Assembly (NCBI RefSeq): GCF_024181725.1 | Contig: NZ_CP028908.1 | Coordinates: forward strand, 3,027,501-3,091,500 | Length of the DNA stretch: 64,000 nucleotides | Reading direction: 5' to 3' | Source: Bradyrhizobium sp. WD16 | GTDB taxonomy: Bacteria; Pseudomonadota; Alphaproteobacteria; Rhizobiales; Xanthobacteraceae | Shown here: positions 1 to 64,000 of the stretch, in pieces | How the letters are laid out: the number at the start of each line of letters is the position of its first letter | Numbering within the stretch: the first letter of the stretch is position 1 | The notes under the pieces: generated by a model | What the model saw: the letters and a program-made list of their open reading frames with translations, nothing else | Told to the model about the DNA's origin: nothing | The model's database searches: none | Made by a program: the position numbers and the translations under genes

Positions 1-749
1 CAGAGCGAGCCGGCCGGTGCGTCACCGGCGCCGGACAGTTCGAGCGGCGCGAAGGTCAGCGCCGGCGAGCCCGCGAGGCTGCCCGGCATCAGAAAACGGC
101 CGGGCGGCAGCATGCTCATGGCAAAGCGCTCGTCGCGGCAGGCGCGCAGATAGTCGGTGAACAGCTTTGCCGAGGCGCGGGCCGCCTGCTCGTCGGCGGC
201 GGCGAGCGGATCGAGGGTTGCGAGCAGGCCATGCCAGGGCGCGGCCAGCTCGGCGCGGGGCGCCTTGCGCGACAGCATCAGGCTTTCCGCCGACCACTCC
301 TCGTAGCTCTTGTGTAGCAGCGGCAGGTCGAGCAGCCACTCGCCCGGATAGTCGACGATGTCGAGGGTCAGGCTGCGGTCGGCGCCGCTGGCGCGCTGGT
401 AGTCGATAACGAGGCGGAGTTCGCTGATGTCGGTGGTCGAGTGCGGCCATTGTCGCGCCTCGACGAGGGTGCGGATATGATCCTCATAGGCAAAGCGCGG
501 GACTGCGTCGTCGGGCTGGGGGGACAGGCGGGCCTTGGCGATCCGGCCGCTGGCGGCCTCGAACACCGGAAGCCGGCCGCCACGCAGCATGGCATGGACG
601 AGAGCGGTGATGAACACCGTCTTGCCGGACCGCGACAGGCCGGTGACGCCGAGCCGGACGGCGGGATGGAAAAACTGGTCGCCGTAATCGGCCAGCGCCT
701 GCAGGGACAGGCGGGCCTCTTCGACGAGATCAGAGAAACGTGACGACAT
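1..749 (-). CDS. ycjX: YcjX family (DUF463) P-loop protein, C-terminus cut off by the window
   Basis: About 249 codons are visible and the gene runs off the left edge. A Walker A motif, GLSRSGKT, lies near residue 35 after an N-terminal segment that begins MSSRFSDLVEEARLSLQ. A DIVDYPGEWLLDLPLL stretch follows around residue 120. This pairing is typical of the DUF463/YcjX family, stress-associated NTPases usually encoded next to the DUF697 membrane protein YcjF. The biochemical role of the family is not well settled. The ATG at 747-749 is the first start in frame and fits the family N-terminus. It is divergent from the hemolysin III gene. Confidence 0.85.
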   Translation of the reverse strand, partial: MSSRFSDLVEEARLSLQALADYGDQFFHPAVRLGVTGLSRSGKTVFITALVHAMLRGGRLPVFEAASGRIAKARLSPQPDDAVPRFAYEDHIRTLVEARQWPHSTTDISELRLVIDYQRASGADRSLTLDIVDYPGEWLLDLPLLHKSYEEWSAESLMLSRKAPRAELAAPWHGLLATLDPLAAADEQAARASAKLFTDYLRACRDERFAMSMLPPGRFLMPGSLAGSPALTFAPLELSGAGDAPAGSL

Positions 750-950
750 GAGCTAAATCAAACGGGTTGTGGACATGAAATGCAACACATCGTGTTCGCC
801 TCTTCCCGTTGACGAAATTGTCACCTTGCCCGTCTATTGGATGATGGGGGCGACAAAATTTTGCCGTCCCGGCCGGGCATGGAGGCAGCCAGCGGCAAGG
901 AGCCGCTGCCGTGGGCCGGCAGATTTGCAGGGTTTAGGGTCGTAGAGAAC

Positions 951-1664
951 ATGACGGAGCGAAGAAGCGGCAGAATGTTCCGCCTCAAGCAGCTCACCGA
1001 CGCGGCGCTGCACGGCGCCCCGCACGGCGTGCGCTGGAATTACGACCGGGCCGAGCTGATGGCCGACGGTGTCGTCCACGCCATCGGGGTTGGCTGCGGC
1101 CTGATCGCCGCGGCGATCCTCATCGTGCTCGCCTCGCTCTATCGTCCGGGCGCCCAGGTGGCCGCGGTGGTGGTCTACGCCGGCGGCCTGCTGGCGATGC
1201 TGGGCATCTCGGCGACCTACAACCTGCTGCCGGTGTCGCGCTTCAAATGGTGGTTGCGCCGGCTCGATCATTCGGCGATCTATCTCCTGATCGCCGCGAC
1301 CTATACGCCCTTCATCGTTCAGGTTAAAGGCAGCGTCTATGCCCTCGCGCTGCTGACCGGCGTCTGGTTGGTCGCGGTGATCGGTACCGTGCTCAAGATC
1401 GCGCTGCCCGGCCGCTTCGACCGGCTCTCCATCGTGCTCTATCTCGCCATGGGCTGGAGCGGCGTCATGCTCTATGACACGCTGGTGTCGGCTCTGCCGG
1501 TCGTGACGCTGTCGCTGATCGCGGCCGGCGGCATTCTCTATTCGCTCGGCGTGATCTTCCACGTCTGGGAGCGCCTGCGTTTCCAGAACGCCATATGGCA
1601 CGCCTTCGTGCTGCTCGGCGCCTCCTGCCATTACACCGCGGTGCTGGATCTCGTGCTGGCGTGA
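951..1664 (+). CDS. Hemolysin III / PAQR-type seven-TM membrane protein
   Basis: A 237-residue integral membrane protein with about seven hydrophobic segments, the usual size for the family. Typical landmarks are MADGVVHAIGVGCGL at the first helix, LDHSAIYLLIAATYTPF in the middle, and the late His cluster FHVWERLRFQNAIWHAF followed by CHYTAV, which in PAQR proteins forms the metal site. Bacterial members (HlyIII/TrhA/YqfA) act in membrane energetics and lipid homeostasis; true hemolysis is doubtful. An in-frame ATG at 837 would add 38 residues of non-membrane sequence, so I chose 951, which is preceded by a GAGA run. Confidence 0.85.
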   Translation: MTERRSGRMFRLKQLTDAALHGAPHGVRWNYDRAELMADGVVHAIGVGCGLIAAAILIVLASLYRPGAQVAAVVVYAGGLLAMLGISATYNLLPVSRFKWWLRRLDHSAIYLLIAATYTPFIVQVKGSVYALALLTGVWLVAVIGTVLKIALPGRFDRLSIVLYLAMGWSGVMLYDTLVSALPVVTLSLIAAGGILYSLGVIFHVWERLRFQNAIWHAFVLLGASCHYTAVLDLVLA

Positions 1665-1824
1665 GCATCTGATCTCAAGAGCGTAGCCCGGGGCACGATC
1701 TCAGTTGCTTTCGTCATGCGCGAGCGCACGACGTAGCAAAGGATTGGGCCCCGAATCCTGCTTGCGGCTGACGCCGTCGCGCCATTAAATCGCGCCGGCA
1801 CAATCGATCAGCGGGGGAATACGC

Positions 1825-2619
1825 ATGCACGTCGCGGGCAAGGTCGTGGTCGTCACCGGCGGCGGCAACGGCATCGGCAAGGCGCTGGCCGAACTCTTTC
1901 ATCGCGAGGGCGCGGCGAAGGTGATCGTCGCCGATCTCGATATGCCGGCGGCGGAAAAAGTCGCGGCTGCGCTCGGCGGCCGCGCGGTGCGCACCGACGT
2001 CGGCCGCGAGGACGACGTGCGCGCGCTGATCGAGCGGACCGAGGCGGATTGCGGGCCGATCGCGCTGTTCTGCTCCAATGCCGGCATCGGCGCCGGCTTC
2101 GATCCGCTGTCGGAGAACGCCGCGGGCAGCTCCGACGAGCCGTGGATGAAGAGCTGGGCGATCAATGTCATGGCCCATGTCTATGCGGCGCGGCATCTGG
2201 TCCCGCGAATGAAGGCGCGCGGCGGCGGCTATTTCCTGCACACGGTGTCGGCGGCAGGACTGTTGTCCCAGATCGGCAGCGCCGCCTACTCCACCACCAA
2301 GCATGCGGCGGTGGGCTTTGCCGAGAATCTGGCGATTTCGCACCGGGCCGACGGCATCCGCGTCTCGATCCTCTGTCCGCAAGGGGTCGACACCAACATG
2401 CTGCGCGGCCTGCCGAAGGGGCCGCAATCCGCCGACGGCAATCTCAGCCCGGAGGAGGTTGCAGCATCGGCGCTGGCGGGCATCGCCAACGAGCAGTTCC
2501 TGATTCTGCCGCACCCGCAGGTCGCCGACTACATGCGGGCCAAGCTCGACAATTACGACCGCTGGATCGGTGGCATGGCGAAGATCCAGGCGAAGATGCG
2601 TGAGGCGGCGGCGCGTTGA
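1825..2619 (+). CDS. SDR-family NAD(P)-dependent oxidoreductase
   Basis: 264 residues, classical short-chain dehydrogenase length. A Rossmann motif [13 protein letters not shown] is near residue 10, an NAG motif (CSNAGIGAG) near residue 87, and the catalytic Ser plus YSTTK around residues 145-160. The substrate cannot be read from sequence. It is separated by about 140 bp from the convergent minus-strand CoA/P450 catabolic cluster, so it could oxidise an alcohol intermediate of that pathway, but this is inference. The ATG at 1825 follows a GGGGGAA ribosome site. Confidence 0.85.
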
Positions 2620-2760
2620 GACCGCGACGATCGGCGCGCGGGCATGACGGAGTTTATCAAGTCACCGTAAACCCTGCGGGCTCCGCTTGCCGCGGCCGGA
2701 AAGCAGGCGATGACGGCGGAGAGAGCAGGGGCGCTGCATCGGCAACGCCGCGCAACACGC

Positions 2761-3612
2761 TCACCACGTCGCCGTCGCCTTCATGGTCGGCGTGCCGGCG
2801 GCATTTGCCGTCCATAGCGCCAAACCGTTCGCGGTCTCGTCGGCATTGAGGCTGAATTCGGCGCCGTCGAACAGCGGAGCGACGCCGCGATAGTCGAACA
2901 CCTTCGGCGCGGCGCCGCCGTGCAGATCGGCGGCGAACTGGGTCAGCAGCGCCGCCTGGAGAGGGCCGTGGAACACCAGTCCAGGATAGCCCTCGACCTT
3001 GGTGACGTAGTCGCGGTCGTAATGGATGCGATGGCCATTGAAGGTCAGCGCCGAATAGCGGAACAGCAGGACCGGATCGGCCATGTGACTGCGGCGGTGG
3101 CGCGCGGGCGGCGGCGCGGCCGGCACCGGCGCCGAAGCGGCGGCGGTCGTGGTGGCCTCGCGATAGACGATGTCCTGGCGCTCGCGCACGGCAAGGCCGC
3201 GGGGCGTGGTGATGTCGTGAGCGACCGTGACGAAACACAGCGCGCCGGACGAGCCCTGTTTCAAGGTGACGTCGGCGATGCGCGAGGTGCGGGTGACCTC
3301 GTCGCCGACCCGCAGAGCATCGAGAAATTCGAGCTTGCCGCCCGCCCACATCCGCCGCGGCAACGGCACCGGGGGCAGAAAGCCGCCGCGATCGGGATGG
3401 CCGTCGGGGCCGAGCGCCGACATCGGCGCCACCGGCTGGGCGAGGCACCAGTGCACTGTCAGCGGCGCGGCATCGCCGGCCTTGGGCTGGCCGATGTCGA
3501 TGAACAGCGTGGCGCGCAGCGCCCTGGTGAGCTGCGCCGTGACGATGTCGGTCGCGGCATCGGTGTTGCCGATCCAGCGGCGCAGGTGATCGAGATCGAC
3601 GGCGGTGCTCAT
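2761..3612 (-). CDS. MaoC-like / FAS1-type (HTD2-like) acyl-CoA hydratase
   Basis: 283 residues with a double hot-dog layout. The N-terminal half resembles the FAS1-like dehydratase domain. The C-terminal half carries FRYSALTFNGHRIHYDRDY, the usual MaoC hydratase signature with Asp and His, followed by GLVFHGPLQAALL. Relatives include mesaconyl-C4-CoA and itaconyl-CoA hydratases. Its ATG overlaps the TGA of the CoA-transferase by four bases, so the two are translationally coupled. It probably hydrates the enoyl-CoA made by the neighbouring acyl-CoA dehydrogenase; the exact substrate is unknown. Confidence 0.8.
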   Translation of the reverse strand: MSTAVDLDHLRRWIGNTDAATDIVTAQLTRALRATLFIDIGQPKAGDAAPLTVHWCLAQPVAPMSALGPDGHPDRGGFLPPVPLPRRMWAGGKLEFLDALRVGDEVTRTSRIADVTLKQGSSGALCFVTVAHDITTPRGLAVRERQDIVYREATTTAAASAPVPAAPPPARHRRSHMADPVLLFRYSALTFNGHRIHYDRDYVTKVEGYPGLVFHGPLQAALLTQFAADLHGGAAPKVFDYRGVAPLFDGAEFSLNADETANGLALWTANAAGTPTMKATATW

Positions 3613-4736
3613 GCCTCGTAGTCCTTGATGATGGCGTCGATCGCCGCGTTGTGCTCGCCGATCGCCGGCACCGCGGCATAGCTGCGCGCCTCGCCGACGA
3701 ACTGGGCGCCCGGCGCCGGATAACTGACCGTGCCCTTTTCGGTCGCGACCTTGATCCGCCTCAGATGCGGATGCGTCGTCAGGTCGGCCATGCTGTTGAC
3801 CTCGGCGAAGGCGATGTCGGCGGCGGCGAGCCGCTCGATCAGGGTGTCGCGGGAGAGCCGGCCGAATACCTCGGCGACGGTCCTGTCGGTTTCGGCGCGA
3901 TGGCGCACCCGCTCGACGCCGTTGGCGAAGCGCGGGTCGGACGGCAGTTCCGGGCGTTCCAGCACCTCGCCGCACAGCTTCTTCCATTCGCGCTCGCTCT
4001 GGATCGAGATCAGGATGTCCTTGCCGTCGACCGAGCGGAACACGCCATAGGGCGCGATCGAGGGGTGGGCGAGGCCCATGCGCTTCGGCGGATTGCCGGC
4101 CTCGGCGTTGAGCAGCGGCACGGTGAGCCAGTCGGCCATCACATCGAACATCGAGATCCGGATGTCGGCGCCCATGCCGGTGCGGCTGCGCGAGATCAGC
4201 GCCTCGAGCACCGCGGCCTGGGCGGCCGCGCCGGTGGCGATGTCGACGATGGAGACGCCGACCCGCGAGGGGCCGTCGGCGCCGCCGGTGATGGAGGCGA
4301 GCCCGCTTTCGGCCTGGATCAGCAGGTCATAGGCCTTGCGGTCGGCGTAAGGGCCTTCGTCGCCATAGCCCGAAATCGTGCAGAGGATCAGCGCCGGATA
4401 GTCGCGGCGCAGTCGCTCGATGGCAAAGCCGAGCTTGTCCATGGCGCCCGGCTTGAGGTTCTGCACCAGCACGTCGGCGCCGGCGATCAGGGCTTCCAGC
4501 TTGCGGCGGCCCGCGGCCGTGGCGAGATCGATCACGACCGATTGCTTGCCGCGATTGAGCCAGACGAAATAGCTGCTCTGGCCATTGGCGGCGGCATCGT
4601 AGCCGCGGGCGAAGTCGCCCTCGGGCCGTTCCACCTTGATGACGGTGGCGCCGGCGTCGGCGAGGCGCGAGGTGCAGAACGGCGCGGCGACGGCCTGTTC
4701 GACGGCGACGACGGTCACCCCTTCGAGTGCGCGCAT
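3609..4736 (-). CDS. CaiB/BaiF (family III) CoA-transferase
   Basis: 375 residues. It starts MRALEGVTVVAVEQAVAAPF and has VIKVERPEGDFAR near residue 40, WLNRGKQSVVIDL near residue 65, and the catalytic-Asp region KAYDLLIQAESGL near residue 155. It transfers CoA between acyl-CoA and free acid. An upstream ATG 57 bases earlier exists, but the chosen start has a GGAG eight bases in front and begins exactly where the family begins. It lies 19 bp downstream of the acyl-CoA dehydrogenase gene and overlaps the hydratase gene. Likely role: activating a carboxylic acid produced by the P450 steps (inference). Confidence 0.87.
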   Translation of the reverse strand: MRALEGVTVVAVEQAVAAPFCTSRLADAGATVIKVERPEGDFARGYDAAANGQSSYFVWLNRGKQSVVIDLATAAGRRKLEALIAGADVLVQNLKPGAMDKLGFAIERLRRDYPALILCTISGYGDEGPYADRKAYDLLIQAESGLASITGGADGPSRVGVSIVDIATGAAAQAAVLEALISRSRTGMGADIRISMFDVMADWLTVPLLNAEAGNPPKRMGLAHPSIAPYGVFRSVDGKDILISIQSEREWKKLCGEVLERPELPSDPRFANGVERVRHRAETDRTVAEVFGRLSRDTLIERLAAADIAFAEVNSMADLTTHPHLRRIKVATEKGTVSYPAPGAQFVGEARSYAAVPAIGEHNAAIDAIIKDYEA

Positions 4737-4755
4737 GCTCGGAACTCCGCCGCTT

Positions 4756-5928
4756 TCAGTAGGAGCGAGGCATGCCGAGCACGTGCTCGGCAAGGAAGGA
4801 CAGGATCAGGTTGGTCGAGATCGGCGCCACCTGGTAGAGCCGCGTCTCGCGGAACTTGCGCTCGACGTCGTATTCCTCGGCGAAGCCGAAGCCGCCATGG
4901 GTCTGGACGCAGGCATTGGCCGCCTCCCAGGACGCATCCGCCGCCAGCATCTTGGCCATGTTGGCTTCGGCGCCGCAGTCGAGTCCGGCTTCGTATTTGC
5001 GCGTCGCCTCGCGCACCATCAGTTCAGCGGCGCGCATGGCGGCATAGGCCTTGGCGATGGGAAACTGCACGCCCTGGTTCTGGCCGATCGGGCGGCCGAA
5101 CACCACGCGCTCGCGGGCGTAACTGGTCGCCTTGGCGATGAACCACTTGGCGTCGCCAACGCATTCGGCGGCGATCAGGATGCGCTCGGCATTCATGCCG
5201 GAGAGAATGTAGCGGAAGCCCTTGCCTTCCTCGCCGATCAGGTTCTCCGCCGGGACCTTAAGGTTGTCGAAGAACACCTCCGTGGTCGCATGGTTCATCA
5301 TGGTGCGGATCGGCCGGATGGTCAGGCCGTCGCCCTTGGCCGCCTTCATGTCGACGATGAAGACCGACAGTCCGTCGGTGCGCTTGGCGGCCTGCTCCTT
5401 GGGGGTGGTGCGCGCCAGCAGGATCATCAGGTCGGAATGTTCGGCGCGGCTCGTCCAGATCTTCTGGCCATTGACGATGTAATGGTCGCCGTCGCGGCGG
5501 GCGAAGGTCTTGAGCGAAGAGGTGTCGGTGCCGCTGGTCGGCTCGGTGACGCCGAAGGCTTGCAGGCGCAATTCGCCGGAGGCGATCCGCGGCAGCCATT
5601 GCTGCTTCTGCGCGGCGCTGCCGTGCCGCAGCAGCACGCCCATGGTGTACATCTGGGCGTGACAGGCGCCGCCGTTGCAGCCCGAGCGCTGCACTTCCTC
5701 GAGGATCGCCGCCGCCGCCGACAGCGTCAGGCCGGACCCGCCATATTCCTCGGGGATCAGCACCGAGAGGTATCCGGAGCGGGTGAGGGCATCGACGAAC
5801 TCCGCCGGATATTCCATGCCGCGGTCGAGCTTGCGCCAGTACTCGCCGGAGAACTGCGCGCACAGCCTGGCGACGGCGTCGCGGATGTCGGAGTGATCGT
5901 CGGCTTCGGTGGCGTGGCTCTGGGTCAT
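4756..5928 (-). CDS. Acyl-CoA dehydrogenase
   Basis: 390 residues, full family length. Features include YGGSGLTLSAAAAIL near residue 65, an AFGVTEPTSGTDTSSLKT FAD/substrate loop, QKIWTSRAEHSDLM, and a C-terminal CVQTHGGFGFAEEYDVER. It should reduce an FAD cofactor while making a 2-enoyl-CoA, passing electrons to ETF. It is the first of three tightly packed genes (dehydrogenase, CoA-transferase, hydratase), a standard activation-oxidation-hydration set. The chain-length or branching preference cannot be told. It is separated by 177 bp from the P450 genes on the same strand. Confidence 0.87.
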   Translation of the reverse strand: MTQSHATEADDHSDIRDAVARLCAQFSGEYWRKLDRGMEYPAEFVDALTRSGYLSVLIPEEYGGSGLTLSAAAAILEEVQRSGCNGGACHAQMYTMGVLLRHGSAAQKQQWLPRIASGELRLQAFGVTEPTSGTDTSSLKTFARRDGDHYIVNGQKIWTSRAEHSDLMILLARTTPKEQAAKRTDGLSVFIVDMKAAKGDGLTIRPIRTMMNHATTEVFFDNLKVPAENLIGEEGKGFRYILSGMNAERILIAAECVGDAKWFIAKATSYARERVVFGRPIGQNQGVQFPIAKAYAAMRAAELMVREATRKYEAGLDCGAEANMAKMLAADASWEAANACVQTHGGFGFAEEYDVERKFRETRLYQVAPISTNLILSFLAEHVLGMPRSY

Positions 5929-6105
5929 GGCTAACCGGGGTCCTCAAGTCGGGAGAACATCACGCGCCGCGGGCGCGGGGTTACCTCTTCTTCCGTGATC
6001 GCCCTGCCCATTGCAACGCCTAAGCTGCCGCACCGCTGCATCGGCATGCGGCGCGGCGAACCGCTCGGCGGAATATTGCCGCGCGCACCGAACTTCGATC
6101 GCCGA

Positions 6106-7419
6106 TCAGGCCGGGATGCGGACAGGCAGCGCCTCGTAGCCGCGCACGAAGGAGGAGTAGACCCGCTTCGGTGGGCCGACCACCTCGATCATCGGGAAGC
6201 GCTTGAGCATCTCCTCCCAGACGATCTTGAGCTGCAGTTCGGCGAGCCGCATGCCGACGCAGCGGTGGATGCCGAAGCCGAAGGACAGGTGCTGGCGCGG
6301 CCGCGGCCGGTCGATGATGAAGCGGTCGGGCTGCTCGATCGCCGTCTCGTCGCGGTTGCCGGAGACGTACCACATCACCACCCGGTCGCCCTTGCGGATG
6401 GTCTGGCCGCCAAGCTCGGTGTCGCACAGCGCAGTGCGACGCATATGGGCGAGCGGCGTCTGCCAGCGGATCACTTCGGGCACGAAGCCGTCGATCAGCG
6501 CCGGATCGGCCCGCAGCTTGGCGTATTCGGCGGGATTCTGGTTCAGCGCCAGCACCGAACCGGTCATGCTATTGCGGGTGGTATCGTTGCCGCCGACGAT
6601 CAGCAGGATGATATTGCCGAGCAGGTTGTCGAGATCCATGGACCGCGTCGCCTCGCTGTGCGCCATCATCGAGATCAGGTCGCTCTTCGGCTCCTGCCGG
6701 GCCCGTTCGTTGAACATCCGCACGAAGGTCTCGCCGCACTCCATCAGTTCGGCGCGGCGCTGCGCCTCGTTGGCCACCACCATGCTCTTGGGCAGCGCGG
6801 TCGCCACATCCGACCAGCGGGTCAGCTTGCCGCGCTGCTCGAACGGGAAATCGAGCAGGGTCGCCAGCATCTGCGTCGTCAGCTCGATCGAGACGCGCTC
6901 GACGAAGTTGAAGGTTTCGTTGCGCGGCAGTTCGTCGAGGATGCGGCAGGCGCGCTCGCGGATCAGCACCGCCAGGCGGTCGAGATGCACCGGCGTGAAC
7001 AGCGGCGACACCGTCTTGCGCTGCGGGCCGTGCATCGGTTCATCCATGGCGATGAAGCTCGGCCACTGATAATCGGGCTCGACGTCGCGCAGCATGATGC
7101 CGCCGAGCCGCATATCCGATGAGAAGAGTTGCGGATGGGTGTCGACATGCATGATGTCGTCATAGCGCGTCACCGACCAGTAATTGCCGATCGGACTGGT
7201 GCTGCAGAAATGCACCGGCGCCTCCCTGCGCAGGCGCTCGAACCAGGGCCACAGCGTGTCGCTGCGGAACAATTCCGGGTGACCGGGATGGAAGTCGGCG
7301 AGCGGCGTCGCATAGGCCTTGGCGCGGGCCTCTTCCAGGGCGTTGTTCGTCAAGCCGTTGTTCGTCAAGCCGTCGTTCATCAAGCCACTGTCGGCGGCGC
7401 CCCCTATGGCGGCGAGCAT
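6106..7419 (-). CDS. Cytochrome P450, CYP153-like
   Basis: 437 residues. The heme loop is FGFGIHRCVGMRLAEL, with the thiolate Cys. The I-helix is VGGNDTTRNSM, and PEVIRWQTPLAHMRRTA with GDRVVMWYVSGNRDE follows. These stretches match the CYP153 terminal alkane/fatty-acid hydroxylase style, although CYP195-like assignment is possible. The electron-transfer ferredoxin and reductase are not in the window. The start has a strong GGAGGAG site. The N-terminus (residues 14-28) is expanded by a 15-bp tandem repeat encoding an L-T-N-N unit, which the second P450 lacks. Confidence 0.87.
   Translation of the reverse strand: MLAAIGGAADSGLMNDGLTNNGLTNNALEEARAKAYATPLADFHPGHPELFRSDTLWPWFERLRREAPVHFCSTSPIGNYWSVTRYDDIMHVDTHPQLFSSDMRLGGIMLRDVEPDYQWPSFIAMDEPMHGPQRKTVSPLFTPVHLDRLAVLIRERACRILDELPRNETFNFVERVSIELTTQMLATLLDFPFEQRGKLTRWSDVATALPKSMVVANEAQRRAELMECGETFVRMFNERARQEPKSDLISMMAHSEATRSMDLDNLLGNIILLIVGGNDTTRNSMTGSVLALNQNPAEYAKLRADPALIDGFVPEVIRWQTPLAHMRRTALCDTELGGQTIRKGDRVVMWYVSGNRDETAIEQPDRFIIDRPRPRQHLSFGFGIHRCVGMRLAELQLKIVWEEMLKRFPMIEVVGPPKRVYSSFVRGYEALPVRIPA
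7341..7385. repeat. Three 15-bp tandem repeats inside the P450 N-terminus
   Basis: Three head-to-tail copies of a 15-bp unit (CGTTGTTCGTCAAGC twice, then a variant with two changes). They are in frame and add five residues each to the extreme N-terminus of the P450, outside the catalytic fold. Copy number could vary by slippage without breaking the frame. Confidence 0.9.
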
Positions 7420-7456
7420 GCGGTCTCCTCCCCGGAATTTCTGTTGCGGCGTTCTA

Positions 7457-8719
7457 TCAGCCCGGAATGCGGACCGGTAGCGTCTCGTAGCCCTTGACGA
7501 AGGACGAATAGACGCGCGTCGGTTCGCCGACCACCTCGATCCGCGGAAAGCGCTTGAGGATTTCCTCCCAGACGATCTTGAGCTGAAGTTCGGCGAGCCG
7601 CATGCCGATGCAGCGATGGATGCCGAAGCCGAAGGACAGGTGCTGGCGCGGCCGCGGCCGGTCGATGATGAAGCGGTGGGCCTCCGGGATCACCGTCTCG
7701 TCGCGGTTGCCGGAGACGTACCACATGATCACCTTGTCACCCTCGCGAATGCGCTTGCCGGACAATTCGGTGTCGCGCAGCGCGGTTCGCCGCATATGGG
7801 CGAGCGGCGTCTGCCAGCGGATCACTTCGGGGACCATGCTGTCGATCAGCGCCGGGCCGGCGCGCAGCTTGCGGTATTCGCCGGGGTTCTCGTTGAGCGC
7901 CAGCACCGAGCCCGTCATGGTGTTGCGGGTGGTGTCGTTGCCACCGACGATCAGGAGAATGAGGTTGCCGAGGAAATTGTTCGCGTCCATGTCCCGCGTC
8001 GCCTCGGCATGGGCCATCAGCGACAGGAGGTCGCCTTTCGGCGGCGCCGCCTTGCGCGCCTCCCACAGCCTGGCGAAATAGGCGCGGCAGTCCTCCAATT
8101 CCGCCTGGCGGACGTCCTCAGCCGCCTGGTCGACGGGAATCGCGGTGGCGACATCCGACCAGTGCGTCAGCTTGCGCCGCTCCTCCCAGGGGAAGTCGAA
8201 CAGCAACGCCAGCATCTGGGTCGTCAGTTCGATGGAGACGCGGTCCACCCAATCGAAAGTCTCGTTGCGTGGCAGGCCGTCGAGGCATTCCGCCGTGCGC
8301 GTGCGGATGCCGACGGCGAGCTGATCGAGATTGTGCGGCGCGAAGATCGGCGCCACGGTCTTGCGCTGGGCGCCGTGCTTGGGCTCGTCCATGGCGATGA
8401 ACATCGGCCGGCGGAATTCAGGCCTCGCGTCGCGGATGGTGATGCCGCCGAGGCTCGCTTCCGAGGAGAAGACGCCGTGGCTGGTATCGACCTGCATGAT
8501 GTCGTTGTAGCGGGTCACCGACCAGTAGGGGCCGAACATGCCGGCGCGGCAGTAGTGCACCGGATCCTCGGCTCGCAGCCGTTCGAAATACGGCCAGAAA
8601 CTGTTGGTCCGGAACAGCTCGGGGTGGCCGACATCGAAGTCTTCGAGCGGCGTCGAATAGGCGCGGTCGCGGGCGGAACGCAGCGACGCCGGCGTCGCCG
8701 GCTTGAGGGCGAGGTCCAT
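7457..8719 (-). CDS. Cytochrome P450, second CYP153-like paralogue
   Basis: 420 residues, clearly a paralogue of the P450 that follows it 37 bp downstream. It has the heme loop FGFGIHRCIGMRLAEL, the I-helix VGGNDTTRNTM, and EVIRWQTPLAHMRRTAL. The gene begins at an ATG with a GGGAGA ribosome site. The tandem pair is probably one transcript reading on toward the CoA genes. Together they suggest oxidation of an alkyl or terpenoid-type chain to an acid, then CoA activation. Which P450 takes which substrate is unknown. No redox partners are encoded nearby. Confidence 0.87.
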   Translation of the reverse strand: MDLALKPATPASLRSARDRAYSTPLEDFDVGHPELFRTNSFWPYFERLRAEDPVHYCRAGMFGPYWSVTRYNDIMQVDTSHGVFSSEASLGGITIRDARPEFRRPMFIAMDEPKHGAQRKTVAPIFAPHNLDQLAVGIRTRTAECLDGLPRNETFDWVDRVSIELTTQMLALLFDFPWEERRKLTHWSDVATAIPVDQAAEDVRQAELEDCRAYFARLWEARKAAPPKGDLLSLMAHAEATRDMDANNFLGNLILLIVGGNDTTRNTMTGSVLALNENPGEYRKLRAGPALIDSMVPEVIRWQTPLAHMRRTALRDTELSGKRIREGDKVIMWYVSGNRDETVIPEAHRFIIDRPRPRQHLSFGFGIHRCIGMRLAELQLKIVWEEILKRFPRIEVVGEPTRVYSSFVKGYETLPVRIPG

Positions 8720-8974
8720 GGTGCGTCTCCCTGTCGGTCCGCGCCCTCTTGCGACCCGTGCCGCCGGGCGCCAACCTGTCTGTCGCAGTTCGGGCGGACG
8801 GATAGGGTCGAATTACAACCCGTCCTTGCGCGGCAGACAAGCGTTTCCATCGCGCCGCCGACGCCATTTTCCGGCGCCCGGCCGGCATCATGGTAGCCCT
8901 TCTCTTGCTGCATCGCCCGTGGCAAGGTCCGCCCGCCGCGGGCATGAGGGCCCGCGCGGGAGGCAGGACTTGCA

Positions 8975-10147
8975 ATGATTCCGAACGCTCAGCGCAGCTT
9001 CAATTTCGACCTCGGCGAGACCGCCGACGCCATTCGTGAAACGGTACGGGATTTCTCCGCCCACGAGATCGCGCCCCGTGCGGCCGACATCGATCGCAGC
9101 AACCAGTTTCCGCGCGACCTCTGGCCGAAGATGGGCGCGCTCGGGCTGCACGGCATCACGGTCGAGGAGGAATATGGCGGTTCGGGCCTCGGCTATCTCG
9201 AACACTGCATCGCCGTGGAGGAGATCTCGCGCGCATCGGCCTCGGTCGGCCTGTCCTACGGCGCCCATTCCAATCTCTGCGTCAACCAGATCCGTCGCAA
9301 CGGCACCGATGCCCAGAAGCGCAGGTATCTGCCCAAGCTGATTTCGGGCGAGCATGTCGGCGCGCTGGCGATGTCGGAGCCGGGGGCCGGTTCCGACGTG
9401 GTGTCGATGACGACGCGCGCCGACAGGAAGGGCGACCGCTACGTCATCAACGGCGGCAAGATGTGGATCACCAACGGGCCGGTCGCAGAGACCCTGGTGG
9501 TCTATGCCAAGACCGATCCCGCCGCCGGTCCGCGCGGCATCACCGCCTTCCTGATCGAGAAGGGCATGAAGGGGTTCTCCACCGCGCAGAAGCTCGACAA
9601 GCTCGGCATGCGCGGCTCCGATACAGGCGAACTGGTGTTCGCGGATTGCGAGGTGCCGGAAGAGAACGTGCTCGGTGATGTCGGCCGCGGCGTCAACGTG
9701 CTGATGTCGGGGCTCGACTATGAGCGCGCGGTGCTGGCTGCCGGGCCGCTCGGCATCATGCAGGCCTGCATCGACGTGGTGATCCCCTATGTCCACGAGC
9801 GCAAGCAGTTCGGGCAGCCGATCGGCTCGTTCCAGCTGGTGCAAGGCAAGCTCGCCGACATGTACGTGACCATGAATGCCGCGCGCGCCTATGTCTACGC
9901 GGTGGCCAAGGCCTGCGACCGCGGCGAGACCACGCGCGAGGACGCGGCCGGCGCCATCCTCTATGCCGCCGAGAACGCCACGCGCTGCGCGCTCGATGCC
10001 ATCCAGCTGCTCGGTGGCAACGGCTATATCAACGACTATCCGACCGGCCGTCTGCTGCGCGACGCCAAGCTCTATGAGATCGGCGCCGGGACCAGCGAGA
10101 TCCGGCGCATGCTGATCGGCCGGGAGCTGTTCGACAAGTCGGCGTGA
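8975..10147 (+). CDS. ivd: Isovaleryl-CoA dehydrogenase
   Basis: 390 residues. The Glu placed as in isovaleryl-CoA dehydrogenases, [19 protein letters not shown] near residue 245, distinguishes it from other acyl-CoA dehydrogenases, whose base lies near the C-terminus. Other landmarks are [29 protein letters not shown], and a terminal [17 protein letters not shown]. It converts isovaleryl-CoA to 3-methylcrotonyl-CoA in leucine breakdown, passing electrons to ETF. It is divergent from the P450 operon over a 255-bp gap. Methylcrotonyl-CoA carboxylase genes, its usual neighbours, are not seen here. Confidence 0.9.
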
Positions 10148-10188
10148 TCCCGGCTCGCTCGCTGTCGCGGCTGGATCGGTCGCTGTTT

Positions 10189-10258
10189 GCGCAAGGCTGT
10201 CTGAGCAAGGCAGTCTGAGCAAGGCTGTCTGAGCAAGGCAGTCTGCGCAAGGTCGGCT
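10189..10258. repeat. Five 14-bp tandem repeats after ivd
   Basis: Unit GAGCAAGGCTGTCT and near copies (GAGCAAGGCAGTCT alternating) repeat five times between ivd and the DUF2927 gene; the first and last copies are diverged. No coding role is evident. It is a plausible variable-number repeat. Confidence 0.85.
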
Positions 10259-10317
10259 GCGATAGCCGGGCATGACGACCGGAAAAGCGGGCCGGTTTTC
10301 AGCCGGGCGCCGCTGTT

Positions 10318-11139
10318 CTACTGCCCCGGCCGGCCGCCGCGCTCGACGAAGGCGCGGACGTCGGTGAGCACGGCCGGCAGCACCGCGCGAACCTCGTCGA
10401 GCGTCATCCCGGCGCGGATGCGGGGATCGTAGAGAATGTTGAGCAGGTACTGGTCGTAGAGATCGAAGAAGCCCATCTGCACGCTGTCGTTGAACATCGT
10501 CCATGGCACGGCGCTGGTGTCGTTGATCGGGCCGAGCGACTGCAGCATCTCCTCATAGGCGCAGTCGAAGAACACGAAGTCACCGCTGTCGACGGTGAGA
10601 ACGACATCGGATGCGATGATGGCGAAGGCGTCGTCCTTGCGGAAGCCCGACAGGCATTGCGGATCGAGCGAGCGGCGGATGTCGCGGGCCTTGTCGCTGC
10701 CGTAGAGCGAGGCCAGGGTGCGGTAGAAGTCGCGGTCTCGGACCAGCGTGACGACCACGTTGGCGTCGTCGCGGCGCTCGACCGCGGCGATGTCGAGATG
10801 CTTCACCCGGGCGCCGATGTCGGCGAGGACGCCGGCAAACTGGCTGCGGCGGTCGGCGCGGCCGGCGGCCTCGATGAAGACCCGCACCGGCTTGTCGTAC
10901 TTGCGGATGCGGTCGACCCGGCCGGCCAGGTGATACTCGGCGCCGAACGCGACGCGGAGGAAGCCGTCGACGATCTCGGCATCGCTGAAGCCGGTCCGCT
11001 CGCTGTGCTGCCGCTGGGCGATCGCCGGCACATCCGTCGGCTGCAAGCGTGGCGATGCTCCGGCCACGACAGCGCCGGGCGCGGCGCCGAGCAGGGCGAC
11101 GGCGAGACCGACGAGGATCCGGGCGGGGAGGGGGCGCAT
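10318..11139 (-). CDS. DUF2927 domain protein, secreted or lipid-anchored
   Basis: 273 residues. A hydrophobic N-terminus (ARILVGLAVALLGAAPGAVV) looks like a signal peptide or anchor. The rest matches DUF2927 proteins: GFSDAEIVDGFLRVAFGAEY near residue 50, VFFDCAYEEMLQSLGPINDT near residue 195, and ILYDPRIRAGMTLDEVR near the end. Function is unknown; the family is common in Rhizobiales and is probably periplasmic. It is transcribed toward the ivd gene. Confidence 0.8.
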   Translation of the reverse strand: MRPLPARILVGLAVALLGAAPGAVVAGASPRLQPTDVPAIAQRQHSERTGFSDAEIVDGFLRVAFGAEYHLAGRVDRIRKYDKPVRVFIEAAGRADRRSQFAGVLADIGARVKHLDIAAVERRDDANVVVTLVRDRDFYRTLASLYGSDKARDIRRSLDPQCLSGFRKDDAFAIIASDVVLTVDSGDFVFFDCAYEEMLQSLGPINDTSAVPWTMFNDSVQMGFFDLYDQYLLNILYDPRIRAGMTLDEVRAVLPAVLTDVRAFVERGGRPGQ

Positions 11140-11205
11140 GGCGCAAGGTTGCCGGATGACTGCCGCCGGCGCAAGGTGCGGGACGATGGCGCCGCACCGT
11201 CATGC

Positions 11206-11230
11206 AAAAAGGCCGGCGTCGCCGCCGGCC
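11206..11230 (-). terminator. Rho-independent terminator of the L,D-transpeptidase gene
   Basis: Read on the minus strand: a GGCCGGC / GCCGGCC stem with a 6-base loop followed directly by five Ts, 55 bp past the L,D-transpeptidase stop codon. Confidence 0.75.
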
Positions 11231-11284
11231 GTTCTCGTTTCCGTGAGGTGCCCCGCGGCGCGAGGCTGTCAGCGCAGGACCCTG

Positions 11285-11881
11285 TTAGCGCAGGACGACG
11301 ACCTTGGCGCCCACCGAGACGCGGTTGTACAGGTCGATCACGTCGTCGTTGACCATGCGGAAGCAGCCGGAGGAGACGGCCTGGCCGATGGTCTCAGGCT
11401 CGTTGGAGCCGTGGATGCGGTACAGCGTCGAGCCGAGATAGATGGCGCGGGCGCCCAGCGGATTGTCCTCGCCGCCGCGCATGTGGCGGGGCAGGTCGGG
11501 CCGCCGTCGCAGCATCTGGGATGGCGGGGTCCAGTCCGGCCATTCCTTCTTGGCGCTGACGTGGTGGACGCCGCCCCAGCGGAAGCCGTCGCGGCCGACG
11601 CCGATGCCGTAGCGGATCGCCTGGCCGTTGCCGGTGACGAAATAGAGGCGTCGTTCCGCGGTGTTCACCACGATGGTGCCCGGCGCGTAGTTGCTTGCGA
11701 ACATCACGGTGGTGCGCGGGATCGGCCCGGTGCCTGACGAGCCGCCGAAGAAGAAGGGGAAGCGCCGGTTCAGCGGCGCGCCGCCCGAGGCCCAGTCCTC
11801 ATAGTAGCTCTGGGCGGAAGCCGCGGTGAGCGTGGTGAAGAGGGCGGCAACGGCGAAGCAGACGGTAGCCAGGCGTTTCAT
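11285..11881 (-). CDS. L,D-transpeptidase (YkuD domain)
   Basis: 198 residues with a clear signal peptide (MKRLATVCFAVAALFTTLTA). The YkuD catalytic signature is complete: IHGSNEPETIGQAVSSGCFRM supplies the His and the catalytic Cys. It should crosslink peptidoglycan or attach proteins to it in the periplasm. I placed the start at MKRLATV because a GAGGA ribosome site precedes it and the signal peptide begins there; an upstream in-frame start adds 13 residues without such support. It is a single-gene unit with its own terminator. Confidence 0.88.
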   Translation of the reverse strand: MKRLATVCFAVAALFTTLTAASAQSYYEDWASGGAPLNRRFPFFFGGSSGTGPIPRTTVMFASNYAPGTIVVNTAERRLYFVTGNGQAIRYGIGVGRDGFRWGGVHHVSAKKEWPDWTPPSQMLRRRPDLPRHMRGGEDNPLGARAIYLGSTLYRIHGSNEPETIGQAVSSGCFRMVNDDVIDLYNRVSVGAKVVVLR

Positions 11882-12154
11882 CGAGGTCCTCGCGAGCGTG
11901 CGGACCGGCGCCGAGCCCAATCATGGACGGGCACCCTCCCATGACGAGAAAGGGCCACAATTGCGCCGCGTCCGCAAGATCACCGCCGATCTGCGCTGTC
12001 CAGTTGTGCGCCGCCGTTGCCAAAAAGCATCGCTTCCACCAAAGCCCGCAACAGCCATGTGGACCGCGCACAGGGCTGCGCGCCAGCAGACTTTGACGGC
12101 GGCGGCGAAGGATGGTTGTTCTTGGCACTTGGGGTCAATCAAGGGACGGGACGA

Positions 12155-13699
12155 ATGAACGGAGCGGAAAGTCTGGTTCGGACGCTGGTGGCTGGCGGCG
12201 TGGATGTCTGCTTTGCCAATCCCGGCACTTCCGAGATGCACTTCGTGGCCGCTCTGGACCGTGTCGAGGGCATGCGTTGCGTGCTCGGGCTGTTCGAGGG
12301 CGTGGTCACCGGTGCCGCCGACGGCTATTTCCGCATGGCGGAGCGGCCGGCGGCGACCTTGCTGCACCTTGGCCCGGGCCTCGCCAACGGCCTCGCCAAT
12401 CTGCACAACGCCAAGAAGGCCAATTCCGGCATCGTCAACATCGTCGGCCAGCACGCCTCCTATCACATCGCCTACAACGCGCCCCTGACCTCCGATATCG
12501 AAGGGCTGGCGCGGCCGATGTGCAGCTGGGTGCGGACCTCAGCGGACGCTGCCTCGGTGGCCGCCGACGGCGCCGCCGCGATCGCCGCAGCCAGCGGCCA
12601 GCCGCCGCAGATCGCCGCGCTGATCCTGCCCGCCGATACCGCCTGGAACGAGGCCGAGGGCCTTGCCGAGGTGCCGGCGGCGAGGCAACGCGCCGGCGTC
12701 TCGGCGGCGGCGGTCGACGACGCGGCGAGAGCCCTGCGCAACGGCGCCGCCTCGCTGCTGCTCCTGACCGGCGCGGCGCTGTCGGAGCCGGGGCTGGCGC
12801 TGGCGGGGCGGATCGCCGGCAAGACCGGATGCAAGGTGATGGGCCAAACCTACAATCCGCGCATGGCGCGCGGCCGGGGCCGCTTCGCCATCGAGCGCAT
12901 TCCCTATGTGATCGAGCAGGCCCTGCCGATCCTCAAGGACTTCCGCGACCTCGTGCTGGTCGAGGCCGCCGACCCGGTCGGCTTCTTCGCCTATCCGGAC
13001 AAGCCGAGCCGGCTGCGCGCCGAGGATGCAGCGGTGCATCGCCTGACCGCCATCGGGGACAACTCCGTGGCGGCGCTGGAGGCACTCGCCGACGCGCTCG
13101 GCGCCCGTGCCAGCGACGCCAAGCCTCAGGCCCGGATGGAGCTCGCCCGGCCGACGGGGGCGCTGACCTATCCCAGTATCGCCATGGCCATCGCCTGCGC
13201 GATTCCCGAAAACGCCATCGTCGTCGACGAATCCATTACCACCGGACGCGGATTCTTTCCGCCGACCGCGGCGGCGGCGCCCCACGACTGGCTGCAGAAC
13301 ATGGGCGGCTCGATCGGCTTCAGCCCGCCGGTCTCGACCGGCGCCGCCGTCGCCTGCCCCGATCGCAAGGTGATCTGCATGGTCGGCGACGGCAGCGCCA
13401 TGTACACGCTGCAATCGCTGTGGACCCAGGCTCGCGAGAACCTCGACGTCACCACGATCATCTTCGCCAACCGCAACTACCAGATCCTGCGCGGCGAATT
13501 CGCCGGCGTCGGCGCCGGGGAGCCGGGCCGCCGCGCCGTCGACATGCTCAGTATCGACCGGCCGACGCTCGACTGGGTGTCGCTGGCCAAGGGTATGGGG
13601 GTGGCGGGCCGTTCGGTGACGAGTGCCGAGGCCTTCAGCGCCGCGCTGGACGAGGCCAATGCCCAGAACGGGCCGCGCCTGATCGAAGTGGTGATGTAG
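12155..13699 (+). CDS. Thiamine-diphosphate enzyme, acetolactate synthase-like
   Basis: 514 residues, shorter than true acetohydroxyacid synthase (about 570). The N-terminal PYR domain has FANPGTSEMHFVAALD and the catalytic Glu region GLFEGVVTGAADGY. The C-terminal PP domain has the TPP/Mg motif MVGDGSAMYTLQSLWTQA and, downstream, FANRNYQIL. Similar proteins are often labelled acetolactate synthase large subunit, but no small subunit is present and benzoylformate decarboxylase-like activity is equally possible. The start at 12155 follows AGGGACGGGACGA. It stands alone between the transpeptidase gene and a small minus-strand gene. Confidence 0.8.
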   Translation: MNGAESLVRTLVAGGVDVCFANPGTSEMHFVAALDRVEGMRCVLGLFEGVVTGAADGYFRMAERPAATLLHLGPGLANGLANLHNAKKANSGIVNIVGQHASYHIAYNAPLTSDIEGLARPMCSWVRTSADAASVAADGAAAIAAASGQPPQIAALILPADTAWNEAEGLAEVPAARQRAGVSAAAVDDAARALRNGAASLLLLTGAALSEPGLALAGRIAGKTGCKVMGQTYNPRMARGRGRFAIERIPYVIEQALPILKDFRDLVLVEAADPVGFFAYPDKPSRLRAEDAAVHRLTAIGDNSVAALEALADALGARASDAKPQARMELARPTGALTYPSIAMAIACAIPENAIVVDESITTGRGFFPPTAAAAPHDWLQNMGGSIGFSPPVSTGAAVACPDRKVICMVGDGSAMYTLQSLWTQARENLDVTTIIFANRNYQILRGEFAGVGAGEPGRRAVDMLSIDRPTLDWVSLAKGMGVAGRSVTSAEAFSAALDEANAQNGPRLIEVVM

Positions 13700-13742
13700 T
13701 TTGTTTTGACGCGTTTCCTTCGCGCGAACCGGTATCCACTTC

Positions 13743-13973
13743 TCAGATCGGATGCTTCTCTTCCACGGGACGCGGGCCGGCGAGGCCAGGTGAATTGACC
13801 CAGCGATCCGCCTCGGCGGCGACGTCGCGGCTGCGAGCCCAGCGGCGCAACCGCTCGCGTTCGAGGGGGTTGCCGCAGGCGTCGGCCTCGCGACGCAGGC
13901 GATCGGCCTCGCCATGGAGGTCTTCGGCATGCAAGTCTTCAGCAGAGAACGGGGCACGGCTGCTGTGGGGCAT
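13743..13973 (-). CDS. Small charged hypothetical protein
   Basis: 76 residues, rich in Arg, Glu and Ala, with no signal peptide or membrane segment. It has an internal duplication, EDLHAEDLHGEADRLRREAD, and is predicted helical. A good GGGAGA ribosome site lies seven bases before the ATG, and the stop lies 43 bp from the convergent TPP-enzyme gene. I do not recognise a family. Confidence 0.55.
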   Translation of the reverse strand: MPHSSRAPFSAEDLHAEDLHGEADRLRREADACGNPLERERLRRWARSRDVAAEADRWVNSPGLAGPRPVEEKHPI

Positions 13974-14138
13974 CGATGCGTCTCCCTAAAGGTGAGCAAG
14001 GGGAGCGCGTCCGGCGTCCGGTCATGATCGCGGCCGGATCACCGGCTAAACCGCGCGACACCGACTAATGGTCCGTAAGGACCACCAAGCACTATCAAGT
14101 TTCGACAGTGTCCGCCTCCTGGCGCCGACTGACAACTG

Positions 14139-16118
14139 CTAAATTCCCTTTGCAGGGGTGCAATCGGGCGGCATCCGGGGCTCGGAAGTCCCGGCAGCGG
14201 TGCCGTCCGACCCGGCACGGTCCGGGGTGGAGCAGGGGTCGGCACCGGGTGCCAGCGGCGCCACATCGCCGTCGAGCATCGCGAATACCACAGTACGGTT
14301 GCGGCCGAGCCGCTTCGCCTCGTAGAGGGCGAGGTCGGCCTCGCGCAGCACGTCGATGGGATCGGGCCCGCCGCGCGGGCGGAAGCTGATGCCGACGCTG
14401 ACGGTCAGGACACGCAGCGGTGCCGCGGGATGGGCGATGGCGAGGCCGCGGACCGCAAGCCGCAGCGCGTCGGCCGCCACTTCGGCGCGTTGCGGTGTGC
14501 TGCCCGGCAGGATGACCGCGAACTCCTCGCCGCCGTAGCGGGCGGCAAATGCATTGCCCTCGCGGGTCAGCTTTTCAATCATCACGGCCACGTGTTTGAG
14601 ACAGTCATCGCCCCTGATATGGCCGAAATGGTCGTTGAACGGCTTGAAATCGTCGACATCGATCATCAGCACGGCGAACGCGGCATCGTCGGCGATTTCC
14701 CTCAGCGCGGCATCGAGGGCGCGGCGGTTCGGCAGTCCCGTCAGTCCGTCGGTGGTGGCGAGCGAACCGAGCTGGCGGTTGAGGACGCGGAGTTCATCCT
14801 CCATCCTCTGACGTTCGCTGACGTCACGCAGGCAGGCGATGATGCCGCACTGGCCGGCACCGCCGGCGCAACGGAATCTGGCCTCGACGTGGAGATGGGT
14901 GAGGTCGGACTTCAGCACGCGATAGGTCGCGCTGATCAGGGCGCCGACGCCGGCCGTGCGCGCGATGGCGGCGGCGGCGATGGCGTGGTCGTCGGCATGA
15001 ACGAAGGTACCGTGAGGCTGGCCGATCCAGTCGGACACGCGCCAGCCGAGAATCCGCTCGATCGAAGGCGAGACGTAGGACACCGTGCCGTCGGGCTCGC
15101 ACTGCATCACCACGTCGCCGGCGTTTTCCGTCAACAGCCGGTATTTGGCCTCGCCTTCGGACAGGCGCCGCTCGGTTCGCATGCGGTGGCCGAACTGGAG
15201 GGCGAGGGCGATGCCGACCATGATCACGGCCGTCACCGGCCCAAGCGCCACGACAGCGTCCGACTGCAGGCTCTTGCGCCACGCCGCCAGCACCTCGCTC
15301 TGGGGCCGGCTGACGGTGGCGATCAGAGGATAGTTCTGGCTCTGCTCCCAGGCGATGAATTTGGCGAGGCCGTCGAGCGGCGAGACGATTTCGCCGTAGC
15401 CGCTGTTGCTGCTGGCGCTGGCCATCTGATTGATGATCTGCGACGAGATCTCGGTGCCGGGCGCGGCGTCGCGGCTGTCGGCGATGAGCCTGCCGTCGAT
15501 CCGTATCAGGCTGATGCGGCCGATCCTGCCGACCTCGAAGGTCTTGTAGAAGCCGGCCAGGACGGAAAGATCGAGGCTTGCCAGTGCGACGCCGGCGAAA
15601 CGGCCGTCCTCCCCGCCGAGCCGCCGCGAGATGATCACGGTCGGCGGGCCATCGCCGCGGAAGACCAGCGGCGCGCTGATCTGGACCGCGGTGCCTTCGA
15701 CATCGCGAGGCACCGAGAAGTAAGTCTGTTGCGAATGATCTTCCGAGGGGGGCGCCGGAAATGTGGCGTAGAGCCAATGGCCGGTGGTGTCGAGCACGCC
15801 GAAATCCCGCACCTGGGGCAGTCCCTGGCGGCGCAGCCGCAGGAAGCGGAGCATGCGTTCGGCCGCCGGCGCGGGGGCGTAGCGCATCTGGTCGGCGACG
15901 GCGTCGAGGGTCAGATCCGCGCTCCGGATGCTCTGAAAGGCATGCGCCGCGACCGAATGAGCGAGATTTCGCAACTCGAGTTCGTTCTGGCGCAGCGCGG
16001 CTTTGCGGCCGTCGACCGCCTTGAAGACGAGAACGGCGCCGACGCAGGCGCACAGAATGACGACGAAGGCGGCAACGCCCGTGATCGGCGACAACAGCGC
16101 CGCTCTCACCCTTGTCAT
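14139..16118 (-). CDS. Membrane diguanylate cyclase: dCache, PAS and GGDEF domains
   Basis: 659 residues. A first TM helix (about 10-32) and a second (about 297-318) bracket a periplasmic double-Cache sensor. A cytoplasmic PAS domain follows (ENAGDVVMQCEPDGTVSYVS), then a GGDEF domain with DGLTGLPNRRALD and the active site RYGGEEFAVIL. It should make cyclic di-GMP in response to an extracellular ligand. The inhibitory I-site (RxxD five residues before GGEEF) is absent, so product inhibition may be missing. No EAL domain is present. The target is unknown; the flagellar block lies 12 kb away. Confidence 0.88.
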   Translation of the reverse strand: MTRVRAALLSPITGVAAFVVILCACVGAVLVFKAVDGRKAALRQNELELRNLAHSVAAHAFQSIRSADLTLDAVADQMRYAPAPAAERMLRFLRLRRQGLPQVRDFGVLDTTGHWLYATFPAPPSEDHSQQTYFSVPRDVEGTAVQISAPLVFRGDGPPTVIISRRLGGEDGRFAGVALASLDLSVLAGFYKTFEVGRIGRISLIRIDGRLIADSRDAAPGTEISSQIINQMASASSNSGYGEIVSPLDGLAKFIAWEQSQNYPLIATVSRPQSEVLAAWRKSLQSDAVVALGPVTAVIMVGIALALQFGHRMRTERRLSEGEAKYRLLTENAGDVVMQCEPDGTVSYVSPSIERILGWRVSDWIGQPHGTFVHADDHAIAAAAIARTAGVGALISATYRVLKSDLTHLHVEARFRCAGGAGQCGIIACLRDVSERQRMEDELRVLNRQLGSLATTDGLTGLPNRRALDAALREIADDAAFAVLMIDVDDFKPFNDHFGHIRGDDCLKHVAVMIEKLTREGNAFAARYGGEEFAVILPGSTPQRAEVAADALRLAVRGLAIAHPAAPLRVLTVSVGISFRPRGGPDPIDVLREADLALYEAKRLGRNRTVVFAMLDGDVAPLAPGADPCSTPDRAGSDGTAAGTSEPRMPPDCTPAKGI

Positions 16119-16356
16119 GATCTCCGCCGTAGCTTGTCACGCTTGGCTCCCCTTAGAGCCCAGATCGTTTCCAGGTCGTTAGTGTACCCCTTTAATTTGC
16201 GTCCGATCGGCTCTTTGCTGGGAACAATCCCTTGCCGCGCGCCGCCTGTTTTTCCCGCAATGCGGAACAATGGGGCGCCAGGCCGCTTACCTTCGCGGAA
16301 GGCCGCAGGCCGCCATCTCCGATTGTGCTGCTCCGATGGCCTGCCAGGAGGGCGCC

Positions 16357-16881
16357 GTGACGCGAATTGCCGATCCAGCCGATCCCGATCCCGAATCCGG
16401 TTCCGGCCGGCGGGTGCTCGGGGCCGTGCTCGTCGCCGCGGCGCTGGCGACCGGCGCGGCGCTGGCACAGGGCGGCAAAGCCGACCCTGGCAGATCCGAG
16501 CGCGGCAAGGCCGGCGCGAGGGCGCCGGCCGGGCTCTCGCACCAGGCACGCGAGTGGCGCGCCGCCAAACTGCCGGGCCTCAATGTCTACAACGATCGCA
16601 ACGAGAAGATCGGCGATATCAGCGATCTGATTGGCGACCGTTCCGGCAAGGTGGTGAGCGTGGTTATCGGCGTCGGCGGTTTTCTCGGCGTCGGCGAACA
16701 CTATGTCGCGGTGCCCCTCGACAAGTTGAAATGGTTCGACGCCCCCGGGCGCGAGGCCGTAGCCGGCGACACCGGCACCGGCGCGCCAGCGACCAATGTC
16801 GACAGCAACGCCAAGACGGCCGCCGATGGCGGTGCCCGGACCACCGGTGCGGCGCGCGGCTCGTCGCGTCACGTCAACTAG
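16357..16881 (+). CDS. PRC-barrel domain protein, exported or membrane-anchored
   Basis: 174 residues from a GTG start preceded by a near-perfect AGGAGG five bases upstream; an ATG 21 bases earlier is less well placed. The N-terminus has a hydrophobic segment (RVLGAVLVAAALATGAALAQ), a signal peptide or anchor. The PRC barrel begins about residue 75 with LNVYNDRNEKIGDISDLI and includes GVGGFLGVGEHYVAVPLDKL. The family is common in Bradyrhizobium; its role is unclear. Its TAG stop codon is the CTAG junction of a twin-hairpin element inserted there. Confidence 0.75.
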   Translation: MTRIADPADPDPESGSGRRVLGAVLVAAALATGAALAQGGKADPGRSERGKAGARAPAGLSHQAREWRAAKLPGLNVYNDRNEKIGDISDLIGDRSGKVVSVVIGVGGFLGVGEHYVAVPLDKLKWFDAPGREAVAGDTGTGAPATNVDSNAKTAADGGARTTGAARGSSRHVN

Positions 16882-17044
16882 TGTCCTGTCTCCGAATTAC
16901 CGCTCCATTTGCCTCACGCTCGCACGGTCATTCGGAGACATAAAGGACACTAGCAAAATCAAAGCGCTCGTGTGGCTTATGTCTCGCAATTGCCTACGAG
17001 AGGGTTGCCGCGAAGGCGGTAGGCAATTGCGAGACCCACACTAG
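16878..17044 (+). mobile_element. AB-type twin-hairpin element inserted at a CTAG stop codon
   Basis: Two hairpins (A 16878-16953, B 16967-17044) separated by the 13-base linker CAAAATCAAAGCG. The A outer arm begins CTAGTGTCCTGTCTCCGAAT. B ends with the inverted arm of CTAGTGTGGCGTCTCGCAAT (here one base short). Each hairpin has a clean outer arm and an inner arm with a 3-4 base bulge. Removing the element and one CTAG leaves the stop codon of the PRC-barrel gene unchanged. Confidence 0.9.
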
Positions 17045-17045
17045 G

Positions 17046-17060
17046 TTAGAATTGTTCCAC
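17046..17060. promoter_or_regulatory. Possible Irr-type iron control element
   Basis: TTAGAA-TTG-TTCCAC lies 82 bp before the cupredoxin start and immediately after the AB element. The left half fits the rhizobial Irr box (TTAGAA-N3-TTCTAA); the right half matches four of six bases. Supported mainly by its position before iron-uptake genes. Confidence 0.3.
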
Positions 17061-17141
17061 TTTAGAAGGAGTCTCTTTGCATCCCGCCGGGCCACTATTT
17101 TATGCAACATAGGTCACGAACGAGATGTTCAGAGGATCCTG

Positions 17142-17495
17142 ATGACCCGTTTGCCGAATATCATGACGAAGGCGCCCCTCGCCGCCACGCTCGCGCTCGC
17201 GGCGGCCTTTGTCACGCCGGCTGCAGCCCAGCAACTGGCGGAATTCCAGCTCACCCATGCCGACGGCGGGTTTCAGCCGGCCGAGCTCGCCGTTCCCGCC
17301 AACAAGGCGATCACCTTGCGGGTGAAGAATGCCGGCGCCAAGGCCATCGAGTTCGAGAGCAAGACGCTGCACGTCGAGAAGGTGATCGCCGCCGGCACCG
17401 AGGCGGTGGTGAATGTCAAGGCGCTGAAGCCTGGACGCTACGAGTATTTCGACGAGTTCAACGAAAAGGCACGCGGCGCCCTCGTCGCCAAGTAA
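17142..17495 (+). CDS. ftrB: Periplasmic cupredoxin-like iron-uptake protein (FtrB type)
   Basis: 117 residues: a signal peptide (ATLALAAAFVTPAAAQ), then a cupredoxin fold (FQLTHADGGFQPAELAVPAN, ITLRVKNAG, LHVEKVIAAGTEAVVNVKAL, RYEYFDEF). Proteins of this kind pair with FTR1 permeases in ferrous iron uptake (FtrABCD in Brucella and Bordetella) and are proposed to oxidise or hand over iron. The permease gene starts 10 bp downstream, so the two form an operon. A GAGGA site precedes the ATG. FtrA and FtrD partners are not adjacent, so the system looks partial here. Confidence 0.8.
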   Translation: MTRLPNIMTKAPLAATLALAAAFVTPAAAQQLAEFQLTHADGGFQPAELAVPANKAITLRVKNAGAKAIEFESKTLHVEKVIAAGTEAVVNVKALKPGRYEYFDEFNEKARGALVAK

Positions 17496-17505
17496 CGGGT
17501 TCGTC

Positions 17506-18351
17506 ATGCTGGCGGCGCTGATCATCGTCTTCCGCGAAGTCTTCGAGGCCGGGCTCATCGTCGGCATCGTGCTGGCGGTGACGCGCAGCGTTCCGCATCG
17601 TCACCTCTGGATCGGCGGCGGCGTCCTCGGCGGCGTCGCCGGCGCCTGTCTGGTGGCTGCCTTCGCCGGCGCGCTGTCGCAGCTGTTCGCCGGCATGGGC
17701 CAGGAGCTCTTCAACGCCGGCATCCTCGCCATCGCCGTGGTCATGCTGACCTGGCACAATGTCTGGATGGCGAGCCACGGCAAGCAGCTGGCCGGCGAAT
17801 TCGCGGCGATCGGACAGGCAGTCGCTTCCGGCAAGAAAACCCTGCTCGCGCTGGCGGTGGTGGTCGGTGTCGCCGTGATGCGCGAAGGCAGCGAGGTTGC
17901 GCTGTTCCTCTACGGCATCGTCGCCTCCGACGGCGGATCGTCGGCGGGGCTGGCGCTCGGCGGTGTGCTCGGCCTGCTGCTCGGCGCCGGCGTCTGCCTG
18001 ATGACCTATCTCGGCCTGGTGCGGATCCGGCCGCGCCTGCTGTTCGCCACCACCACCGTGCTGATCACGCTGCTGGCGGCGGGCATGGCGGCGCAGGCGA
18101 CGGCGTTTCTCGAACGCGCCGACTGGGTCACCGCGCTGTCCGCGACGGCATGGGATTCCGGCTGGCTGCTTGCCGAAGACGGCGTGCTCGGCAAGGCGCT
18201 GCACACCCTCGTCGGCTACACCGAGCAGCCGAGCATCATGCAGGTCGTGGTCTATGCCGCGACGATCGCGATCACCATCGCCTTGATGATGCTGACCGGC
18301 CGACACACTCCGCGGCCTGCAGCTGCCGCGGGACGACCGCTCGCCTCCTGA
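17506..18351 (+). CDS. ftrC: FTR1-family high-affinity iron permease (FtrC/EfeU type)
   Basis: 281 residues with about seven TM helices. Both iron-binding REXXE motifs are intact: FREVFEAGL at the start and MREGSEVAL in the middle. It imports iron, coupled to oxidation of ferrous iron, across the inner membrane. It follows the cupredoxin gene after 10 bp. The C-terminus ends in a short Pro/Ala-rich cytoplasmic tail. Regulation by iron is expected, and a weak Irr-like sequence lies before the operon. Confidence 0.88.
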   Translation: MLAALIIVFREVFEAGLIVGIVLAVTRSVPHRHLWIGGGVLGGVAGACLVAAFAGALSQLFAGMGQELFNAGILAIAVVMLTWHNVWMASHGKQLAGEFAAIGQAVASGKKTLLALAVVVGVAVMREGSEVALFLYGIVASDGGSSAGLALGGVLGLLLGAGVCLMTYLGLVRIRPRLLFATTTVLITLLAAGMAAQATAFLERADWVTALSATAWDSGWLLAEDGVLGKALHTLVGYTEQPSIMQVVVYAATIAITIALMMLTGRHTPRPAAAAGRPLAS

Positions 18352-18627
18352 CGCGCACCGGCGTGGATTGCACCGTCAGACGCAGTCTGGCCCGACGAAG
18401 AACTTGAAAGACCGAAAGATCGCCGGTGAGCCGAAAGCTCGCTCGCGCGCGCCATGCGTGGCGCAGCGGAACGCCGTGAAATGTGGACTGTGACAAGTGT
18501 TGTAGTTGCATAAATTCGCATGAGCATTAGCTTTGACCCCGCGAAACGGGCGGCGACCTGCGGGACTCGGCGGCTTGGGTGCGTTGCCTGAGCGTCCCGC
18601 GCATCGTGGACGGGAAAAGCAGAAAGG

Positions 18628-19062
18628 TCATTGCGCCGCCTTCCGCTTTTTGGTGCTCGGGGGCCGCGCATCTTCCTGGCTCGGCTCATCTGGCACCAAA
18701 CTATCGAGCGTCACTTTCAACGCATCCGCCAGCTTGCGCAGCGTTTGAACGTCGCCGCTTTTGCGCCCGACCTCGATCTCGGACAGATAACCTTGGGTGA
18801 TGCCCGCGCGTTTGGCTAGTTCATCCTGGCTCAAGCCGCGCTTTTTTCGGAAGAATGCGAGCGGCGTTTTCGCCGCAAGGAACGCATCAACCTCGGCGCT
18901 TGAGAAAGTTTCTTCCTCGCCGCTCGCGACGCGGACGATTGAGCGGCGCAGGGTCTCTACGTCGGCGGCGTCTTCATTGGCTGCGGCAACGAGTTGATCG
19001 TACTCCTTGCGGGACAAGATCACGATGTCATCGCCTTTCGGGCTTTTGGTCATCACGGGCAT
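18628..19062 (-). CDS. XRE-family HTH antitoxin
   Basis: 144 residues. The N-terminus (DDIVILSRKEYDQLVAAANE) resembles prevent-host-death/antitoxin N-domains. The C-terminal half is a helix-turn-helix: LAFFRKKRGLSQDELAKRAGITQGYLSEIEVGRKS. A Lys-rich tail ends the protein. It starts 12 bp after the stop of a truncated RelE-type toxin, so it was the second gene of a toxin-antitoxin operon. With the toxin gone it may act only as a repressor. Confidence 0.8.
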   Translation of the reverse strand: MPVMTKSPKGDDIVILSRKEYDQLVAAANEDAADVETLRRSIVRVASGEEETFSSAEVDAFLAAKTPLAFFRKKRGLSQDELAKRAGITQGYLSEIEVGRKSGDVQTLRKLADALKVTLDSLVPDEPSQEDARPPSTKKRKAAQ

Positions 19063-19074
19063 GTCGGTTTGTCC

Positions 19075-19190
19075 TTAGTCGTAAATCCCGCCGCGCGGGC
19101 CGCTATCGTGAATGGTGATGGTGTCGGCAGTCTCAGTAAACAGGATGCGAAAGCCTTGAACGCGCAACCGCTTCTGTCGGAGGCCTAGCC
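19075..19190 (-). pseudogene. 3' remnant of a RelE/ParE-type toxin gene
   Basis: Only the last 35 or so codons remain, ending ETADTITIHDSGPRGGIYD before TAA at 19075-19077. This is the usual C-terminus of RelE-type mRNA interferases, after RLRVQGFRILFTE. Upstream the frame runs into a stop and the 5' part has been replaced by the end of the neighbouring gene near 19185. It lies 12 bp before the XRE antitoxin start. Confidence 0.7.
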
Positions 19191-19821
19191 TGCCGAGGCA
19201 GCGCCGGCGATATGCTTGTCAGGCAATCGCGAGGCGATAGACACAAGCTTTTCCGTCATGAATAGCTCCTCCCAATAGCCAAAAGCCTTGATGAACCAAC
19301 GGCAGGCATCTTCCCGATGGTCGCCGTCGGCGATCGTAAGGCGCAAAATGAAGTCGCCGGGCTTCACATGCCCGGCCGCTTGGATGACAGGAAGCCATTC
19401 CGCCAAAGCCGTTACCTCGGGATCTACCTTGTTCTTACGCATGTGCTTTGAGCCGTTTGCAATCTCTCCACACACGTAGAGAAATCGGCAGTCCTTTGCG
19501 ACGGCTTCTTGAAAATCCTCCAAACCGTCTCGAAGGGCGTTTTTGCTGCCTTCGGTAAAATTGAGCCGATAACGCCGAGCCAGTACCGCGTATCTCGGGG
19601 CTCGATTGCCAAAGCCAGTCGGTGATGTGCCATGCAGTAACCGCAGCATTCCAAACGATGAAGAGCGGTTCTGGAAACTCGGTGCGCTTTGTCCAGACCG
19701 AAAGTGAGCTTGAGAGATGGTCGATCTCCCACAACAGCTTTGACAGCATATGCTGCGGCTTGTTGAGGGCGAAGACGTTTTGGATGTCGCTCGGTCTTGG
19801 TGCTTCCATTTTTACTGCCAT
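19185..19821 (-). pseudogene. Frameshifted hypothetical gene of the integrative island
   Basis: Two halves lie in different frames. The N-terminal half begins MAVKMEAPRPSDIQNVF and continues to NAAVTAWHITDWLWQSSPEI. The C-terminal half picks up at RRYRLNFTEGSKNALRDGLE and runs to KHIAGAASAG. The frame changes around 19590. Together they would give about 210 residues, a plausible single soluble protein of unknown function. Base composition is less GC-rich than the chromosome around it, consistent with acquired DNA. A sequencing indel is the alternative explanation. Confidence 0.6.
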
Positions 19822-19860
19822 CCACGTGGTAATAAGGTGCGCTCGTGCCCGCGCGCTCCA

Positions 19861-20178
19861 TCAGGCCACGGCCTTCTTTTTCGGCTTGGCTCGGGCCGGT
19901 TCTGCTACGAGCCGGATTCCCATGGCCCCGATGATCCGCAGGATGGTTGCGAATTCCGGGTTGCCATTCTCGCCGAGCGTCTTGTAAAGCCCCTCTCTGG
20001 TCACGCCAGCAGCCTTGGCAACCTCGCTCATACCCTGCGCTCGGGCGACGAGATTGAGGGCGTCGCGGACTTCGGCGGGATCACCATCGGCAAGAACGAG
20101 GTTGAGATACTCCGCACGTGCTTCCGGTGTGCGAAGGTGCTCGGCGGCGTCGAACTTCTTGAGTTTACTGACTTTCAT
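19861..20178 (-). CDS. HigA-like addiction-module antitoxin
   Basis: 105 residues: EHLRTPEARAEYLNLVLADGD then a helix-turn-helix region MSEVAKAAGVTREGLYKTLGENGNPEF. This is the hallmark of the putative addiction-module antidote family (TIGR02684-type). A basic C-terminal tail (PARAKPKKKAVA) follows. The ATG is two bases past the stop of the toxin gene. It should bind the toxin and the 36-bp palindrome upstream to autoregulate the operon. It remains intact. Confidence 0.88.
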   Translation of the reverse strand: MKVSKLKKFDAAEHLRTPEARAEYLNLVLADGDPAEVRDALNLVARAQGMSEVAKAAGVTREGLYKTLGENGNPEFATILRIIGAMGIRLVAEPARAKPKKKAVA

Positions 20179-20180
20179 CC

Positions 20181-20477
20181 TCAGTCCTCCAATGTCTCTG
20201 CGATTTCCTGGGCCTTCCGGATGTCCTTACTCTGGGTGCGCTTGTCGCCGCCGCAGAGTAGAATGACGACGGCCTTGCCGCGCCGAGTGTAATAAAGCCG
20301 GTATCCCGGGCCGTGGTCGATACGAAGCTCGCTAACCGCACCTCCGACCGACTTCGCATCGCCGAAGTTGCCAGCGGCAACCCGGCTGATCCGGCGAACG
20401 ATCTGCAAGCGTGCGCGCTGATCGCTCAGGCCGGCAAGCCAGTTTGTGAAGTCGGGTGTCTCGCGAACGTCGATGAT
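20181..20477 (-). CDS. HigB/RelE-type toxin without a recognisable start codon
   Basis: The frame encodes IDVRETPDFTNWLAGLSDQR and then LQIVRRISRVAAGNFGDAKS through to SKDIRKAQEIAETLED, the whole length of the TIGR02683-type toxin (about 98 residues). At the expected Met position the codons are ATC-ATC, and no ATG, GTG or TTG lies between the upstream TAA and a TTG 24 codons downstream of the second ATC. The toxin is therefore either silenced by start loss, started at ATC, or truncated. It is followed after two bases by its antitoxin gene. Confidence 0.7.
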   Translation of the reverse strand: MIDVRETPDFTNWLAGLSDQRARLQIVRRISRVAAGNFGDAKSVGGAVSELRIDHGPGYRLYYTRRGKAVVILLCGGDKRTQSKDIRKAQEIAETLED

Positions 20478-20512
20478 GGCGCGATTGTAATCTATAGATT
20501 ACAATCGCGCCA
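20477..20512. promoter_or_regulatory. 36-bp perfect palindrome, probable toxin-antitoxin operator
   Basis: TGGCGCGATTGTAATCTA followed by its exact reverse complement, with no mismatch. It overlaps the 5' end of the toxin frame. A weaker related palindrome, GTATCCGATGGATTAC, lies about 20 bp further upstream (20521-20536). Position and symmetry fit an autoregulatory operator bound by the antitoxin. Confidence 0.75.
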
Positions 20513-20532
20513 GCGAAAACGTATCCGATGGA

Positions 20533-20850
20533 TTACATTCTCAGGCGCCATGCCGTTGCGCGCCTGTTCGGTTTGCGATTTGCGCCGCCTTTCGTTTGCA
20601 CCTTACCCGCTGGCGCCGGGCCGATCGAAGGCATGTTGTTGATCGAGGGCGCGGCGTGCGCGACGTTGACGTGCGCATAGCGCAGCACCATCGAAAGGCT
20701 GGACCATCCGCCGAGGTGCATGAGCATGTTGAGATCGCGGTTTTCCTGATAGTGCCACGTCGCCCAGGTGTGGCGGCAATCGTGCGGGTGAAAGTCGGTG
20801 ATCTTGGCGCGGGTGACGGCGGCCCGTCGCGCGGGGCGTCGGGATCGAGC
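20533..20850 (-). pseudogene. C-terminal remnant of a phage-type tyrosine recombinase
   Basis: The last catalytic part is readable: FHPHDCRHTWATWHY, then LMHLGGWSSLSMVLRYAHVN. This holds the Arg-His box, the second His/Trp region and the nucleophile Tyr of tyrosine integrases. The tail after it, rich in Arg and Lys, ends at 20533. No N-terminal or core-binding domain can be found upstream and the reading frame decays near 20850. It marks the edge of the small island holding the toxin-antitoxin genes. Confidence 0.7.
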
Positions 20851-21219
20851 GGGCGCATAGGGCTCGCAAGGCGGCGCTCCACCGTGATCGCCAAGAGCGA
20901 GGCCGCCTCGTCCTCAAGCGGGCTGTCCTAATTCCCGAACGCACACCGAGAACTGACGGGCCGACCGTGGGTGCGATTGGGCGGATTTTGGGCGCACTTG
21001 TTCGTTATTTGGCGCTCAAAACTGTCACGAAGCGTACGATGGTGGCGTCGAAGGCCTTGTCTGCCAATAAGGCGTCGGCCTGACCGGCCGCAACGGGCGG
21101 CGCCCGGCTCATGTCGTTGCCGAGCCGGCGGCGTCCTGAAACCTCTGTCGAGGCCGAAGGGTCGGCCGTGCAGGGGAGAGTGGATCGCCGCTCTCGTCGC
21201 GTGACGGTCATTTCGCGCG

Positions 21220-21477
21220 CTATTTCTTTTGTTGCGGTTGGTAGTCGCAAATACAGGTCCCGGGTCTCGGGCAGGTTATTTTGCCCGTGCACGGTGCGTC
21301 CTTGGCCATGTTGACGCAGTCTTCCTTGTCTTTTGCGTTCTCGCACTTGCATTGACGATCGGTACCGCTGCACTGCCATCTCGCAGAAGGCTTCTGCGAT
21401 GGTCCTGCTGCAAATGACGCCGTTGACGCGGCCAGCAATACGGCAACAGCGCACGCGAAGAGGCTGGATCGGGACAT
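21220..21477 (-). CDS. Small secreted Cys-rich protein (8 Cys)
   Basis: 85 residues: signal peptide MSRSSLFACAVAVLLAASTA, then a mature part with eight cysteines: QCSGTDRQCKCENAKDKEDC and later APCTGKITCPRPGTCICD. The even Cys number suggests disulfide bonding in the periplasm or outside. An AGGGAGA site precedes the ATG. A perfect TTGAT-N4-ATCAA box lies 58 bp upstream. No family recognised. The CP..G.C.C motif recalls the Cys-rich protein at 52.5 kb. Confidence 0.65.
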   Translation of the reverse strand: MSRSSLFACAVAVLLAASTASFAAGPSQKPSARWQCSGTDRQCKCENAKDKEDCVNMAKDAPCTGKITCPRPGTCICDYQPQQKK

Positions 21478-21534
21478 GGCTGATCTCCCTGGTAATCGAA
21501 CTGTTTCATTATCGCCTGCCCAAGGGCGACGAGA

Positions 21535-21548
21535 TTGATCGGAATCAA
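21535..21548. promoter_or_regulatory. FNR/FixK-type box before the 8-Cys protein
   Basis: TTGATCGGAATCAA, an exact match to TTGAT-N4-ATCAA. It is centred about 64 bp before the ATG of the minus-strand Cys-rich gene. Confidence 0.65.
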
Positions 21549-21650
21549 GGGCACGAATACTCGGCTTCTCATACGACGCAACGGTTCGCTTCCGCGGCCG
21601 CCGCGAGCGCCTGACCGGGACGCCATGGTGATCGTCCTCGCAGCGCGGGA

Positions 21651-21944
21651 TCACTTGCAGGGAGTGGCCGCCGCTGTGCAGCGAACCATGCTCTTGGTCA
21701 CGATGCCGCAGTTCAGTTTCTTGGATGCCGCAGCTTCCCACGACGCGTAATCGGAACCCGCTTGTGTTCGCGCGGCAGCGTTCCAGACGGCGATTGCCGA
21801 TTTGCGCGCCACATCCTCATCGGTCCACATGCTCGAGGAACCGCTGGCGGTGACCACCATGCGCAGGCAGTGCTGTGCTACCGCCGGTTGCATGGCCGCG
21901 AGGACAAGAGCCACATTGTCCATCGTTTTGCTGGCAATTGACAT
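21651..21944 (-). CDS. Small secreted 4-Cys protein, paralogue of the gene at 52.2 kb
   Basis: 97 residues with a short signal peptide ending AAMQPAVAQ. The mature part begins CLRMVVTASGSSSMWTDED and contains SDYASWEAAASKKLNCG and KSMVRCTAAATPCK. Over the mature 72 residues it is about two-thirds identical to the protein at 52163-52465, and all four cysteines are conserved. A GGAGAGG site precedes the ATG, and an exact TTGA-N6-TCAA box lies 54 bp upstream. The function is unknown. Both copies sit beside a Cys-rich secreted protein. Confidence 0.7.
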   Translation of the reverse strand: MSIASKTMDNVALVLAAMQPAVAQHCLRMVVTASGSSSMWTDEDVARKSAIAVWNAAARTQAGSDYASWEAAASKKLNCGIVTKSMVRCTAAATPCK

Positions 21945-21997
21945 GGCAACAACCTCTCCGACATCCGATACGTCTAACGATGCGTCCGGCGCGACGG

Positions 21998-22011
21998 TTG
22001 ACGCAGATCAA
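21998..22011. promoter_or_regulatory. FNR/FixK-type box before the 4-Cys protein
   Basis: TTGACGCAGATCAA, TTGA-N6-TCAA. It lies 54 bp before the minus-strand 97-residue gene and about 90 bp before the decayed plus-strand gene at 22103, so it could serve both. Confidence 0.65.
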
Positions 22012-22102
22012 GCGAGGGTCGCCGACCGCTCAACCATGCGCCCCGGAGAGATTCCGGCAATGGGCATTCTCGGCGGCGCATGCATTGCATTTTTCCGTTT
22101 GA

Positions 22103-22432
22103 ATGATCTGGCTTGCAGCGGAGCCCGCAGTTTCGCCCGCTCAGACCGGCCAGCAAATCCTGAAAGACGTGCTCAAGCCGTCTGAATAGAACAAGGGGGA
22201 GGACGAAGTCGTCCGCGAACGAAACAAGAAGAAATTCGAGCAGCGATTCCAGAAAGATCGCCTCAAGCAGGTTTAGGAAAGGGCCAGGCGGGATGCCATG
22301 AATGAAGCCATCGGCAAGAAGTGGAAAGAGATCGAGAACACGCCTTACGGCGTGAAGAAGAAGGAGGATCTCATGAAGCAGTTCGTCAAGGGCTATGACC
22401 GGGAGCACAAGGACTCAGCCGGACAGGGGTAA
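22103..22432 (+). pseudogene. Lys-rich gene with two in-frame TAG codons
   Basis: A single frame of 110 codons reads from MIWLAAEPAVSPAQTGQQIL through KKKFEQRFQKDRLKQV and MNEAIGKKWKEIENTPYGVK to KDSAGQG. It is interrupted by TAG at 22187-22189 and 22274-22276, with the same Lys/Glu-rich character on all three segments. The first residues could be the end of a signal peptide. The last 44 codons form an open frame from an ATG at 22298. Most likely a decayed gene. Amber readthrough is possible but unsupported. Confidence 0.5.
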
Positions 22433-22438
22433 TCGACC

Positions 22439-22723
22439 GTGAAGAGCGAAGGAAAAGCGGCCCTTCGATGCTTGGGTATCCGTTGCATTGCGATCATTGT
22501 CGCGCTCACCCTGGCTCCGCGCGTCAGCCGCGCGCAGGTCACGCATCCGGGAATGATCGATGCCAGCTGCAGCTCCGGCTGCGATCTCGTCCATCGCAGT
22601 TGCGTGCGGCAGGAAGGCAAGATCAAGGGCGGGTTGCGTCAGTGTGATCTCGATCGCAAGGCGTGCAAGGAGCGCTGCCCCGATGCGCGGCCGGAGAGGC
22701 CTTCCAAACCCGACCTCCGTTAG
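22439..22723 (+). CDS. Small secreted Cys-rich protein
   Basis: 94 residues from GTG: signal peptide around CIAIIVALTLAPRVSRAQ, then a mature region with six cysteines (MIDASCSSGCDLVHRSCVRQ and QCDLDRKACKERCPDARP). Spacing resembles a small helical disulfide protein. It begins six bases after the end of the decayed Lys-rich gene and probably shared its transcript. The stop TAG coincides with the left end of a degenerate C-type hairpin. No family recognised. Confidence 0.6.
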   Translation: MKSEGKAALRCLGIRCIAIIVALTLAPRVSRAQVTHPGMIDASCSSGCDLVHRSCVRQEGKIKGGLRQCDLDRKACKERCPDARPERPSKPDLR

Positions 22724-22786
22724 TGGTGGTGGATCCGACGCTCGTATCGACATCGCAGCGAGTCCTTCGGACGAGCGCCAGAATTG
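22720..22786. repeat. Degenerate C-type hairpin
   Basis: Begins TTAGTGGTGGTGGATCCGAC and continues CGCTCGTATCGACATCGCAG, clearly related to the C hairpin (TGCGGTGGATCTGACGCTCG) found intact elsewhere, but with several changes. A second, weaker similarity occurs at about 22930-22986 (CGCTCG, GTATCAGC, CTTTCATTCGAGC). The 270-bp gap between the two secreted-protein genes therefore looks like eroded element sequence. Confidence 0.55.
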
Positions 22787-22993
22787 CCTGCACCAGAGCC
22801 CGCGAGGCCTCCCGTGGTCAAGGCACACGGGTATGGCGTCCGTTGTCAGGACGCCACGGTCCCTCCGCCGTTGCAGCCGCAGGTTTTTCTGGCTTGTGAG
22901 CGCACCTTCCCGTAGCTATACCGCTCAGATCCAACGCTCGCGCCGTATCAGCGACGCCGTCCGTTGCGTTGCTGCTTTCATTCGAGCCCCGCG

Positions 22994-23773
22994 ATGCTTC
23001 GCCTTGCAGCCCTATTGCTTGCCATCAGCGTTGCGCATTCGGCGCAGGCGCAGTCCGTTCAGCCGCCTGCGTCTGCCAGGCCGGCAGTCAAGCGGCCGGC
23101 GCCGAAAGCGGCGTCCGCGTCGCGGCCAGCTACGCCGGCAGCGAGTGGACCTTGCGTCGGCGTCATTCCCCTCGTCGGTGATCGCTTGGAGGTGAAGAAG
23201 ATCGGGCTGACGGTGTTCGGCAATGAATACAAGGCCATTCCGGTCGATTGGGGTCTCGATGATCTCATTGTCGAGCGGGTGCGGGCGGCGGTCGGCCCGG
23301 GCAAGGTCGTGCGTCGGATCAGCCATCCCAAGGGGGCATTCGATTCCTATCGTCCGGGCGGCGTGCTGTTCAACAAGGACGAGCAATCCGCAGCCCTGCT
23401 CGCTCAGCATGTCGGCCAGCCGCGCTGTGAACGCTACGTCGTCGTCACACGGTCCGGCGCACAATATGTCGGCAATCAGGCGATCAATGGCATTGGGGTC
23501 GTCAACGTGGGTAGCCCCATGCTGGGCAAGACGTATGTGCACGCTCTCGTTTACATCAACGTCCACGACGGCCAAAGCTTGGCGGTACTGAAGAGGGGAC
23601 GAGCGTCGATCAATGGCAACGACTTCCTGTTGGGACCACCGACGCGCAGACTGGAAGATTTCTCCTGGCCGGATTCGCCGGAGGCTGTCATGACCCCAAC
23701 GGTGCGTGCTGCCGCCCAGTCAATGCTTGCCGAAGTGCTGGACAAGACCTTGCCGGGAATGATGGCTCCCTGA
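22994..23773 (+). CDS. Secreted protein of unknown function
   Basis: 259 residues. Signal peptide LAALLLAISVAHSAQAQ, then a Pro/Ala-rich spacer (about 22-55), then a globular domain: GVIPLVGDRLEVKKIGLTVF, VERVRAAVGPGKVVRRIS, ERYVVVTRSGAQYVGNQAI and KTYVHALVYINVHDGQSLAV. The start at 22994 is preferred because the signal peptide begins there; a TTG ten codons upstream is possible. No family recognised. It follows the Cys-rich gene on the same strand after 270 bp of degenerate repeat, and an AB element follows its stop. Confidence 0.65.
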   Translation: MLRLAALLLAISVAHSAQAQSVQPPASARPAVKRPAPKAASASRPATPAASGPCVGVIPLVGDRLEVKKIGLTVFGNEYKAIPVDWGLDDLIVERVRAAVGPGKVVRRISHPKGAFDSYRPGGVLFNKDEQSAALLAQHVGQPRCERYVVVTRSGAQYVGNQAINGIGVVNVGSPMLGKTYVHALVYINVHDGQSLAVLKRGRASINGNDFLLGPPTRRLEDFSWPDSPEAVMTPTVRAAAQSMLAEVLDKTLPGMMAP

Positions 23774-23815
23774 CGTCTGGCCGTCACGACCGCGTAGCCC
23801 TCGCATGGTGCAGAA

Positions 23816-23982
23816 CTAGTGTGGCGTCTCGCAATTGCCTACCGCCTTCGCGGCAAGCCTCTCGTAGGCAATTGCGAGACATAAGCCACACTAGCACTTT
23901 GATTTTGCTAGTGTCCCTATGTCTCCGAATGACCGTGCGAGCGTGAGGCAAACGAAGCGGTAATTCGGAGACGGGACACTAG
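23816..23982 (-). mobile_element. AB-type twin-hairpin element, reverse orientation
   Basis: B hairpin (23816-23894), 13-base linker CACTTTGATTTTG (the reverse complement of the usual linker), A hairpin (23908-23982), with CTAG at all four hairpin ends. Total 167 bp, so 163 bp plus one CTAG copy. Intergenic, between the 259-residue secreted protein and tRNA-Val. Confidence 0.9.
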
Positions 23983-24045
23983 CTAATTTGTCAGGCGCGC
24001 GCTGATAGGAGCAGTATCTGAATCGAAAAGTCCGCGAGACCGGAA

Positions 24046-24120
24046 TGGTGGGCGCACAAGGGATCGAACCTTGGACCTCTCCCGTGTGAAGGGAACGCTC
24101 TCCCGCTGAGCTATGCGCCC
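24046..24120 (-). tRNA. tRNA-Val (CAC)
   Basis: On the minus strand the acceptor stem GGGCGCA pairs with TGCGCCC, followed by A and an encoded CCA. D-arm GCTC...GAGC, anticodon stem-loop TTCCC-TTCACAC-GGGAG giving anticodon CAC, and T-arm CAAGG-TTCGATC-CCTTG are all complete. It decodes GUG. No integrase lies beside it. Confidence 0.95.
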
Positions 24121-24270
24121 GGACCGGTCAAGAGGCGGCAACGCAGCCTCGGGGCGGCCTGAAAGGGACGGCCACGATCCGTGCCGCGATTTACGGAACG
24201 GGGGCAGGGGTGTCAAGCGCGGCTGGCGAAAATCACCGGAACCGTCGCTCTGCCGGGGGTGTCGCAGGCC

Positions 24271-25542
24271 TCAGCCGTTCTGGCGGGGCTGCGCCGCCTG
24301 GGACTGCAGCGCCCGGATGCGGTCGGCGAGGGTGCCGCCCGGGGGCAGGGCGATGCCGGGTGCGCTGCCGTTGGCGGCGGTCTCCCGCGCCGTCGGCGCG
24401 GCAGCCAGGATGGCCTCGATCGGCGAGTTCGGGCCTTCGATGGTCGAGGCGAGCCTGGCGACTTCGGCGGCGATATCGTTGATGCGCTCCCGCAGCAGCG
24501 CATTCTCCATGCGCTCATGGGCCCATTTGCTCTCGCTCCGGCCCTGTGCGGCGTTCAGATCGTGCTGCGCCCTGGTCGCCTCATCGCGAGCGGCGCGCAG
24601 CTGTTCCTCGAGCGCGGCCTTCTCGGCGCGCAGTTTCTCCACTGCCGCGTCGGCGGTGCCGGCGGCGAGCTGCTGGCGCAAGTCGGCCTCGGTGCGCCGG
24701 GCCGCCTCGATGTCCTGGCGCAGCAGGCCGGCTTCGTATGCGCGCTCGGCGAGCTGCTTTCCCAGGTTGGCGAGCCGGGTTTCCAGGTCGCTGATCCGGC
24801 CCGCGAACTGCCCGGCATCCTTGGCCTGGTCACCGGCCTGCGCCTCGATCTTGCGATCGAGCTCCTCGGTCCGCTGGCGCAGGCTGTCAGCCAGGCTGCG
24901 GGCTTCGGTGAGTTCGCGCGCGGCGGTATCGGCGTTGCCGCGCTGATCGGCGAGCTTGTGCTGCGCGCTGGCGTAATCGCGCTCGGCCTCTTCGACCCGG
25001 GCGCGCAGGGTGGTGATTTCGGCGTTGAGCAGCGCGAGCTGGGCGTCACGGGTCTCGGCCGCGGTGGCACGGTCACTCAAGACATGGCCGGGCTTGTCGG
25101 TCTCGCCCTGCCGGTCATCGAGCGCCTGCCCGGCCTCAGCCGGCGTCGCCGCCCTGGCCGCGAGTTCCTCCTCGAAGGCGGCAAGCTGCTTCTTCAGGGC
25201 CTGTTCGCGGGCCTCAAGGGCGAAGATCGCCGCGCCTTTGTCGCCGAGTTCGATCTTCAGCCGGTTGATGGCGTCGGATTTCTTGCCGATCTCGGCGAGC
25301 TGGGCGGTGGTCTTGTGCTTCAGCTGATCGACGGTGATTTCGAGGCGCCGGGCCGCCATGGCGAATTCGGCGCGGAGCTGGTCCTTGTCGGCCTGGATCT
25401 CGGCCATGGAGATCGGGGTCGTCGCCTCGAGCCGCTTGGTTGTCAGGCGCACGGCGCGATTGTGCACCAGCGGCATGACCATCAGGCCGCACAACATCGC
25501 GAGCAGGAAACCGATCGCCAGATACATGATCTGTTCGATCAT
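24271..25542 (-). CDS. Membrane-anchored coiled-coil protein
   Basis: 423 residues. One N-terminal TM helix (MYLAIGFLLAMLCGLMVMPL) then almost continuous heptad-rich sequence from about residue 40 to 350 with many Glu, Arg, Ala and Leu, for example ELTEARSLADSLRQRTEELD. It ends in a short Pro/Gly tail. Similar uncharacterised proteins occur through Bradyrhizobiaceae; a scaffolding role at the inner membrane is a guess. It is the first gene beyond the tRNA, on the same strand. Confidence 0.7.
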   Translation of the reverse strand: MIEQIMYLAIGFLLAMLCGLMVMPLVHNRAVRLTTKRLEATTPISMAEIQADKDQLRAEFAMAARRLEITVDQLKHKTTAQLAEIGKKSDAINRLKIELGDKGAAIFALEAREQALKKQLAAFEEELAARAATPAEAGQALDDRQGETDKPGHVLSDRATAAETRDAQLALLNAEITTLRARVEEAERDYASAQHKLADQRGNADTAARELTEARSLADSLRQRTEELDRKIEAQAGDQAKDAGQFAGRISDLETRLANLGKQLAERAYEAGLLRQDIEAARRTEADLRQQLAAGTADAAVEKLRAEKAALEEQLRAARDEATRAQHDLNAAQGRSESKWAHERMENALLRERINDIAAEVARLASTIEGPNSPIEAILAAAPTARETAANGSAPGIALPPGGTLADRIRALQSQAAQPRQNG

Positions 25543-25765
25543 GAATGAACTCCCCGAAGGCCGTGAGGGCCGGCAGCCGCGGCCGGCAAAGCTATCGGCA
25601 GGGCATTATCCGCCGTGCCGCCCTTCACCATGCCATGGCGCTCGGGGGCAAATCCAGCGCCAGGGTCGCAATTCCAACCTGTCCACCGCACCAGGGCGGG
25701 AGGATGGCAACTGCCCTGCGATCCCCGGCCCCGTCACGCGGCCGGGGCGCTTATTGTGCTCGGGG

Positions 25766-26332
25766 TTAGAACGGATTCCAGGTCGGCTGGGGGGTGAATT
25801 TCAGGTAGCCGACATTGGCCCCGAGGCGGAGGCCGACGCCCGAGCGGATCGGGACGATGACGATGTTGTTGGCGGTCAGTGCGGTCATGCCGAAGCCGCC
25901 GACCAGATAGGCCGAGCCGTCGATTCCCGCGAAGCGCTGATAGATGGCACGGGTCGCCGGCAGGTTATAGATCAGCATCATGGTCCGGGCGCCGTCGCCG
26001 CCCCAGTCGAAGCCGAGTGAGGGGCCCTGCCAGTAGACCCGCAGGTCGCCGGCGTTCTTGGTGTAGAGGGTGCCCTCGCCATAGCGCAGGCCGGCAACGA
26101 AGGCGCCGCTGCCTTCCTCGCCGAGGACGTAGCCATTGGGCAGGCCCCATTGGCTGACCGCCTTCTCGATCACCGAGGCGAGCCCCCGGGAGACGTTGCC
26201 GAAGAAGCGATGCCCGGCCGTGGTGAGCTCATCCACGGCATAGGTACCGCGCTGCTGGGCAGCGGCTGGCGCGGCCCAGCAAAGGATCGCCGCAACGGTG
26301 ACCGCTGCGAGACGCGAAGCGAAGGTCATCAA
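25766..26332 (-). CDS. DUF1134 secreted protein
   Basis: 188 residues with a signal peptide (MTFASRLAAVTVAAILCWAAPAAAQ). The mature part matches DUF1134: ELTTAGHRFFGNVSRGLASV, then GLRYGEGTLYTKNAGDLRVY, GFDWGGDGARTMMLIYNLPA and IDGSAYLVGGFGMTALTANN. Function is unknown; the related Ysc84/SYLF fold binds lipid, but this is only a fold resemblance. Two adjacent ATGs start the gene after a GAGAGG site. A solo C hairpin lies 79 bp upstream. Confidence 0.8.
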   Translation of the reverse strand: MMTFASRLAAVTVAAILCWAAPAAAQQRGTYAVDELTTAGHRFFGNVSRGLASVIEKAVSQWGLPNGYVLGEEGSGAFVAGLRYGEGTLYTKNAGDLRVYWQGPSLGFDWGGDGARTMMLIYNLPATRAIYQRFAGIDGSAYLVGGFGMTALTANNIVIVPIRSGVGLRLGANVGYLKFTPQPTWNPF

Positions 26333-26410
26333 GGCCTCTCGAGATTGAATACGACTGGGTTGGATGAAGGCGTGTGTCCGCAGTTTAACCGGATGCTGAC
26401 GATATCGGAC

Positions 26411-26488
26411 CTAGTGCGGTGGATCAGACGCTCGTTTCAGCAGTGCAGCGAGTTCTTCATACGAGCGTCAGATCCAAAACCGCACTAG
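26411..26488. repeat. Solo C-type hairpin flanked by CTAG
   Basis: A 78-bp hairpin: CTAGTGCGGTGGATCAGACG, a roughly 20-base loop, and an inner arm with the AAA bulge before CCGCACTAG. The expected D hairpin to its right is missing and unrelated sequence follows, so this is half of a DC element. It lies between the divergent DUF1134 and YHS genes and adds a strong hairpin to that promoter region. Confidence 0.85.
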
Positions 26489-26556
26489 GGTGTGGATATC
26501 AGGTTCCGACTCAAATGGCGTTATCCGCAGCAACTGTGACGGCACGGCGGCAGGAA

Positions 26557-27036
26557 ATGAAAGTCCGATGGCTGGAAATCGCCCGGATTGCGGCAGTCCT
26601 GCTGATGGCGGCGATCCCCGGCGGCGCGGTGCTGGCCCAGACCACCGAGCGGCTGGTGGTCGATCGTTTCACCGGGCTCGCCATCGGCGGCGTCGATCCG
26701 GTCGCCTATTTCACCGACCACGCCATGCTGCCCGGGCTGGCGGATTTCGAACTGGCGGCGCAGGGCGCGGTCTGGCGCTTCCGCAATGCCGACAACCGCA
26801 CTTTCTTCAAGAAGGCGCCCGAGGTCTACGGCCCTCAATTCGGCGGCTATGACCCGATCGATGTGGCGCGGGGCATCGCGGTCGCGGGCAATCCGCGGCT
26901 CTGGTTGATCCATGGCCAGCGGCTCTATCTGTTTTCCCGCGAGGACAGCCGCGATGCCTTCTCTGCCGCTCCGGATGTGGTGTCGCATCGGGCAGCCGCG
27001 GCCTGGCCGGCGCTGCGCGACACCCTCGCCCGATGA
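26557..27036 (+). CDS. YHS-domain protein, exported
   Basis: 159 residues. Signal peptide or anchor (RIAAVLLMAAIPGGAVLAQ) then the YHS-type domain: GLAIGGVDPVAYFTDHAML, GAVWRFRNADNRTFFKKAPE and YGPQFGGYDPIDVARG. YHS proteins often sit near metal or redox systems, but no metal-binding Cys are seen here. The chosen ATG has CGGCAGGA before it. It is convergent with cysQ, with only 13 bp between stops. Confidence 0.75.
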   Translation: MKVRWLEIARIAAVLLMAAIPGGAVLAQTTERLVVDRFTGLAIGGVDPVAYFTDHAMLPGLADFELAAQGAVWRFRNADNRTFFKKAPEVYGPQFGGYDPIDVARGIAVAGNPRLWLIHGQRLYLFSREDSRDAFSAAPDVVSHRAAAAWPALRDTLAR

Positions 27037-27049
27037 TCCCGGCGGCAGG

Positions 27050-27874
27050 TTAGAAACGAGCCGCCGGCCCGGCGGCCTTGGGATCGCCCCAGGCGATGAA
27101 GGCCGGCACGATGTGGTCGGCGGCGGCCCCGAACACCAGCGGCTGGCCGTCGGCGCCGGTGACCATGCCGCCAGCGGCTTCGACCACGGCGTGGCCGGCG
27201 GCAACGTCCCATTCGGAGGTCGGCGCCAGGCGGGGGTAAATGTCGGCCTCGCCCTCGGCGACCTTGGCGAATTTGACGGCCGATCCCATGGTCCGCCGCT
27301 CCGCCCCGGGCCGGCCGGCGATGAAGGCCTCGGTCCGGGCGTCGCCATGGGAGCGGCTGACGGCGGCGACCCAGCCGGTTGCCGGCAAGGCGCGGGTGCG
27401 GATCGGCGTCGCCTGCGCAACGCCGCCGCTCGCGTCCAGGGTCAGCCGCTCGGCGCCGCAGCCGACGATGCCGCGCCAGATCACCCCCAGGGCCGGGGCG
27501 CCGACGATGCCGAGCAGGGGGCGGCCGGCGCGGATCAGGGCCAGATTGACCGTGTATTCGTCCCTCCCGGCGACGAATTCCTTGGTGCCGTCGAGCGGAT
27601 CGACCAGGACATGACACGCGGTGCCGGTGGCGCCAGCGGTGCAACGTTCCTCGGACACCACCGTGACCCCGGGGGCGAGGCGCGCCAACCCGTCCAGCAG
27701 CACCCGGTCGGCGGCGAGATCGGCGGCGGTCACCGGCGAGCCGTCGCTCTTGCCGGTCACCTCGAGCGCATCACGGGCGATGGCGAGGATTGCGAGCCCG
27801 GCCTCGGCCACGAGCTCCGTGAATGCCGGCAGCAGCCGTAAGGCTTCGTCGCACTCGATGATTCGTCCTGTCAC
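27050..27874 (-). CDS. cysQ: 3'(2'),5'-bisphosphate nucleotidase (CysQ), inositol monophosphatase family
   Basis: 274 residues from a GTG start with GGGAGG upstream. Metal-binding motifs of the family are intact: VSEERC, DPLDGTKEFVAGRDEYTVN and WDVAAGHAVVEAAGG. It removes the 3'-phosphate of PAP/PAPS, relieving inhibition of sulfate assimilation. An AB element ends three bases or fewer before the Shine-Dalgarno sequence (CTAG then GGAGG), so the native promoter has been pushed more than 160 bp away. Confidence 0.85.
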   Translation of the reverse strand: MTGRIIECDEALRLLPAFTELVAEAGLAILAIARDALEVTGKSDGSPVTAADLAADRVLLDGLARLAPGVTVVSEERCTAGATGTACHVLVDPLDGTKEFVAGRDEYTVNLALIRAGRPLLGIVGAPALGVIWRGIVGCGAERLTLDASGGVAQATPIRTRALPATGWVAAVSRSHGDARTEAFIAGRPGAERRTMGSAVKFAKVAEGEADIYPRLAPTSEWDVAAGHAVVEAAGGMVTGADGQPLVFGAAADHIVPAFIAWGDPKAAGPAARF

Positions 27875-27889
27875 GGCTGATCGGCCTCC

Positions 27890-28055
27890 CTAGTGTCCCG
27901 TCTCCGAATGACCGCTTCGTTTGCCTCACCCTAGCACGGTCATTCGGAGACATCGGGACACTAGCAAAATCAAAAAGCTAGTGTGGCTTATGTCTCGCAA
28001 TTGCCTACAGGGGCTTGCCGCGAAGGGCATAGGCAATTGCGAGACGCCACACTAG
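27890..28055 (+). mobile_element. AB-type twin-hairpin element abutting the cysQ ribosome site
   Basis: A hairpin 27890-27964, 13-base linker CAAAATCAAAAAG, B hairpin 27978-28055. Its right-hand CTAG is shared with a CD element that follows without any gap. It lies between cysQ and chpT, in a 524-bp gap that is almost entirely element sequence. Confidence 0.9.
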
Positions 28056-28218
28056 TGCGGTGGATCTGACGCTCGTATCAGTATTGCAGCGAACTCTTCA
28101 TACGAGCGTCAGATCCAAAACCGCACTAGAATCATCGTGATGCTAGTGTCCCTTTGGTTCTAACGTTCGTAGAAGTGCGCGCTGCGAGGGAATACGAACG
28201 TTAGAACCGGGACACTGG
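28052..28218 (-). mobile_element. DC-type element (C then D) sharing CTAG with the AB copy
   Basis: C hairpin 28052-28129, 13-base linker AATCATCGTGATG, D hairpin 28143-28218. The far end reads CTGG instead of CTAG, a single change. D carries TTCTAACGTTCGTA arms. The three-junction array CTAG-AB-CTAG-CD-CTGG is what one insertion into the junction of an older one would leave. Confidence 0.9.
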
Positions 28219-28398
28219 CTGAAACTGTGTAGTATAGCGCCCGGCGCCGCTCTACCCCATTTGGCGCCTTTTGCGCAGGCCGGGGCGGTGGCCGCCGGCG
28301 GGGGTCTTCGTGTATCAAGCCGTCCAGCGACCTGATTCGGTCACCGCCTGCCGCCGCGGCGCAAGCTTGCGGGCAACGAAATCCGAGGAACGACATCC

Positions 28399-29046
28399 AT
28401 GTCCGGCACCCCCGCCAGCGGTCCTGCTCCCGACGCCCTCGAACTTGCCGCGCTGCTGTGTTCGCGGGTGTGTCACGACCTCATCAGCCCCGTGGGTGCG
28501 ATCGTCAACGGCCTCGAAGTGCTGGATGACAATCCCAAGGAAGACGACCGCGAGTTCGCTCTCGACTTGATCCGCAAGAGCGCGCGCACCGCCTCGGCGA
28601 GGCTGCAGTTCTGCCGGCTCGCCTTCGGCGCGGCCGGCTCGGCCGGCGCGCAGATCGACCTCGGCGATGCCCAGAACATGGCCCGCGGCCACATGGAAGA
28701 CGACAAGACCAAGCTGACCTGGAATCTGCCGCGGCTGCTGCTGCCGAAGAATCGGGTGAAGCTCCTGCTCAACATGCTGGTGATCGCCCAGCACACCATT
28801 CCGCGCGGCGGCATGATCACCGTCGAGCCTGTGGGCGAGGGCGAGACCATGAGCTTTGTGCTCCGGTCCACCGGATTGAACGCGCGTGTCCCGCAGAACA
28901 TCGCCGACATTCTCGCCGCCGAGACGCCGGGGACCGTCGACGCCCACGCGGTGCAGCCCTATTACACCCGCCTTCTGGCGCAGGCCTGCGGGCTCAAGGT
29001 GACGCTGGCGCTCGAGGGCGACGGCGTGACCGTAACGGCAGCCTGA
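28399..29046 (+). CDS. chpT: Histidine phosphotransferase ChpT
   Basis: 215 residues. The dimerising helical hairpin holds the phospho-accepting His26 in RVCHDLISPVGAIVNGLEVL; a degenerate HATPase-like domain follows (DLGDAQNMARGHMEDDKTKL, AQHTIPRGGMITVEPVGEGE). ChpT passes phosphate from CckA to CtrA and CpdR in alphaproteobacterial cell-cycle control. CtrA is encoded 6 kb away in this window; CckA is not in it. A large cluster of hairpin elements occupies the region upstream. It is followed by cheA on the same strand after 190 bp. Confidence 0.9.
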   Translation: MSGTPASGPAPDALELAALLCSRVCHDLISPVGAIVNGLEVLDDNPKEDDREFALDLIRKSARTASARLQFCRLAFGAAGSAGAQIDLGDAQNMARGHMEDDKTKLTWNLPRLLLPKNRVKLLLNMLVIAQHTIPRGGMITVEPVGEGETMSFVLRSTGLNARVPQNIADILAAETPGTVDAHAVQPYYTRLLAQACGLKVTLALEGDGVTVTAA

Positions 29047-29084
29047 CACCTTTCGCGCCGGCAGCTCGTTAATGAAGGGTTGAA

Positions 29085-29114
29085 ACCGGTTTGCGCGCCT
29101 GCGCGCACACCGGT
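29085..29114. terminator. Strong hairpin between chpT and cheA
   Basis: ACCGGTTTGCGCGC and GCGCGCACACCGGT pair over 14 positions with one mismatch and a 2-base loop. There is no clean T-run after it on the plus strand, so it may be an attenuator or Rho-assisted end of chpT rather than a classical terminator. Confidence 0.4.
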
Positions 29115-29235
29115 TCGCCGGTCGTTTGTTGCCGGTGTTTCCCTTTCACTCAACCAAAATTAAACGCTTTGCCGCCAAGCTGCGCCAAGTTGGGAGGCGC
29201 GCCAGTCGTCGTGCGCCCCGTGTGAGGCGTATTTC

Positions 29236-31971
29236 ATGGACGATCTTCTTCGTGAATTTCTGACGGAGACCAACGAGAGTCTCGATGTCGTCGACAATCA
29301 GCTGGTGAAATTCGAGCAGGAGCCGAACAACGCCAAGATCCTCGACAACATTTTCCGCCTCGTTCACACCATCAAGGGCACCTGCGGCTTCCTCGGCCTG
29401 CCGCGCCTGGAAGCGCTGGCCCACGCCGCCGAGACCCTGATGGGCAAGTTTCGCGACGGCCTGCCGGTAACCGGCGAGGCTGTGACGCTGATCCTCACCA
29501 CCATCGACCGCATCAAGGATATTCTCGCCCAGCTCGAAGCCACCGAGGCCGAGCCCGACGGCGACGACCACGATCTGATCGACGAACTGCATCGCATGGC
29601 TGAAAGCGGCGCCGCCGCTGCCGCGGCCGAAGTCGCCGAGATGGCGTCGCCGCCGACCGCGCCGGAAGCCGCCACCAGCGGCGCGATGCCCTACCAGATC
29701 CTGGAGCGGCCGCTGCGTCCCGGCGAGGTCTCGCTCGATGAACTCGAGCGGGCGTTCCGCGAGACCGCGGTCGAGGCGCCGGTCCCGGCGCCGGCCGCCA
29801 CACCCGCCGCGCCGGCGGCTGAAGCGGCGAAGGCGAAAGAGGCCGCCAAGGATGGCGTCAAGCCGGCCAAGCCCGCCGTCAAGCGCGGTGCCGGCGAGGA
29901 GGTCGCCGCCGAAGGCGACAAGGTTTCCAACCAGTCGATCCGCGTCAACGTCGACACCCTCGAGCACCTGATGACCATGGTCTCCGAGCTGGTGCTGACC
30001 CGCAACCAGCTGCTCGAGATCAGCCGGCGCAACGAAGACAGCGAATTCAAGGTGCCGCTGCAGCGGCTCTCCAGCGTCACCGCCGAACTGCAGGAAGGCG
30101 TCATGAAGACGCGGATGCAGCCGATCGGCAACGCCTGGCAGAAGCTGCCGCGCATCGTCCGCGACCTCTCGGGCGAACTCGGCAAGCATATCGAGCTCGA
30201 GATGCACGGCGCCGATACCGAACTCGATCGCCAGGTGCTCGACCTGATCAAGGATCCGCTCACCCACATGGTGCGCAACTCCGCCGACCATGGCCTCGAG
30301 ACGACCGCCGAGCGCATCAAGGCCGGCAAGCCCGAGCAGGGCACCATTCGCCTGTCCGCCTATCACGAGGGCGGCCACATCATCATCTGCATCGCCGACA
30401 ACGGCCGCGGCCTCAACACCGAGAAGATCAAGGCCAAGGCGCTCGCCAACGGCATCGTCTCCGAGGCCGATCTCGAGAAGATGTCCGAGGCGCAGATCCA
30501 CAAATACATCTTCGCGCCTGGCTTCTCGACCGCCGCCCAGGTCACCAGCGTGTCCGGCCGCGGCGTCGGCATGGACGTGGTGCGCACCAATATCGATCAG
30601 ATCGGCGGCACCATCGACATCAAGTCGGTGTGGGGCGAGGGCACCAGCATCACCATCAAGATCCCGCTGACGCTCGCCATCGTCTCGGCATTGATCGTCG
30701 AGGCGGCCGGCGACCGTTTCGCGATCCCGCAGCTCGCGGTGGTCGAACTGGTGCGTGCCCGCGCCAATTCGGAACATCGCATCGAGCGCATCAAGAATAC
30801 GCCGGTGCTGCGTCTGCGCAACAAGCTGTTGCCGCTGATCCACCTCAAGCGCCTGCTCAAGCTCGACAACAGCGAGGCGGTCGACGAGGAGAACGGCTTC
30901 ATCGTCGTCACCCAGGTCGGCGGCCAGACTTTCGGTATCGTCGTCGACGGTGTGTTCCACACCGAGGAAATCGTGGTCAAGCCGATGTCGACCATGCTGC
31001 GTCACATCGGCATGTTCTCCGGCAACACCATTCTCGGTGACGGCGCGGTGATCATGATCGTCGATCCCAATGGCATCGCCCAGGCATTCGGCACCGCGAT
31101 CGACGCCCATCACCAGATCGCCGAGGAGCACGCGGCGTCGCGGGCCTCGGCCGCCGAACCGCTGACATCGATGCTGGTGTTCCGCGCCGGCACCGAGCAG
31201 CACAAGGCGGTTCCGCTCGCGCTGGTCACCCGTCTCGAGGAACTGCCGACCGACAAGATCGAGCTGTCCAACGGCCGCTACATGGTCCAGTACCGCGATC
31301 AGCTGATGCCGCTGGTGCAGATCGAGGGAGTCGAGATCCGCACCTCCGGGGTGCAGCCGATCCTGGTGTTCGCCGACGACGGGCGCGCGATGGGTCTCGT
31401 GGTCGACGAGATCATCGACATCGTCGAGGAGCGTCTCGTCATCGAGGTGGCGAGCGGCCGCGACGGCGTGCTCGGTTCGGCGGTGATCAAGGGGCAGGCG
31501 ACCGAGGTGATCGACGTCGGCTATTACCTGCCGATGGCCTTCGCCGACTGGTTCACCCGCAAGGAGATGAGGGCTTCGACTTCGGCGCAGGCAGTGCTGC
31601 TGGTCGACGACTCCGCCTTCTTCCGCAACATGCTGGCGCCGGTGCTCAAGGCCGCCGGCTACAGGGTCTCGCTGGCGACCAACGGCCAGGAAGGGCTCGG
31701 CGTGCTGCGCGCCGGCCAGAGGTTCGATGCCATCCTGACCGACATCGAGATGCCGGACATGAACGGGTTCGAATTCGCCGAGGCGATCCGGGCCGACCGC
31801 AAGCTCAGCACCACGCCGATCATCGGGCTGTCTTCGCTGATTTCGCCGGCGGCGATCGAGCGCGGCCGCCAGGCCGGTTTCCACGACTACGTCGCCAAGT
31901 TCGACCGGCCCGGCCTGATCGCCGCGCTGAAGGAACAGACTTCGGCGGCGGAACTGCATCAGGCGGCGTGA
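29236..31971 (+). CDS. cheA: Chemotaxis histidine kinase CheA with C-terminal receiver domain
   Basis: 911 residues. An HPt domain at the N-terminus has His44 in VHTIKGTCGFLGL. An Ala/Pro-rich linker (about 170-230) replaces a clear P2 domain. The dimerisation helices include SIRVNVDTLEHLMTMVSEL. The ATPase shows MVRNSADHGLE, DNGRGL and SGRGVGMDVV. Two CheW-like domains follow. A receiver domain (about 790-905) carries VLLVDDSAFFRNM and ILTDIEMPDMNGFEF. It autophosphorylates under receptor control and feeds CheY and CheB. The attached receiver is typical of several alphaproteobacterial CheA proteins and may act as a phosphate sink. First gene of cheAWYBR. Confidence 0.93.
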   Translation: MDDLLREFLTETNESLDVVDNQLVKFEQEPNNAKILDNIFRLVHTIKGTCGFLGLPRLEALAHAAETLMGKFRDGLPVTGEAVTLILTTIDRIKDILAQLEATEAEPDGDDHDLIDELHRMAESGAAAAAAEVAEMASPPTAPEAATSGAMPYQILERPLRPGEVSLDELERAFRETAVEAPVPAPAATPAAPAAEAAKAKEAAKDGVKPAKPAVKRGAGEEVAAEGDKVSNQSIRVNVDTLEHLMTMVSELVLTRNQLLEISRRNEDSEFKVPLQRLSSVTAELQEGVMKTRMQPIGNAWQKLPRIVRDLSGELGKHIELEMHGADTELDRQVLDLIKDPLTHMVRNSADHGLETTAERIKAGKPEQGTIRLSAYHEGGHIIICIADNGRGLNTEKIKAKALANGIVSEADLEKMSEAQIHKYIFAPGFSTAAQVTSVSGRGVGMDVVRTNIDQIGGTIDIKSVWGEGTSITIKIPLTLAIVSALIVEAAGDRFAIPQLAVVELVRARANSEHRIERIKNTPVLRLRNKLLPLIHLKRLLKLDNSEAVDEENGFIVVTQVGGQTFGIVVDGVFHTEEIVVKPMSTMLRHIGMFSGNTILGDGAVIMIVDPNGIAQAFGTAIDAHHQIAEEHAASRASAAEPLTSMLVFRAGTEQHKAVPLALVTRLEELPTDKIELSNGRYMVQYRDQLMPLVQIEGVEIRTSGVQPILVFADDGRAMGLVVDEIIDIVEERLVIEVASGRDGVLGSAVIKGQATEVIDVGYYLPMAFADWFTRKEMRASTSAQAVLLVDDSAFFRNMLAPVLKAAGYRVSLATNGQEGLGVLRAGQRFDAILTDIEMPDMNGFEFAEAIRADRKLSTTPIIGLSSLISPAAIERGRQAGFHDYVAKFDRPGLIAALKEQTSAAELHQAA

Positions 31972-31975
31972 GAGT

Positions 31976-32452
31976 ATGTCGATGACGACCAAGAGCGACG
32001 AAGTCCAGAGCGGCCTCACCGAATACGTGACCACAATGATCGGCGGCCAGCTGTTCGGCTTGCCGATCTCGCGCGTCCAGGATGTCTTCATGCCCGAGCG
32101 ATTGACCCGTGTGCCGCTGGCCTCGGCCGACGTCGCCGGCGTGCTCAACCTGCGCGGCCGCATCGTCACGGCGATCGACATGCGCTCGCGTCTCGGTCTG
32201 CCGAAGAAGGAAGACGGCCGGCCGGCCATGGCTGTGGGTGTCGAATTCCGCGGCGAATCCTACGGTCTGCTCATCGACACGATCGGCGAGGTGCTCAAGC
32301 TGGCCAACGATACCCGCGAGGTCAACCCGGTCAATCTCGACCCCCGGATGGCCAAGCTGGCGGGCGGCGTCCACCGGCTGGATGGCCAGCTCATGGTGGT
32401 GCTCGACGTCGACCGCGTGCTGGAGATTTCCGCCGAGAAGCTGGCAGCCTAA
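31976..32452 (+). CDS. cheW: Chemotaxis adaptor CheW
   Basis: 158 residues, single CheW domain: YVTTMIGGQLFGLPISRVQD, GVLNLRGRIVTAIDMRSRLG, GLLIDTIGEVLKL and LDGQLMVVLDVDRVL. It couples methyl-accepting receptors to CheA at the membrane. It starts four bases after the cheA stop, so coupled translation is likely. A short GC hairpin (GCCCCGAAGGGGC) lies between it and cheY. Confidence 0.92.
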   Translation: MSMTTKSDEVQSGLTEYVTTMIGGQLFGLPISRVQDVFMPERLTRVPLASADVAGVLNLRGRIVTAIDMRSRLGLPKKEDGRPAMAVGVEFRGESYGLLIDTIGEVLKLANDTREVNPVNLDPRMAKLAGGVHRLDGQLMVVLDVDRVLEISAEKLAA

Positions 32453-32489
32453 TAAACGCCCCGAAGGGGCTCAAAGGACCGAGGTCGCT

Positions 32490-32855
32490 ATGAAAACGTG
32501 TCTGGTGGTCGATGACTCCAGCGTCATTCGCAAGGTGGCGCGGCGTATTCTCGAAGGTCTGGATTTCCAGATCACCGAGGCGGAGGACGGCGAAAAGGCG
32601 CTCGACATCTGCAAGCGCGGTCTGCCCGATGCCGTTCTGCTCGACTGGAACATGCCGATCATGGACGGCTACGAGTTCCTGCGGAATCTGCGGATAATGC
32701 CGGGCGGCGACCGTCCCAAAGTGGTGTTCTGCACCACCGAGAACGACGTCGCGCATATCGCCCGCGCCCTCCATGCTGGCGCCAACGAATACATCATGAA
32801 GCCGTTCGACAAGGATATCGTCACGGCCAAGTTTCATGAAGTCGGGCTGATCTGA
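32490..32855 (+). CDS. cheY: Response regulator CheY
   Basis: 121 residues, stand-alone receiver. The acidic pocket is VVDDSS (residues 7-11), the phosphorylated residue Asp52 in LLDWNMPIMDGYEF, and Lys in IMKPFDKD. Its role is to carry phosphate from CheA to the flagellar motor switch. The ATG at 32490 is the natural start; a longer frame upstream only overlaps cheW. Middle of the che operon. Confidence 0.9.
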   Translation: MKTCLVVDDSSVIRKVARRILEGLDFQITEAEDGEKALDICKRGLPDAVLLDWNMPIMDGYEFLRNLRIMPGGDRPKVVFCTTENDVAHIARALHAGANEYIMKPFDKDIVTAKFHEVGLI

Positions 32856-32906
32856 ACAGCCGGGCTGCGGCGTTCTGTTTTTGAGTTGTGTCCAGTTTGG
32901 TGAGTG

Positions 32907-34058
32907 ATGAGTTTTGCCGCAGCGACTGCCCGTGCGTCAGTGGCGACGCCTTCGGGTCCGATCCGTGTCATGGTTGTCGACGACTCCGTCGTCATTCGCG
33001 GCATGATCTCGCGCTGGATCGACGCCGAGCCTGATCTCAGGGTCGCTGCTTCGGTGCGCACCGGCCTCGAGGCGGTGCAGACGCTCGAGCGCGCCAATCC
33101 CGATGTGGTGGTGCTGGACATCGAGATGCCCGATCTCGACGGCATCTCGGCATTGCCGCAACTGCTCGCCAAGAAGCGCGACCTCGTCGTCATCATGGCC
33201 TCGACGCTGACGCGGCGCAACGCGGAGATCAGCTTCAAGGCGCTGTCGCTCGGTGCGGCCGATTACGTGCCCAAGCCCGAGAGCACCCGCGAGGCCGGCG
33301 CCGCCGACACCTTCAAGCGCGATCTTTTGTTCAAGATCCGGCAGTTCGGCGCCCGGCTGCGCCGGCCGGTCCATGCGCCGTCGATCGTGCCTGCGCCGGC
33401 GCCGGAGAAGGCGCGGGTGGTGCCGCCGCCGGCGGCTCACGCGCCGATCTCGCTGCGGCCCTTCGGCCTCACGGCGCCGCGCGTCCTGCTGATCGGCTCG
33501 TCGACCGGCGGCCCGCAGGCGCTGCTGACGCTCGTCGCCGAAATCGGACCGGTGATCGACCGCGTCCCGGTGCTGATCACGCAACACATGCCGCCGACCT
33601 TCACCACCATCCTCGCCGAGCACCTGGGCCGCGCCAGCGGGCGGCCGGCGCATGAAGGGGTCGACGGCGAGGCGATCGTGCCCGGCCGCATCTACCTCGC
33701 TCCCGGCGGCCGGCACATGCGCATCATGCGCAAGGGCGCCGGCGCGGCGATCGCGCTCGACGACGGTCCGCAGATCAATTTCTGCAAGCCGGCGGTCGAC
33801 CCTATGTTCGCGTCGGCGATCGAGGTCTGGCAGAGCGGTGTACTCGCGGTCGTGCTGACAGGCATGGGATCCGACGGCATGCGCGGCGGCAAGGCGATCG
33901 TGGAGGCCGGCGGCAGCGTCATCGCCCAGGATGAGGCCACAAGCGTGGTCTGGGGCATGCCCGGTGCGGCGGCCCAGGCCGGTATTTGCGCCGCGGTGCT
34001 GCCGCTCGACCAGATCGGACCGAAAGTCGTCCGCATGTTCTCCGGGGGCCGCGCATGA
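32907..34058 (+). CDS. cheB: Protein-glutamate methylesterase CheB
   Basis: 383 residues: an N-terminal receiver ([38 protein letters not shown]), a Pro/Ala linker at about 150-190, then the methylesterase domain with the catalytic Ser in [14 protein letters not shown], His in [11 protein letters not shown] and Asp in [12 protein letters not shown]. It demethylates chemoreceptors when phosphorylated by CheA. Its TGA overlaps the ATG of cheR. Confidence 0.92.
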
Positions 34059-34939
34059 CGCCGCACGATTACGAGTATCTGCGCAAGCTCCTCAAGGACC
34101 GGTCCGGCCTCGTGCTGTCGTCGGACAAGCAGTATCTGGTCGAAAGCCGGTTGTTACCGCTCGCCCGCAAGGCGGGCCTGCCGGGCATCTCCGAACTCGT
34201 GCAGAAGATCAAGGCGGGGTCCGAGCGGGTGACGGTGGATGTCGTCGAGGCGATGACCACCAACGAGACGTTCTTCTTCCGCGACAAGGTGCCTTTCGAC
34301 CACTTCCGCAACACCGTGATTCCCAAGCTCCTGCAGGCGCGCGTTGCCCGCAAGGCGCTGCGGATCTGGTGCGCGGCGGGTTCGACCGGCCAGGAGCCCT
34401 ATTCGCTGGCGATGTCGATCAAGGAGATGGGCTCGCAACTCGCCGGATGGCGCATCGAGATCATCGCGACCGATCTGTCGCAGGAGGTGCTGGAGAAATC
34501 GAAGGCCGGCATCTACAGCCAGTTCGAGGTCCAGCGTGGCCTGCCGATCCAGCTCCTCGTGAAGTATTTCAAGCAGGTCGGCGACATGTGGCAGGTCAAC
34601 GCCGACATTCGCGCGATGGTGCAGCAGCGTCAGCTCAATCTGCTGCACGACTTCTCCGCTCTCGGCACCTTCGATGTGATCTTCTGCCGAAACGTGCTGA
34701 TCTATTTCGATCAGGAGACCAAGATCGCGATCTTCAACCGGCTTGCCCGCGTGCTCGAGCCGGACGGCTTCCTGGCGCTGGGCGCGGCGGAAACGGTGGT
34801 CGGCCTCACCGATGCCTTCAAGCCCTATCCCGACTGCCGCGGCCTGTATCATCCGAACCCGCAGCGCGCCGCCCAGGTGACTTCACCGACGCTGGCGCCG
34901 GCGATGACGGCGCCGCGCGCCGCGCTCAGGGTCAGCTGA
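34055..34939 (+). CDS. cheR: Chemotaxis protein methyltransferase CheR
   Basis: 294 residues. The N-terminal CheR helical domain ([20 protein letters not shown]) precedes the SAM-binding domain: [54 protein letters not shown] and [12 protein letters not shown]. It methylates chemoreceptor glutamates with S-adenosylmethionine. Its start overlaps cheB (ATGA). It is the last gene of the operon, convergent with ctrA. Confidence 0.92.
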
Positions 34940-35022
34940 TGGCCGCCCGCCCGCGACATCAGAGAAGAAAAATGCCGGCGCCGGCGTTTTCCGTCGGGCG
35001 ACGGCCGTTCCTTCGCCCAAAC

Positions 35023-35048
35023 AAAAACCCCGCCATTGGCGGCGGGGT
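35023..35048 (-). terminator. Terminator of ctrA
   Basis: On the minus strand: ACCCCGCC, a 6-base loop, GGCGGGGT, then TTTTTGTTT. It follows the ctrA stop by about 47 bp and lies between the convergent cheR and ctrA genes. Confidence 0.75.
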
Positions 35049-35094
35049 CAGTCGGGAGGAAGGGCTTTGACGGGCCCTCGGCTCGCCGTATCCG

Positions 35095-35796
35095 TCAGGC
35101 GGGGATCCGCTCGTCTTCCTCGTGCGGCTCGCGCAGCACGTAGCCGCGGCCCCACACCGTCTCGATGAAGTTGCGGCCGTCGGAGGCGTTCGCTAGCTTC
35201 TTGCGCAGCTTGCAGATGAAGACGTCGATGATCTTCAGCTCCGGCTCGTCCATGCCGCCATAGAGGTGATTGAGGAACATTTCCTTGGTGAGGGTGGTGC
35301 CCTTGCGGAGCGAAAGCAGCTCCAGCATCTGGTACTCCTTGCCGGTCAGGTGGACGCGCTGGCCGCCGACTTCCACCGTCTTGGTATCGAGATTGACCAC
35401 CAGGTCGCCGGTCTGGATGACCGACTGGGCATGCCCCTTGGAGCGGCGGACGATGGCGTGGATGCGGGCGATCAGCTCGTCCTTGTGGAACGGCTTGGTC
35501 ATGTAGTCGTCGGCGCCGACGCCGAGGCCCTTGACCTTGTCTTCAATGCCGGCGAGTCCGGACAGGATCAGGATTGGCGTCTTGATCTTGGAGACGCGCA
35601 GCTGCTTGAGAACGTCGTAACCGGACATGTCCGGGAGGTTCAGATCAAGCAGGATGATGTCGTAGTCATAAAGCTTGCCGAGGTCGACGCCCTCTTCGCC
35701 GAGATCCGTCGTGTAGACGTTGAAGCTCTCGGACTTCAGCATGAGTTCGATCGACTGCGCGACGGCGCTGTCATCTTCTATCAGCAATACGCGCAT
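35095..35796 (-). CDS. ctrA: Cell-cycle master regulator CtrA
   Basis: 233 residues. Receiver domain with Asp51 in [19 protein letters not shown] and Lys in [13 protein letters not shown]. OmpR-type winged helix at about 125-225 ([52 protein letters not shown]). Length and sequence are those of CtrA. It controls replication, division and flagellar genes in alphaproteobacteria, activated through CckA and ChpT. The C-terminus ends IPA rather than the Ala-Ala of the Caulobacter protein, so proteolytic control may differ. Divergent from fliI. Confidence 0.95.
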
Positions 35797-36166
35797 GCCA
35801 GTCCCCTATAATCGCCGCTCCGGGCGTCAGGTCGAGCCGCCAATCGGGCGACACTGGAAAACGCCTTTGAACAACTGATTCGGTCCCTGACCAGATATCG
35901 TTAACAAAACCTGATTCCAGTGCGCAAGCTCTCTCGGTGCAAATTTTGCCGAATCGCCGTAAGATATTGCGCAAAGCCAGTTTTTTGTTTTCGTTCTCGC
36001 TCAAGTACCACTTTAAGAGACGGCGTTAACCGACTCTCGTGACTCAGACCTTCATCCTGACGGTCGAGCGCACCAGTCCCAAAGACAGTGACGCAATGAT
36101 TAACGATGCGGGTAAACACGAAGTTAAGGGGCTGGCAGAGCCCTCCGGAAACTTAAGGTTTTCGCA
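35797..36166. promoter_or_regulatory. 370-bp ctrA-fliI divergent promoter region with TTAA and GANTC sites
   Basis: An unusually AT-rich gap. It holds TTAA at 35901, 36013, 36026, 36100, 36124 and 36153, the half-site of the CtrA box TTAA-N7-TTAA; none forms an exact full site (36013/36026 are spaced by nine; 36100 is followed at seven by GGTAAAC). It also holds four CcrM-type GANTC sites (35877, 35913, 36032, 36041). Both motifs are known regulators of ctrA and flagellar promoters in this group. Confidence 0.4.
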
Positions 36167-37492
36167 ATGAAAGCGCTGGCCGAACAGATCGCCGACATCG
36201 ACGGCGTCAATATTTATGGCCGTGTTGTGGGCGTGCGTGGCCTGATGGTCGAGATCGCCGGGCCGATCCACGTGATGTCGGTGGGCGCGCGAATTGTCGT
36301 CGAGACCGGACAGGATCGGACCATCCCCTGCGAAGTGATCGGTTTTTCCGGCAGCAATGCGGTGGTCATGCCTTTCGCCGGGCTGGAGGGGGTGCGCCGG
36401 GGCTGCCGCGCCGTCATCGCCACGTCGGCCGGCCAGGTCCGACCGTCGCCGGCCTGGCTCGGCCGCGTCATCAATGCCATGGCGGAGCCGATCGACGGCA
36501 AGGGGCCGCTGCAGCTCGGCCCCTCGCCGGTCCCTTATCGCAATGCGCCGCCGCCGGCCCATTCGCGCCGGCGGGTGGGGGCGCCGCTCGATCTCGGGGT
36601 CCGGGCCCTCAACACCTTCCTGACCTGCTGCCGTGGCCAGCGCATGGGCATTTTCGCCGGCTCCGGTGTCGGCAAGTCGGTGCTGCTGTCGATGCTGGCG
36701 CGCAACGTCGATGCCGACATCTCGGTGATCGGCCTGATCGGCGAACGCGGCCGCGAGGTGCAGGAGTTCCTCCAGGACGATCTCGGCGACGAGGGCCTGG
36801 CGCGCTCCGTCGTGGTGGTGGCGACCTCGGACGAACCGGCGCTGATGCGCCGCCAGGCCGCCTATCTGACGCTGGCGATCGCCGAGCACTTCCGCGACGA
36901 GAACAAGGATGTGCTGTGCCTGATGGATTCGGTGACTCGCTTTGCCATGGCGCAGCGCGAGATCGGACTGTCCGCCGGCGAGCCGCCGACCGCCAAGGGC
37001 TATACGCCCACCGTCTTCACCGAACTGCCCAAGCTGCTGGAACGCGCCGGCCCCGGCACCGGCGATGGCACCATCACCGGGATCTTCACCGTGCTGGTCG
37101 ACGGTGACGATCACAACGAACCGGTCGCCGATGCCGTGCGCGGCATTCTCGACGGCCACATCGTCATGGAACGCGCGATCGCCGAGCGCGGGCGCTATCC
37201 GGCCATCAACGTCCTCAAGTCGGTGTCGCGCACCATGCCGCGATCGGCCGACCCGGAGTTCCTGCCGGTGATCAAGCGAGGCCGCCAGGTGATGGCGACT
37301 TACGCCGATATGGAGGAACTGATCCGGCTGGGCGCCTACCGGGCAGGATCCAGCGAGGAGGTCGACGAGGCCATCCGCCTGCACGGGCCGCTGGAGGATT
37401 TCCTGCGTCAGGCCAAGGAGGAGTCCACCCACATCCTGGACGGGTACCAGAGGCTCGCTCAAATTGTCGGACGGTCGGAAACGGAACGCTAA
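36167..37492 (+). CDS. fliI: Flagellar type III export ATPase FliI
   Basis: 441 residues, full length. N-terminal beta-barrel domain, then the P-loop [32 protein letters not shown], the Walker B stretch [20 protein letters not shown], and [20 protein letters not shown], all diagnostic of FliI/YscN rather than F1-beta. It energises export of flagellar components. fliJ follows 109 bp downstream. Upstream lies the ctrA-fliI regulatory region, so CtrA control is expected as for class II flagellar genes. Confidence 0.94.
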
Positions 37493-37601
37493 CTTTGTCC
37501 AGTCATCATGCCCTCCGCTTTGACATCAATGCCGGCGAGGCCCTTGACGGGAGCCGGCAGCGTCCCTCGTGCAGGAAGGGACTTCTGGGGAGTACGAGTC
37601 G

Positions 37602-38021
37602 ATGAAGTCACGAGAAACGCTGATCCGCCTGAAGAAATTCCAGGTTGACGAGAAGCGCCGTCGAGTCGCCCAGATTGAGGGCATGATCGCTGATTTCCAG
37701 CGGATGGCGGCTGAACTCGAGCGGGAAATCCAGCATGAGCAGGAGCGCGCCGGCATCAACGACCCGACGCATTTCGCCTATCCGACCTATGCCAAGGCGG
37801 CGATCCAGCGCCGCGAGAACCTGACACGCTCCACCGACGAACTGCGCGCCCAGCTCGAAGACGCCAAGACCGCGCTCGGCGAAGCCTTCGAGGAGCTCAA
37901 GAAGGTCGAATTGCTCGATGAGCGCGACCAGGCCCGGGAACGGGCCGAGGAAAGCGCCCGCGAGCAGGCGGATATGGACAGCATCGGCCTGATGCGCGCC
38001 CGTCTCGGCGCGCTCGCCTGA
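37602..38021 (+). CDS. fliJ: Flagellar export chaperone FliJ
   Basis: 139 residues, almost entirely alpha-helical coiled coil (MKSRETLIRLKKFQVDEKRR, EEKS-type helices such as DEKRRRVAQIEGMIADFQRM and ERAEESAREQADMDSI). Length and position after fliI identify it; sequence conservation in FliJ is low. It works with FliI in the export apparatus. A clear terminator follows. Confidence 0.85.
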   Translation: MKSRETLIRLKKFQVDEKRRRVAQIEGMIADFQRMAAELEREIQHEQERAGINDPTHFAYPTYAKAAIQRRENLTRSTDELRAQLEDAKTALGEAFEELKKVELLDERDQARERAEESAREQADMDSIGLMRARLGALA

Positions 38022-38041
38022 CAAATTCTGCGATACGGCAG

Positions 38042-38069
38042 AGCCCCGGAGCTGCGCTCCGGGGCTTTT
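38042..38069 (+). terminator. Terminator after fliJ
   Basis: AGCCCCGGAGC, TGC loop, GCTCCGGGGCT, then TTTT: an 11-bp perfect stem with a short T-run, 21 bp past the fliJ stop. Confidence 0.9.
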
Positions 38070-38212
38070 GCGTTCGCGACCGGCCGATAACCCCTTGCCA
38101 GTGGCCGCCTGCGGCGCATAACTCCGCGGCAAGGATGGCCTCGACGGCCTCGTCGAGGGCTCGGCCGCGACCGGCCGTGGCCTCAACTCTTCACTTTACC
38201 GGAGCACCCCTC

Positions 38213-38668
38213 ATGCTGCGCGACGATATCAATACCGCGGTCAAGGAGGCCATGAAGGCCAAGGACGAGCGCAAGCTGTCGACGCTGCGCATGGTCAACT
38301 CCACGATCAAGAATGCCGACATCGAGGCGCGCGGCCAGGGCAAGCCGCCGCTCGCCGACGAAGACCTGCTCGGTCTCCTGCAGAAGATGATCAAGCAGCG
38401 CCAGGAAGCGGTGGAGCTCTACGAGAAGGGCGGCCGCGCCGAACTCGCCGCCCAGGAGCGCGCCGAGATCGTCGTGATCAGCGCCTATCTGCCCCAGCAG
38501 TTGTCCGAGGACGAGGTCAAGGCGGCGATCGCGGCGCTGATCGCAGAGACCGGCGCCGCCGGCATCAAGGACATGGGCAAGGTGATCGGCGGCCTCAAGG
38601 CGAAATATGCCGGCAAGATGGACTTCGCCAAGGCGAGTGCGCTGGTCAAGGCCGCGCTCGCCGGCTGA
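38213..38668 (+). CDS. yqeY: GatB/YqeY domain protein
   Basis: 151 residues, complete YqeY family member: MLRDDINTAVKEAMKAKDER, LSTLRMVNSTIKNADIEARG, IKQRQEAVELYEKGGRAELA, ISAYLPQQLSEDEVKAAI and GIKDMGKVIGGLKAKYAGKM. The C-terminal half matches the GatB tail that binds tRNA; the free protein's function is uncertain. In this bacterial group it is commonly near dnaG-rpoD; here about 6 kb of other genes separates them. Confidence 0.88.
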   Translation: MLRDDINTAVKEAMKAKDERKLSTLRMVNSTIKNADIEARGQGKPPLADEDLLGLLQKMIKQRQEAVELYEKGGRAELAAQERAEIVVISAYLPQQLSEDEVKAAIAALIAETGAAGIKDMGKVIGGLKAKYAGKMDFAKASALVKAALAG

Positions 38669-38710
38669 GCCTGCGGTGGGTGAGGGTGAAGGCGGGTGAG
38701 GATGAAGATT

Positions 38711-39087
38711 GCCCCTCACCCGGATCGCTGACGCGATCCGACCTCTCCCCGCCTTGCGGCTATCGTATTCACACATCACACATCTGGTCCGCAGCCGAGA
38801 AGGCGGCCATTCTTCAGCCTTTCCATCGTCATGCCCGGCCTTGTGCCGGGCATCCACGACTTCACGACGCTGCAGCAAGCAAGTCGTGGATGGCATAGCG
38901 ATCCGGCTCCTGCCGGATCGCGTTCATTTCTCATGCCGGAAGTCGGAAACATCCGACTTCCGGCGACAAGTCCGGCCATGACGAAAATGAGTTGCTGTCA
39001 GGGCGCCTCTGTCGCCACCCGAATGTGTGAATCTGAGAGCCGCCTTGCGGGGAGAGGTCGGCGCGAAGCGCCGGGTGAGGGGTGTTC
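38711..39087. repeat. Nested intergenic inverted repeats
   Basis: This 377-bp block fills most of the 488-bp gap after yqeY. Outer arms: CCCCTCACCCGGATCGC... GACCTCTCCCCGCC at the left and GGGGAGAGGTCGG... CCGGGTGAGGGG at the right, with TATTCACACAT and ATGTGTGAAT inside them. Inside these is a second palindromic unit (38827-38983) from CGTCATGCCCGGCC to CCGGCCATGACGA. Both are of the GC-rich repeat style common in Bradyrhizobium and Rhodopseudomonas genomes. No gene is seen in the gap. Confidence 0.75.
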
Positions 39088-39156
39088 AGTGCCGTTGCGG
39101 CGATCGCGCCGGCGGGTCTACTCTTGCGGTCTGACGAAGCTGCGGCCCGGGACGCC

Positions 39157-40767
39157 ATGCTGACGCCAACCGACGATTACGAGCGTCTCTATGCCGAGTT
39201 TCGCTGGGAAATTCCGGCGCGCTTCAACATCGCGCAGGTGTGCTGCGATCGCCATGTCGGCGCGGGCCGCCTCGCGCTGATCGACGTCGACGAGCGAGGC
39301 GCGGCGCGGCATGTCGGTTTCGACGAGATCGCCGACTTCTCGCGGCGCTTCGCCAATGTGCTCGGCGCGGCCGGTCTTGTCCGTGGCGACCGTGTCGCGG
39401 TGTTCCTGTCGCAGTCGCTCGAGCTGCCGGTGGCGCATCTCGCCGCCTTTCGTGCCGGCCTCGTTTCGGTGCCGCTGTTCACGCTGTTCGGCGAGGACGC
39501 GCTGGCCTTCCGCCTCGACAACAGCGGCGCGCGCGCGGTGGTCACCGACGCTGCCGGCTTCGCCAAGCTCGCGCCGTTGTTGCCGGGCCTGCCGCAGCTC
39601 GAACATGTCTATGTGATCGGCGACGGCGCGCCGCCTGCCGGCGCTTCGTCCTTCTGGCTGGCGATCGGCGAGGCTTCGCCCGGCTACCTCAATGCCGACA
39701 CCGGTCCTGACGATCCGGCCATCATCATCTTCACCTCGGGCACCACCGGCAATCCCAAGGGCGCGCTGCACGGCCATCGCGTGTTGCTCGGCCATCTGCC
39801 CTGCGTCGAAATGGTGCACGACTTCTTCCCCAAGCCCGCAGACGTCTACTGGACGCCGGCGGACTGGGCCTGGATCGGCGGGCTGTTCGACGCGCTGTTT
39901 CCCGCCTGGTATCACGGCGTGCCGATCGTCGCGCACCGGGCCCGCAAATTCGAGCCGCAGGCGGCGATGCAGCTGATGGCCGATCACGGCGTCCGCAACG
40001 TCTTCCTGCCGCCGACCGCGCTCAAGCTGATGCGCCAGGCCGATGTTCGTCATGACGGCGTCAAGCTGCGCAGCATCCTGACCGGCGGGGAATCGCTCGG
40101 CGCCGAACTGCTCGGCTGGGTGCGGGCGACCTTCGGCATCGACGCCCACGAGATCTACGGCCAGACCGAATGCAATCTCGTCGTCGGCAACAATGCCCGG
40201 CTGTTTCCGATCCGCCCCGGGTCGATGGGCAGGCCGATTCCCGGCTTCGACGTCCGCATCGTCGACGAGGCTGGCCGCGAACTGCCGCAAGGCGAGCGTG
40301 GCGTCATCGCGGTGCGGGCACCGAACCCGTGCATGATGCTTGAATACTGGCGCAATCCGGAAGCGACCGCGAAGAAATATGCCGGCGGTTTCCTGCTTAC
40401 CGGCGATCTCGGGGTCTGCGATGCCGACGGCTACTTCTGGTATGTGAGCCGCGAGGACGACGTCATCACCAGCGCCGGTTATCGGATCGGCCCGTCGGAG
40501 ATCGAGAACACGCTGCTCAAGCACCCTGCGGTCGCGCTGGCCGCCGTCGTCGGGGTGCCCGACCCGATCCGCACCGAAGCGATCAAGGCCTGGATCGTGC
40601 TGCGGCCCGGCTTCGCCCCGAGCGAGCAGCTTGCCCGGGACATCCAGGAGTTCGTCAAGGTCCAGCTCTCCGCCCACGAATATCCACGTCACGTCGCCTT
40701 TACCGACACCCTGCCGATGACCGCGACCGGCAAGGTGCTGCGGCGCGAATTGCGCAACCGCGGCTGA
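39157..40767 (+). CDS. AMP-dependent acyl-CoA synthetase
   Basis: 536 residues of the ANL superfamily: P-loop-like IIFTSGTTGNPKGALHGH, EIYGQTECNLVVGN, and the hinge and C-terminal GYFWYVSREDDVITSAGYRI and PMTATGKVLRRELR with the catalytic Lys. The N-terminal style (YERLYAEFRWEIPARFNIAQ) is that of medium-chain or benzoate-type ACSM-like ligases. It makes acyl-CoA from acid, ATP and CoA. It starts at an ATG after the repeat block and is followed 28 bp later by a LysE gene. Confidence 0.87.
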   Translation: MLTPTDDYERLYAEFRWEIPARFNIAQVCCDRHVGAGRLALIDVDERGAARHVGFDEIADFSRRFANVLGAAGLVRGDRVAVFLSQSLELPVAHLAAFRAGLVSVPLFTLFGEDALAFRLDNSGARAVVTDAAGFAKLAPLLPGLPQLEHVYVIGDGAPPAGASSFWLAIGEASPGYLNADTGPDDPAIIIFTSGTTGNPKGALHGHRVLLGHLPCVEMVHDFFPKPADVYWTPADWAWIGGLFDALFPAWYHGVPIVAHRARKFEPQAAMQLMADHGVRNVFLPPTALKLMRQADVRHDGVKLRSILTGGESLGAELLGWVRATFGIDAHEIYGQTECNLVVGNNARLFPIRPGSMGRPIPGFDVRIVDEAGRELPQGERGVIAVRAPNPCMMLEYWRNPEATAKKYAGGFLLTGDLGVCDADGYFWYVSREDDVITSAGYRIGPSEIENTLLKHPAVALAAVVGVPDPIRTEAIKAWIVLRPGFAPSEQLARDIQEFVKVQLSAHEYPRHVAFTDTLPMTATGKVLRRELRNRG

Positions 40768-40795
40768 ACCATTCAGCGCTGACAGGAGCCCGCTT

Positions 40796-41410
40796 ATGTC
40801 CCTCGAGGTCTATCTCGCCTATGTCGCCGCCTGCATCGCGCTCGCACTGCTGCCGGGCCCGGTGGTGACGCTGGTCATCGCCACCGGCCTGCGCCACGGC
40901 ACCCGCGCCGCGCTGGTGAATGTCGCCGGCGCCCAGGTCGGGCTCGCCGCGGTGATCGCGATCGTCGCGGTCGGCCTGACTTCGCTGATGGCGACCATGG
41001 GCCTATGGTTCGAATGGGTGCGGCTGCTCGGCGCCGCCTATTTGATCTGGCTCGGCATCGGCCTGATCCGCTCGCCAAGCCTTTTGCCCGCGGTCGAGGC
41101 GCCGCCGCCGCCGCGCGGCGGCTTCTTCCTGCAGGGACTGGTGGTGCTGCTCAGCAATCCCAAGGTGCTGGTGTTCTTCGGCGCCTTCATTCCGCAGTTC
41201 ATCGATCCGGCGCGGCCGCAGCTGCCTCAGGTCGTCATCCTCGGCCTGACCTTCATGGTCGCGGCGGCGTGCTCCGACGGCGTCTATGCGCTGCTCGCCG
41301 GCCGCGCCCGCTCGATCCTCTCGGCGCGGCGCGCGCGGCTGCTGTCGCGCGTCTCCGGCGGTTTCATGATCGGCGGCGGCATCTGGCTGGCGCTGTCGCG
41401 GGCACGATGA
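40796..41410 (+). CDS. LysE/RhtB-family exporter
   Basis: 204 residues, about six TM helices. Family landmarks: ALLPGPVVTLVIATGLRHG near residue 18, WVRLLGAAYLIWLGI near residue 75, and LVVLLSNPKVLVFFGAFIPQ near residue 115. It should export amino acids or related small molecules. It is intact and is the best in-window comparison for the interrupted LysE gene at 50.6 kb. It is convergent with phzF. Confidence 0.87.
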   Translation: MSLEVYLAYVAACIALALLPGPVVTLVIATGLRHGTRAALVNVAGAQVGLAAVIAIVAVGLTSLMATMGLWFEWVRLLGAAYLIWLGIGLIRSPSLLPAVEAPPPPRGGFFLQGLVVLLSNPKVLVFFGAFIPQFIDPARPQLPQVVILGLTFMVAAACSDGVYALLAGRARSILSARRARLLSRVSGGFMIGGGIWLALSRAR

Positions 41411-41422
41411 GCCAACCTCGGC

Positions 41423-42262
41423 TCAAACGGTGATGGTGCCGGCGATGCCGACGACGACATCGCCGCCGACCCAGATGTCGTCGCCGGCCTTCGCCACATG
41501 GACGCGTCCGGCACGGCCGAGCGCGGCGCCCTGGGCGGCGACATAGCTCGGCGGCGCGAGACCGGCGCCGATCAACCATTGCGCCAGTCCGGCATTGAGG
41601 CTGCCGGTGACCGGATCCTCGATGCCACGGCGGCCGACGAAGGCGCGCACCTCGAACTGGGCCTCATCGCCGTCGCGGGCCTTGTCCCACGGCGCCACCA
41701 GGCCGAGCTTTGTATCGGGCAGAAGCGAGGGATCGAAGCGGACAGCGAGGAGTTCGGTGCGCGAGCCGAGCATCGCCGCCACCCAGCCGGGGCCGTTGTC
41801 GGTCCATTGCGCCGCCTTGACGGCATCGGCGCCGAGGCCGATCGAACGGGCGATCTGCGCCACCAGATCCGGCGCCACCTCGCCGCTCCGCCGCAGCGGC
41901 GGTGCGGCGAAGGCGAGCCGGGTGCCGTCGCGCCTGACCCGCACCAGGCCGACGCCGCATTCCTGGATCACTTCCGCGCCCTTCGGCCGATGGCCGAGCG
42001 CCAGCCAGACATGACACGAGCCGAGGGTCGGGTGACCGGCGAACGGCAGTTCGCTCTCGGGGGTGAAGATGCGCACCCGGTAATCGGCCGCCGGATCGGC
42101 CGGCCGCGACAGGAACGTCGTCTCGCTCAAGTTCGTCCAGTTGGCGATCGCCTGCATTTGCGCGTCCGACAGGCCGTCGGCATCGGCGACCACCGCGAGC
42201 GGGTTGCCCTTGTAGGGCACTGCGGAGAAGACATCGACCTGGTGGAAGGGGAGCTGGGGCAT
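41423..42262 (-). CDS. PhzF-family isomerase/epimerase
   Basis: 279 residues. MPQLPFHQVDVFSAVPYKGN, the catalytic Glu in WTNLSETTFL, ESELPFAGHPTLGSCHVW, and EDPVTGSLNAGLAQWL near the C-terminus are characteristic. PhzF isomerises dihydro-hydroxyanthranilate in phenazine makers, but most members, as here with no other phz genes, have unknown substrates. I used the Met at MPQLPF rather than one 30 bases upstream. Confidence 0.85.
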   Translation of the reverse strand: MPQLPFHQVDVFSAVPYKGNPLAVVADADGLSDAQMQAIANWTNLSETTFLSRPADPAADYRVRIFTPESELPFAGHPTLGSCHVWLALGHRPKGAEVIQECGVGLVRVRRDGTRLAFAAPPLRRSGEVAPDLVAQIARSIGLGADAVKAAQWTDNGPGWVAAMLGSRTELLAVRFDPSLLPDTKLGLVAPWDKARDGDEAQFEVRAFVGRRGIEDPVTGSLNAGLAQWLIGAGLAPPSYVAAQGAALGRAGRVHVAKAGDDIWVGGDVVVGIAGTITV

Positions 42263-42288
42263 CGGATGTTCTCTGTCGTTGCTGAAAA

Positions 42289-42516
42289 TCATGCCCGCCA
42301 GAACGGCTTGCCGCTCTCGCGCCGGACGAGTTCGGCATCGAGCCCGACGTCGTGCATCTGCCGGGCGTCGAGTTCGGCGAGGTTGCGGCGAGTGCTCATC
42401 CGCTGCAGCCAGGTCCGCGGCCAGTGCAGCAGGGCGCTGACGATCGTGCCGGCCGGCGTCGCGGCGCGGCGTGGCGCAAGGGACTGGGGTAGGGATGGGG
42501 CGAGGGGCTTTGCCAT
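42289..42516 (-). CDS. DUF1127 (YjiS-like) small protein
   Basis: 75 residues with the C-terminal DUF1127 box: RRNLAELDARQMHDVGLDAE followed by KPFWRA. Such proteins are small Arg-rich regulators; some bind RNA or affect phosphate, carbon and envelope phenotypes in alphaproteobacteria. It ends 26 bp before the phzF start on the same strand, so it may lead that operon. It is divergent from the MocR gene across 133 bp. Confidence 0.8.
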   Translation of the reverse strand: MAKPLAPSLPQSLAPRRAATPAGTIVSALLHWPRTWLQRMSTRRNLAELDARQMHDVGLDAELVRRESGKPFWRA

Positions 42517-42631
42517 GACGGGAGCCTCGGTTTCGGACAGCCTCTTGGTGGCTTGTTCAGGGGCGCTTTCGGCAGCATCGGCCGTTGCGCTCCCAGCATT
42601 GTCTCAGTACAAGTTGCGGAGCAATCGAAAC

Positions 42632-42648
42632 ATTGCACCCGGTGCAAT
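42632..42648. promoter_or_regulatory. Palindromic operator at the MocR start codon
   Basis: ATTGCACC-C-GGTGCAAT, a perfect 17-bp inverted repeat ending one base before the ATG of the GntR/MocR gene. Probable autoregulatory site. It leaves no room for a normal ribosome site, so transcription may begin at or close to the ATG. Confidence 0.6.
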
Positions 42649-42649
42649 C

Positions 42650-43999
42650 ATGGCCGCTCCTCATTACACCGTCCTGGTCGACGAACTCGCCGCCGATATC
42701 GCCGCCGGCCGGCGCCGGCCTGGCGAGCGGCTGCCGCCGCAGCGCGTCTTCGCCTATGAGAAAGGGATCGCGGCCTCGACCGCCGCGCGGGTCTATGCCG
42801 AGCTCTTGCGCCGTGGCCTCGTGGTCGGCGAGGTCGGCCGCGGCACTTTCATCGCGGGTCACCGCCCTCCCGGGCTGCCGCTGCGGCTCCACACCGAGTC
42901 CCACGACGAACGGGTCGACCTCGAGTTCAATTTTCCCACCGTCCCGACCCAGTCGGCTTTGATCGCCGAGTCGCTCGCGGCCTGGCAGCATCCGGAGGAG
43001 CTCGGCGCCGTGCTGGCGCCGATCACCGCGCGCCGCCTGCATGCGGGAGCGAGCGTCGCGGCCGAATTCATGACCACGGCCGGCTGGCGACCGCGACCGG
43101 AGGCTTTCGTCTTCGCCGGCAGCGGCCGGCAATCGCTGGCGGCGGCGGTCTCCACCCTGGTGCCGCTCGGCGGCCGCCTCGCCGTGGAGGCGGTGACCTA
43201 TCCCATGATCAAGGGCATTGCCGCGCGGCTCGGCATCACCCTGGTGCCGATCGCGCTGGATGGCGAAGGGCTGCGCCCGGATGCCATCGTCAAGGCGCAT
43301 CGCGCCGGCGAGCTGTCGGCGGTCTATCTGCAGCCGGTGATGCAGAACCCCCTCGGCATCACCATGACCGCGGCGCGGCGTACCGAGATCATCCGTATCG
43401 CGCGCAAGCTCGATCTCATCATCATCGAGGACCTGGTCTATGGATTCTTGACCGATGTGCCGCCGCTGGCGGCGGAGGCCGAGGAGCGCTCGATCGTCAT
43501 CGACAGCCTGTCGAAACGTCTCGCCCCCGGCATCGCCGTCGGCTTTCTCCACGCGCCGCCCGCGCTGCGCGAGCGCGTCGCCACGGTCGTTCGCACCGGT
43601 GCCTGGTCGGTGACGCCGCTGGCGCTTGCCGGCGGCCTGCGCCTGATGGCGGACGGCACCGCGGCGGAGATCACCCGGCGCAAGCGCGCGGATGCACAGG
43701 CGCGTCAGGCCATCGTCGCCGAATGTCTCGCCGGCCTCACCATCGAGGCGGATCCGCGGTCCTACCATGCCTGGCTGCATCTGCCCGACGGCTGGCGTGC
43801 GGAAACGGCCGCGGCGGCGGCCGCGCGCGCCGGCATCGCCGTCACCCCGGCGAGCGCCTTCGCGGTCTCGCCGGGCCATTCGCCCAACGCCGTGCGGCTG
43901 GCGCTCGGCCTTCCGACCCACGATCAATTGCGCTGGGCGTTGACGTGGCTGGCGGCGCTGCTCGCGGCCGGGCCGCATGATGCCGATGTGACGGAGTAG
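42650..43999 (+). CDS. MocR-family regulator (GntR HTH fused to aminotransferase domain)
   Basis: 449 residues. An N-terminal winged helix (VLVDELAADIAAGRRRPGER, PPQRVFAYEKGIAASTAARV) is joined to a fold-type I PLP domain with QPVMQNPLGITMTAARRTEI and the PLP Lys in VIDSLSKRLAPGIAVGFL. MocR proteins sense PLP or amino acids and regulate neighbouring genes. The divergent DUF1127-phzF unit, or its own gene, is the likely target. The ATG at 42650 is preferred over far-upstream starts because the HTH begins there. Confidence 0.87.
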   Translation: MAAPHYTVLVDELAADIAAGRRRPGERLPPQRVFAYEKGIAASTAARVYAELLRRGLVVGEVGRGTFIAGHRPPGLPLRLHTESHDERVDLEFNFPTVPTQSALIAESLAAWQHPEELGAVLAPITARRLHAGASVAAEFMTTAGWRPRPEAFVFAGSGRQSLAAAVSTLVPLGGRLAVEAVTYPMIKGIAARLGITLVPIALDGEGLRPDAIVKAHRAGELSAVYLQPVMQNPLGITMTAARRTEIIRIARKLDLIIIEDLVYGFLTDVPPLAAEAEERSIVIDSLSKRLAPGIAVGFLHAPPALRERVATVVRTGAWSVTPLALAGGLRLMADGTAAEITRRKRADAQARQAIVAECLAGLTIEADPRSYHAWLHLPDGWRAETAAAAAARAGIAVTPASAFAVSPGHSPNAVRLALGLPTHDQLRWALTWLAALLAAGPHDADVTE

Positions 44000-44017
44000 G
44001 CTGCGGCGAAGCGCGTC

Positions 44018-44860
44018 TCAGGTCTTCTCGACGTGCGGCAGATGCAGGCCGAGCTCCGGTTCGATCTCGGCGAGAATGCGCGCCAGCCGCTCCGCCCATT
44101 GCCGCTGGCCGCAGTCGTCCTCGATCAGATCGTGGCGGATCTCGATGCCGCAATTGACGAGCTCTTCGGCTTCGCCATGCACGGGAATGGTGTAGTCGCT
44201 GGTGTCGCTCACCGCGTAGGGCTCGTTGTCGCCGACAACGAGATCGCCTTCGGCCCGCAGATGCCGCAACAGCAGCGGCGGCAGCCGGCGATCGCGATGA
44301 TAGAGCGCGCCGACATGCCAGGGCCGGCTGATGCCGGCATAGACCGGCGTGAAAGAATGCAGGGCGATCAGAACGGTCGGCCGCCGGGCGCTGCGCCGTT
44401 GTTCGATCACCTGGCCGATGCGGCCGTGATAGGGCGTAAAGACCAGGCGGCGGCGGTCCTCGGCATCCTGCCGCGTCAGGCCCTCGTTGCCCGGCACCAG
44501 GGTGGCTTCGCTGATCATCGGAATTGAAGAAGGCGATCCGGGCGGGCGATTGCAGTCGATCACCAGGCGCGAATAGGCCTGGGCAATGAGATGGGCGCCG
44601 AGCAGGTCCGACAGCCTGTCGGCGACCGCCGCGACACCGATGTCCCAGGCGATATGGCGCTCCAGCTCGATCTCGGGCAGGCCGAGGCCGCGAAGACTGC
44701 GCGGAAGCCGCCGGCCGTAATGATCTGCGACGAGCAGAAAGGGGGAGGCACCATCGGCGTTGAGCTCGACCACCGGGGCGGGCTCGTCGGCGGCGAGGCT
44801 CATGCGAATGGCGAGGGGCGGATCGGTTATGGTCATGGTTTTCTGGGCGCGGCGCGCCAT
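44018..44860 (-). CDS. N-formylglutamate amidohydrolase family protein
   Basis: 280 residues. FLLVADHYGRRLPRSLRGLG, HIAWDIGVAAVADRLSDLLG, AYSRLVIDCNRPPGSPSSIP, TVLIALHSFTPVYAGISRPW and SDYTIPVHGEAEELVNCGIE match the FGase (HutG-type) family. Histidine-degradation genes are not nearby, so the physiological substrate is uncertain. The start could instead be the ATG 24 bases downstream (MTITDPP). It is convergent with the MocR gene and divergent from dnaG. Confidence 0.82.
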   Translation of the reverse strand: MARRAQKTMTITDPPLAIRMSLAADEPAPVVELNADGASPFLLVADHYGRRLPRSLRGLGLPEIELERHIAWDIGVAAVADRLSDLLGAHLIAQAYSRLVIDCNRPPGSPSSIPMISEATLVPGNEGLTRQDAEDRRRLVFTPYHGRIGQVIEQRRSARRPTVLIALHSFTPVYAGISRPWHVGALYHRDRRLPPLLLRHLRAEGDLVVGDNEPYAVSDTSDYTIPVHGEAEELVNCGIEIRHDLIEDDCGQRQWAERLARILAEIEPELGLHLPHVEKT

Positions 44861-45055
44861 CCCGGAATCATTCGGGATGATTGCGCAAAATCGCGTCTTT
44901 TTCGAGTGCGGGCTCGCCGAGAACCGGACCGTCCCAGGGGCCTGGGACGGGCGAGCTGTGCATGACAGGGGACAAGTCGGCCCGTGGTGGCGGTTCCTCC
45001 GCCGGCCCTATATGGATGGTTGACTGCCCGATCCTCGAGCCGGTCCCTTCACCCG

Positions 45056-47053
45056 ATGCGCTTTACGCCCCAGTTTCTCGATGAGCTGCGCGCCCGGCTT
45101 CCGGTCTCGGAAGTCGTCGGCCGTCGCGTCAAGCTCAAGCGCGCGGGGCGGGAATGGAAGGGTCTGTCGCCTTTCCAGCAGGAGAAGACGCCGTCCTTCA
45201 CGGTCAATGACCAGAAGGGCTTCTATCACGACTTCTCGTCGGGCCGGCACGGCGACATCTTCGGCTTCGTCATGGAGACCGAGGGGGTGAACTTCGCCGA
45301 GGCGGTCGAGCGGCTCGCCTCGATGGCCGGGGTTCCGTTGCCGGCGGCCTCGCCCGAGGCGGTGCGGACCGAGCAGCGCCGGCGCACCCTGCACGACGTG
45401 ATGGAAATGGCGACCGAGTTCTTCATCGCGACGCTGGCGTCGCGTGCCGGGGCCCGGGCGCGCGGCTATCTTGCCGATCGCGGCATCTCGCCCGCCACCC
45501 AGCTCCAGTTCCGGCTCGGCTATGCCCTGGGAGAGCGCTTCGCGCTCAAGGAACATCTCGGCAAGGCCGGCGTGTCGGTGAACGACATGGTCGAGGCGGG
45601 GCTCCTGATCGCCGGCGACGACATTCCGGTGCCTTACGACCGGTTCCGCGATCGCGTGATCTTTCCGATCACCGATCTGCGGCGACGCGTCATCGCCTTG
45701 GGCGGCCGCGCGCTCGAAAAGGATGTCCCGGCGAAATACCTGAATTCGCCCGAGACGCCGCTCTTCCACAAGGGGGACAACCTCTACAATTTCGCTTCGG
45801 CCCGGCAGGCGGTGCATGATGGCGCTGCGCTGATCGTGGTCGAAGGCTATGTCGACGTCATCGCCATGGTCACCGCCGGCTTTGCCGGCGCGGTGGCGCC
45901 GCTCGGTACCGCGCTGACTGAAAACCAGCTCGCCCATCTCTGGCGCATGAGCGACGAGCCGATCATGTGCTTCGACGGCGACAAGGCCGGCCAGCGCGCC
46001 GCCTATCGCGCGGCCGATCTGGCGTTACCCTCGCTCGCGCCCGGCAAGAGCCTGCGCATCGCCTTCATGCCCGAAGGCCAGGACCCCGACGATCTGGTCC
46101 GCAGCGGCGGACGGGCGGCGATCGAGGAGGTGCTGGCCGCGGCGCGGCCGCTCGCCGAGGTGGTCTGGGCGCGCGAGGTCGAGGGCGGCCGTTTCGACAC
46201 GCCTGAACGCCGTGCCGCCCTGGAGTCTCGCATCGGCGAGCTCACCGCGGTGATCCGCGACGAGGTGGTGCGGCGGTACTATCGTCAGGATCTCGGCGAA
46301 CGGCTGCAGCGGGCCTTTGCGCCGGAGGGCGGCCGCCGCGGAGGCGGCGGCTTCGGCGGCCAGGGCCGCCGATTCGGTCCGCGCGCCGGTGGATTTGGCG
46401 GCGCCAGCGCCGGCAGCGGGCCGGGCCGGGGCGGTCGTCAACAGTTTTCTACCCCGGTCCTCGGCCATGGTCCCTACCAGGTGACGAGCCCCCAGCTCGC
46501 CACCAGCCCGCTGCTGCGCGGCCAGCGCTCGGCGCTGTCGCGGCGCGAGGCATTGATCCTGCAGTCCCTGATCAACCATCCCTGGCTGTTGCATGACCAC
46601 CTCGAGGAGGTGGCGGCGCTGGAATTGGCTCATCCCGAGGCCCATCGGCTGCGGGCTGGAATCATCGGCGCTTTCGCCCACGACCATCACCTTAGCCCGG
46701 AGCCCGACGAACAAAGTGAACAGCTCCGCGCGGACCTTGCAAAGGCCGGATTATCTGAGTTGCTTCAAAGGGTTGAGAGGTCCATCACGACGTCGGCGGT
46801 GTGGGGCGCGCAGCCCGGGGCGGCGAGGGACGATGTTCTTGCGACATGGAATCAACTGGTTGCCTTGCATCGCCAGTGGCACTCCCTACTTAGGGAATTG
46901 AAGGATGCCGAGCTTGCCCTGGGCGAGGTGGCCAACGAGGCGAATTATGCCTGGCTGCGCGACGTCAAGGCGAGGCTGTCCGAAGTCGATGGGACCGAGG
47001 CCCTGATCGAGGGCTTTGGTGAATCCTCCGGACGCGTCCAGCGATCGGTCTGA
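45056..47053 (+). CDS. dnaG: DNA primase
   Basis: 665 residues. The N-terminal CHC2-type module is recognisable (GLSPFQQEKTPSFTVNDQKG, YHDFSSGRHGD) but all four zinc ligands are replaced: Ser38, Gln41, Asp59 and Ser62. The primase core follows, with TOPRIM motifs IVVEGYVDVIAM and CFDGDKAGQRAA. A Gly/Arg-rich linker (about 425-462) leads to the helicase-binding C-terminal domain. It makes RNA primers at the fork. A DC element separates it from rpoD, its usual macromolecular-synthesis partner. Confidence 0.93.
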   Translation: MRFTPQFLDELRARLPVSEVVGRRVKLKRAGREWKGLSPFQQEKTPSFTVNDQKGFYHDFSSGRHGDIFGFVMETEGVNFAEAVERLASMAGVPLPAASPEAVRTEQRRRTLHDVMEMATEFFIATLASRAGARARGYLADRGISPATQLQFRLGYALGERFALKEHLGKAGVSVNDMVEAGLLIAGDDIPVPYDRFRDRVIFPITDLRRRVIALGGRALEKDVPAKYLNSPETPLFHKGDNLYNFASARQAVHDGAALIVVEGYVDVIAMVTAGFAGAVAPLGTALTENQLAHLWRMSDEPIMCFDGDKAGQRAAYRAADLALPSLAPGKSLRIAFMPEGQDPDDLVRSGGRAAIEEVLAAARPLAEVVWAREVEGGRFDTPERRAALESRIGELTAVIRDEVVRRYYRQDLGERLQRAFAPEGGRRGGGGFGGQGRRFGPRAGGFGGASAGSGPGRGGRQQFSTPVLGHGPYQVTSPQLATSPLLRGQRSALSRREALILQSLINHPWLLHDHLEEVAALELAHPEAHRLRAGIIGAFAHDHHLSPEPDEQSEQLRADLAKAGLSELLQRVERSITTSAVWGAQPGAARDDVLATWNQLVALHRQWHSLLRELKDAELALGEVANEANYAWLRDVKARLSEVDGTEALIEGFGESSGRVQRSV

Positions 47054-47177
47054 CAGCCTCACAGGCACGGCGAGAGGGGGTCCGGAACCGGCCAGGGCCT
47101 TAAAAAGACTCGCAAAATGGACGGTTTGGACGCAAAAACAGGGCTAACAGGGTTAAGCGGTGCTTAACGGCGCTGCG

Positions 47178-47330
47178 CTAGTGTCCCGGCTCTAACGTTC
47201 GTATGCCGTTGCAGCGAGCGTTAGAACCAAGGATCACTGGCAGAATATAATTTTAGTGCGGTTTTGGATCTGACGCGCGTACGACGAATTCGCTGCAATG
47301 CAGATACGAGCGTCAGATCCACCGCACTAG
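47178..47330 (+). mobile_element. Degenerate DC-type element between dnaG and rpoD
   Basis: D hairpin from CTAGTGTCCCGGCTCTAACG (47178) to GGATCACTGG (about 47240), with the inner arm shortened by about ten bases. A 12-base linker and a full-length C hairpin (47253-47330) follow; the left C end reads TTAG. The 410-bp dnaG-rpoD gap otherwise shows no gene. The element lies about 130 bp before the rpoD start. Confidence 0.8.
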
Positions 47331-47463
47331 AGTGGCGAGATCGATCGACAGTGATTCGGGGTGGCGTTGCGAAAGCGCCACCCTTTCCGCGTCAAAGGCG
47401 GAGTGACGAACGGCGGTGCGGGCGGTGACGCCACGCGCGGCGAGGCGCGTTGAGGAGCAGTGA

Positions 47464-49587
<2,124 letters not shown>

Positions 49588-49612
49588 CATCCGGCGGATC
49601 CGCCAGCCGTTT

Positions 49613-49647
49613 CATCGCCGGCCCGAAAGGGCCGGCGATGTGCTTTT
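49613..49647 (+). terminator. Terminator of rpoD
   Basis: CATCGCCGGCCC, GAAA tetraloop, GGGCCGGCGATG, then TGCTTTT: a perfect 12-bp stem 26 bp after the rpoD stop. Confidence 0.92.
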
Positions 49648-49747
49648 CGGGTACCGCCTCGGCGTCCTCTGCGCCCCGGGACGCGGCTCTCCGAAAATGC
49701 TAGAAGCCCTATCCGGAAACCATCACTCGGAAAGGGATTGCCGCTCC

Positions 49748-50578
49748 ATGACCAGGTTCAACCGAACAATGCTGGCGCTTGCGCTCGGCCTGACCGTGTT
49801 CGTGTTCGTGTTCGCTGCGCCGGCGCGCGCAGTCCAATGCGGCGGCGATTTCCAGGGCTTCATCGCCGCGTTCTCGCGCGAGGCCGCCGCCGACGGGATT
49901 TCGCCCAGCGTGATCTCGCAGGCGCTCGGCGGCGTCGCCCAGGACGCCGGGGTCCTCGCCTTCGACCGCCGCCAGCGCGGCACCTTCAACAAGAGCTTCG
50001 AGCAGTATGTCGCGACCCGGGTCGGCGCCGGCCGCATCAAGACCGGCCGGGCGATGCTGCAACGTCACGCCTCGCTGCTGGCGCGGATCGAGCGCCAGTA
50101 CGGCGTGCCGCCGCAGGTCCTGGTGGCGATCTGGGGCCTGGAGAGCGATTTCGGCGTCGGCGACATGGGCAAGCTGCCGGTGTTTCGGGTGCTCGCGACC
50201 ATGGCCCATGACTGCCGCCGCACCGAGCTGTTCCAGCGCGAACTGCTCGCCGCCCTGCAGATCGTCCAGCGCGGCGACCTCGGGCTGCGCGACATGATCG
50301 GCGCCTATGCCGGCGAGATCGGCCAGACCCAGTTCCTGCCGTCGTCCTACATCAAATATGGCGTCGACTACGACGGCAACGGTCATGTCGACCTGCGTCA
50401 CAGCGTGCCCGACGTGCTCGCCTCCACCGCCAACCTGCTCAAGACCAACGGCTGGCAGGCGGGCGGCTCCTATGAGGAAGGCTCGGCGAATTTCGACGCC
50501 ATGCGCGAGTGGAACAGGGCCACGGTCTATCGCAAGACCATCGCTTATTTCGCCGATCGGCTGGTCGACGGGCGGTGA
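49748..50578 (+). CDS. Lytic murein transglycosylase (MltB type)
   Basis: 276 residues. Signal peptide ([20 protein letters not shown]), then the SLT/MltB domain with the catalytic Glu in [19 protein letters not shown], and [20 protein letters not shown] and [18 protein letters not shown]. It cleaves peptidoglycan glycosidic bonds to make anhydro-muropeptides in the periplasm. The C-terminal peptidoglycan-binding domain found in some homologues is absent. The interrupted LysE gene begins five bases after its stop. Confidence 0.88.
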
Positions 50579-50770
50579 CAGGAATGACGCTATCGTTCCT
50601 GCTGACGTCGGTGATCGTCGTGGCCTCGCCCGGCACCGGCGTGCTCTACACCCTGGCGGCGGCGCTGTCGCGCGGCAGCCGGGCCAGCGTCGCGGCGGCC
50701 TTCGGTTCGACGCTGGGCATCGTGCCGCATCTCGCCGCCGCCATGCTCGGGCTTGCCGCGGTGCTGCACA

Positions 50771-50937
50771 CTAGTGTCCCGGTTCTAACGTTCGTATCCC
50801 TTTGCTGCGAGCACTCATACGAACGTTAGAACCAAAGGGACACTAGTATAGCTATGATTCTAGTGCGGTCTTGGATCTGACGCTCGTACGATGAGTTCGC
50901 TGCAATGCTGATACGAGCGTCAGATCCACCGCACTAG
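50771..50937 (+). mobile_element. DC-type element inside the LysE gene (first insertion)
   Basis: D hairpin 50771-50846, 13-base linker TATAGCTATGATT, C hairpin 50860-50937; CTAG at every hairpin end. The host sequence CACA-CTAG-CGCG is restored exactly on removing 163 bp plus nothing else, so CTAG was either duplicated or used as the junction. D outer arm: CTAGTGTCCCGGTTCTAACG. Confidence 0.93.
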
Positions 50938-51337
50938 CGCGCTCGCGTTTCAAACGCTGAAATGGCTGGGCGTGATCTATCTTCTCTACATGGCCTGGCA
51001 GGCGCTTCGCCAGGGCGGGGTGCTGAGTGTCGACGAGGCGGCTGCGCCGCCCGCCTTGCGTCAGACCATCATCACCGGAATCCTGATCAACATCCTCAAT
51101 CCGAAGCTGTCGATTTTCTTCTTCGCCTTTCTGCCGCAGTTCGTGGCGACCGACGAGCCGTATCCGCTGCTGCGCATGCTGCTGCTTGGCGGCGTCTTCA
51201 TGGCGATAACGCTGACGGTCTTCGTTGCCTATGGCCTCTCCGCGGCGCGGGTGCGTGACCGCGTCTTGCGCCGCCCTGCCGTCATGGCCTGGCTGCGGCG
51301 CGCCTTCGCCGGCGGTTTTGTCGCGCTCGGCGCGAAG

Positions 51338-51504
51338 CTAGTGTCCCGTTTCCAACGTTCGTATCCCATTGCAGCGGGCGCTCATACGAACGTTGGAAAC
51401 AAGGGGACACTAGCATCATTATGATTCTAGTGTGGTTTTGGATCTGACGCTCGTTTGAAGAACTCGCTCCAATGCTGAAACGAGCGTCAGATCCACCACA
51501 CTAG
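51338..51504 (+). mobile_element. DC-type element near the 3' end of the same LysE gene (second insertion)
   Basis: D hairpin 51338-51413 (variant arms TTTCCAACGTTCGTAT, with matching changes on both arms), 13-base linker CATCATTATGATT, C hairpin 51427-51504 with outer arms CACACTAG. Paired changes keep the stem intact. Removal restores AAG-CTA-GCG-TTC and the natural stop codon. Confidence 0.93.
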
Positions 51505-51568
51505 CGTTCGCCGAGCGCTGAACCATCCGCGGAGCCCCCGTGAGGCGCTCGAACGGGTTGCGAGGATA

Positions 51569-51582
51569 TTGACCTATATCAA
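51569..51582. promoter_or_regulatory. FNR/FixK-type box before the chagasin gene
   Basis: TTGACCTATATCAA, TTGA-N6-TCAA, 85 bp before the inhibitor gene start and 48 bp after the restored LysE stop codon. Confidence 0.6.
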
Positions 51583-51666
51583 GCCAATTCTCATTGGACG
51601 CGTCAATTTCCTTCGCTTCCCTCGAGGCATCGCAAGGCGCGATGCCATTTCGGCGAGTTGAAGATC

Positions 51667-52047
51667 ATGCGCAACCAGATGGCGAACCTGGCGATGGCGG
51701 TCGGAGCAGTGATGCTGGCGAGCGCAGAAACGGCGGCGGCCGATCAGGCCTTCAGGCTTGCGGTCGGTCAGGAGGCCTTCGTCGCGCTCACGGAGAATCC
51801 GTCGACCGGTTACCGCTGGGCCATCGACGAAAAAGCCAGTTCGAACCTCTCGATCCTGCAGATCAACGATCGCGGATTTTCACAGGACGGGGGCGGCAAG
51901 CGCCTTGTCGGTGCACCCGGTATTCATCGCTGGAGCATTCAGGCATCGAAGAGTGGACATGCGAGCGTGACCTTCGCCTACCGGAGATCCTGGGAAGCGG
52001 CGTCCATCCGTACGCATCGCGTGGCCGTCGAGGTGTCGGCCCGCTGA
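51667..52047 (+). CDS. Chagasin-type (MEROPS I42) secreted cysteine-protease inhibitor
   Basis: 126 residues. Signal peptide (MAVGAVMLASAETAAAD), then the three inhibitory loops of the family in order: ALTENPSTGYRWAID, KRLVGAPGIHRWSI, and the C-terminal YRRSWEAASIRTHRVAVEV. Chagasin-like proteins block papain-family proteases, usually in the periplasm or outside. It is the first gene after an FNR-like box and is followed by two small secreted proteins on the same strand. Loop 2 lacks the long Gly run of some members. Confidence 0.82.
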   Translation: MRNQMANLAMAVGAVMLASAETAAADQAFRLAVGQEAFVALTENPSTGYRWAIDEKASSNLSILQINDRGFSQDGGGKRLVGAPGIHRWSIQASKSGHASVTFAYRRSWEAASIRTHRVAVEVSAR

Positions 52048-52086
52048 AGGGGCCGTCGTCCGCCAGCCGCGCAGAATTCGATCCGA

Positions 52087-52100
52087 TTGATGTGGATCGA
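52087..52100. promoter_or_regulatory. Imperfect FNR/FixK-type box
   Basis: TTGATGTGGATCGA: one base away from TTGAT-N4-ATCAA. It lies 63 bp before the start of the 4-Cys secreted protein, matching the spacing at the paralogous gene (54 bp). Confidence 0.45.
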
Positions 52101-52162
52101 CGCGTTCGACCTGCCTTCGACCTGCAGATAGGCCGAGCCTCAGCAGAAACGGAGTCATGACA

Positions 52163-52465
52163 ATGTGCAGTGCAAGGCAGGCAGCCGTCATCGCGGCCAC
52201 ATTCGCGGTTCTTGCGACGGCGCAACCGGCGGCGGCGGAAACCTGCTTGCGCATGGTGGTGTCGGCTAGTGGTTCGACAAGCATGTGGAACAAGGAGGAG
52301 CTGGCGCGCACGTCTGCCATCGCCGCGTGGCCCGCCGCAGCGAGTGAAACGGCCGGTGCCGATTATGCGTCATGGGGGGCCGCGCGCGGCAAGACCGTAG
52401 CGTGCGCCCTGGCAACCAAGAGCACCGTCCGATGTACTGCGAAGGCGACGCCGTGCAAGCCGTAG
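52163..52465 (+). CDS. Small secreted 4-Cys protein, paralogue of the gene at 21.7 kb
   Basis: 100 residues from the second of two close ATGs, which has GGAG at better spacing. Signal peptide AAVIAATFAVLATAQPAAAE; mature part CLRMVVSASGSTSMWNKEEL, ADYASWGAARGKTVACALA and TKSTVRCTAKATPCKP. About two-thirds identical to the 97-residue protein at 21651-21944 with all four cysteines conserved, so the fold is under selection. Unknown function. A Cys-rich secreted gene follows after 53 bp. Confidence 0.7.
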   Translation: MCSARQAAVIAATFAVLATAQPAAAETCLRMVVSASGSTSMWNKEELARTSAIAAWPAAASETAGADYASWGAARGKTVACALATKSTVRCTAKATPCKP

Positions 52466-52518
52466 ATTTGATTTGCCGCTTTCCGAAGCGTTGAAGACGC
52501 GTTCCCGTTGAAAGGTCA

Positions 52519-52809
52519 ATGGACATGGTTCCGCCGGCACGATTGGTTCTTGCGATGCTTGCCGGCGTGTTTCTCCTCGTCGCGGAGGCGTTGACCGCCG
52601 GGGCGCAGGTGCCGAAAGCAAAAGACAAGAATGTGATCGCCCCGGGCTGCATGATGGTGTGCCCACGGGGTAAGTGGCTCGACGTCGATACCTGTTCCTG
52701 CATAGACAGAGAAGTGCCATGCGGCCTGGTCTGTCCGCACGGTACGCGGCAGACGCGGAGCTGCAGCTGCGAGCCTGACCTGATTCGAGAAAAGCTGAAG
52801 CAGCGATAA
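52519..52809 (+). CDS. Secreted Cys-rich protein with a duplicated CxxxCPxG...CSC motif
   Basis: 96 residues: signal peptide LVLAMLAGVFLLVAEALTAG, then two similar units, GCMMVCPRGKWLDVDTCSCI and PCGLVCPHGTRQTRSCSCEP, each C-x3-C-P-x-G-x6/7-C-S-C. Eight cysteines in 55 residues point to a disulfide-stabilised mini-domain pair. It probably shares a transcript with the 4-Cys protein. The Cys-rich partner at 21.2 kb has a related CP..G.C.C stretch. No family recognised. Confidence 0.65.
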   Translation: MDMVPPARLVLAMLAGVFLLVAEALTAGAQVPKAKDKNVIAPGCMMVCPRGKWLDVDTCSCIDREVPCGLVCPHGTRQTRSCSCEPDLIREKLKQR

Positions 52810-52883
52810 CAGCTATTTACCCGTTCCGGGTGCAACTGACGCCCAAGCGTCCGCCTTCCGAAGTTCGTGTCCGGAAGATGCCG

Positions 52884-53050
52884 CTAGTGTCCTGTCTCCG
52901 AATTACCGCTTCATTTGCCTCACCCTCGCACGGTAATTCGGAGACATAAGGACACTAGCAAAATCAAAGCGCTAGTGTGGCTTATGTCTCGCAATTGCCT
53001 ACGAGAGACTGGCCGCAAAGGCGGTAGGCAATTGCGAGACGCCACACTAG
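52884..53050 (+). mobile_element. AB-type element at the stop codon of the cyclase gene
   Basis: A hairpin 52884-52958, linker CAAAATCAAAGCG, B hairpin 52972-53050, CTAG at all ends. On the minus strand its right-hand CTAG supplies the TAG stop of the cyclase gene; removal leaves that stop in place, so the protein end is unchanged. Confidence 0.92.
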
Positions 53051-54756
53051 GCCTGCGATGCCGGTTCGGGTACGCGGTTGAGCGCATAGAACTGCACCTT
53101 GCCGGTGCGGCCCTTGACCACGGTCTCGTGCAGTGTCTCCCCGCTCAGCGTCAGGCCGGCCGCTTCGGCCACCTGGCGCGACAGGATCAGCGAACAATCA
53201 TAGTCCTTGGTCAGGCTCTCGAGACGCGCGCAGGTATTGACGGTGTCGCCGATGGCGCTGATCACCTGCGCCTTCGGCGGCCCCATGGCGCCGACGATGG
53301 CCTCGCTGAAATGCATGCCGATGCCGATCCGCAGCGGCTGCGGCAGTGCCGCCGCAAGGCGGCGGTTGAGCTGGTCGAGCCGGGCCAGCATGTCGCGGGC
53401 GCCGCGCAGCGCGTCCGCGGCGCCGCGGGCGGGGTCGCCGTCGAGCCCATAGAGCGCCATCAAGCCGTCGCCGGTGAACTGCGAATAGTGGCCGTTGCTG
53501 GCGTCCAGCGCATCCGTCATCTCCTTGAAGAAGTGATTGAGCACGAACAGCACGTCGTAAGGCAGGCGGCTTTCGCCGAACGCGGTCGAGCCGCGCAGGT
53601 CGACGAAGACCACAGTGACGAACCGCTCCCGGCCCTCGAGGCCGCCACGGACAAAACCGTCCCGCGCCGTGGCGTCGGCGGACAGCAGCGGCATCAGCGT
53701 GAGATCTGCGGTCGGATGGATCTGGCAGGCGAGGCGGGTGCCCGGCGCGGCGTGAATCCGGGCGAGCGCCCGCGCCTCGTCAGGTCCCGGCTCAGGCAGG
53801 CTGTCGAGCCCGGAGGTCACCAGTACCCGGCAGGTGGTGCAGCGCGCCCGTCCGCCGCAGACGGCGGCATGGGGCACGGCATGGTCGCGCAGGGCTTCCA
53901 GCACGCTGGCGCCGGGGTGGACCGGCAGTCTCAGTCCGCCGGTCAGCGTCAGCATCGGCGGTCGCCGCCGGCGCTGGATCGTGCTGCGGACAAGGCGGGC
54001 ACCGAACGGCAGCATGGTCAGGCACAGATGCGCACCAATGGCGCCGATCATGATCGCGGTGACCGCAGCCTTGCTGGCCTCGGTGATGTTGGCGTCATCA
54101 CGCACCAGTTGGACGAGGGCCGGATTGCGCGCCGCCTCGCGGCGGGTCTCGTTGCCGGCGCTGACGAAGCCGGCGAGCGCCAGTGTCGGCAGCAGCAGCG
54201 CCGCCGGCGCCAGCCATGGTCGCGCCGCACCGTACCACGGCTTCATCTCCAGCCAATGGGCGAGGCCGATGCAGCCATGGATCCAGACGACGATCACGGT
54301 GACGAATTGCAGGACACCGAACAGCGGATGCTGCGTCCACCATTCCACCATGGCCGAGGCATAAGTCGGGCTCAGGTCGAGCGCCAGTTCGCCGATGCGG
54401 GTCGCGGCGAGGTGCGGCATCAGCAGGACGGGGATGCACAGGCCGAGGGCGAGCTGCCAGACTTCCCATCGCACCATGCGCAGCGAGCGGCGGCGCCAGA
54501 TGCTCCACAGCGCGCCGAGGTAATGGACGGCGAGTGCGGTGCCGAGAAGGACGGTGCCGGGCAGCGTGCCCCAGGGCGCCATCAGCCAGCCAAGCACCTT
54601 CTGGGCGAAGGTGAGCGAAATCAGCAGCGTGGCATGGGCCGCGAGATGACAGATGACGAAGGCGAACAGGATGAGGCCGGTGACGAGTCGTAACGGGCCG
54701 CGGACTGCGGCGAGCGGCCATCCCGGCGGGGCGGGGCGAAGCACATCGGTTGACAT
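53047..54756 (-). CDS. Class III adenylate cyclase with heme-type membrane anchor and 2Fe-2S domain
   Basis: 569 residues. Six TM helices at about 25-290 with several paired His (FVICHLAAH, ALAVHYLGALW, VVWIHGCIGLAHW) resemble a diheme cytochrome b anchor. A plant-type ferredoxin domain at about 290-370 has AVCGGRARCTTCRV and a later LACQIHP Cys. The C-terminal cyclase domain has VTVVFVDLRGSTAFGE, GDGLMALYGL and SAIGDTVNTCARLESLTKDY. Sinorhizobium CyaC, a quinone-responsive diheme-anchored cyclase, is the closest described design. It likely reports membrane redox state through cAMP. Confidence 0.85.
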   Translation of the reverse strand: MSTDVLRPAPPGWPLAAVRGPLRLVTGLILFAFVICHLAAHATLLISLTFAQKVLGWLMAPWGTLPGTVLLGTALAVHYLGALWSIWRRRSLRMVRWEVWQLALGLCIPVLLMPHLAATRIGELALDLSPTYASAMVEWWTQHPLFGVLQFVTVIVVWIHGCIGLAHWLEMKPWYGAARPWLAPAALLLPTLALAGFVSAGNETRREAARNPALVQLVRDDANITEASKAAVTAIMIGAIGAHLCLTMLPFGARLVRSTIQRRRRPPMLTLTGGLRLPVHPGASVLEALRDHAVPHAAVCGGRARCTTCRVLVTSGLDSLPEPGPDEARALARIHAAPGTRLACQIHPTADLTLMPLLSADATARDGFVRGGLEGRERFVTVVFVDLRGSTAFGESRLPYDVLFVLNHFFKEMTDALDASNGHYSQFTGDGLMALYGLDGDPARGAADALRGARDMLARLDQLNRRLAAALPQPLRIGIGMHFSEAIVGAMGPPKAQVISAIGDTVNTCARLESLTKDYDCSLILSRQVAEAAGLTLSGETLHETVVKGRTGKVQFYALNRVPEPASQA

Positions 54757-54881
54757 GGCCGCACCCTAATCAAACGCCGGGAGCGAGGGAACCGGTGCCG
54801 GTTGCCGCCACTGCGGGCCGGCGCCGCGGCCTTCTGATGCGCGTCCTTGCCGATCTTCACCGGCCGCATCATATAGGGCCG

Positions 54882-55418
54882 ATGAGAGCGATGCGTAGCA
54901 CCGGACTGGTCATTGACGAGGAGGGACGGGAGATCCGTCCCGAAACCCTGCGTCCCGAAACCCTGCGTGGCTCCGGCAACCGGCACGCCGGCGCGGCACG
55001 CGCCGCCGGCTTCCAGGGGCCGCTGCACGGCGAGGCGCTGGAAGGGCTTCATGCCTTCGGTTTCGGCCTGGGGCCGCTGACCCGCGAGCAGCGGATCGCG
55101 CGTCTCGAGGCGCTGGCCACCCTGCTCGACGTCGCCTTCGTGATGCCGGGCACCGGGATTCGTTACGGCATCGATGGCCTGATCGGCCTGATCCCGATTG
55201 TCGGCGACCTCATCACCACCGCCATCTCGCTGTGGATCGTGCGTGAGGCGCGCGCCCTCGGCGCGCCCTGGCACGTCACCGCGCGAATGCTCGGCAACGT
55301 GGCGCTCGATGGCGCGGTCGGTCTCGTGCCGCTGGCGGGCGATGCCTTCGACGTCATGTTCCGGGCCAACATCCGCAACATCCGACTGCTGCGGCGCTGG
55401 CTCGATCGCCAGCGCTGA
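54882..55418 (+). CDS. DUF4112 membrane protein
   Basis: 178 residues. A variable N-terminal half contains a 15-bp duplication giving RPETLRPETL. The C-terminal half is DUF4112: LLDVAFVMPGTGIRYGIDGL, LIPIVGDLITTAISLWIVRE, MLGNVALDGAVGLVPLAGDA and FDVMFRANIRNIRLL, with two hydrophobic segments. Unknown function. The start at 54882 follows AGGG; ATGs at 54837 or 54891 are alternatives. Divergent from the cyclase gene. Confidence 0.8.
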   Translation: MRAMRSTGLVIDEEGREIRPETLRPETLRGSGNRHAGAARAAGFQGPLHGEALEGLHAFGFGLGPLTREQRIARLEALATLLDVAFVMPGTGIRYGIDGLIGLIPIVGDLITTAISLWIVREARALGAPWHVTARMLGNVALDGAVGLVPLAGDAFDVMFRANIRNIRLLRRWLDRQR

Positions 55419-55482
55419 GCGCGAGGATTGTCGTCGGATTGATCTTCAGCCGGAAATTGACGAAGCCCGCAGAAGCGGAGAC

Positions 55483-55752
55483 TCAGGCGACGTTCTGCTC
55501 GGATTCGTAGACGCGGCGCTGCAGCGGATAGGACGCGCTGTCGTAGAGGCCACGGATGCCGTTCTTGTCGAAGCGGGCTTCGCCGACCTGCAGATAGGCA
55601 CCGTTCAGCGAATCCGCCGGCAGCTCCTCGATCGCGAAGCGCACCGCATCAGCGGCGGTGTCGAAGCGACGATAAGCAAAGGCGCGACGCTTGTTGCGGA
55701 CGGCGGCCGGAAACAGCTCGGCCGAGCGGGAAAAGTTGAAGTTACGCATCAT
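55483..55752 (-). CDS. Small conserved hypothetical protein
   Basis: 89 residues from a double ATG. Basic N-terminus (MMRNFNFSRSAELFPAAVRN), then AYRRFDTAADAVRFAIEELP and GAYLQVGEARFDKNGIRGLY. No signal peptide or TM. The pattern is that of short soluble proteins seen in Bradyrhizobiaceae; no function known. Convergent with the DUF4112 gene. Confidence 0.65.
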   Translation of the reverse strand: MMRNFNFSRSAELFPAAVRNKRRAFAYRRFDTAADAVRFAIEELPADSLNGAYLQVGEARFDKNGIRGLYDSASYPLQRRVYESEQNVA

Positions 55753-55988
55753 CACTCTTTCGGGACGTAGCAGATGGAGACCACTACCCCTTAATATAGG
55801 CATCAATATGAGAATTGCGACCCGTCGGCGTTAACCGCGCGGGTCGGCGTCGCGACGAAAAGTCGAGAAATCACAAAGGCTTGTAACCATGCAAAAGGCC
55901 GGACGAGCTATGCGGGACTTTTGCTGGAGCGCGGGACGAGGCGCGGCTCGGCGCCATGAACTAAAATGCCGGCTGTCGTCGCCTGTCG

Positions 55989-56363
55989 TCACCGAGTCTC
56001 GTCGACCGGAACGACCTTGACCGGCGAGGTGTAGGGCTCGACGCGCAAGGCGTCGGCGGCGATCAGGCCGATCCGACCGACCGGCGCCTGCTCAAGATCG
56101 CCGGTGCTGGCGTGGCGGATGTTGTAGCGCCACACCGACAGCGTGCCTTCGGTCTTCAACGCCTTGGCGATGCCTGCGGCGTTACGCCCTTCGAACCGGG
56201 CAAGTTCATCGTCGGTCAGTCCGATCACGATTTCGTCACGGCTGGTCACGACCTTGAAAAGCGAAATCTTGTCGGTCGCGATCGCCGGGTGGGAGAGAAT
56301 GGTCTCGATCACGAGAATGGCAAGACCGAAGCCGAGAACTCGGCTGCGGGACCTCTCAGACAT
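55989..56363 (-). CDS. Exported hypothetical protein
   Basis: 124 residues. N-terminal hydrophobic segment (VLGFGLAILVIETILSHPAI), then a compact soluble part: FKVVTSRDEIVIGLTDDELA, GIAKALKTEGTLSVWRYNIR and IGLIAADALRVEPYTSPVKV. No Cys. An AAGGAA site precedes the ATG. No family recognised. Confidence 0.65.
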   Translation of the reverse strand: MSERSRSRVLGFGLAILVIETILSHPAIATDKISLFKVVTSRDEIVIGLTDDELARFEGRNAAGIAKALKTEGTLSVWRYNIRHASTGDLEQAPVGRIGLIAADALRVEPYTSPVKVVPVDETR

Positions 56364-56486
56364 CTTGAATTCCTTGCGTCTTCGTCAGGCGCGCGCGTTT
56401 ACCTGCAAGAGATAAACAATTCGACACGCCACCGATCGCTGCCATTCGGGCGAGCGGCGCATGCGATCGTGGGACGGCCTATCTGG

Positions 56487-56900
56487 TTATTTTGGATTTA
56501 GTTTCAAGGCCGCGGAGTTGATGCAATAACGCAGTCCTGTCGGGCCCGGCCCATCCGGAAAGACATGGCCGAGATGGCCTTGGCAGTTCGTGCACAGCAC
56601 CTCGGTGCGAATCATGCCGTGGCTGACGTCGCGCTCCTCGTCGATGTGGGTATCGTCGAGAGGGGCGGTGAAACTCGGCCAGCCGCAGCCGGAATCAAAT
56701 TTGGTATCGGAGGCGAACAGCGGCGCGCCGCAGCCGGCGCAGACGTAAGTGCCCGGCGAGGCCGTGTGCTCGTATTCGCCGGAGAATGGCCGTTCGGTGG
56801 CCTTCTGGCGCAGCACGGCGTATTGCATCGGCGTCAGTTCGGAGCGCCATTGGGCGTCGGTCTTCTGCACCCGCGGCGTTTTGGTCTTGTTGTCGGTCAT
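56487..56900 (-). CDS. msrB: Peptide-methionine (R)-S-oxide reductase MsrB
   Basis: 137 residues. Both zinc CxxC pairs ([11 protein letters not shown] and [14 protein letters not shown]) and the catalytic Cys in [12 protein letters not shown] are present; DSGCGWPSF is intact. It reduces methionine-R-sulfoxide using thioredoxin. No signal peptide, so it is cytoplasmic, unlike the exported MsrA encoded 104 bp upstream on the same strand. Confidence 0.93.
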
Positions 56901-57004
56901 GGGGCTCTCTTGATCGTAGTCTGGCCGATTACAGCGGTTCGATCCGGTTGGGAATCCCGTTTTGCTGAATTCAGCTCTACCAAAAACGCGTTCGACGGAT
57001 CGGG

Positions 57005-57778
57005 TCAGCGGATTGCCTTGGCCGGGTCGTTAGCTGCCTTGCCACCGTCTGACACCAGTACCGGTTGATCGCGATACCGGTCGGCGAACAGCGCCTTCAG
57101 CGCCGAGATCTTCGGCAGATCGTTGTAGACGATATAAGGCTGGTTCGGGTGCAGCGTCAGATAGTCCTGGTGATAGCCTTCGGCGGGATAGAAGGTCTTG
57201 CCGCTTTCGATCGTGGTGGCGATCTTCGTGCCAAACACCTTGGCGGCATCGAGCTGGGCGATGTAGCGCTCGGCGACCGTCTTCTGCGCATCGTTCTGGG
57301 CGAACACCGTCGAGCGATATTGGGTGCCGACATCCGGGCCCTGGCGATCGCGCTGGGTCGGGTCGTGCACCACCGAGAAATAGATCTGCAGCAGCCTGCC
57401 GTAGCTGATTACGGCGGGATCGTAGGTGATCTGGACGGATTCGGCGTGGCCGGTCCGGCCGGTACCGGAGGCGGAATAGTTGGCCGTGGCCCTGGCTCCG
57501 CCGGCATAGCCGGAGACTGCATTGAGCACGCCCCTGGTATGCTGGAACACACCCTGCACGCCCCAGAAGCAACCGCCGGCGAGCACCGCGACCTGCTGGC
57601 CGGTGGCGGGCGGCAGGTCGACCGCCGGCGGCGGAACGGCGACGGTCTCCTCGGCGGCGACCGCGGGCAGCGCCGTGGCGCCGGCCCAGATGGCAATGCC
57701 CGCCACCGCGGACACAAGCCCGCGCGGCAATGCGCTGCAGAACTGGCGTAGCAATGACGAAGCCAATAACAAGGCCAT
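57005..57778 (-). CDS. msrA: Peptide-methionine (S)-S-oxide reductase MsrA, exported
   Basis: 257 residues. The N-terminus is a signal peptide or anchor ([20 protein letters not shown]) followed by a Pro-rich spacer. The MsrA domain has the active site [47 protein letters not shown] and [17 protein letters not shown]. It repairs methionine-S-sulfoxide, here probably in the periplasm. The start at MALLLAS was chosen because the signal peptide begins there. Confidence 0.92.
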
Positions 57779-57952
57779 GGGTAAACCTCGCAGGTTTTGC
57801 GGACGCGCCGGTCGCGTCCCTGGCCGGATCAACGGCACGGCCGGTTATCGGTGCGCGTTCCTGATACGATATCCGCGGGCCGGCGTTACGACCCCGCCTC
57901 ACACGAGTTCGTGAGCCAGACTGGCGATGCGAGAAAAAGGCGGGTCCGGTTT

Positions 57953-59665
57953 TCAGGGCGTCGCCGGGGCCGGCGGCCGCCTCAGGCCGCGGCGATCCTT
58001 GACGTAGCCGATCGGCACGCCCATGCGCTGGATGGTGACGATCACCTTGCCGTCGAGAATGCGGTCGCAGTTCATGTGGGTCGGCGCGATGAAGAAATCG
58101 GCCTGTTCCCAGCGCTGCATCCGGATCCATTGCAATAGACGCGACTTGGCCCGGTGCTCGAAGGCGATGCGTTCGCCGCAGACCGCGACCGTGTAGCGGT
58201 GCGGCGCGCGGCTGACCGCGCCGGTGTGCTCGGTGCGGGTGAGATAGGATTCCAGGCCCTCGACCGCGGCCGGCATGATGTTGACCCAGTAATCGGTGTC
58301 GTAGCGCCGCGACGCGCCCTCGAGGCCGCCGACCATCGAGTTGTAGAAGAGATATTCGTAAGGATGCAGGCGCACCAGCGTGGTCGCGTCCCAGAGCAGG
58401 GCGGCGCCGAACACCGCGAGCGCGGCGCTCGCCAACAGGCCGCTGCGCGCGGCGAGCGCGCCGGCACCGAGATCGAGACCTGCCCCGGCCAGAACGGCGA
58501 GCAGCGGCACGACGAACAGGAAATGACGTAGACCCGTGAAGGCGGGGCCGTGGCAGATCACCTGCATCGCGAGCGGGAAGATCACCATGGTGCCCACCAG
58601 GGCGATGTCCCTGCGCCGCACCGGTCCCGCCGCAAGCCGGGGCAGGGCCGCAAAAGCCAGCGCCAGGGCTGCGCCGCACAAGGTCAGCAGCGGCACGCGC
58701 ACCAGGATGTAGATCGGCACATAGAGCCGCGGCACGCTGGCCATCTCGTAGACCTGCCCGGCCAGGATGGTGCGGATGTGATATTGAAACTCCGAAAAGG
58801 CGAACAGGCCGCGGATTGGATTGAGCGGCGCCAGCGCCGCCCAGGGCCAGGCCAGGATCATCAGCGCATAGGCGATCAGCGCCGCCGGCAGCAGCGCCCG
58901 CACGGACGCCAGCGCGAATTGGAAGTTGTCCCGCCAGTCGTCGCGGCTTCCTCCGCGCAGCGGCTTCGGCAGCGCCATGACGATGGCGAGCGCGGCATAG
59001 AAGAACAGCAACAGGCCGAGGACCCGCATGCCGAGCGCGGCCCCGGTGAGCAGCCCGAGCATGGCGACATCCGCCGGACGCGGGGTCGGCAACCGACGGG
59101 CGCAGCGGATCAGGAAGAAGGTTGCGCCGGCCATCGCCGCGGCGAGCGGGATGTCCTTGGTGTGGTTGAACATCGCGCCATACCAGGGACCGCAGACCGC
59201 GAGCGACAGCGCCGCGAGCAGGCCGGCCCTTTGGCCGGCGACCTGGCGGGCAACGCCGGCTGCGGCGGCGATGCCGCTGACGCCGGTCAAGGCGCAGAGA
59301 ATATGGCGCAGATCGTAGGGGTCGATCGGCAGCAGCTGGCCGAGCAGCACGGCGACGATGTCGAACAGGCCGCCATAGAGATAGAGATTCTCGAAGGAGA
59401 AGACGCTGCGGTCGACCAGCCCGCTGCGGTAATAGGCAATGATCAGTTCGCCGTAATGGTGCTGGACGCCCTCATCGTTGGAAATGGCGTAGGCGCGAAA
59501 GGTGAAGAGCGCAATCACCACCAGCGCGGCGATCAGCGCCCAACTGGCGAGATCGAACGGGTCGCAGGCGGCGAGCCGCCGCAGCACGGCGCCGCGGACG
59601 GACAGCCGGGCCGTGTCTCGCGGGGCGGACCCCGCGAGCGGTCGAGTGGAGACGAATTCCGTCAT
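57953..59665 (-). CDS. GT-C type membrane glycosyltransferase (GT39/ArnT-like)
   Basis: 570 residues with about eleven TM helices. An acidic loop after the first helix (FRAYAISNDEGVQHHYGELI) provides the expected Asp/Glu pair of GT-C enzymes, and MFNHTKDIPLAAAMAGATFF follows. The C-terminal 130 residues are soluble and periplasmic (YEYLFYNSMVGGLEGASRRY). It likely transfers a sugar from a polyprenyl carrier to an envelope acceptor; donor and acceptor are unknown. It stands alone. Confidence 0.75.
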   Translation of the reverse strand: MTEFVSTRPLAGSAPRDTARLSVRGAVLRRLAACDPFDLASWALIAALVVIALFTFRAYAISNDEGVQHHYGELIIAYYRSGLVDRSVFSFENLYLYGGLFDIVAVLLGQLLPIDPYDLRHILCALTGVSGIAAAAGVARQVAGQRAGLLAALSLAVCGPWYGAMFNHTKDIPLAAAMAGATFFLIRCARRLPTPRPADVAMLGLLTGAALGMRVLGLLLFFYAALAIVMALPKPLRGGSRDDWRDNFQFALASVRALLPAALIAYALMILAWPWAALAPLNPIRGLFAFSEFQYHIRTILAGQVYEMASVPRLYVPIYILVRVPLLTLCGAALALAFAALPRLAAGPVRRRDIALVGTMVIFPLAMQVICHGPAFTGLRHFLFVVPLLAVLAGAGLDLGAGALAARSGLLASAALAVFGAALLWDATTLVRLHPYEYLFYNSMVGGLEGASRRYDTDYWVNIMPAAVEGLESYLTRTEHTGAVSRAPHRYTVAVCGERIAFEHRAKSRLLQWIRMQRWEQADFFIAPTHMNCDRILDGKVIVTIQRMGVPIGYVKDRRGLRRPPAPATP

Positions 59666-59793
59666 GGCCCCCCGGCACCGGCATCGCCCCAGGCTGGGCT
59701 GCCGGCAATCGACCGCCCTAGTTAGGCTGGCAGCGGCCTCGCCGCCAAGTGGCCAAAAGGCGACAATTCATGCTGCAGCTGCGAGGGCTGCGG

Positions 59794-60903
59794 TCACACC
59801 ACGACGCTGAGGCGTTTGGCGGCGCGGGTGATCCCGGTATAGAGCCAGCGGGCGCGGGTTTCGGCAAAGGCGAAGCTTTCGTCGAACAGCACGATGTCGT
59901 CCCACTGCGAGCCCTGGGACTTGTGCACGGTGAGGACGTAGCCGAAATCGAACTCGTCGTAGGGCTTGCGCTGTTCCCAGGGAATATCCTCCATCCCGCC
60001 GGCGAAGCAGTCGGCGCGCACCGACACCTTCGTCACCTTGCCGCCGAAATCCTCGTCCGGCGACAGCCGCATGGTGACGATGCGCGACTTGGATTGCGCC
60101 CGCGCCTTGACCCGCCACAGCCCGCCGTTGAACAGCGCCTTCTTGCGGTTGTTGCGCAGACAGACGAGCTTGTCGCCGGCCACGGGCAGCGGATCCTCGA
60201 TGCCGAGGCGCTGGCGGACGCGCATATTGTAGGCCCGGCGTGTCGCATTGCGTCCGACCAGGATCTGGTCGGCGCCCATCACCCGCGCCGGGTCGAGCCG
60301 GTCGCGCGGCACCACCTCGCTGTCGCCATAGCTGCCGATCTCCAGCTCCTCGCCGGCGCGGACCGCCATGGACATGCGCACGATCGGGTCGTCCTTGGCC
60401 TGGCGGTGCACTTCGGTCAGCATGGCGTCGGGCTCGGCGGAGGTGAAGAAGCCGCCGCCCTGGATCGGTGGCAGCTGCGCCGGATCGCCCAGCACCAGCA
60501 GCGGTGCACTGAAGGACAACAGATCGCGGCCGAGCTCGGCGTCGACCATCGAGCATTCGTCGATGATGATCAGCTTGGCTTTCGAGGCGGGGGCATCGTC
60601 CCACAATTCGAAATTCGGCTGTTCCTCGCCGGTCTCCCGGGCGCGGTAGATCAGCGAGTGGATGGTCGAGGCGCCTTCGCAGCCCTTGTTGCGCATCACC
60701 AGCGCCGCCTTGCCGGTGAAGGCGGCGTATTTGACCGCGCCGTCGACGCCTTCGGCGATATGCCGGGCGAGGGTGGTCTTGCCGGTGCCGGCGAAGCCGA
60801 ACAGCCGGAAGACCAGCGGCGTGCCGTTCCGCCCGGGCTTGGCCTTGAGCCAGTCGGCGACGGCGCGAAGGGCGGCGTCCTGGTGGGGCGTGAAAGTGGT
60901 CAT
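59794..60903 (-). CDS. RecD/Dda-like superfamily 1 DNA helicase
   Basis: 369 residues. Walker A GFAGTGKTTLARHIA, Walker B LIIIDECSMVDAELGRDLL, motif III LVLGDPAQLPPIQGGGFF, and the C-terminal motifs YVLTVHKSQGSQWDDIVLFD and ARWLYTGITRAAKRL. The small size and lack of RecB-interaction domains fit Dda/Pif1-like stand-alone helicases that unwind 5' to 3'. Start at MTTFTPHQDAALRAVADWL, as usual in the family. Likely repair or fork processing. Confidence 0.88.
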   Translation of the reverse strand: MTTFTPHQDAALRAVADWLKAKPGRNGTPLVFRLFGFAGTGKTTLARHIAEGVDGAVKYAAFTGKAALVMRNKGCEGASTIHSLIYRARETGEEQPNFELWDDAPASKAKLIIIDECSMVDAELGRDLLSFSAPLLVLGDPAQLPPIQGGGFFTSAEPDAMLTEVHRQAKDDPIVRMSMAVRAGEELEIGSYGDSEVVPRDRLDPARVMGADQILVGRNATRRAYNMRVRQRLGIEDPLPVAGDKLVCLRNNRKKALFNGGLWRVKARAQSKSRIVTMRLSPDEDFGGKVTKVSVRADCFAGGMEDIPWEQRKPYDEFDFGYVLTVHKSQGSQWDDIVLFDESFAFAETRARWLYTGITRAAKRLSVVV

Positions 60904-61048
60904 CGGTGGCTGGTTACAGGCTTTCTGGGGCGGGACAAAGATCGAACGGGTCGTGTACATACCGCAGCCTGGCACCTTGGCGTCAAGCCCGGCAGCCGGG
61001 CGGCAGCTATGATATGCACCCTCAGGCGACAAGGTGGGGAAGGAACCG

Positions 61049-61252
61049 ATGCACCAGCGCAGCAGCAAGTCCGGGTCCAGATCCGCGCCGCCCCGGCGCG
61101 TGCGCCGGCGCCTCCTCGCCGCTGCGGTGACGGTCCTTGCCCTCCTGGTCCTCGCCGTCGCCGGCTATATCGTGGTCAAGCGCCTGACCCGGCCGGACCC
61201 GCTGAAGCCCTTCCAGATCTACCGCTCGCCGGACGCGCCGGAATATTCGTGA
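61049..61252 (+). CDS. Small single-TM hypothetical protein
   Basis: 67 residues: a very basic N-terminus (RSAPPRRVRRRLL), one TM helix (AAVTVLALLVLAVAGYIVVK) and a short outside tail ending DAPEYS. A GGGGAAGGAACC ribosome site lies before the ATG. Divergent from the helicase gene. Function unknown. Confidence 0.6.
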   Translation: MHQRSSKSGSRSAPPRRVRRRLLAAAVTVLALLVLAVAGYIVVKRLTRPDPLKPFQIYRSPDAPEYS

Positions 61253-61831
61253 ATAGGGGCGGCGCCGCGCGCGTGCTGATTGATGATGGGGCTGGCGCGG
61301 AGCCTGCTCAAAATTCTGCTGTCGCCCTCCACGCAAGTGGAGGGCCCAGTAAATGGTGAGGTGGCTGTGGTGCACCGCGGCTGACGTGTGCAAGCCAGCG
61401 ATCCCCTGTACTGGGTCGCCCGGTCAAGTCGGGCGGTGACGGCGGAGAGAGGGGCGTCGTCGCCAGCAAACGAAGCGCAGCCGCAATCGGCCGTCATGGC
61501 CGGGCTCCGTTGTTCAGCCCGGGGACATAGCGGACGCCTGTTTGGAGACATGACCGACACTTTTACGTTTGGTCACGTCGATGGTTGCGATTTGGTGGGA
61601 GGGCAAGCAGATGGCGTATTGGCCGTCCTTGGCGCGCAGTTAAATTCTCTCCGTCACGGCCGGGCTTGTCCCGGCCGTCGACGTCTTCCTTTGCCGAGAT
61701 GCTCAAAGTCGTGGATGGCCGGGACAAGCCCGGCCATGACGAGAATAAAGCTCAAGCAGCATCTTTTCGCCCGCTTTGCGAGCATGCACCGCGTCCTGCA
61801 TCGCATCGCATCGCATCGCGCAGAGCGGCGC
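61253..61831. repeat. 579-bp gap with palindromic repeats, no gene seen
   Basis: A large inverted repeat at 61652-61741: CGTCACGGCCGGGCTTGTCC near the left and GGACAAGCCCGGCCATGACG near the right, separated by a 26-base loop. It is the same style as the 38.8 kb unit and typical of Bradyrhizobium-type genomes. Another weak palindrome (CGCCCGGTCAAGTCGGGCG) is near 61410, and GCATC is repeated four times near 61798. No open frame with coding character is visible. Confidence 0.65.
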
Positions 61832-62161
61832 TCAATGCGCGGCCGATTTCGAGAACAGGTTGATGACCGCCACGCCGACGATGATGAAGCCGATGCCGAT
61901 CATCGCTGGGACGTCGAGGCGCTGGCCGAGAAACAGCCAGCCGATGATCGAGATCAGCACGATGCCGATGCCTGACCACAGCGCGTAGGAAATTCCGACC
62001 GGGATCTTGTCGAGCGTCAGCGAGAGAAAATAGAACGCGATGCCGTAGCCGATGACGACGATCAGCGAGGGGGCGAGCCTGCTGAAGCCTTCCGACGATT
62101 TCAGCGCCGTCGTCCCCAACACCTCGCCGCAGACGGCGACCACCAGATAGACCCATTTCAT
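61832..62161 (-). CDS. SMR-family multidrug efflux protein (EmrE/QacE type)
   Basis: 109 residues, four TM helices. The essential Glu14-equivalent is in [40 protein letters not shown] and [20 protein letters not shown] are the family signatures. It exports cationic drugs or guanidinium-like compounds in exchange for protons as a dimer. An AAGGAGA site precedes the ATG. It lies 32 bp after the interrupted amidohydrolase gene on the same strand, so its transcription may have been affected by that insertion. Confidence 0.9.
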
Positions 62162-62193
62162 CGACGCACTCTCCTTCAGCGTTTCTCCGCGGG

Positions 62194-63996
62194 CTATTCG
62201 TGCCTGACCTGGCCGTTCATCACGGTCATCACCACCCTCGTCTTGTGGATGTCGTGCGGCGCGACTTCGAACAGGTTCTTCTCCAGCACGACCAGATCGG
62301 CCAGTTTTCCGACCTCGATCGAGCCGATCATCCGGTCCAGTCCGAGCTGGTAGGCCGAACCCCTCGTGTTGGCCCGCAGCGCCTCGTCCAGGCTGACCCG
62401 CTCGTCGACGGGCGGCAGCGGCGGCTGGTCCGGCTTGTTGAGCTCGCGCCGCGTGGTCGCGATCTCGATCGCCTCCAGCGGCCGATAGGTGCTGTAGTAG
62501 CCGGCCGCGGGCCAGTCCGTGCCGAACGACAGATTGTCGCCGTGGCGACGGATGGAATTCATCTGCATCAGCGACTGCGAGCGTTCCGGCCCCAGGCGCT
62601 GCCGCGTCACTCCCGTGTTGGTCTGGTCCGGCACCGGCCACTGGGCCTGAAATTGCGCCGTGACGCCGAGCCGGCCGAAACGCGGAATATCCTGCGGCGA
62701 GACGACCAGCAGATGCGCCAAGGCGTGGCGGCGGTCGTGCGGCGGATTGGCCTTGATGGCGGCTTCGATCGCGTCGAGAGATAGACGTGTGGCCCGATCG
62801 CCATAGGAGTGCACGTGGATGTCGATGCCGTCCCGATCCGCCCGGCGGACGGTGTCCTTGAACAGGTCGGGGGGCAGCAGGGTGTCGCCGCTCGTGACGG
62901 GATCGTCGCTGTAGGGCGCGAGCATCGCCGCGGTGCGCTGCGGATCGCCGCCGTCGATGTTCAGCTTGAGGATGGAGGCCTGGACGAGTTCGGAACGGAA
63001 TCGCCGCCGCAACGCCTTGATCCGCGGGACGGGATCGATCGCGGGATCGTTGTGGTAGGTCGAGCCGACGACCCGGAAGGGCAGCTTCCCCTCGCGCTCC
63101 AGGCTCATGTAGATCCCGAAACCGACCTGTTCGGGCAGGAGGATCATTCCGGCGTCATACACCGCCGTGATTCCCGCTGCGGAAGCCTTCGGCAGCCACT
63201 CCTCGAGCGATCGGGTGATGTAGTCCGGCGTGAAGGGGGAGACCGCCTTGACGACGTGAAAGACCGCGGGCGGCTCGACCAGATAGCCGGTGGCTTCTCC
63301 GCTGGCCGGGTCGCGCTGGAAATAACTGAAGCCGGGGAGCGGGTCCTTCGTCGCCTTCGTCACCTTGGCCATTGCCAGGGCTTTGGAATTGACCCAGGCG
63401 GAATGGCCGTCGATCGCAATCAGAATCATCGGAGTGTCGGGCCAGAGCTGGTCGAGATCCGCCTTGCGCGGCCCGCTTGCCGGGAAGGCGTTGTAGCGCC
63501 AGCCGAAGCCGCGCACGACGTCGACTTTCCCGATCCTAGTGTCCTGTCTCCGAATTACCGCTTCATTTGCCTCACCCTCGCACGGTAATTCGGAGACATC
63601 AGGACACTAGCAAAATCAAAAAGCTAGTGTGGCTTATGTCTCGCAATTGCCTACAGGGGCTTGCCGCAAAGGACATAGGCAATTGCGAGACGCCACACTA
63701 GCGCGATAGGCTTTGAGCGCCTCGATGGTCTCGTCGCGCGTATCGAACTGAAGGTCAACGCCTCTGGTGACCACGGATCCGACCATGGGGTGGATGTGAG
63801 CTTCGACGAAGCCCGGCAGCAGCATCCTTCCCGCCAGATCGATGACCCGCGTGCCCGGCCCGACGAAGGCTTGAACGCCGGCGTCGTCGCCGACGTAGAC
63901 GATGCGCTTGCGCCGGACGGCCACCGCCCGCGCCCATTCCCGACCGCCGCTGACGGTGTAGACGGCGCCATTGCGGAAGACGATGTCCGCCTTCAT
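62194..63996 (-). pseudogene. Amidohydrolase (YtcJ-like, family 3) gene interrupted by an AB element
   Basis: The N-terminal piece (63702-63996) begins MKADIVFRNGAVYTVSGGRE and has LLPGFVEAHIHPMVGS with the metal-binding HxH. The C-terminal piece (62194-63535) begins VVRGFGWRYNAFPASGPRKA and includes [31 protein letters not shown] and [17 protein letters not shown]. Removing the 162-bp insert restores KAYRA-RIGKVDVV in frame and about 546 residues, normal for the family. As found, a stop inside the element ends the first piece. The native enzyme would hydrolyse an unknown amide or ester. Confidence 0.88.
63536..63701 (+). mobile_element. AB-type element inside the amidohydrolase gene
   Basis: A hairpin 63536-63610, linker CAAAATCAAAAAG, B hairpin 63624-63701; CTAG at each hairpin end. 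162 bp plus one CTAG copy, divisible by three, but the element contains stops in the host frame. It is nearly identical to the copies at 27.9 and 52.9 kb, so recently active. Confidence 0.92.
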
Positions 63997-64000
63997 GCCG

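What the first reader, a model, noticed from the sequence alone, without database searches (positions are those of the whole stretch)
16878..63701. Two families of ~163-bp twin-hairpin mobile elements (AB and DC) at CTAG
Nine near-complete copies, one solo hairpin and at least one degenerate copy lie in 64 kb (16878, 23816, 26411, 27890, 28052, 47178, 50771, 51338, 52884, 63536; degenerate at 22720). Each unit is CTAG-hairpin-CTAG-13 bases-CTAG-hairpin-CTAG, about 163 bp plus one CTAG. The outer arm of each hairpin is clean and the inner arm carries a 3-4 base bulge, so each unit is mirror-symmetric. AB and DC share this plan and length but differ in most bases. Both orientations occur. No transposase is in the window. 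I do not know a described family with this layout; an IS5-like MITE (CTAG-type target) or a Y1/RAYT-type hairpin element are the nearest ideas.
Basis: partly seen in the sequence, partly recalled or inferred. Interest (0 to 1): 0.9.

Follow-up and report, generated by a model that had tools for sequence, protein, structure and literature searches.

The report
Twin-hairpin mini-transposons moved by IS630
These short doubled hairpins are mini-transposons without genes of their own that have spread through many alphaproteobacterial genomes, very probably by borrowing the enzyme of an ordinary IS630 insertion sequence, and their unusual twin-hairpin build is the new part.

Summary
In detail: the window holds nine twin-hairpin units, one solo hairpin and one degenerate copy, and the genome holds 417 CTAG-linker-CTAG junctions against 5 for the reversed pattern. 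Whole units move: 7 of 49 sampled units sit at an inner CTAG of another unit whose uninterrupted form exists elsewhere, and four window sites lack units in relatives. The mover looks neither IS5-like nor RAYT-like. An IS630-family element of this genome (IS-d, nine copies) also lies between CTAGs and has ends matching the A and B outer arms at 20/24 and 18/24 positions. Three of five tested IS fit the units of their own genome best. So AB is best read as an IS630-type MITE inserting at the TA of CTAG. Unusual is the build: each end doubles back into a hairpin, unlike six inspected IS ends; paired arms change together across genera; and 98 of 98 unit hairpins carry a 2-4 base bulge on the inner arm, which I infer mis-spaces that arm so that only the whole unit moves. 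DC has no clear helper here. New variant of a known kind.

The parts
16878..17044 (+). AB unit (A hairpin, 13-bp linker, B hairpin); one inner CTAG eroded to CTCG
22721..22798 (+). degenerate C-like hairpin, begins TTAG
23816..23982 (-). AB unit in reverse orientation (BA)
26411..26488 (+). solo C hairpin; absent from the corresponding interval of G001 and G002
27890..28055 (+). AB unit sharing its last CTAG with the next unit
28052..28218 (-). DC unit in reverse orientation (CD); outer end eroded to CTGG
47178..47330 (+). eroded DC unit, 153 bp, inner CTAGs lost
50771..50937 (+). DC unit
51338..51504 (+). DC unit
52884..53050 (+). AB unit; A hairpin 52884-52958, linker 52959-52971, B hairpin 52972-53050
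63536..63701 (+). AB unit

Best explanation
AB is a MITE of an IS630 (Tc1/mariner) subgroup. It has no gene. Shown: whole units insert at CTAG, leaving CTAG on both sides; an IS630 in the same genome (IS-d, 360-aa transposase) sits in the same kind of site and has similar terminal sequences. Inferred: the IS-d transposase (or a close relative) binds the two outer arms, cuts at the TA of the flanking CTAGs and pastes the unit into the TA of another CTAG. Each end is doubled back into a hairpin. The inner arm repeats the recognition sequence but with 2-4 extra bases between it and its CTAG, while the IS ends compared have the outer-arm spacing. I infer that inner arms can be bound but not properly cut, so single hairpins do not leave alone and the unit moves whole. 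DC is the same kind of element; its helper was not identified in this genome.
For: (1) Unit mobility: 7 of 49 units examined are base-precise nested insertions, DC inside AB at G000 76599, 89741, 257347, 373150, 3343692 and AB inside DC at 3003315, 3351304, each with uninterrupted paralogues; 24 neighbouring hairpin pairs share one CTAG; four window sites lack units in G001 and G002 (in G001 alone for 47178). (2) Helper: IS-d, nine copies, 6 of 6 scored copies identical in protein; IS630 by NCBIfam, 254 bits against cut-off 100. Its ends CTAGTGTTCCGTCTCGCAAATCAG and CTAGTGTCCTGACTCTCAATTGCC match B CTAGTGTGGCGTCTCGCAATTGCC at 18/24 and A CTAGTGTCCTGTCTCCGAATTACC at 20/24. (3) Five IS scored against twelve unit families: G000 IS-d fits its own AB best (30/40, next 27), G035 IS its own G2/G1 units best (30, next 23), SB17 IS its own AB best (29, next 28); 20,000 random pairs against G000 AB reached 25 at most. 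IS-d relatives have ends such as CTAGTGTCCCGAGTCACAAGTTCG, close to the A consensus over many genera; 19 of 32 such ends score above 0 on the unit-arm matrices, 0 of 12 ends of other CTAG-flanked IS (hand-sorted, see limits). (4) Target: 26 of 34 IS630 copies of G000 lie in or against an AB or DC unit, 25 of them at a CTAG; three IS-a copies at TTAG, CTAA and TTAA targets show that TA is duplicated and that this IS begins with G. IS630 preference for TA in CTAG: title of Tenzen and Ohtsubo 1991 in a reference list. (5) Bulge on the inner arm in 98 of 98 unit hairpins.
Against: Presence of IS-d relatives and of units correlates only weakly over 296 family genomes: 15 of 43 IS-positive genomes have at least 3 junctions, 53 of 253 IS-negative ones do (hand tally; at most 6 candidates per genome were scored). 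Unit-rich G543 (344 junctions), G474 (218) and G497 (97) show no IS-d-like match at the 1e-40 limit. Two of five IS did not fit their own genome's AB best: the CP20 IS fitted Nitrobacter AB (29) above its own (27), and the Nitrobacter IS fitted the G035-type units (29) far above its own AB (19). DC fits IS-d poorly (21/40). Of 14 named genomes with units, 4 gave no DDE_3 match at all, and G005 and G027 have units but no IS-d-like match. No transposition was observed. TA against CTAG duplication cannot be read off the units themselves.
Confidence: 0.9

Rival explanations
1. A REPIN-like element: paired hairpins mobilised as single-stranded DNA by a RAYT (Y1, HUH) transposase that reads the hairpin, its bulge and the foot tetranucleotide.
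For: Two inverted hairpins with bulges, feet with a fixed tetranucleotide, strong pairing conservation; bulge and GTAG foot matter for TnpA-REP (PMC8266576, passages). Y1_Tnp matches occur in 4 of the 6 genomes with an AB match and in 13 of the other 54.
Against: Only one Y1_Tnp gene in G000, with unrelated ends, beside a truncated A hairpin; of the 25 Y1 loci fetched from relatives only one has an intact CTAG hairpin near it, where a Y1 gene that I read as IS200-type lies against a unit; G027 has units but no Y1 match. Foot is CTAG on both sides, not GTAG on one. An IS630 supplies matching ends.
Confidence: 0.04
2. An IS5- or IS701-type MITE with a 4-bp CTAG duplication.
For: CTAG on both sides; an element that I read as IS701-like also sits between CTAGs at G000 190862-192377 (family from recall).
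Against: Its ends do not resemble A to D. Of 275 outer arms found by their stems, 246 are preceded by CTAG; among single changes 6 hit the first base, 13 the second, 8 the third and none the G (two further arms have CCCG and GTCT), which fits TA duplication with the G inside the element. IS5 transposases were not searched for.
Confidence: 0.03
3. Selected host function (terminator, mRNA stabiliser, nucleoid site) is the main reason for the spread and the paired arms.
For: Stable hairpins; the four window sites compared lie between blocks conserved in relatives.
Against: Sites differ between relatives, units nest in each other, and stem changes are almost all changes on both sides (145 cells against 4 one-sided), which points to DNA rather than RNA.
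Confidence: 0.03

Closest known systems
IS630-family MITEs (Correia/NEMIS, RUP, Nezha; their IS630 link is from recall)
   Same: No gene, terminal sequences shared with a resident IS630, TA as target, short, high copy number
   Different: Here each end is its own long bulged hairpin, with a 12-14 base linker between; about 163 bp plus CTAG; found in many alphaproteobacterial families
CIR elements of Caulobacter and Brucella (seen only through PMC2229807 passages; the original paper is not held)
   Same: Two long inverted-repeat arms joined by a linker, TA at the termini, Alphaproteobacteria
   Different: CIR is about 110 bp with GANTC at a loop; of the intact sampled units AB has no GANTC (0 of 36), DC has it (13 of 13), at the linker edge in the window units; sequences not compared
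REPIN/BIME with RAYT (PMC3116915, PMC8266576, passages)
   Same: Inverted pair as the mobile unit, solos as likely remnants, nesting
   Different: REPs are 20-40 bp with GTAG foot and a Y1 transposase; here 75-79 bp hairpins, CTAG on both feet, ends like an IS630
Br-REP1/Br-REP2 of Bradyrhizobium (PMC5082802, passages)
   Same: Intergenic palindromes in related bacteria
   Different: The printed consensus sequences differ and show no CTAG ends

Membership tests
IS630-type MITE | No transposase gene inside | tested here: met
   units are 166-167 bp
IS630-type MITE | Terminal sequences shared with an IS630 of the same genome | tested here: met
   met for AB against IS-d, 30/40; not met for DC in this genome (21/40)
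IS630-type MITE | Insertion at TA with TA duplication | tested here: inconclusive
   CTAG target shown by nested copies; TA duplication read from three IS-a copies and only suggested for units by NTAG variants
IS630-type MITE | Moved by the IS630 transposase in trans | not testable with these tools
   needs bench work
REPIN/RAYT | GTAG (or GTGG) foot 5' of a 20-40 bp hairpin | tested here: not met
   CTAG on both feet, 75-79 bp as a rule
REPIN/RAYT | RAYT gene flanked by the same hairpins | tested here: not met
   in G000 a truncated A hairpin lies on one side only
REPIN/RAYT | Inverted hairpin pair is the mobile unit | tested here: met
CIR | Two hairpin arms joined by a linker | tested here: met
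CIR | About 110 bp | tested here: not met
   166-167 bp
CIR | GANTC at a hairpin loop | tested here: not met
   AB 0 of 36 units; DC 13 of 13, but at the linker edge in the two intact DC units and the CD unit of the window

The most novel reading that the evidence does not exclude
A single old MITE lineage of Alphaproteobacteria has kept one twin-hairpin body plan while its arms track the changing DNA specificity of whichever IS630 is resident. The mis-spaced inner arms are a built-in lock: they hold transposase or form a cruciform but cannot be cut, so that only the whole pair moves. CIR and perhaps other two-arm repeats of the class, whose mobility has been unexplained, would be members of the same lineage.
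Probability: 0.3. Interest if true: 0.72.

Novelty: new variant of a known kind. Interest (0 to 1): 0.52.

Why it matters
It names a likely mover for a very abundant class of alphaproteobacterial repeats and makes it testable with one small transposase. By hand tally, 68 of 296 family genomes have three or more junctions and 35 have ten or more (a single junction means little, since the reversed control pattern occurs up to 19 times per genome). The co-changing arms and the one-sided bulge offer a natural set of variants for studying how a Tc1/mariner-type transposase reads its ends. Intact unit hairpins hold 313 of 521 CTAGs of the 800-kb sample, and units take 26 of the 34 IS630 copies of the genome, so they may act as landing sites that draw IS away from genes. 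The two-arm CIR repeats, whose mechanism of mobility a review calls open (PMC2229807, passage), may be explained in the same way.

Tried and rejected
RAYT/Y1 as mover: Pfam Y1_Tnp in G000 and 59 relatives, flanks of the 25 loci fetched from relatives scanned; disfavoured. An IS inside a unit as the autonomous form: the 1281-bp gap at G000 122447-123729 holds an element with two ORFs that I read as IS3-type (family from recall); the 1552-bp gap in L143 is a DDE-type IS (my reading) in a tip with a 9-bp duplication CTCCACTAG; three further gaps of 2.4-4.1 kb were not examined for genes. L381, where an IS-d relative lies between mirror-image hairpins of another type, reads as an IS inserted at a CTAG between two inverted copies of another repeat, not as an autonomous twin-hairpin element. 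A conserved gene next to units: clustering of ORFs from 80 named loci gave nothing that I recognised as a transposase (clusters judged by eye from their first residues). Plasmid collection: no match to one AB unit. Viral contigs: three contigs with junctions, beside genes that by eye look like phage packaging or host genes. Rfam at gathering threshold: only a tRNA in the window. The idea that DC is an older, dying family was dropped: mean pairwise identity is 0.937 for 36 AB and 0.936 for 13 DC units. A search for the tip letters in papers: 428 papers, 40 listed, none of which looked relevant from its title. The statement that I found no description of this element rests on ten paper searches in an open-access library that lacks most subscription journals.

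Limits: the hairpin finder demands perfect CTAG tips and good pairing, so the 99% pairing is partly by selection. In one search I sorted IS ends by hand into 16 IS-d-group IS (one example per end type) and 6 others; two of the six others (L326, L396) are themselves matched by the IS-d protein at 38-41% identity, so counted by protein it would be 19 of 36 against 0 of 8; the genomic background there still contains degenerate units. Searches scored only 40 of about 400 candidates. Alignments A1 and A2 have 30 rows each, 28 chosen by hand for spread from 46 and 48 thinned hairpins plus two window rows, one of them a D or C hairpin.
Full report
What is there. The window lies at G000:C1:3027501-3091500 of a 5,945,179-bp single-contig genome. 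The eleven places in the finding hold what was described. A hairpin has a 9-bp foot (CTAGTGTCC, CTAGTGTGG or CTAGTGCGG), a 2-4 base bulge on the inner arm, an upper stem of about 14-18 bp and a loop of about 20 bases. A unit is two such hairpins in mirror image around a 12-14 base A/T-rich linker. Both folded units are far more stable than shuffles.

Scale. An 800-kb sample of the genome holds 167 intact hairpins: 64 A, 56 B, 23 C, 23 D and one poorly matching D-like. The whole genome has 293 exact AB-type junctions in a near-equal strand split, 139 and 154, and 417 junctions of the looser type. Over the class the exact junction is rare and patchy: 3 of 385 genomes including this one. In the family, by hand tally, 68 of 296 genomes have three or more of the looser junctions and 35 have ten or more; G543 has 344. 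The tool's count of 106 genomes with at least one includes noise, as its reversed control occurs up to 19 times in a genome.

It moves as a unit. Of 49 complete units in the sample, seven sit inside another unit, exactly at one of its inner CTAGs, and the uninterrupted version of the host unit exists elsewhere: one CTAG in the empty site, CTAG-unit-CTAG in the filled one. In relatives, L065 and L068 (G005) have an AB-type pair inside a second pair type whose uninterrupted form is in L063 (G035). At four window sites the corresponding intervals of G001 and G002 (G001 only for 47178) hold no unit, though they are too diverged for a base-precise junction; the hairpin finder sees none in the G001 contig, and in the fetched G002 stretch only one unit of another type outside these intervals.

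The mover. A scan for inverted repeats flanked by CTAG in the sample turned up insertion sequences of about 1.05-1.5 kb. A DDE_3 search found 34 IS630-type copies in the genome, which I sort into IS-a (15), IS-b (10) and IS-d (9, counting 4539171). IS-d ends read CTAGTGTTCCGTCTCGCAAATCAG and CTAGTGTCCTGACTCTCAATTGCC. The second matches the A outer arm of the unit at 52884 at 20 of 24 positions and the first matches its B arm at 18 of 24. The IS-d protein is an IS630 transposase with helix-turn-helix and DDE_3 domains. The IS ends do not double back: over the six ends of IS-d and of the IS in L364 and L351, the best inverted repeat of the terminal 20 bases within 130 bases scores 9-11 of 20, against 16 and 15 for the A and B ends of a unit.

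Agreement elsewhere. In G035 the IS630 ends CTAGTGGATCGAATCTAACACTTG and CTAGTGGATCGCGTCTGACATTTG resemble that genome's own G2 and G1 arms, 30/40 together. In the Hyphomicrobiaceae MAG SB17 one IS end matches the local B arm at 22 of 24. The score table of five IS against twelve unit families is: three fit their own genome's units best (SB17 by one point only), the CP20 IS does not (27 own, 29 best foreign), and the Nitrobacter IS fits the G035-type units (29), not its own AB (19). IS-d relatives from the family have ends such as CTAGTGTCCTGAACCAGAAGTTCG and CTAGTGTCCCGAGTCACAAGTTCG, near the A consensus of many genera, CTAGTGTCCCGAWTCCGAAGTTCG (my reading). On matrices built from unit arms, 19 of 32 such ends score above zero against 0 of 12 ends of other CTAG-flanked IS. 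That sorting was mine: two of the six 'others' are matched by the IS-d protein at 38-41%, which makes it 19 of 36 against 0 of 8 if sorted by protein; IS-a, IS-b and the IS701-like element are in the 0 group either way.

Results against. Over 296 family genomes the association of IS-d relatives (43) with units (68 with three or more junctions) is weak, 15 of 43 against 53 of 253, with several unit-rich genomes lacking a match. Four of 14 named unit-bearing genomes gave no DDE_3 match. DC has no good partner in G000 (21/40 with IS-d); an IS630 end in G471, CTAGTGTTGTGTTTCTAACGCTTG, resembles the D arm by eye.

Target. Of the 34 IS630 copies, 26 lie in or against an AB or DC unit: 12 of 15 IS-a, 8 of 10 IS-b, 6 of 9 IS-d; 25 of these are at a CTAG and one (L306) at a TTAG inside a D arm. 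Three IS-a copies, in TTAG, CTAA and TTAA targets, show that only TA is duplicated and that the element starts with G. For the units, 275 outer arms found by their stems in 1.1 Mb were preceded by CTAG 246 times; single changes hit the first base 6 times, the second 13, the third 8 and the G never, with one double change and one unrecognisable foot. This fits the same rule but does not prove it. ISY100 work reports TA duplication for this family (PMC2170065, abstract and passages).

The twin hairpin. Arms change together: in 30 hairpins with CTAGTGTCC tips 13 of 23 pairs have changes on both sides and 99.3% of cells pair; in 30 hairpins with CTAGTG-TGG or -CGG tips 13 of 23 and 99.0%. One-sided changes, which an RNA helix would tolerate as G-U, number 0 and 4 cells, against 56 and 89 double ones. 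This argues for a DNA-level constraint: a cruciform, two inverted binding sites, or arm homogenisation by template switching. The bulge lies on the inner arm in 98 of 98 unit hairpins, 2, 3 or 4 bases long in 1, 61 and 36. Read outward, the inner arm therefore has the recognition sequence 2-4 bases further from its CTAG than the outer arm and the compared IS ends do. My inference, not shown, is that this spoils cutting at the inner arms.

Verdict. AB is an IS630-type MITE with an unusual twin-hairpin build (0.9 for IS630-type; about 0.8 that IS-d or a near relative is the helper; about 0.35 for the bulge-as-lock idea). Closest described layout: CIR. Membership in CIR was not testable beyond the three features listed.

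Noticed in passing
L076 (G000:C1:54293-57613): The genome's only Y1_Tnp gene, with ends containing GGTGACAGTGCACTTAATT, abuts a truncated A hairpin whose other half is missing.
   Followed up: partly
G000:C1:122447-123729: An IS (read as IS3-type, two ORFs) has inserted next to the inner CTAG of an AB unit and splits its linker.
   Followed up: partly
L143:10099-11650 (G005): A DDE-type IS has inserted in a hairpin tip with a 9-bp duplication CTCCACTAG; with other cases this suggests that units are landing sites for several IS families.
   Followed up: partly
L147:1187-1350 (G035): A Y1 transposase gene (read as IS200-type) lies directly against the end of a CTAGTGCC-type unit.
   Followed up: no
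L381:1295-2696 (G693): An IS-d relative lies at a CTAG between two mirror-image copies of another repeat, each made of a hairpin beginning CTAGAGCGTTTTC and a 44-bp CTAG-bounded hairpin CTAGAGCTTCGG; a second kind of CTAG-bounded hairpin pair.
   Followed up: partly
G000:C1:123800 (and perhaps 63600): A repeat beginning GTTTTTGTTTTGACGCGTTTTC, bounded by CTAG, abuts units; related to the first hairpin of L381.
   Followed up: no
G000:C1 around 99733, 236020, 3137399: Another repeat with the end CTAGAGCCTGTCCTCA recurs, once directly against an AB linker.
   Followed up: no
DC units, e.g. window 28129, 50856 and 51423: 13 of 13 intact DC units of the sample carry a GANTC site, at the linker edge in the window units, while 0 of 36 AB units carry any.
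   Followed up: partly
window 6105-8719: Two tandem paralogous ORFs (437 and 420 aa), 72-87% alike over long stretches (direct repeats D2, D6, D7).
   Followed up: no
G000:C1 4839-4910, 192374-192445: A hairpins of 72 bp with no bulge, i.e. nearly perfect palindromes; 4 of 69 hairpins outside complete units lack the bulge.
   Followed up: no
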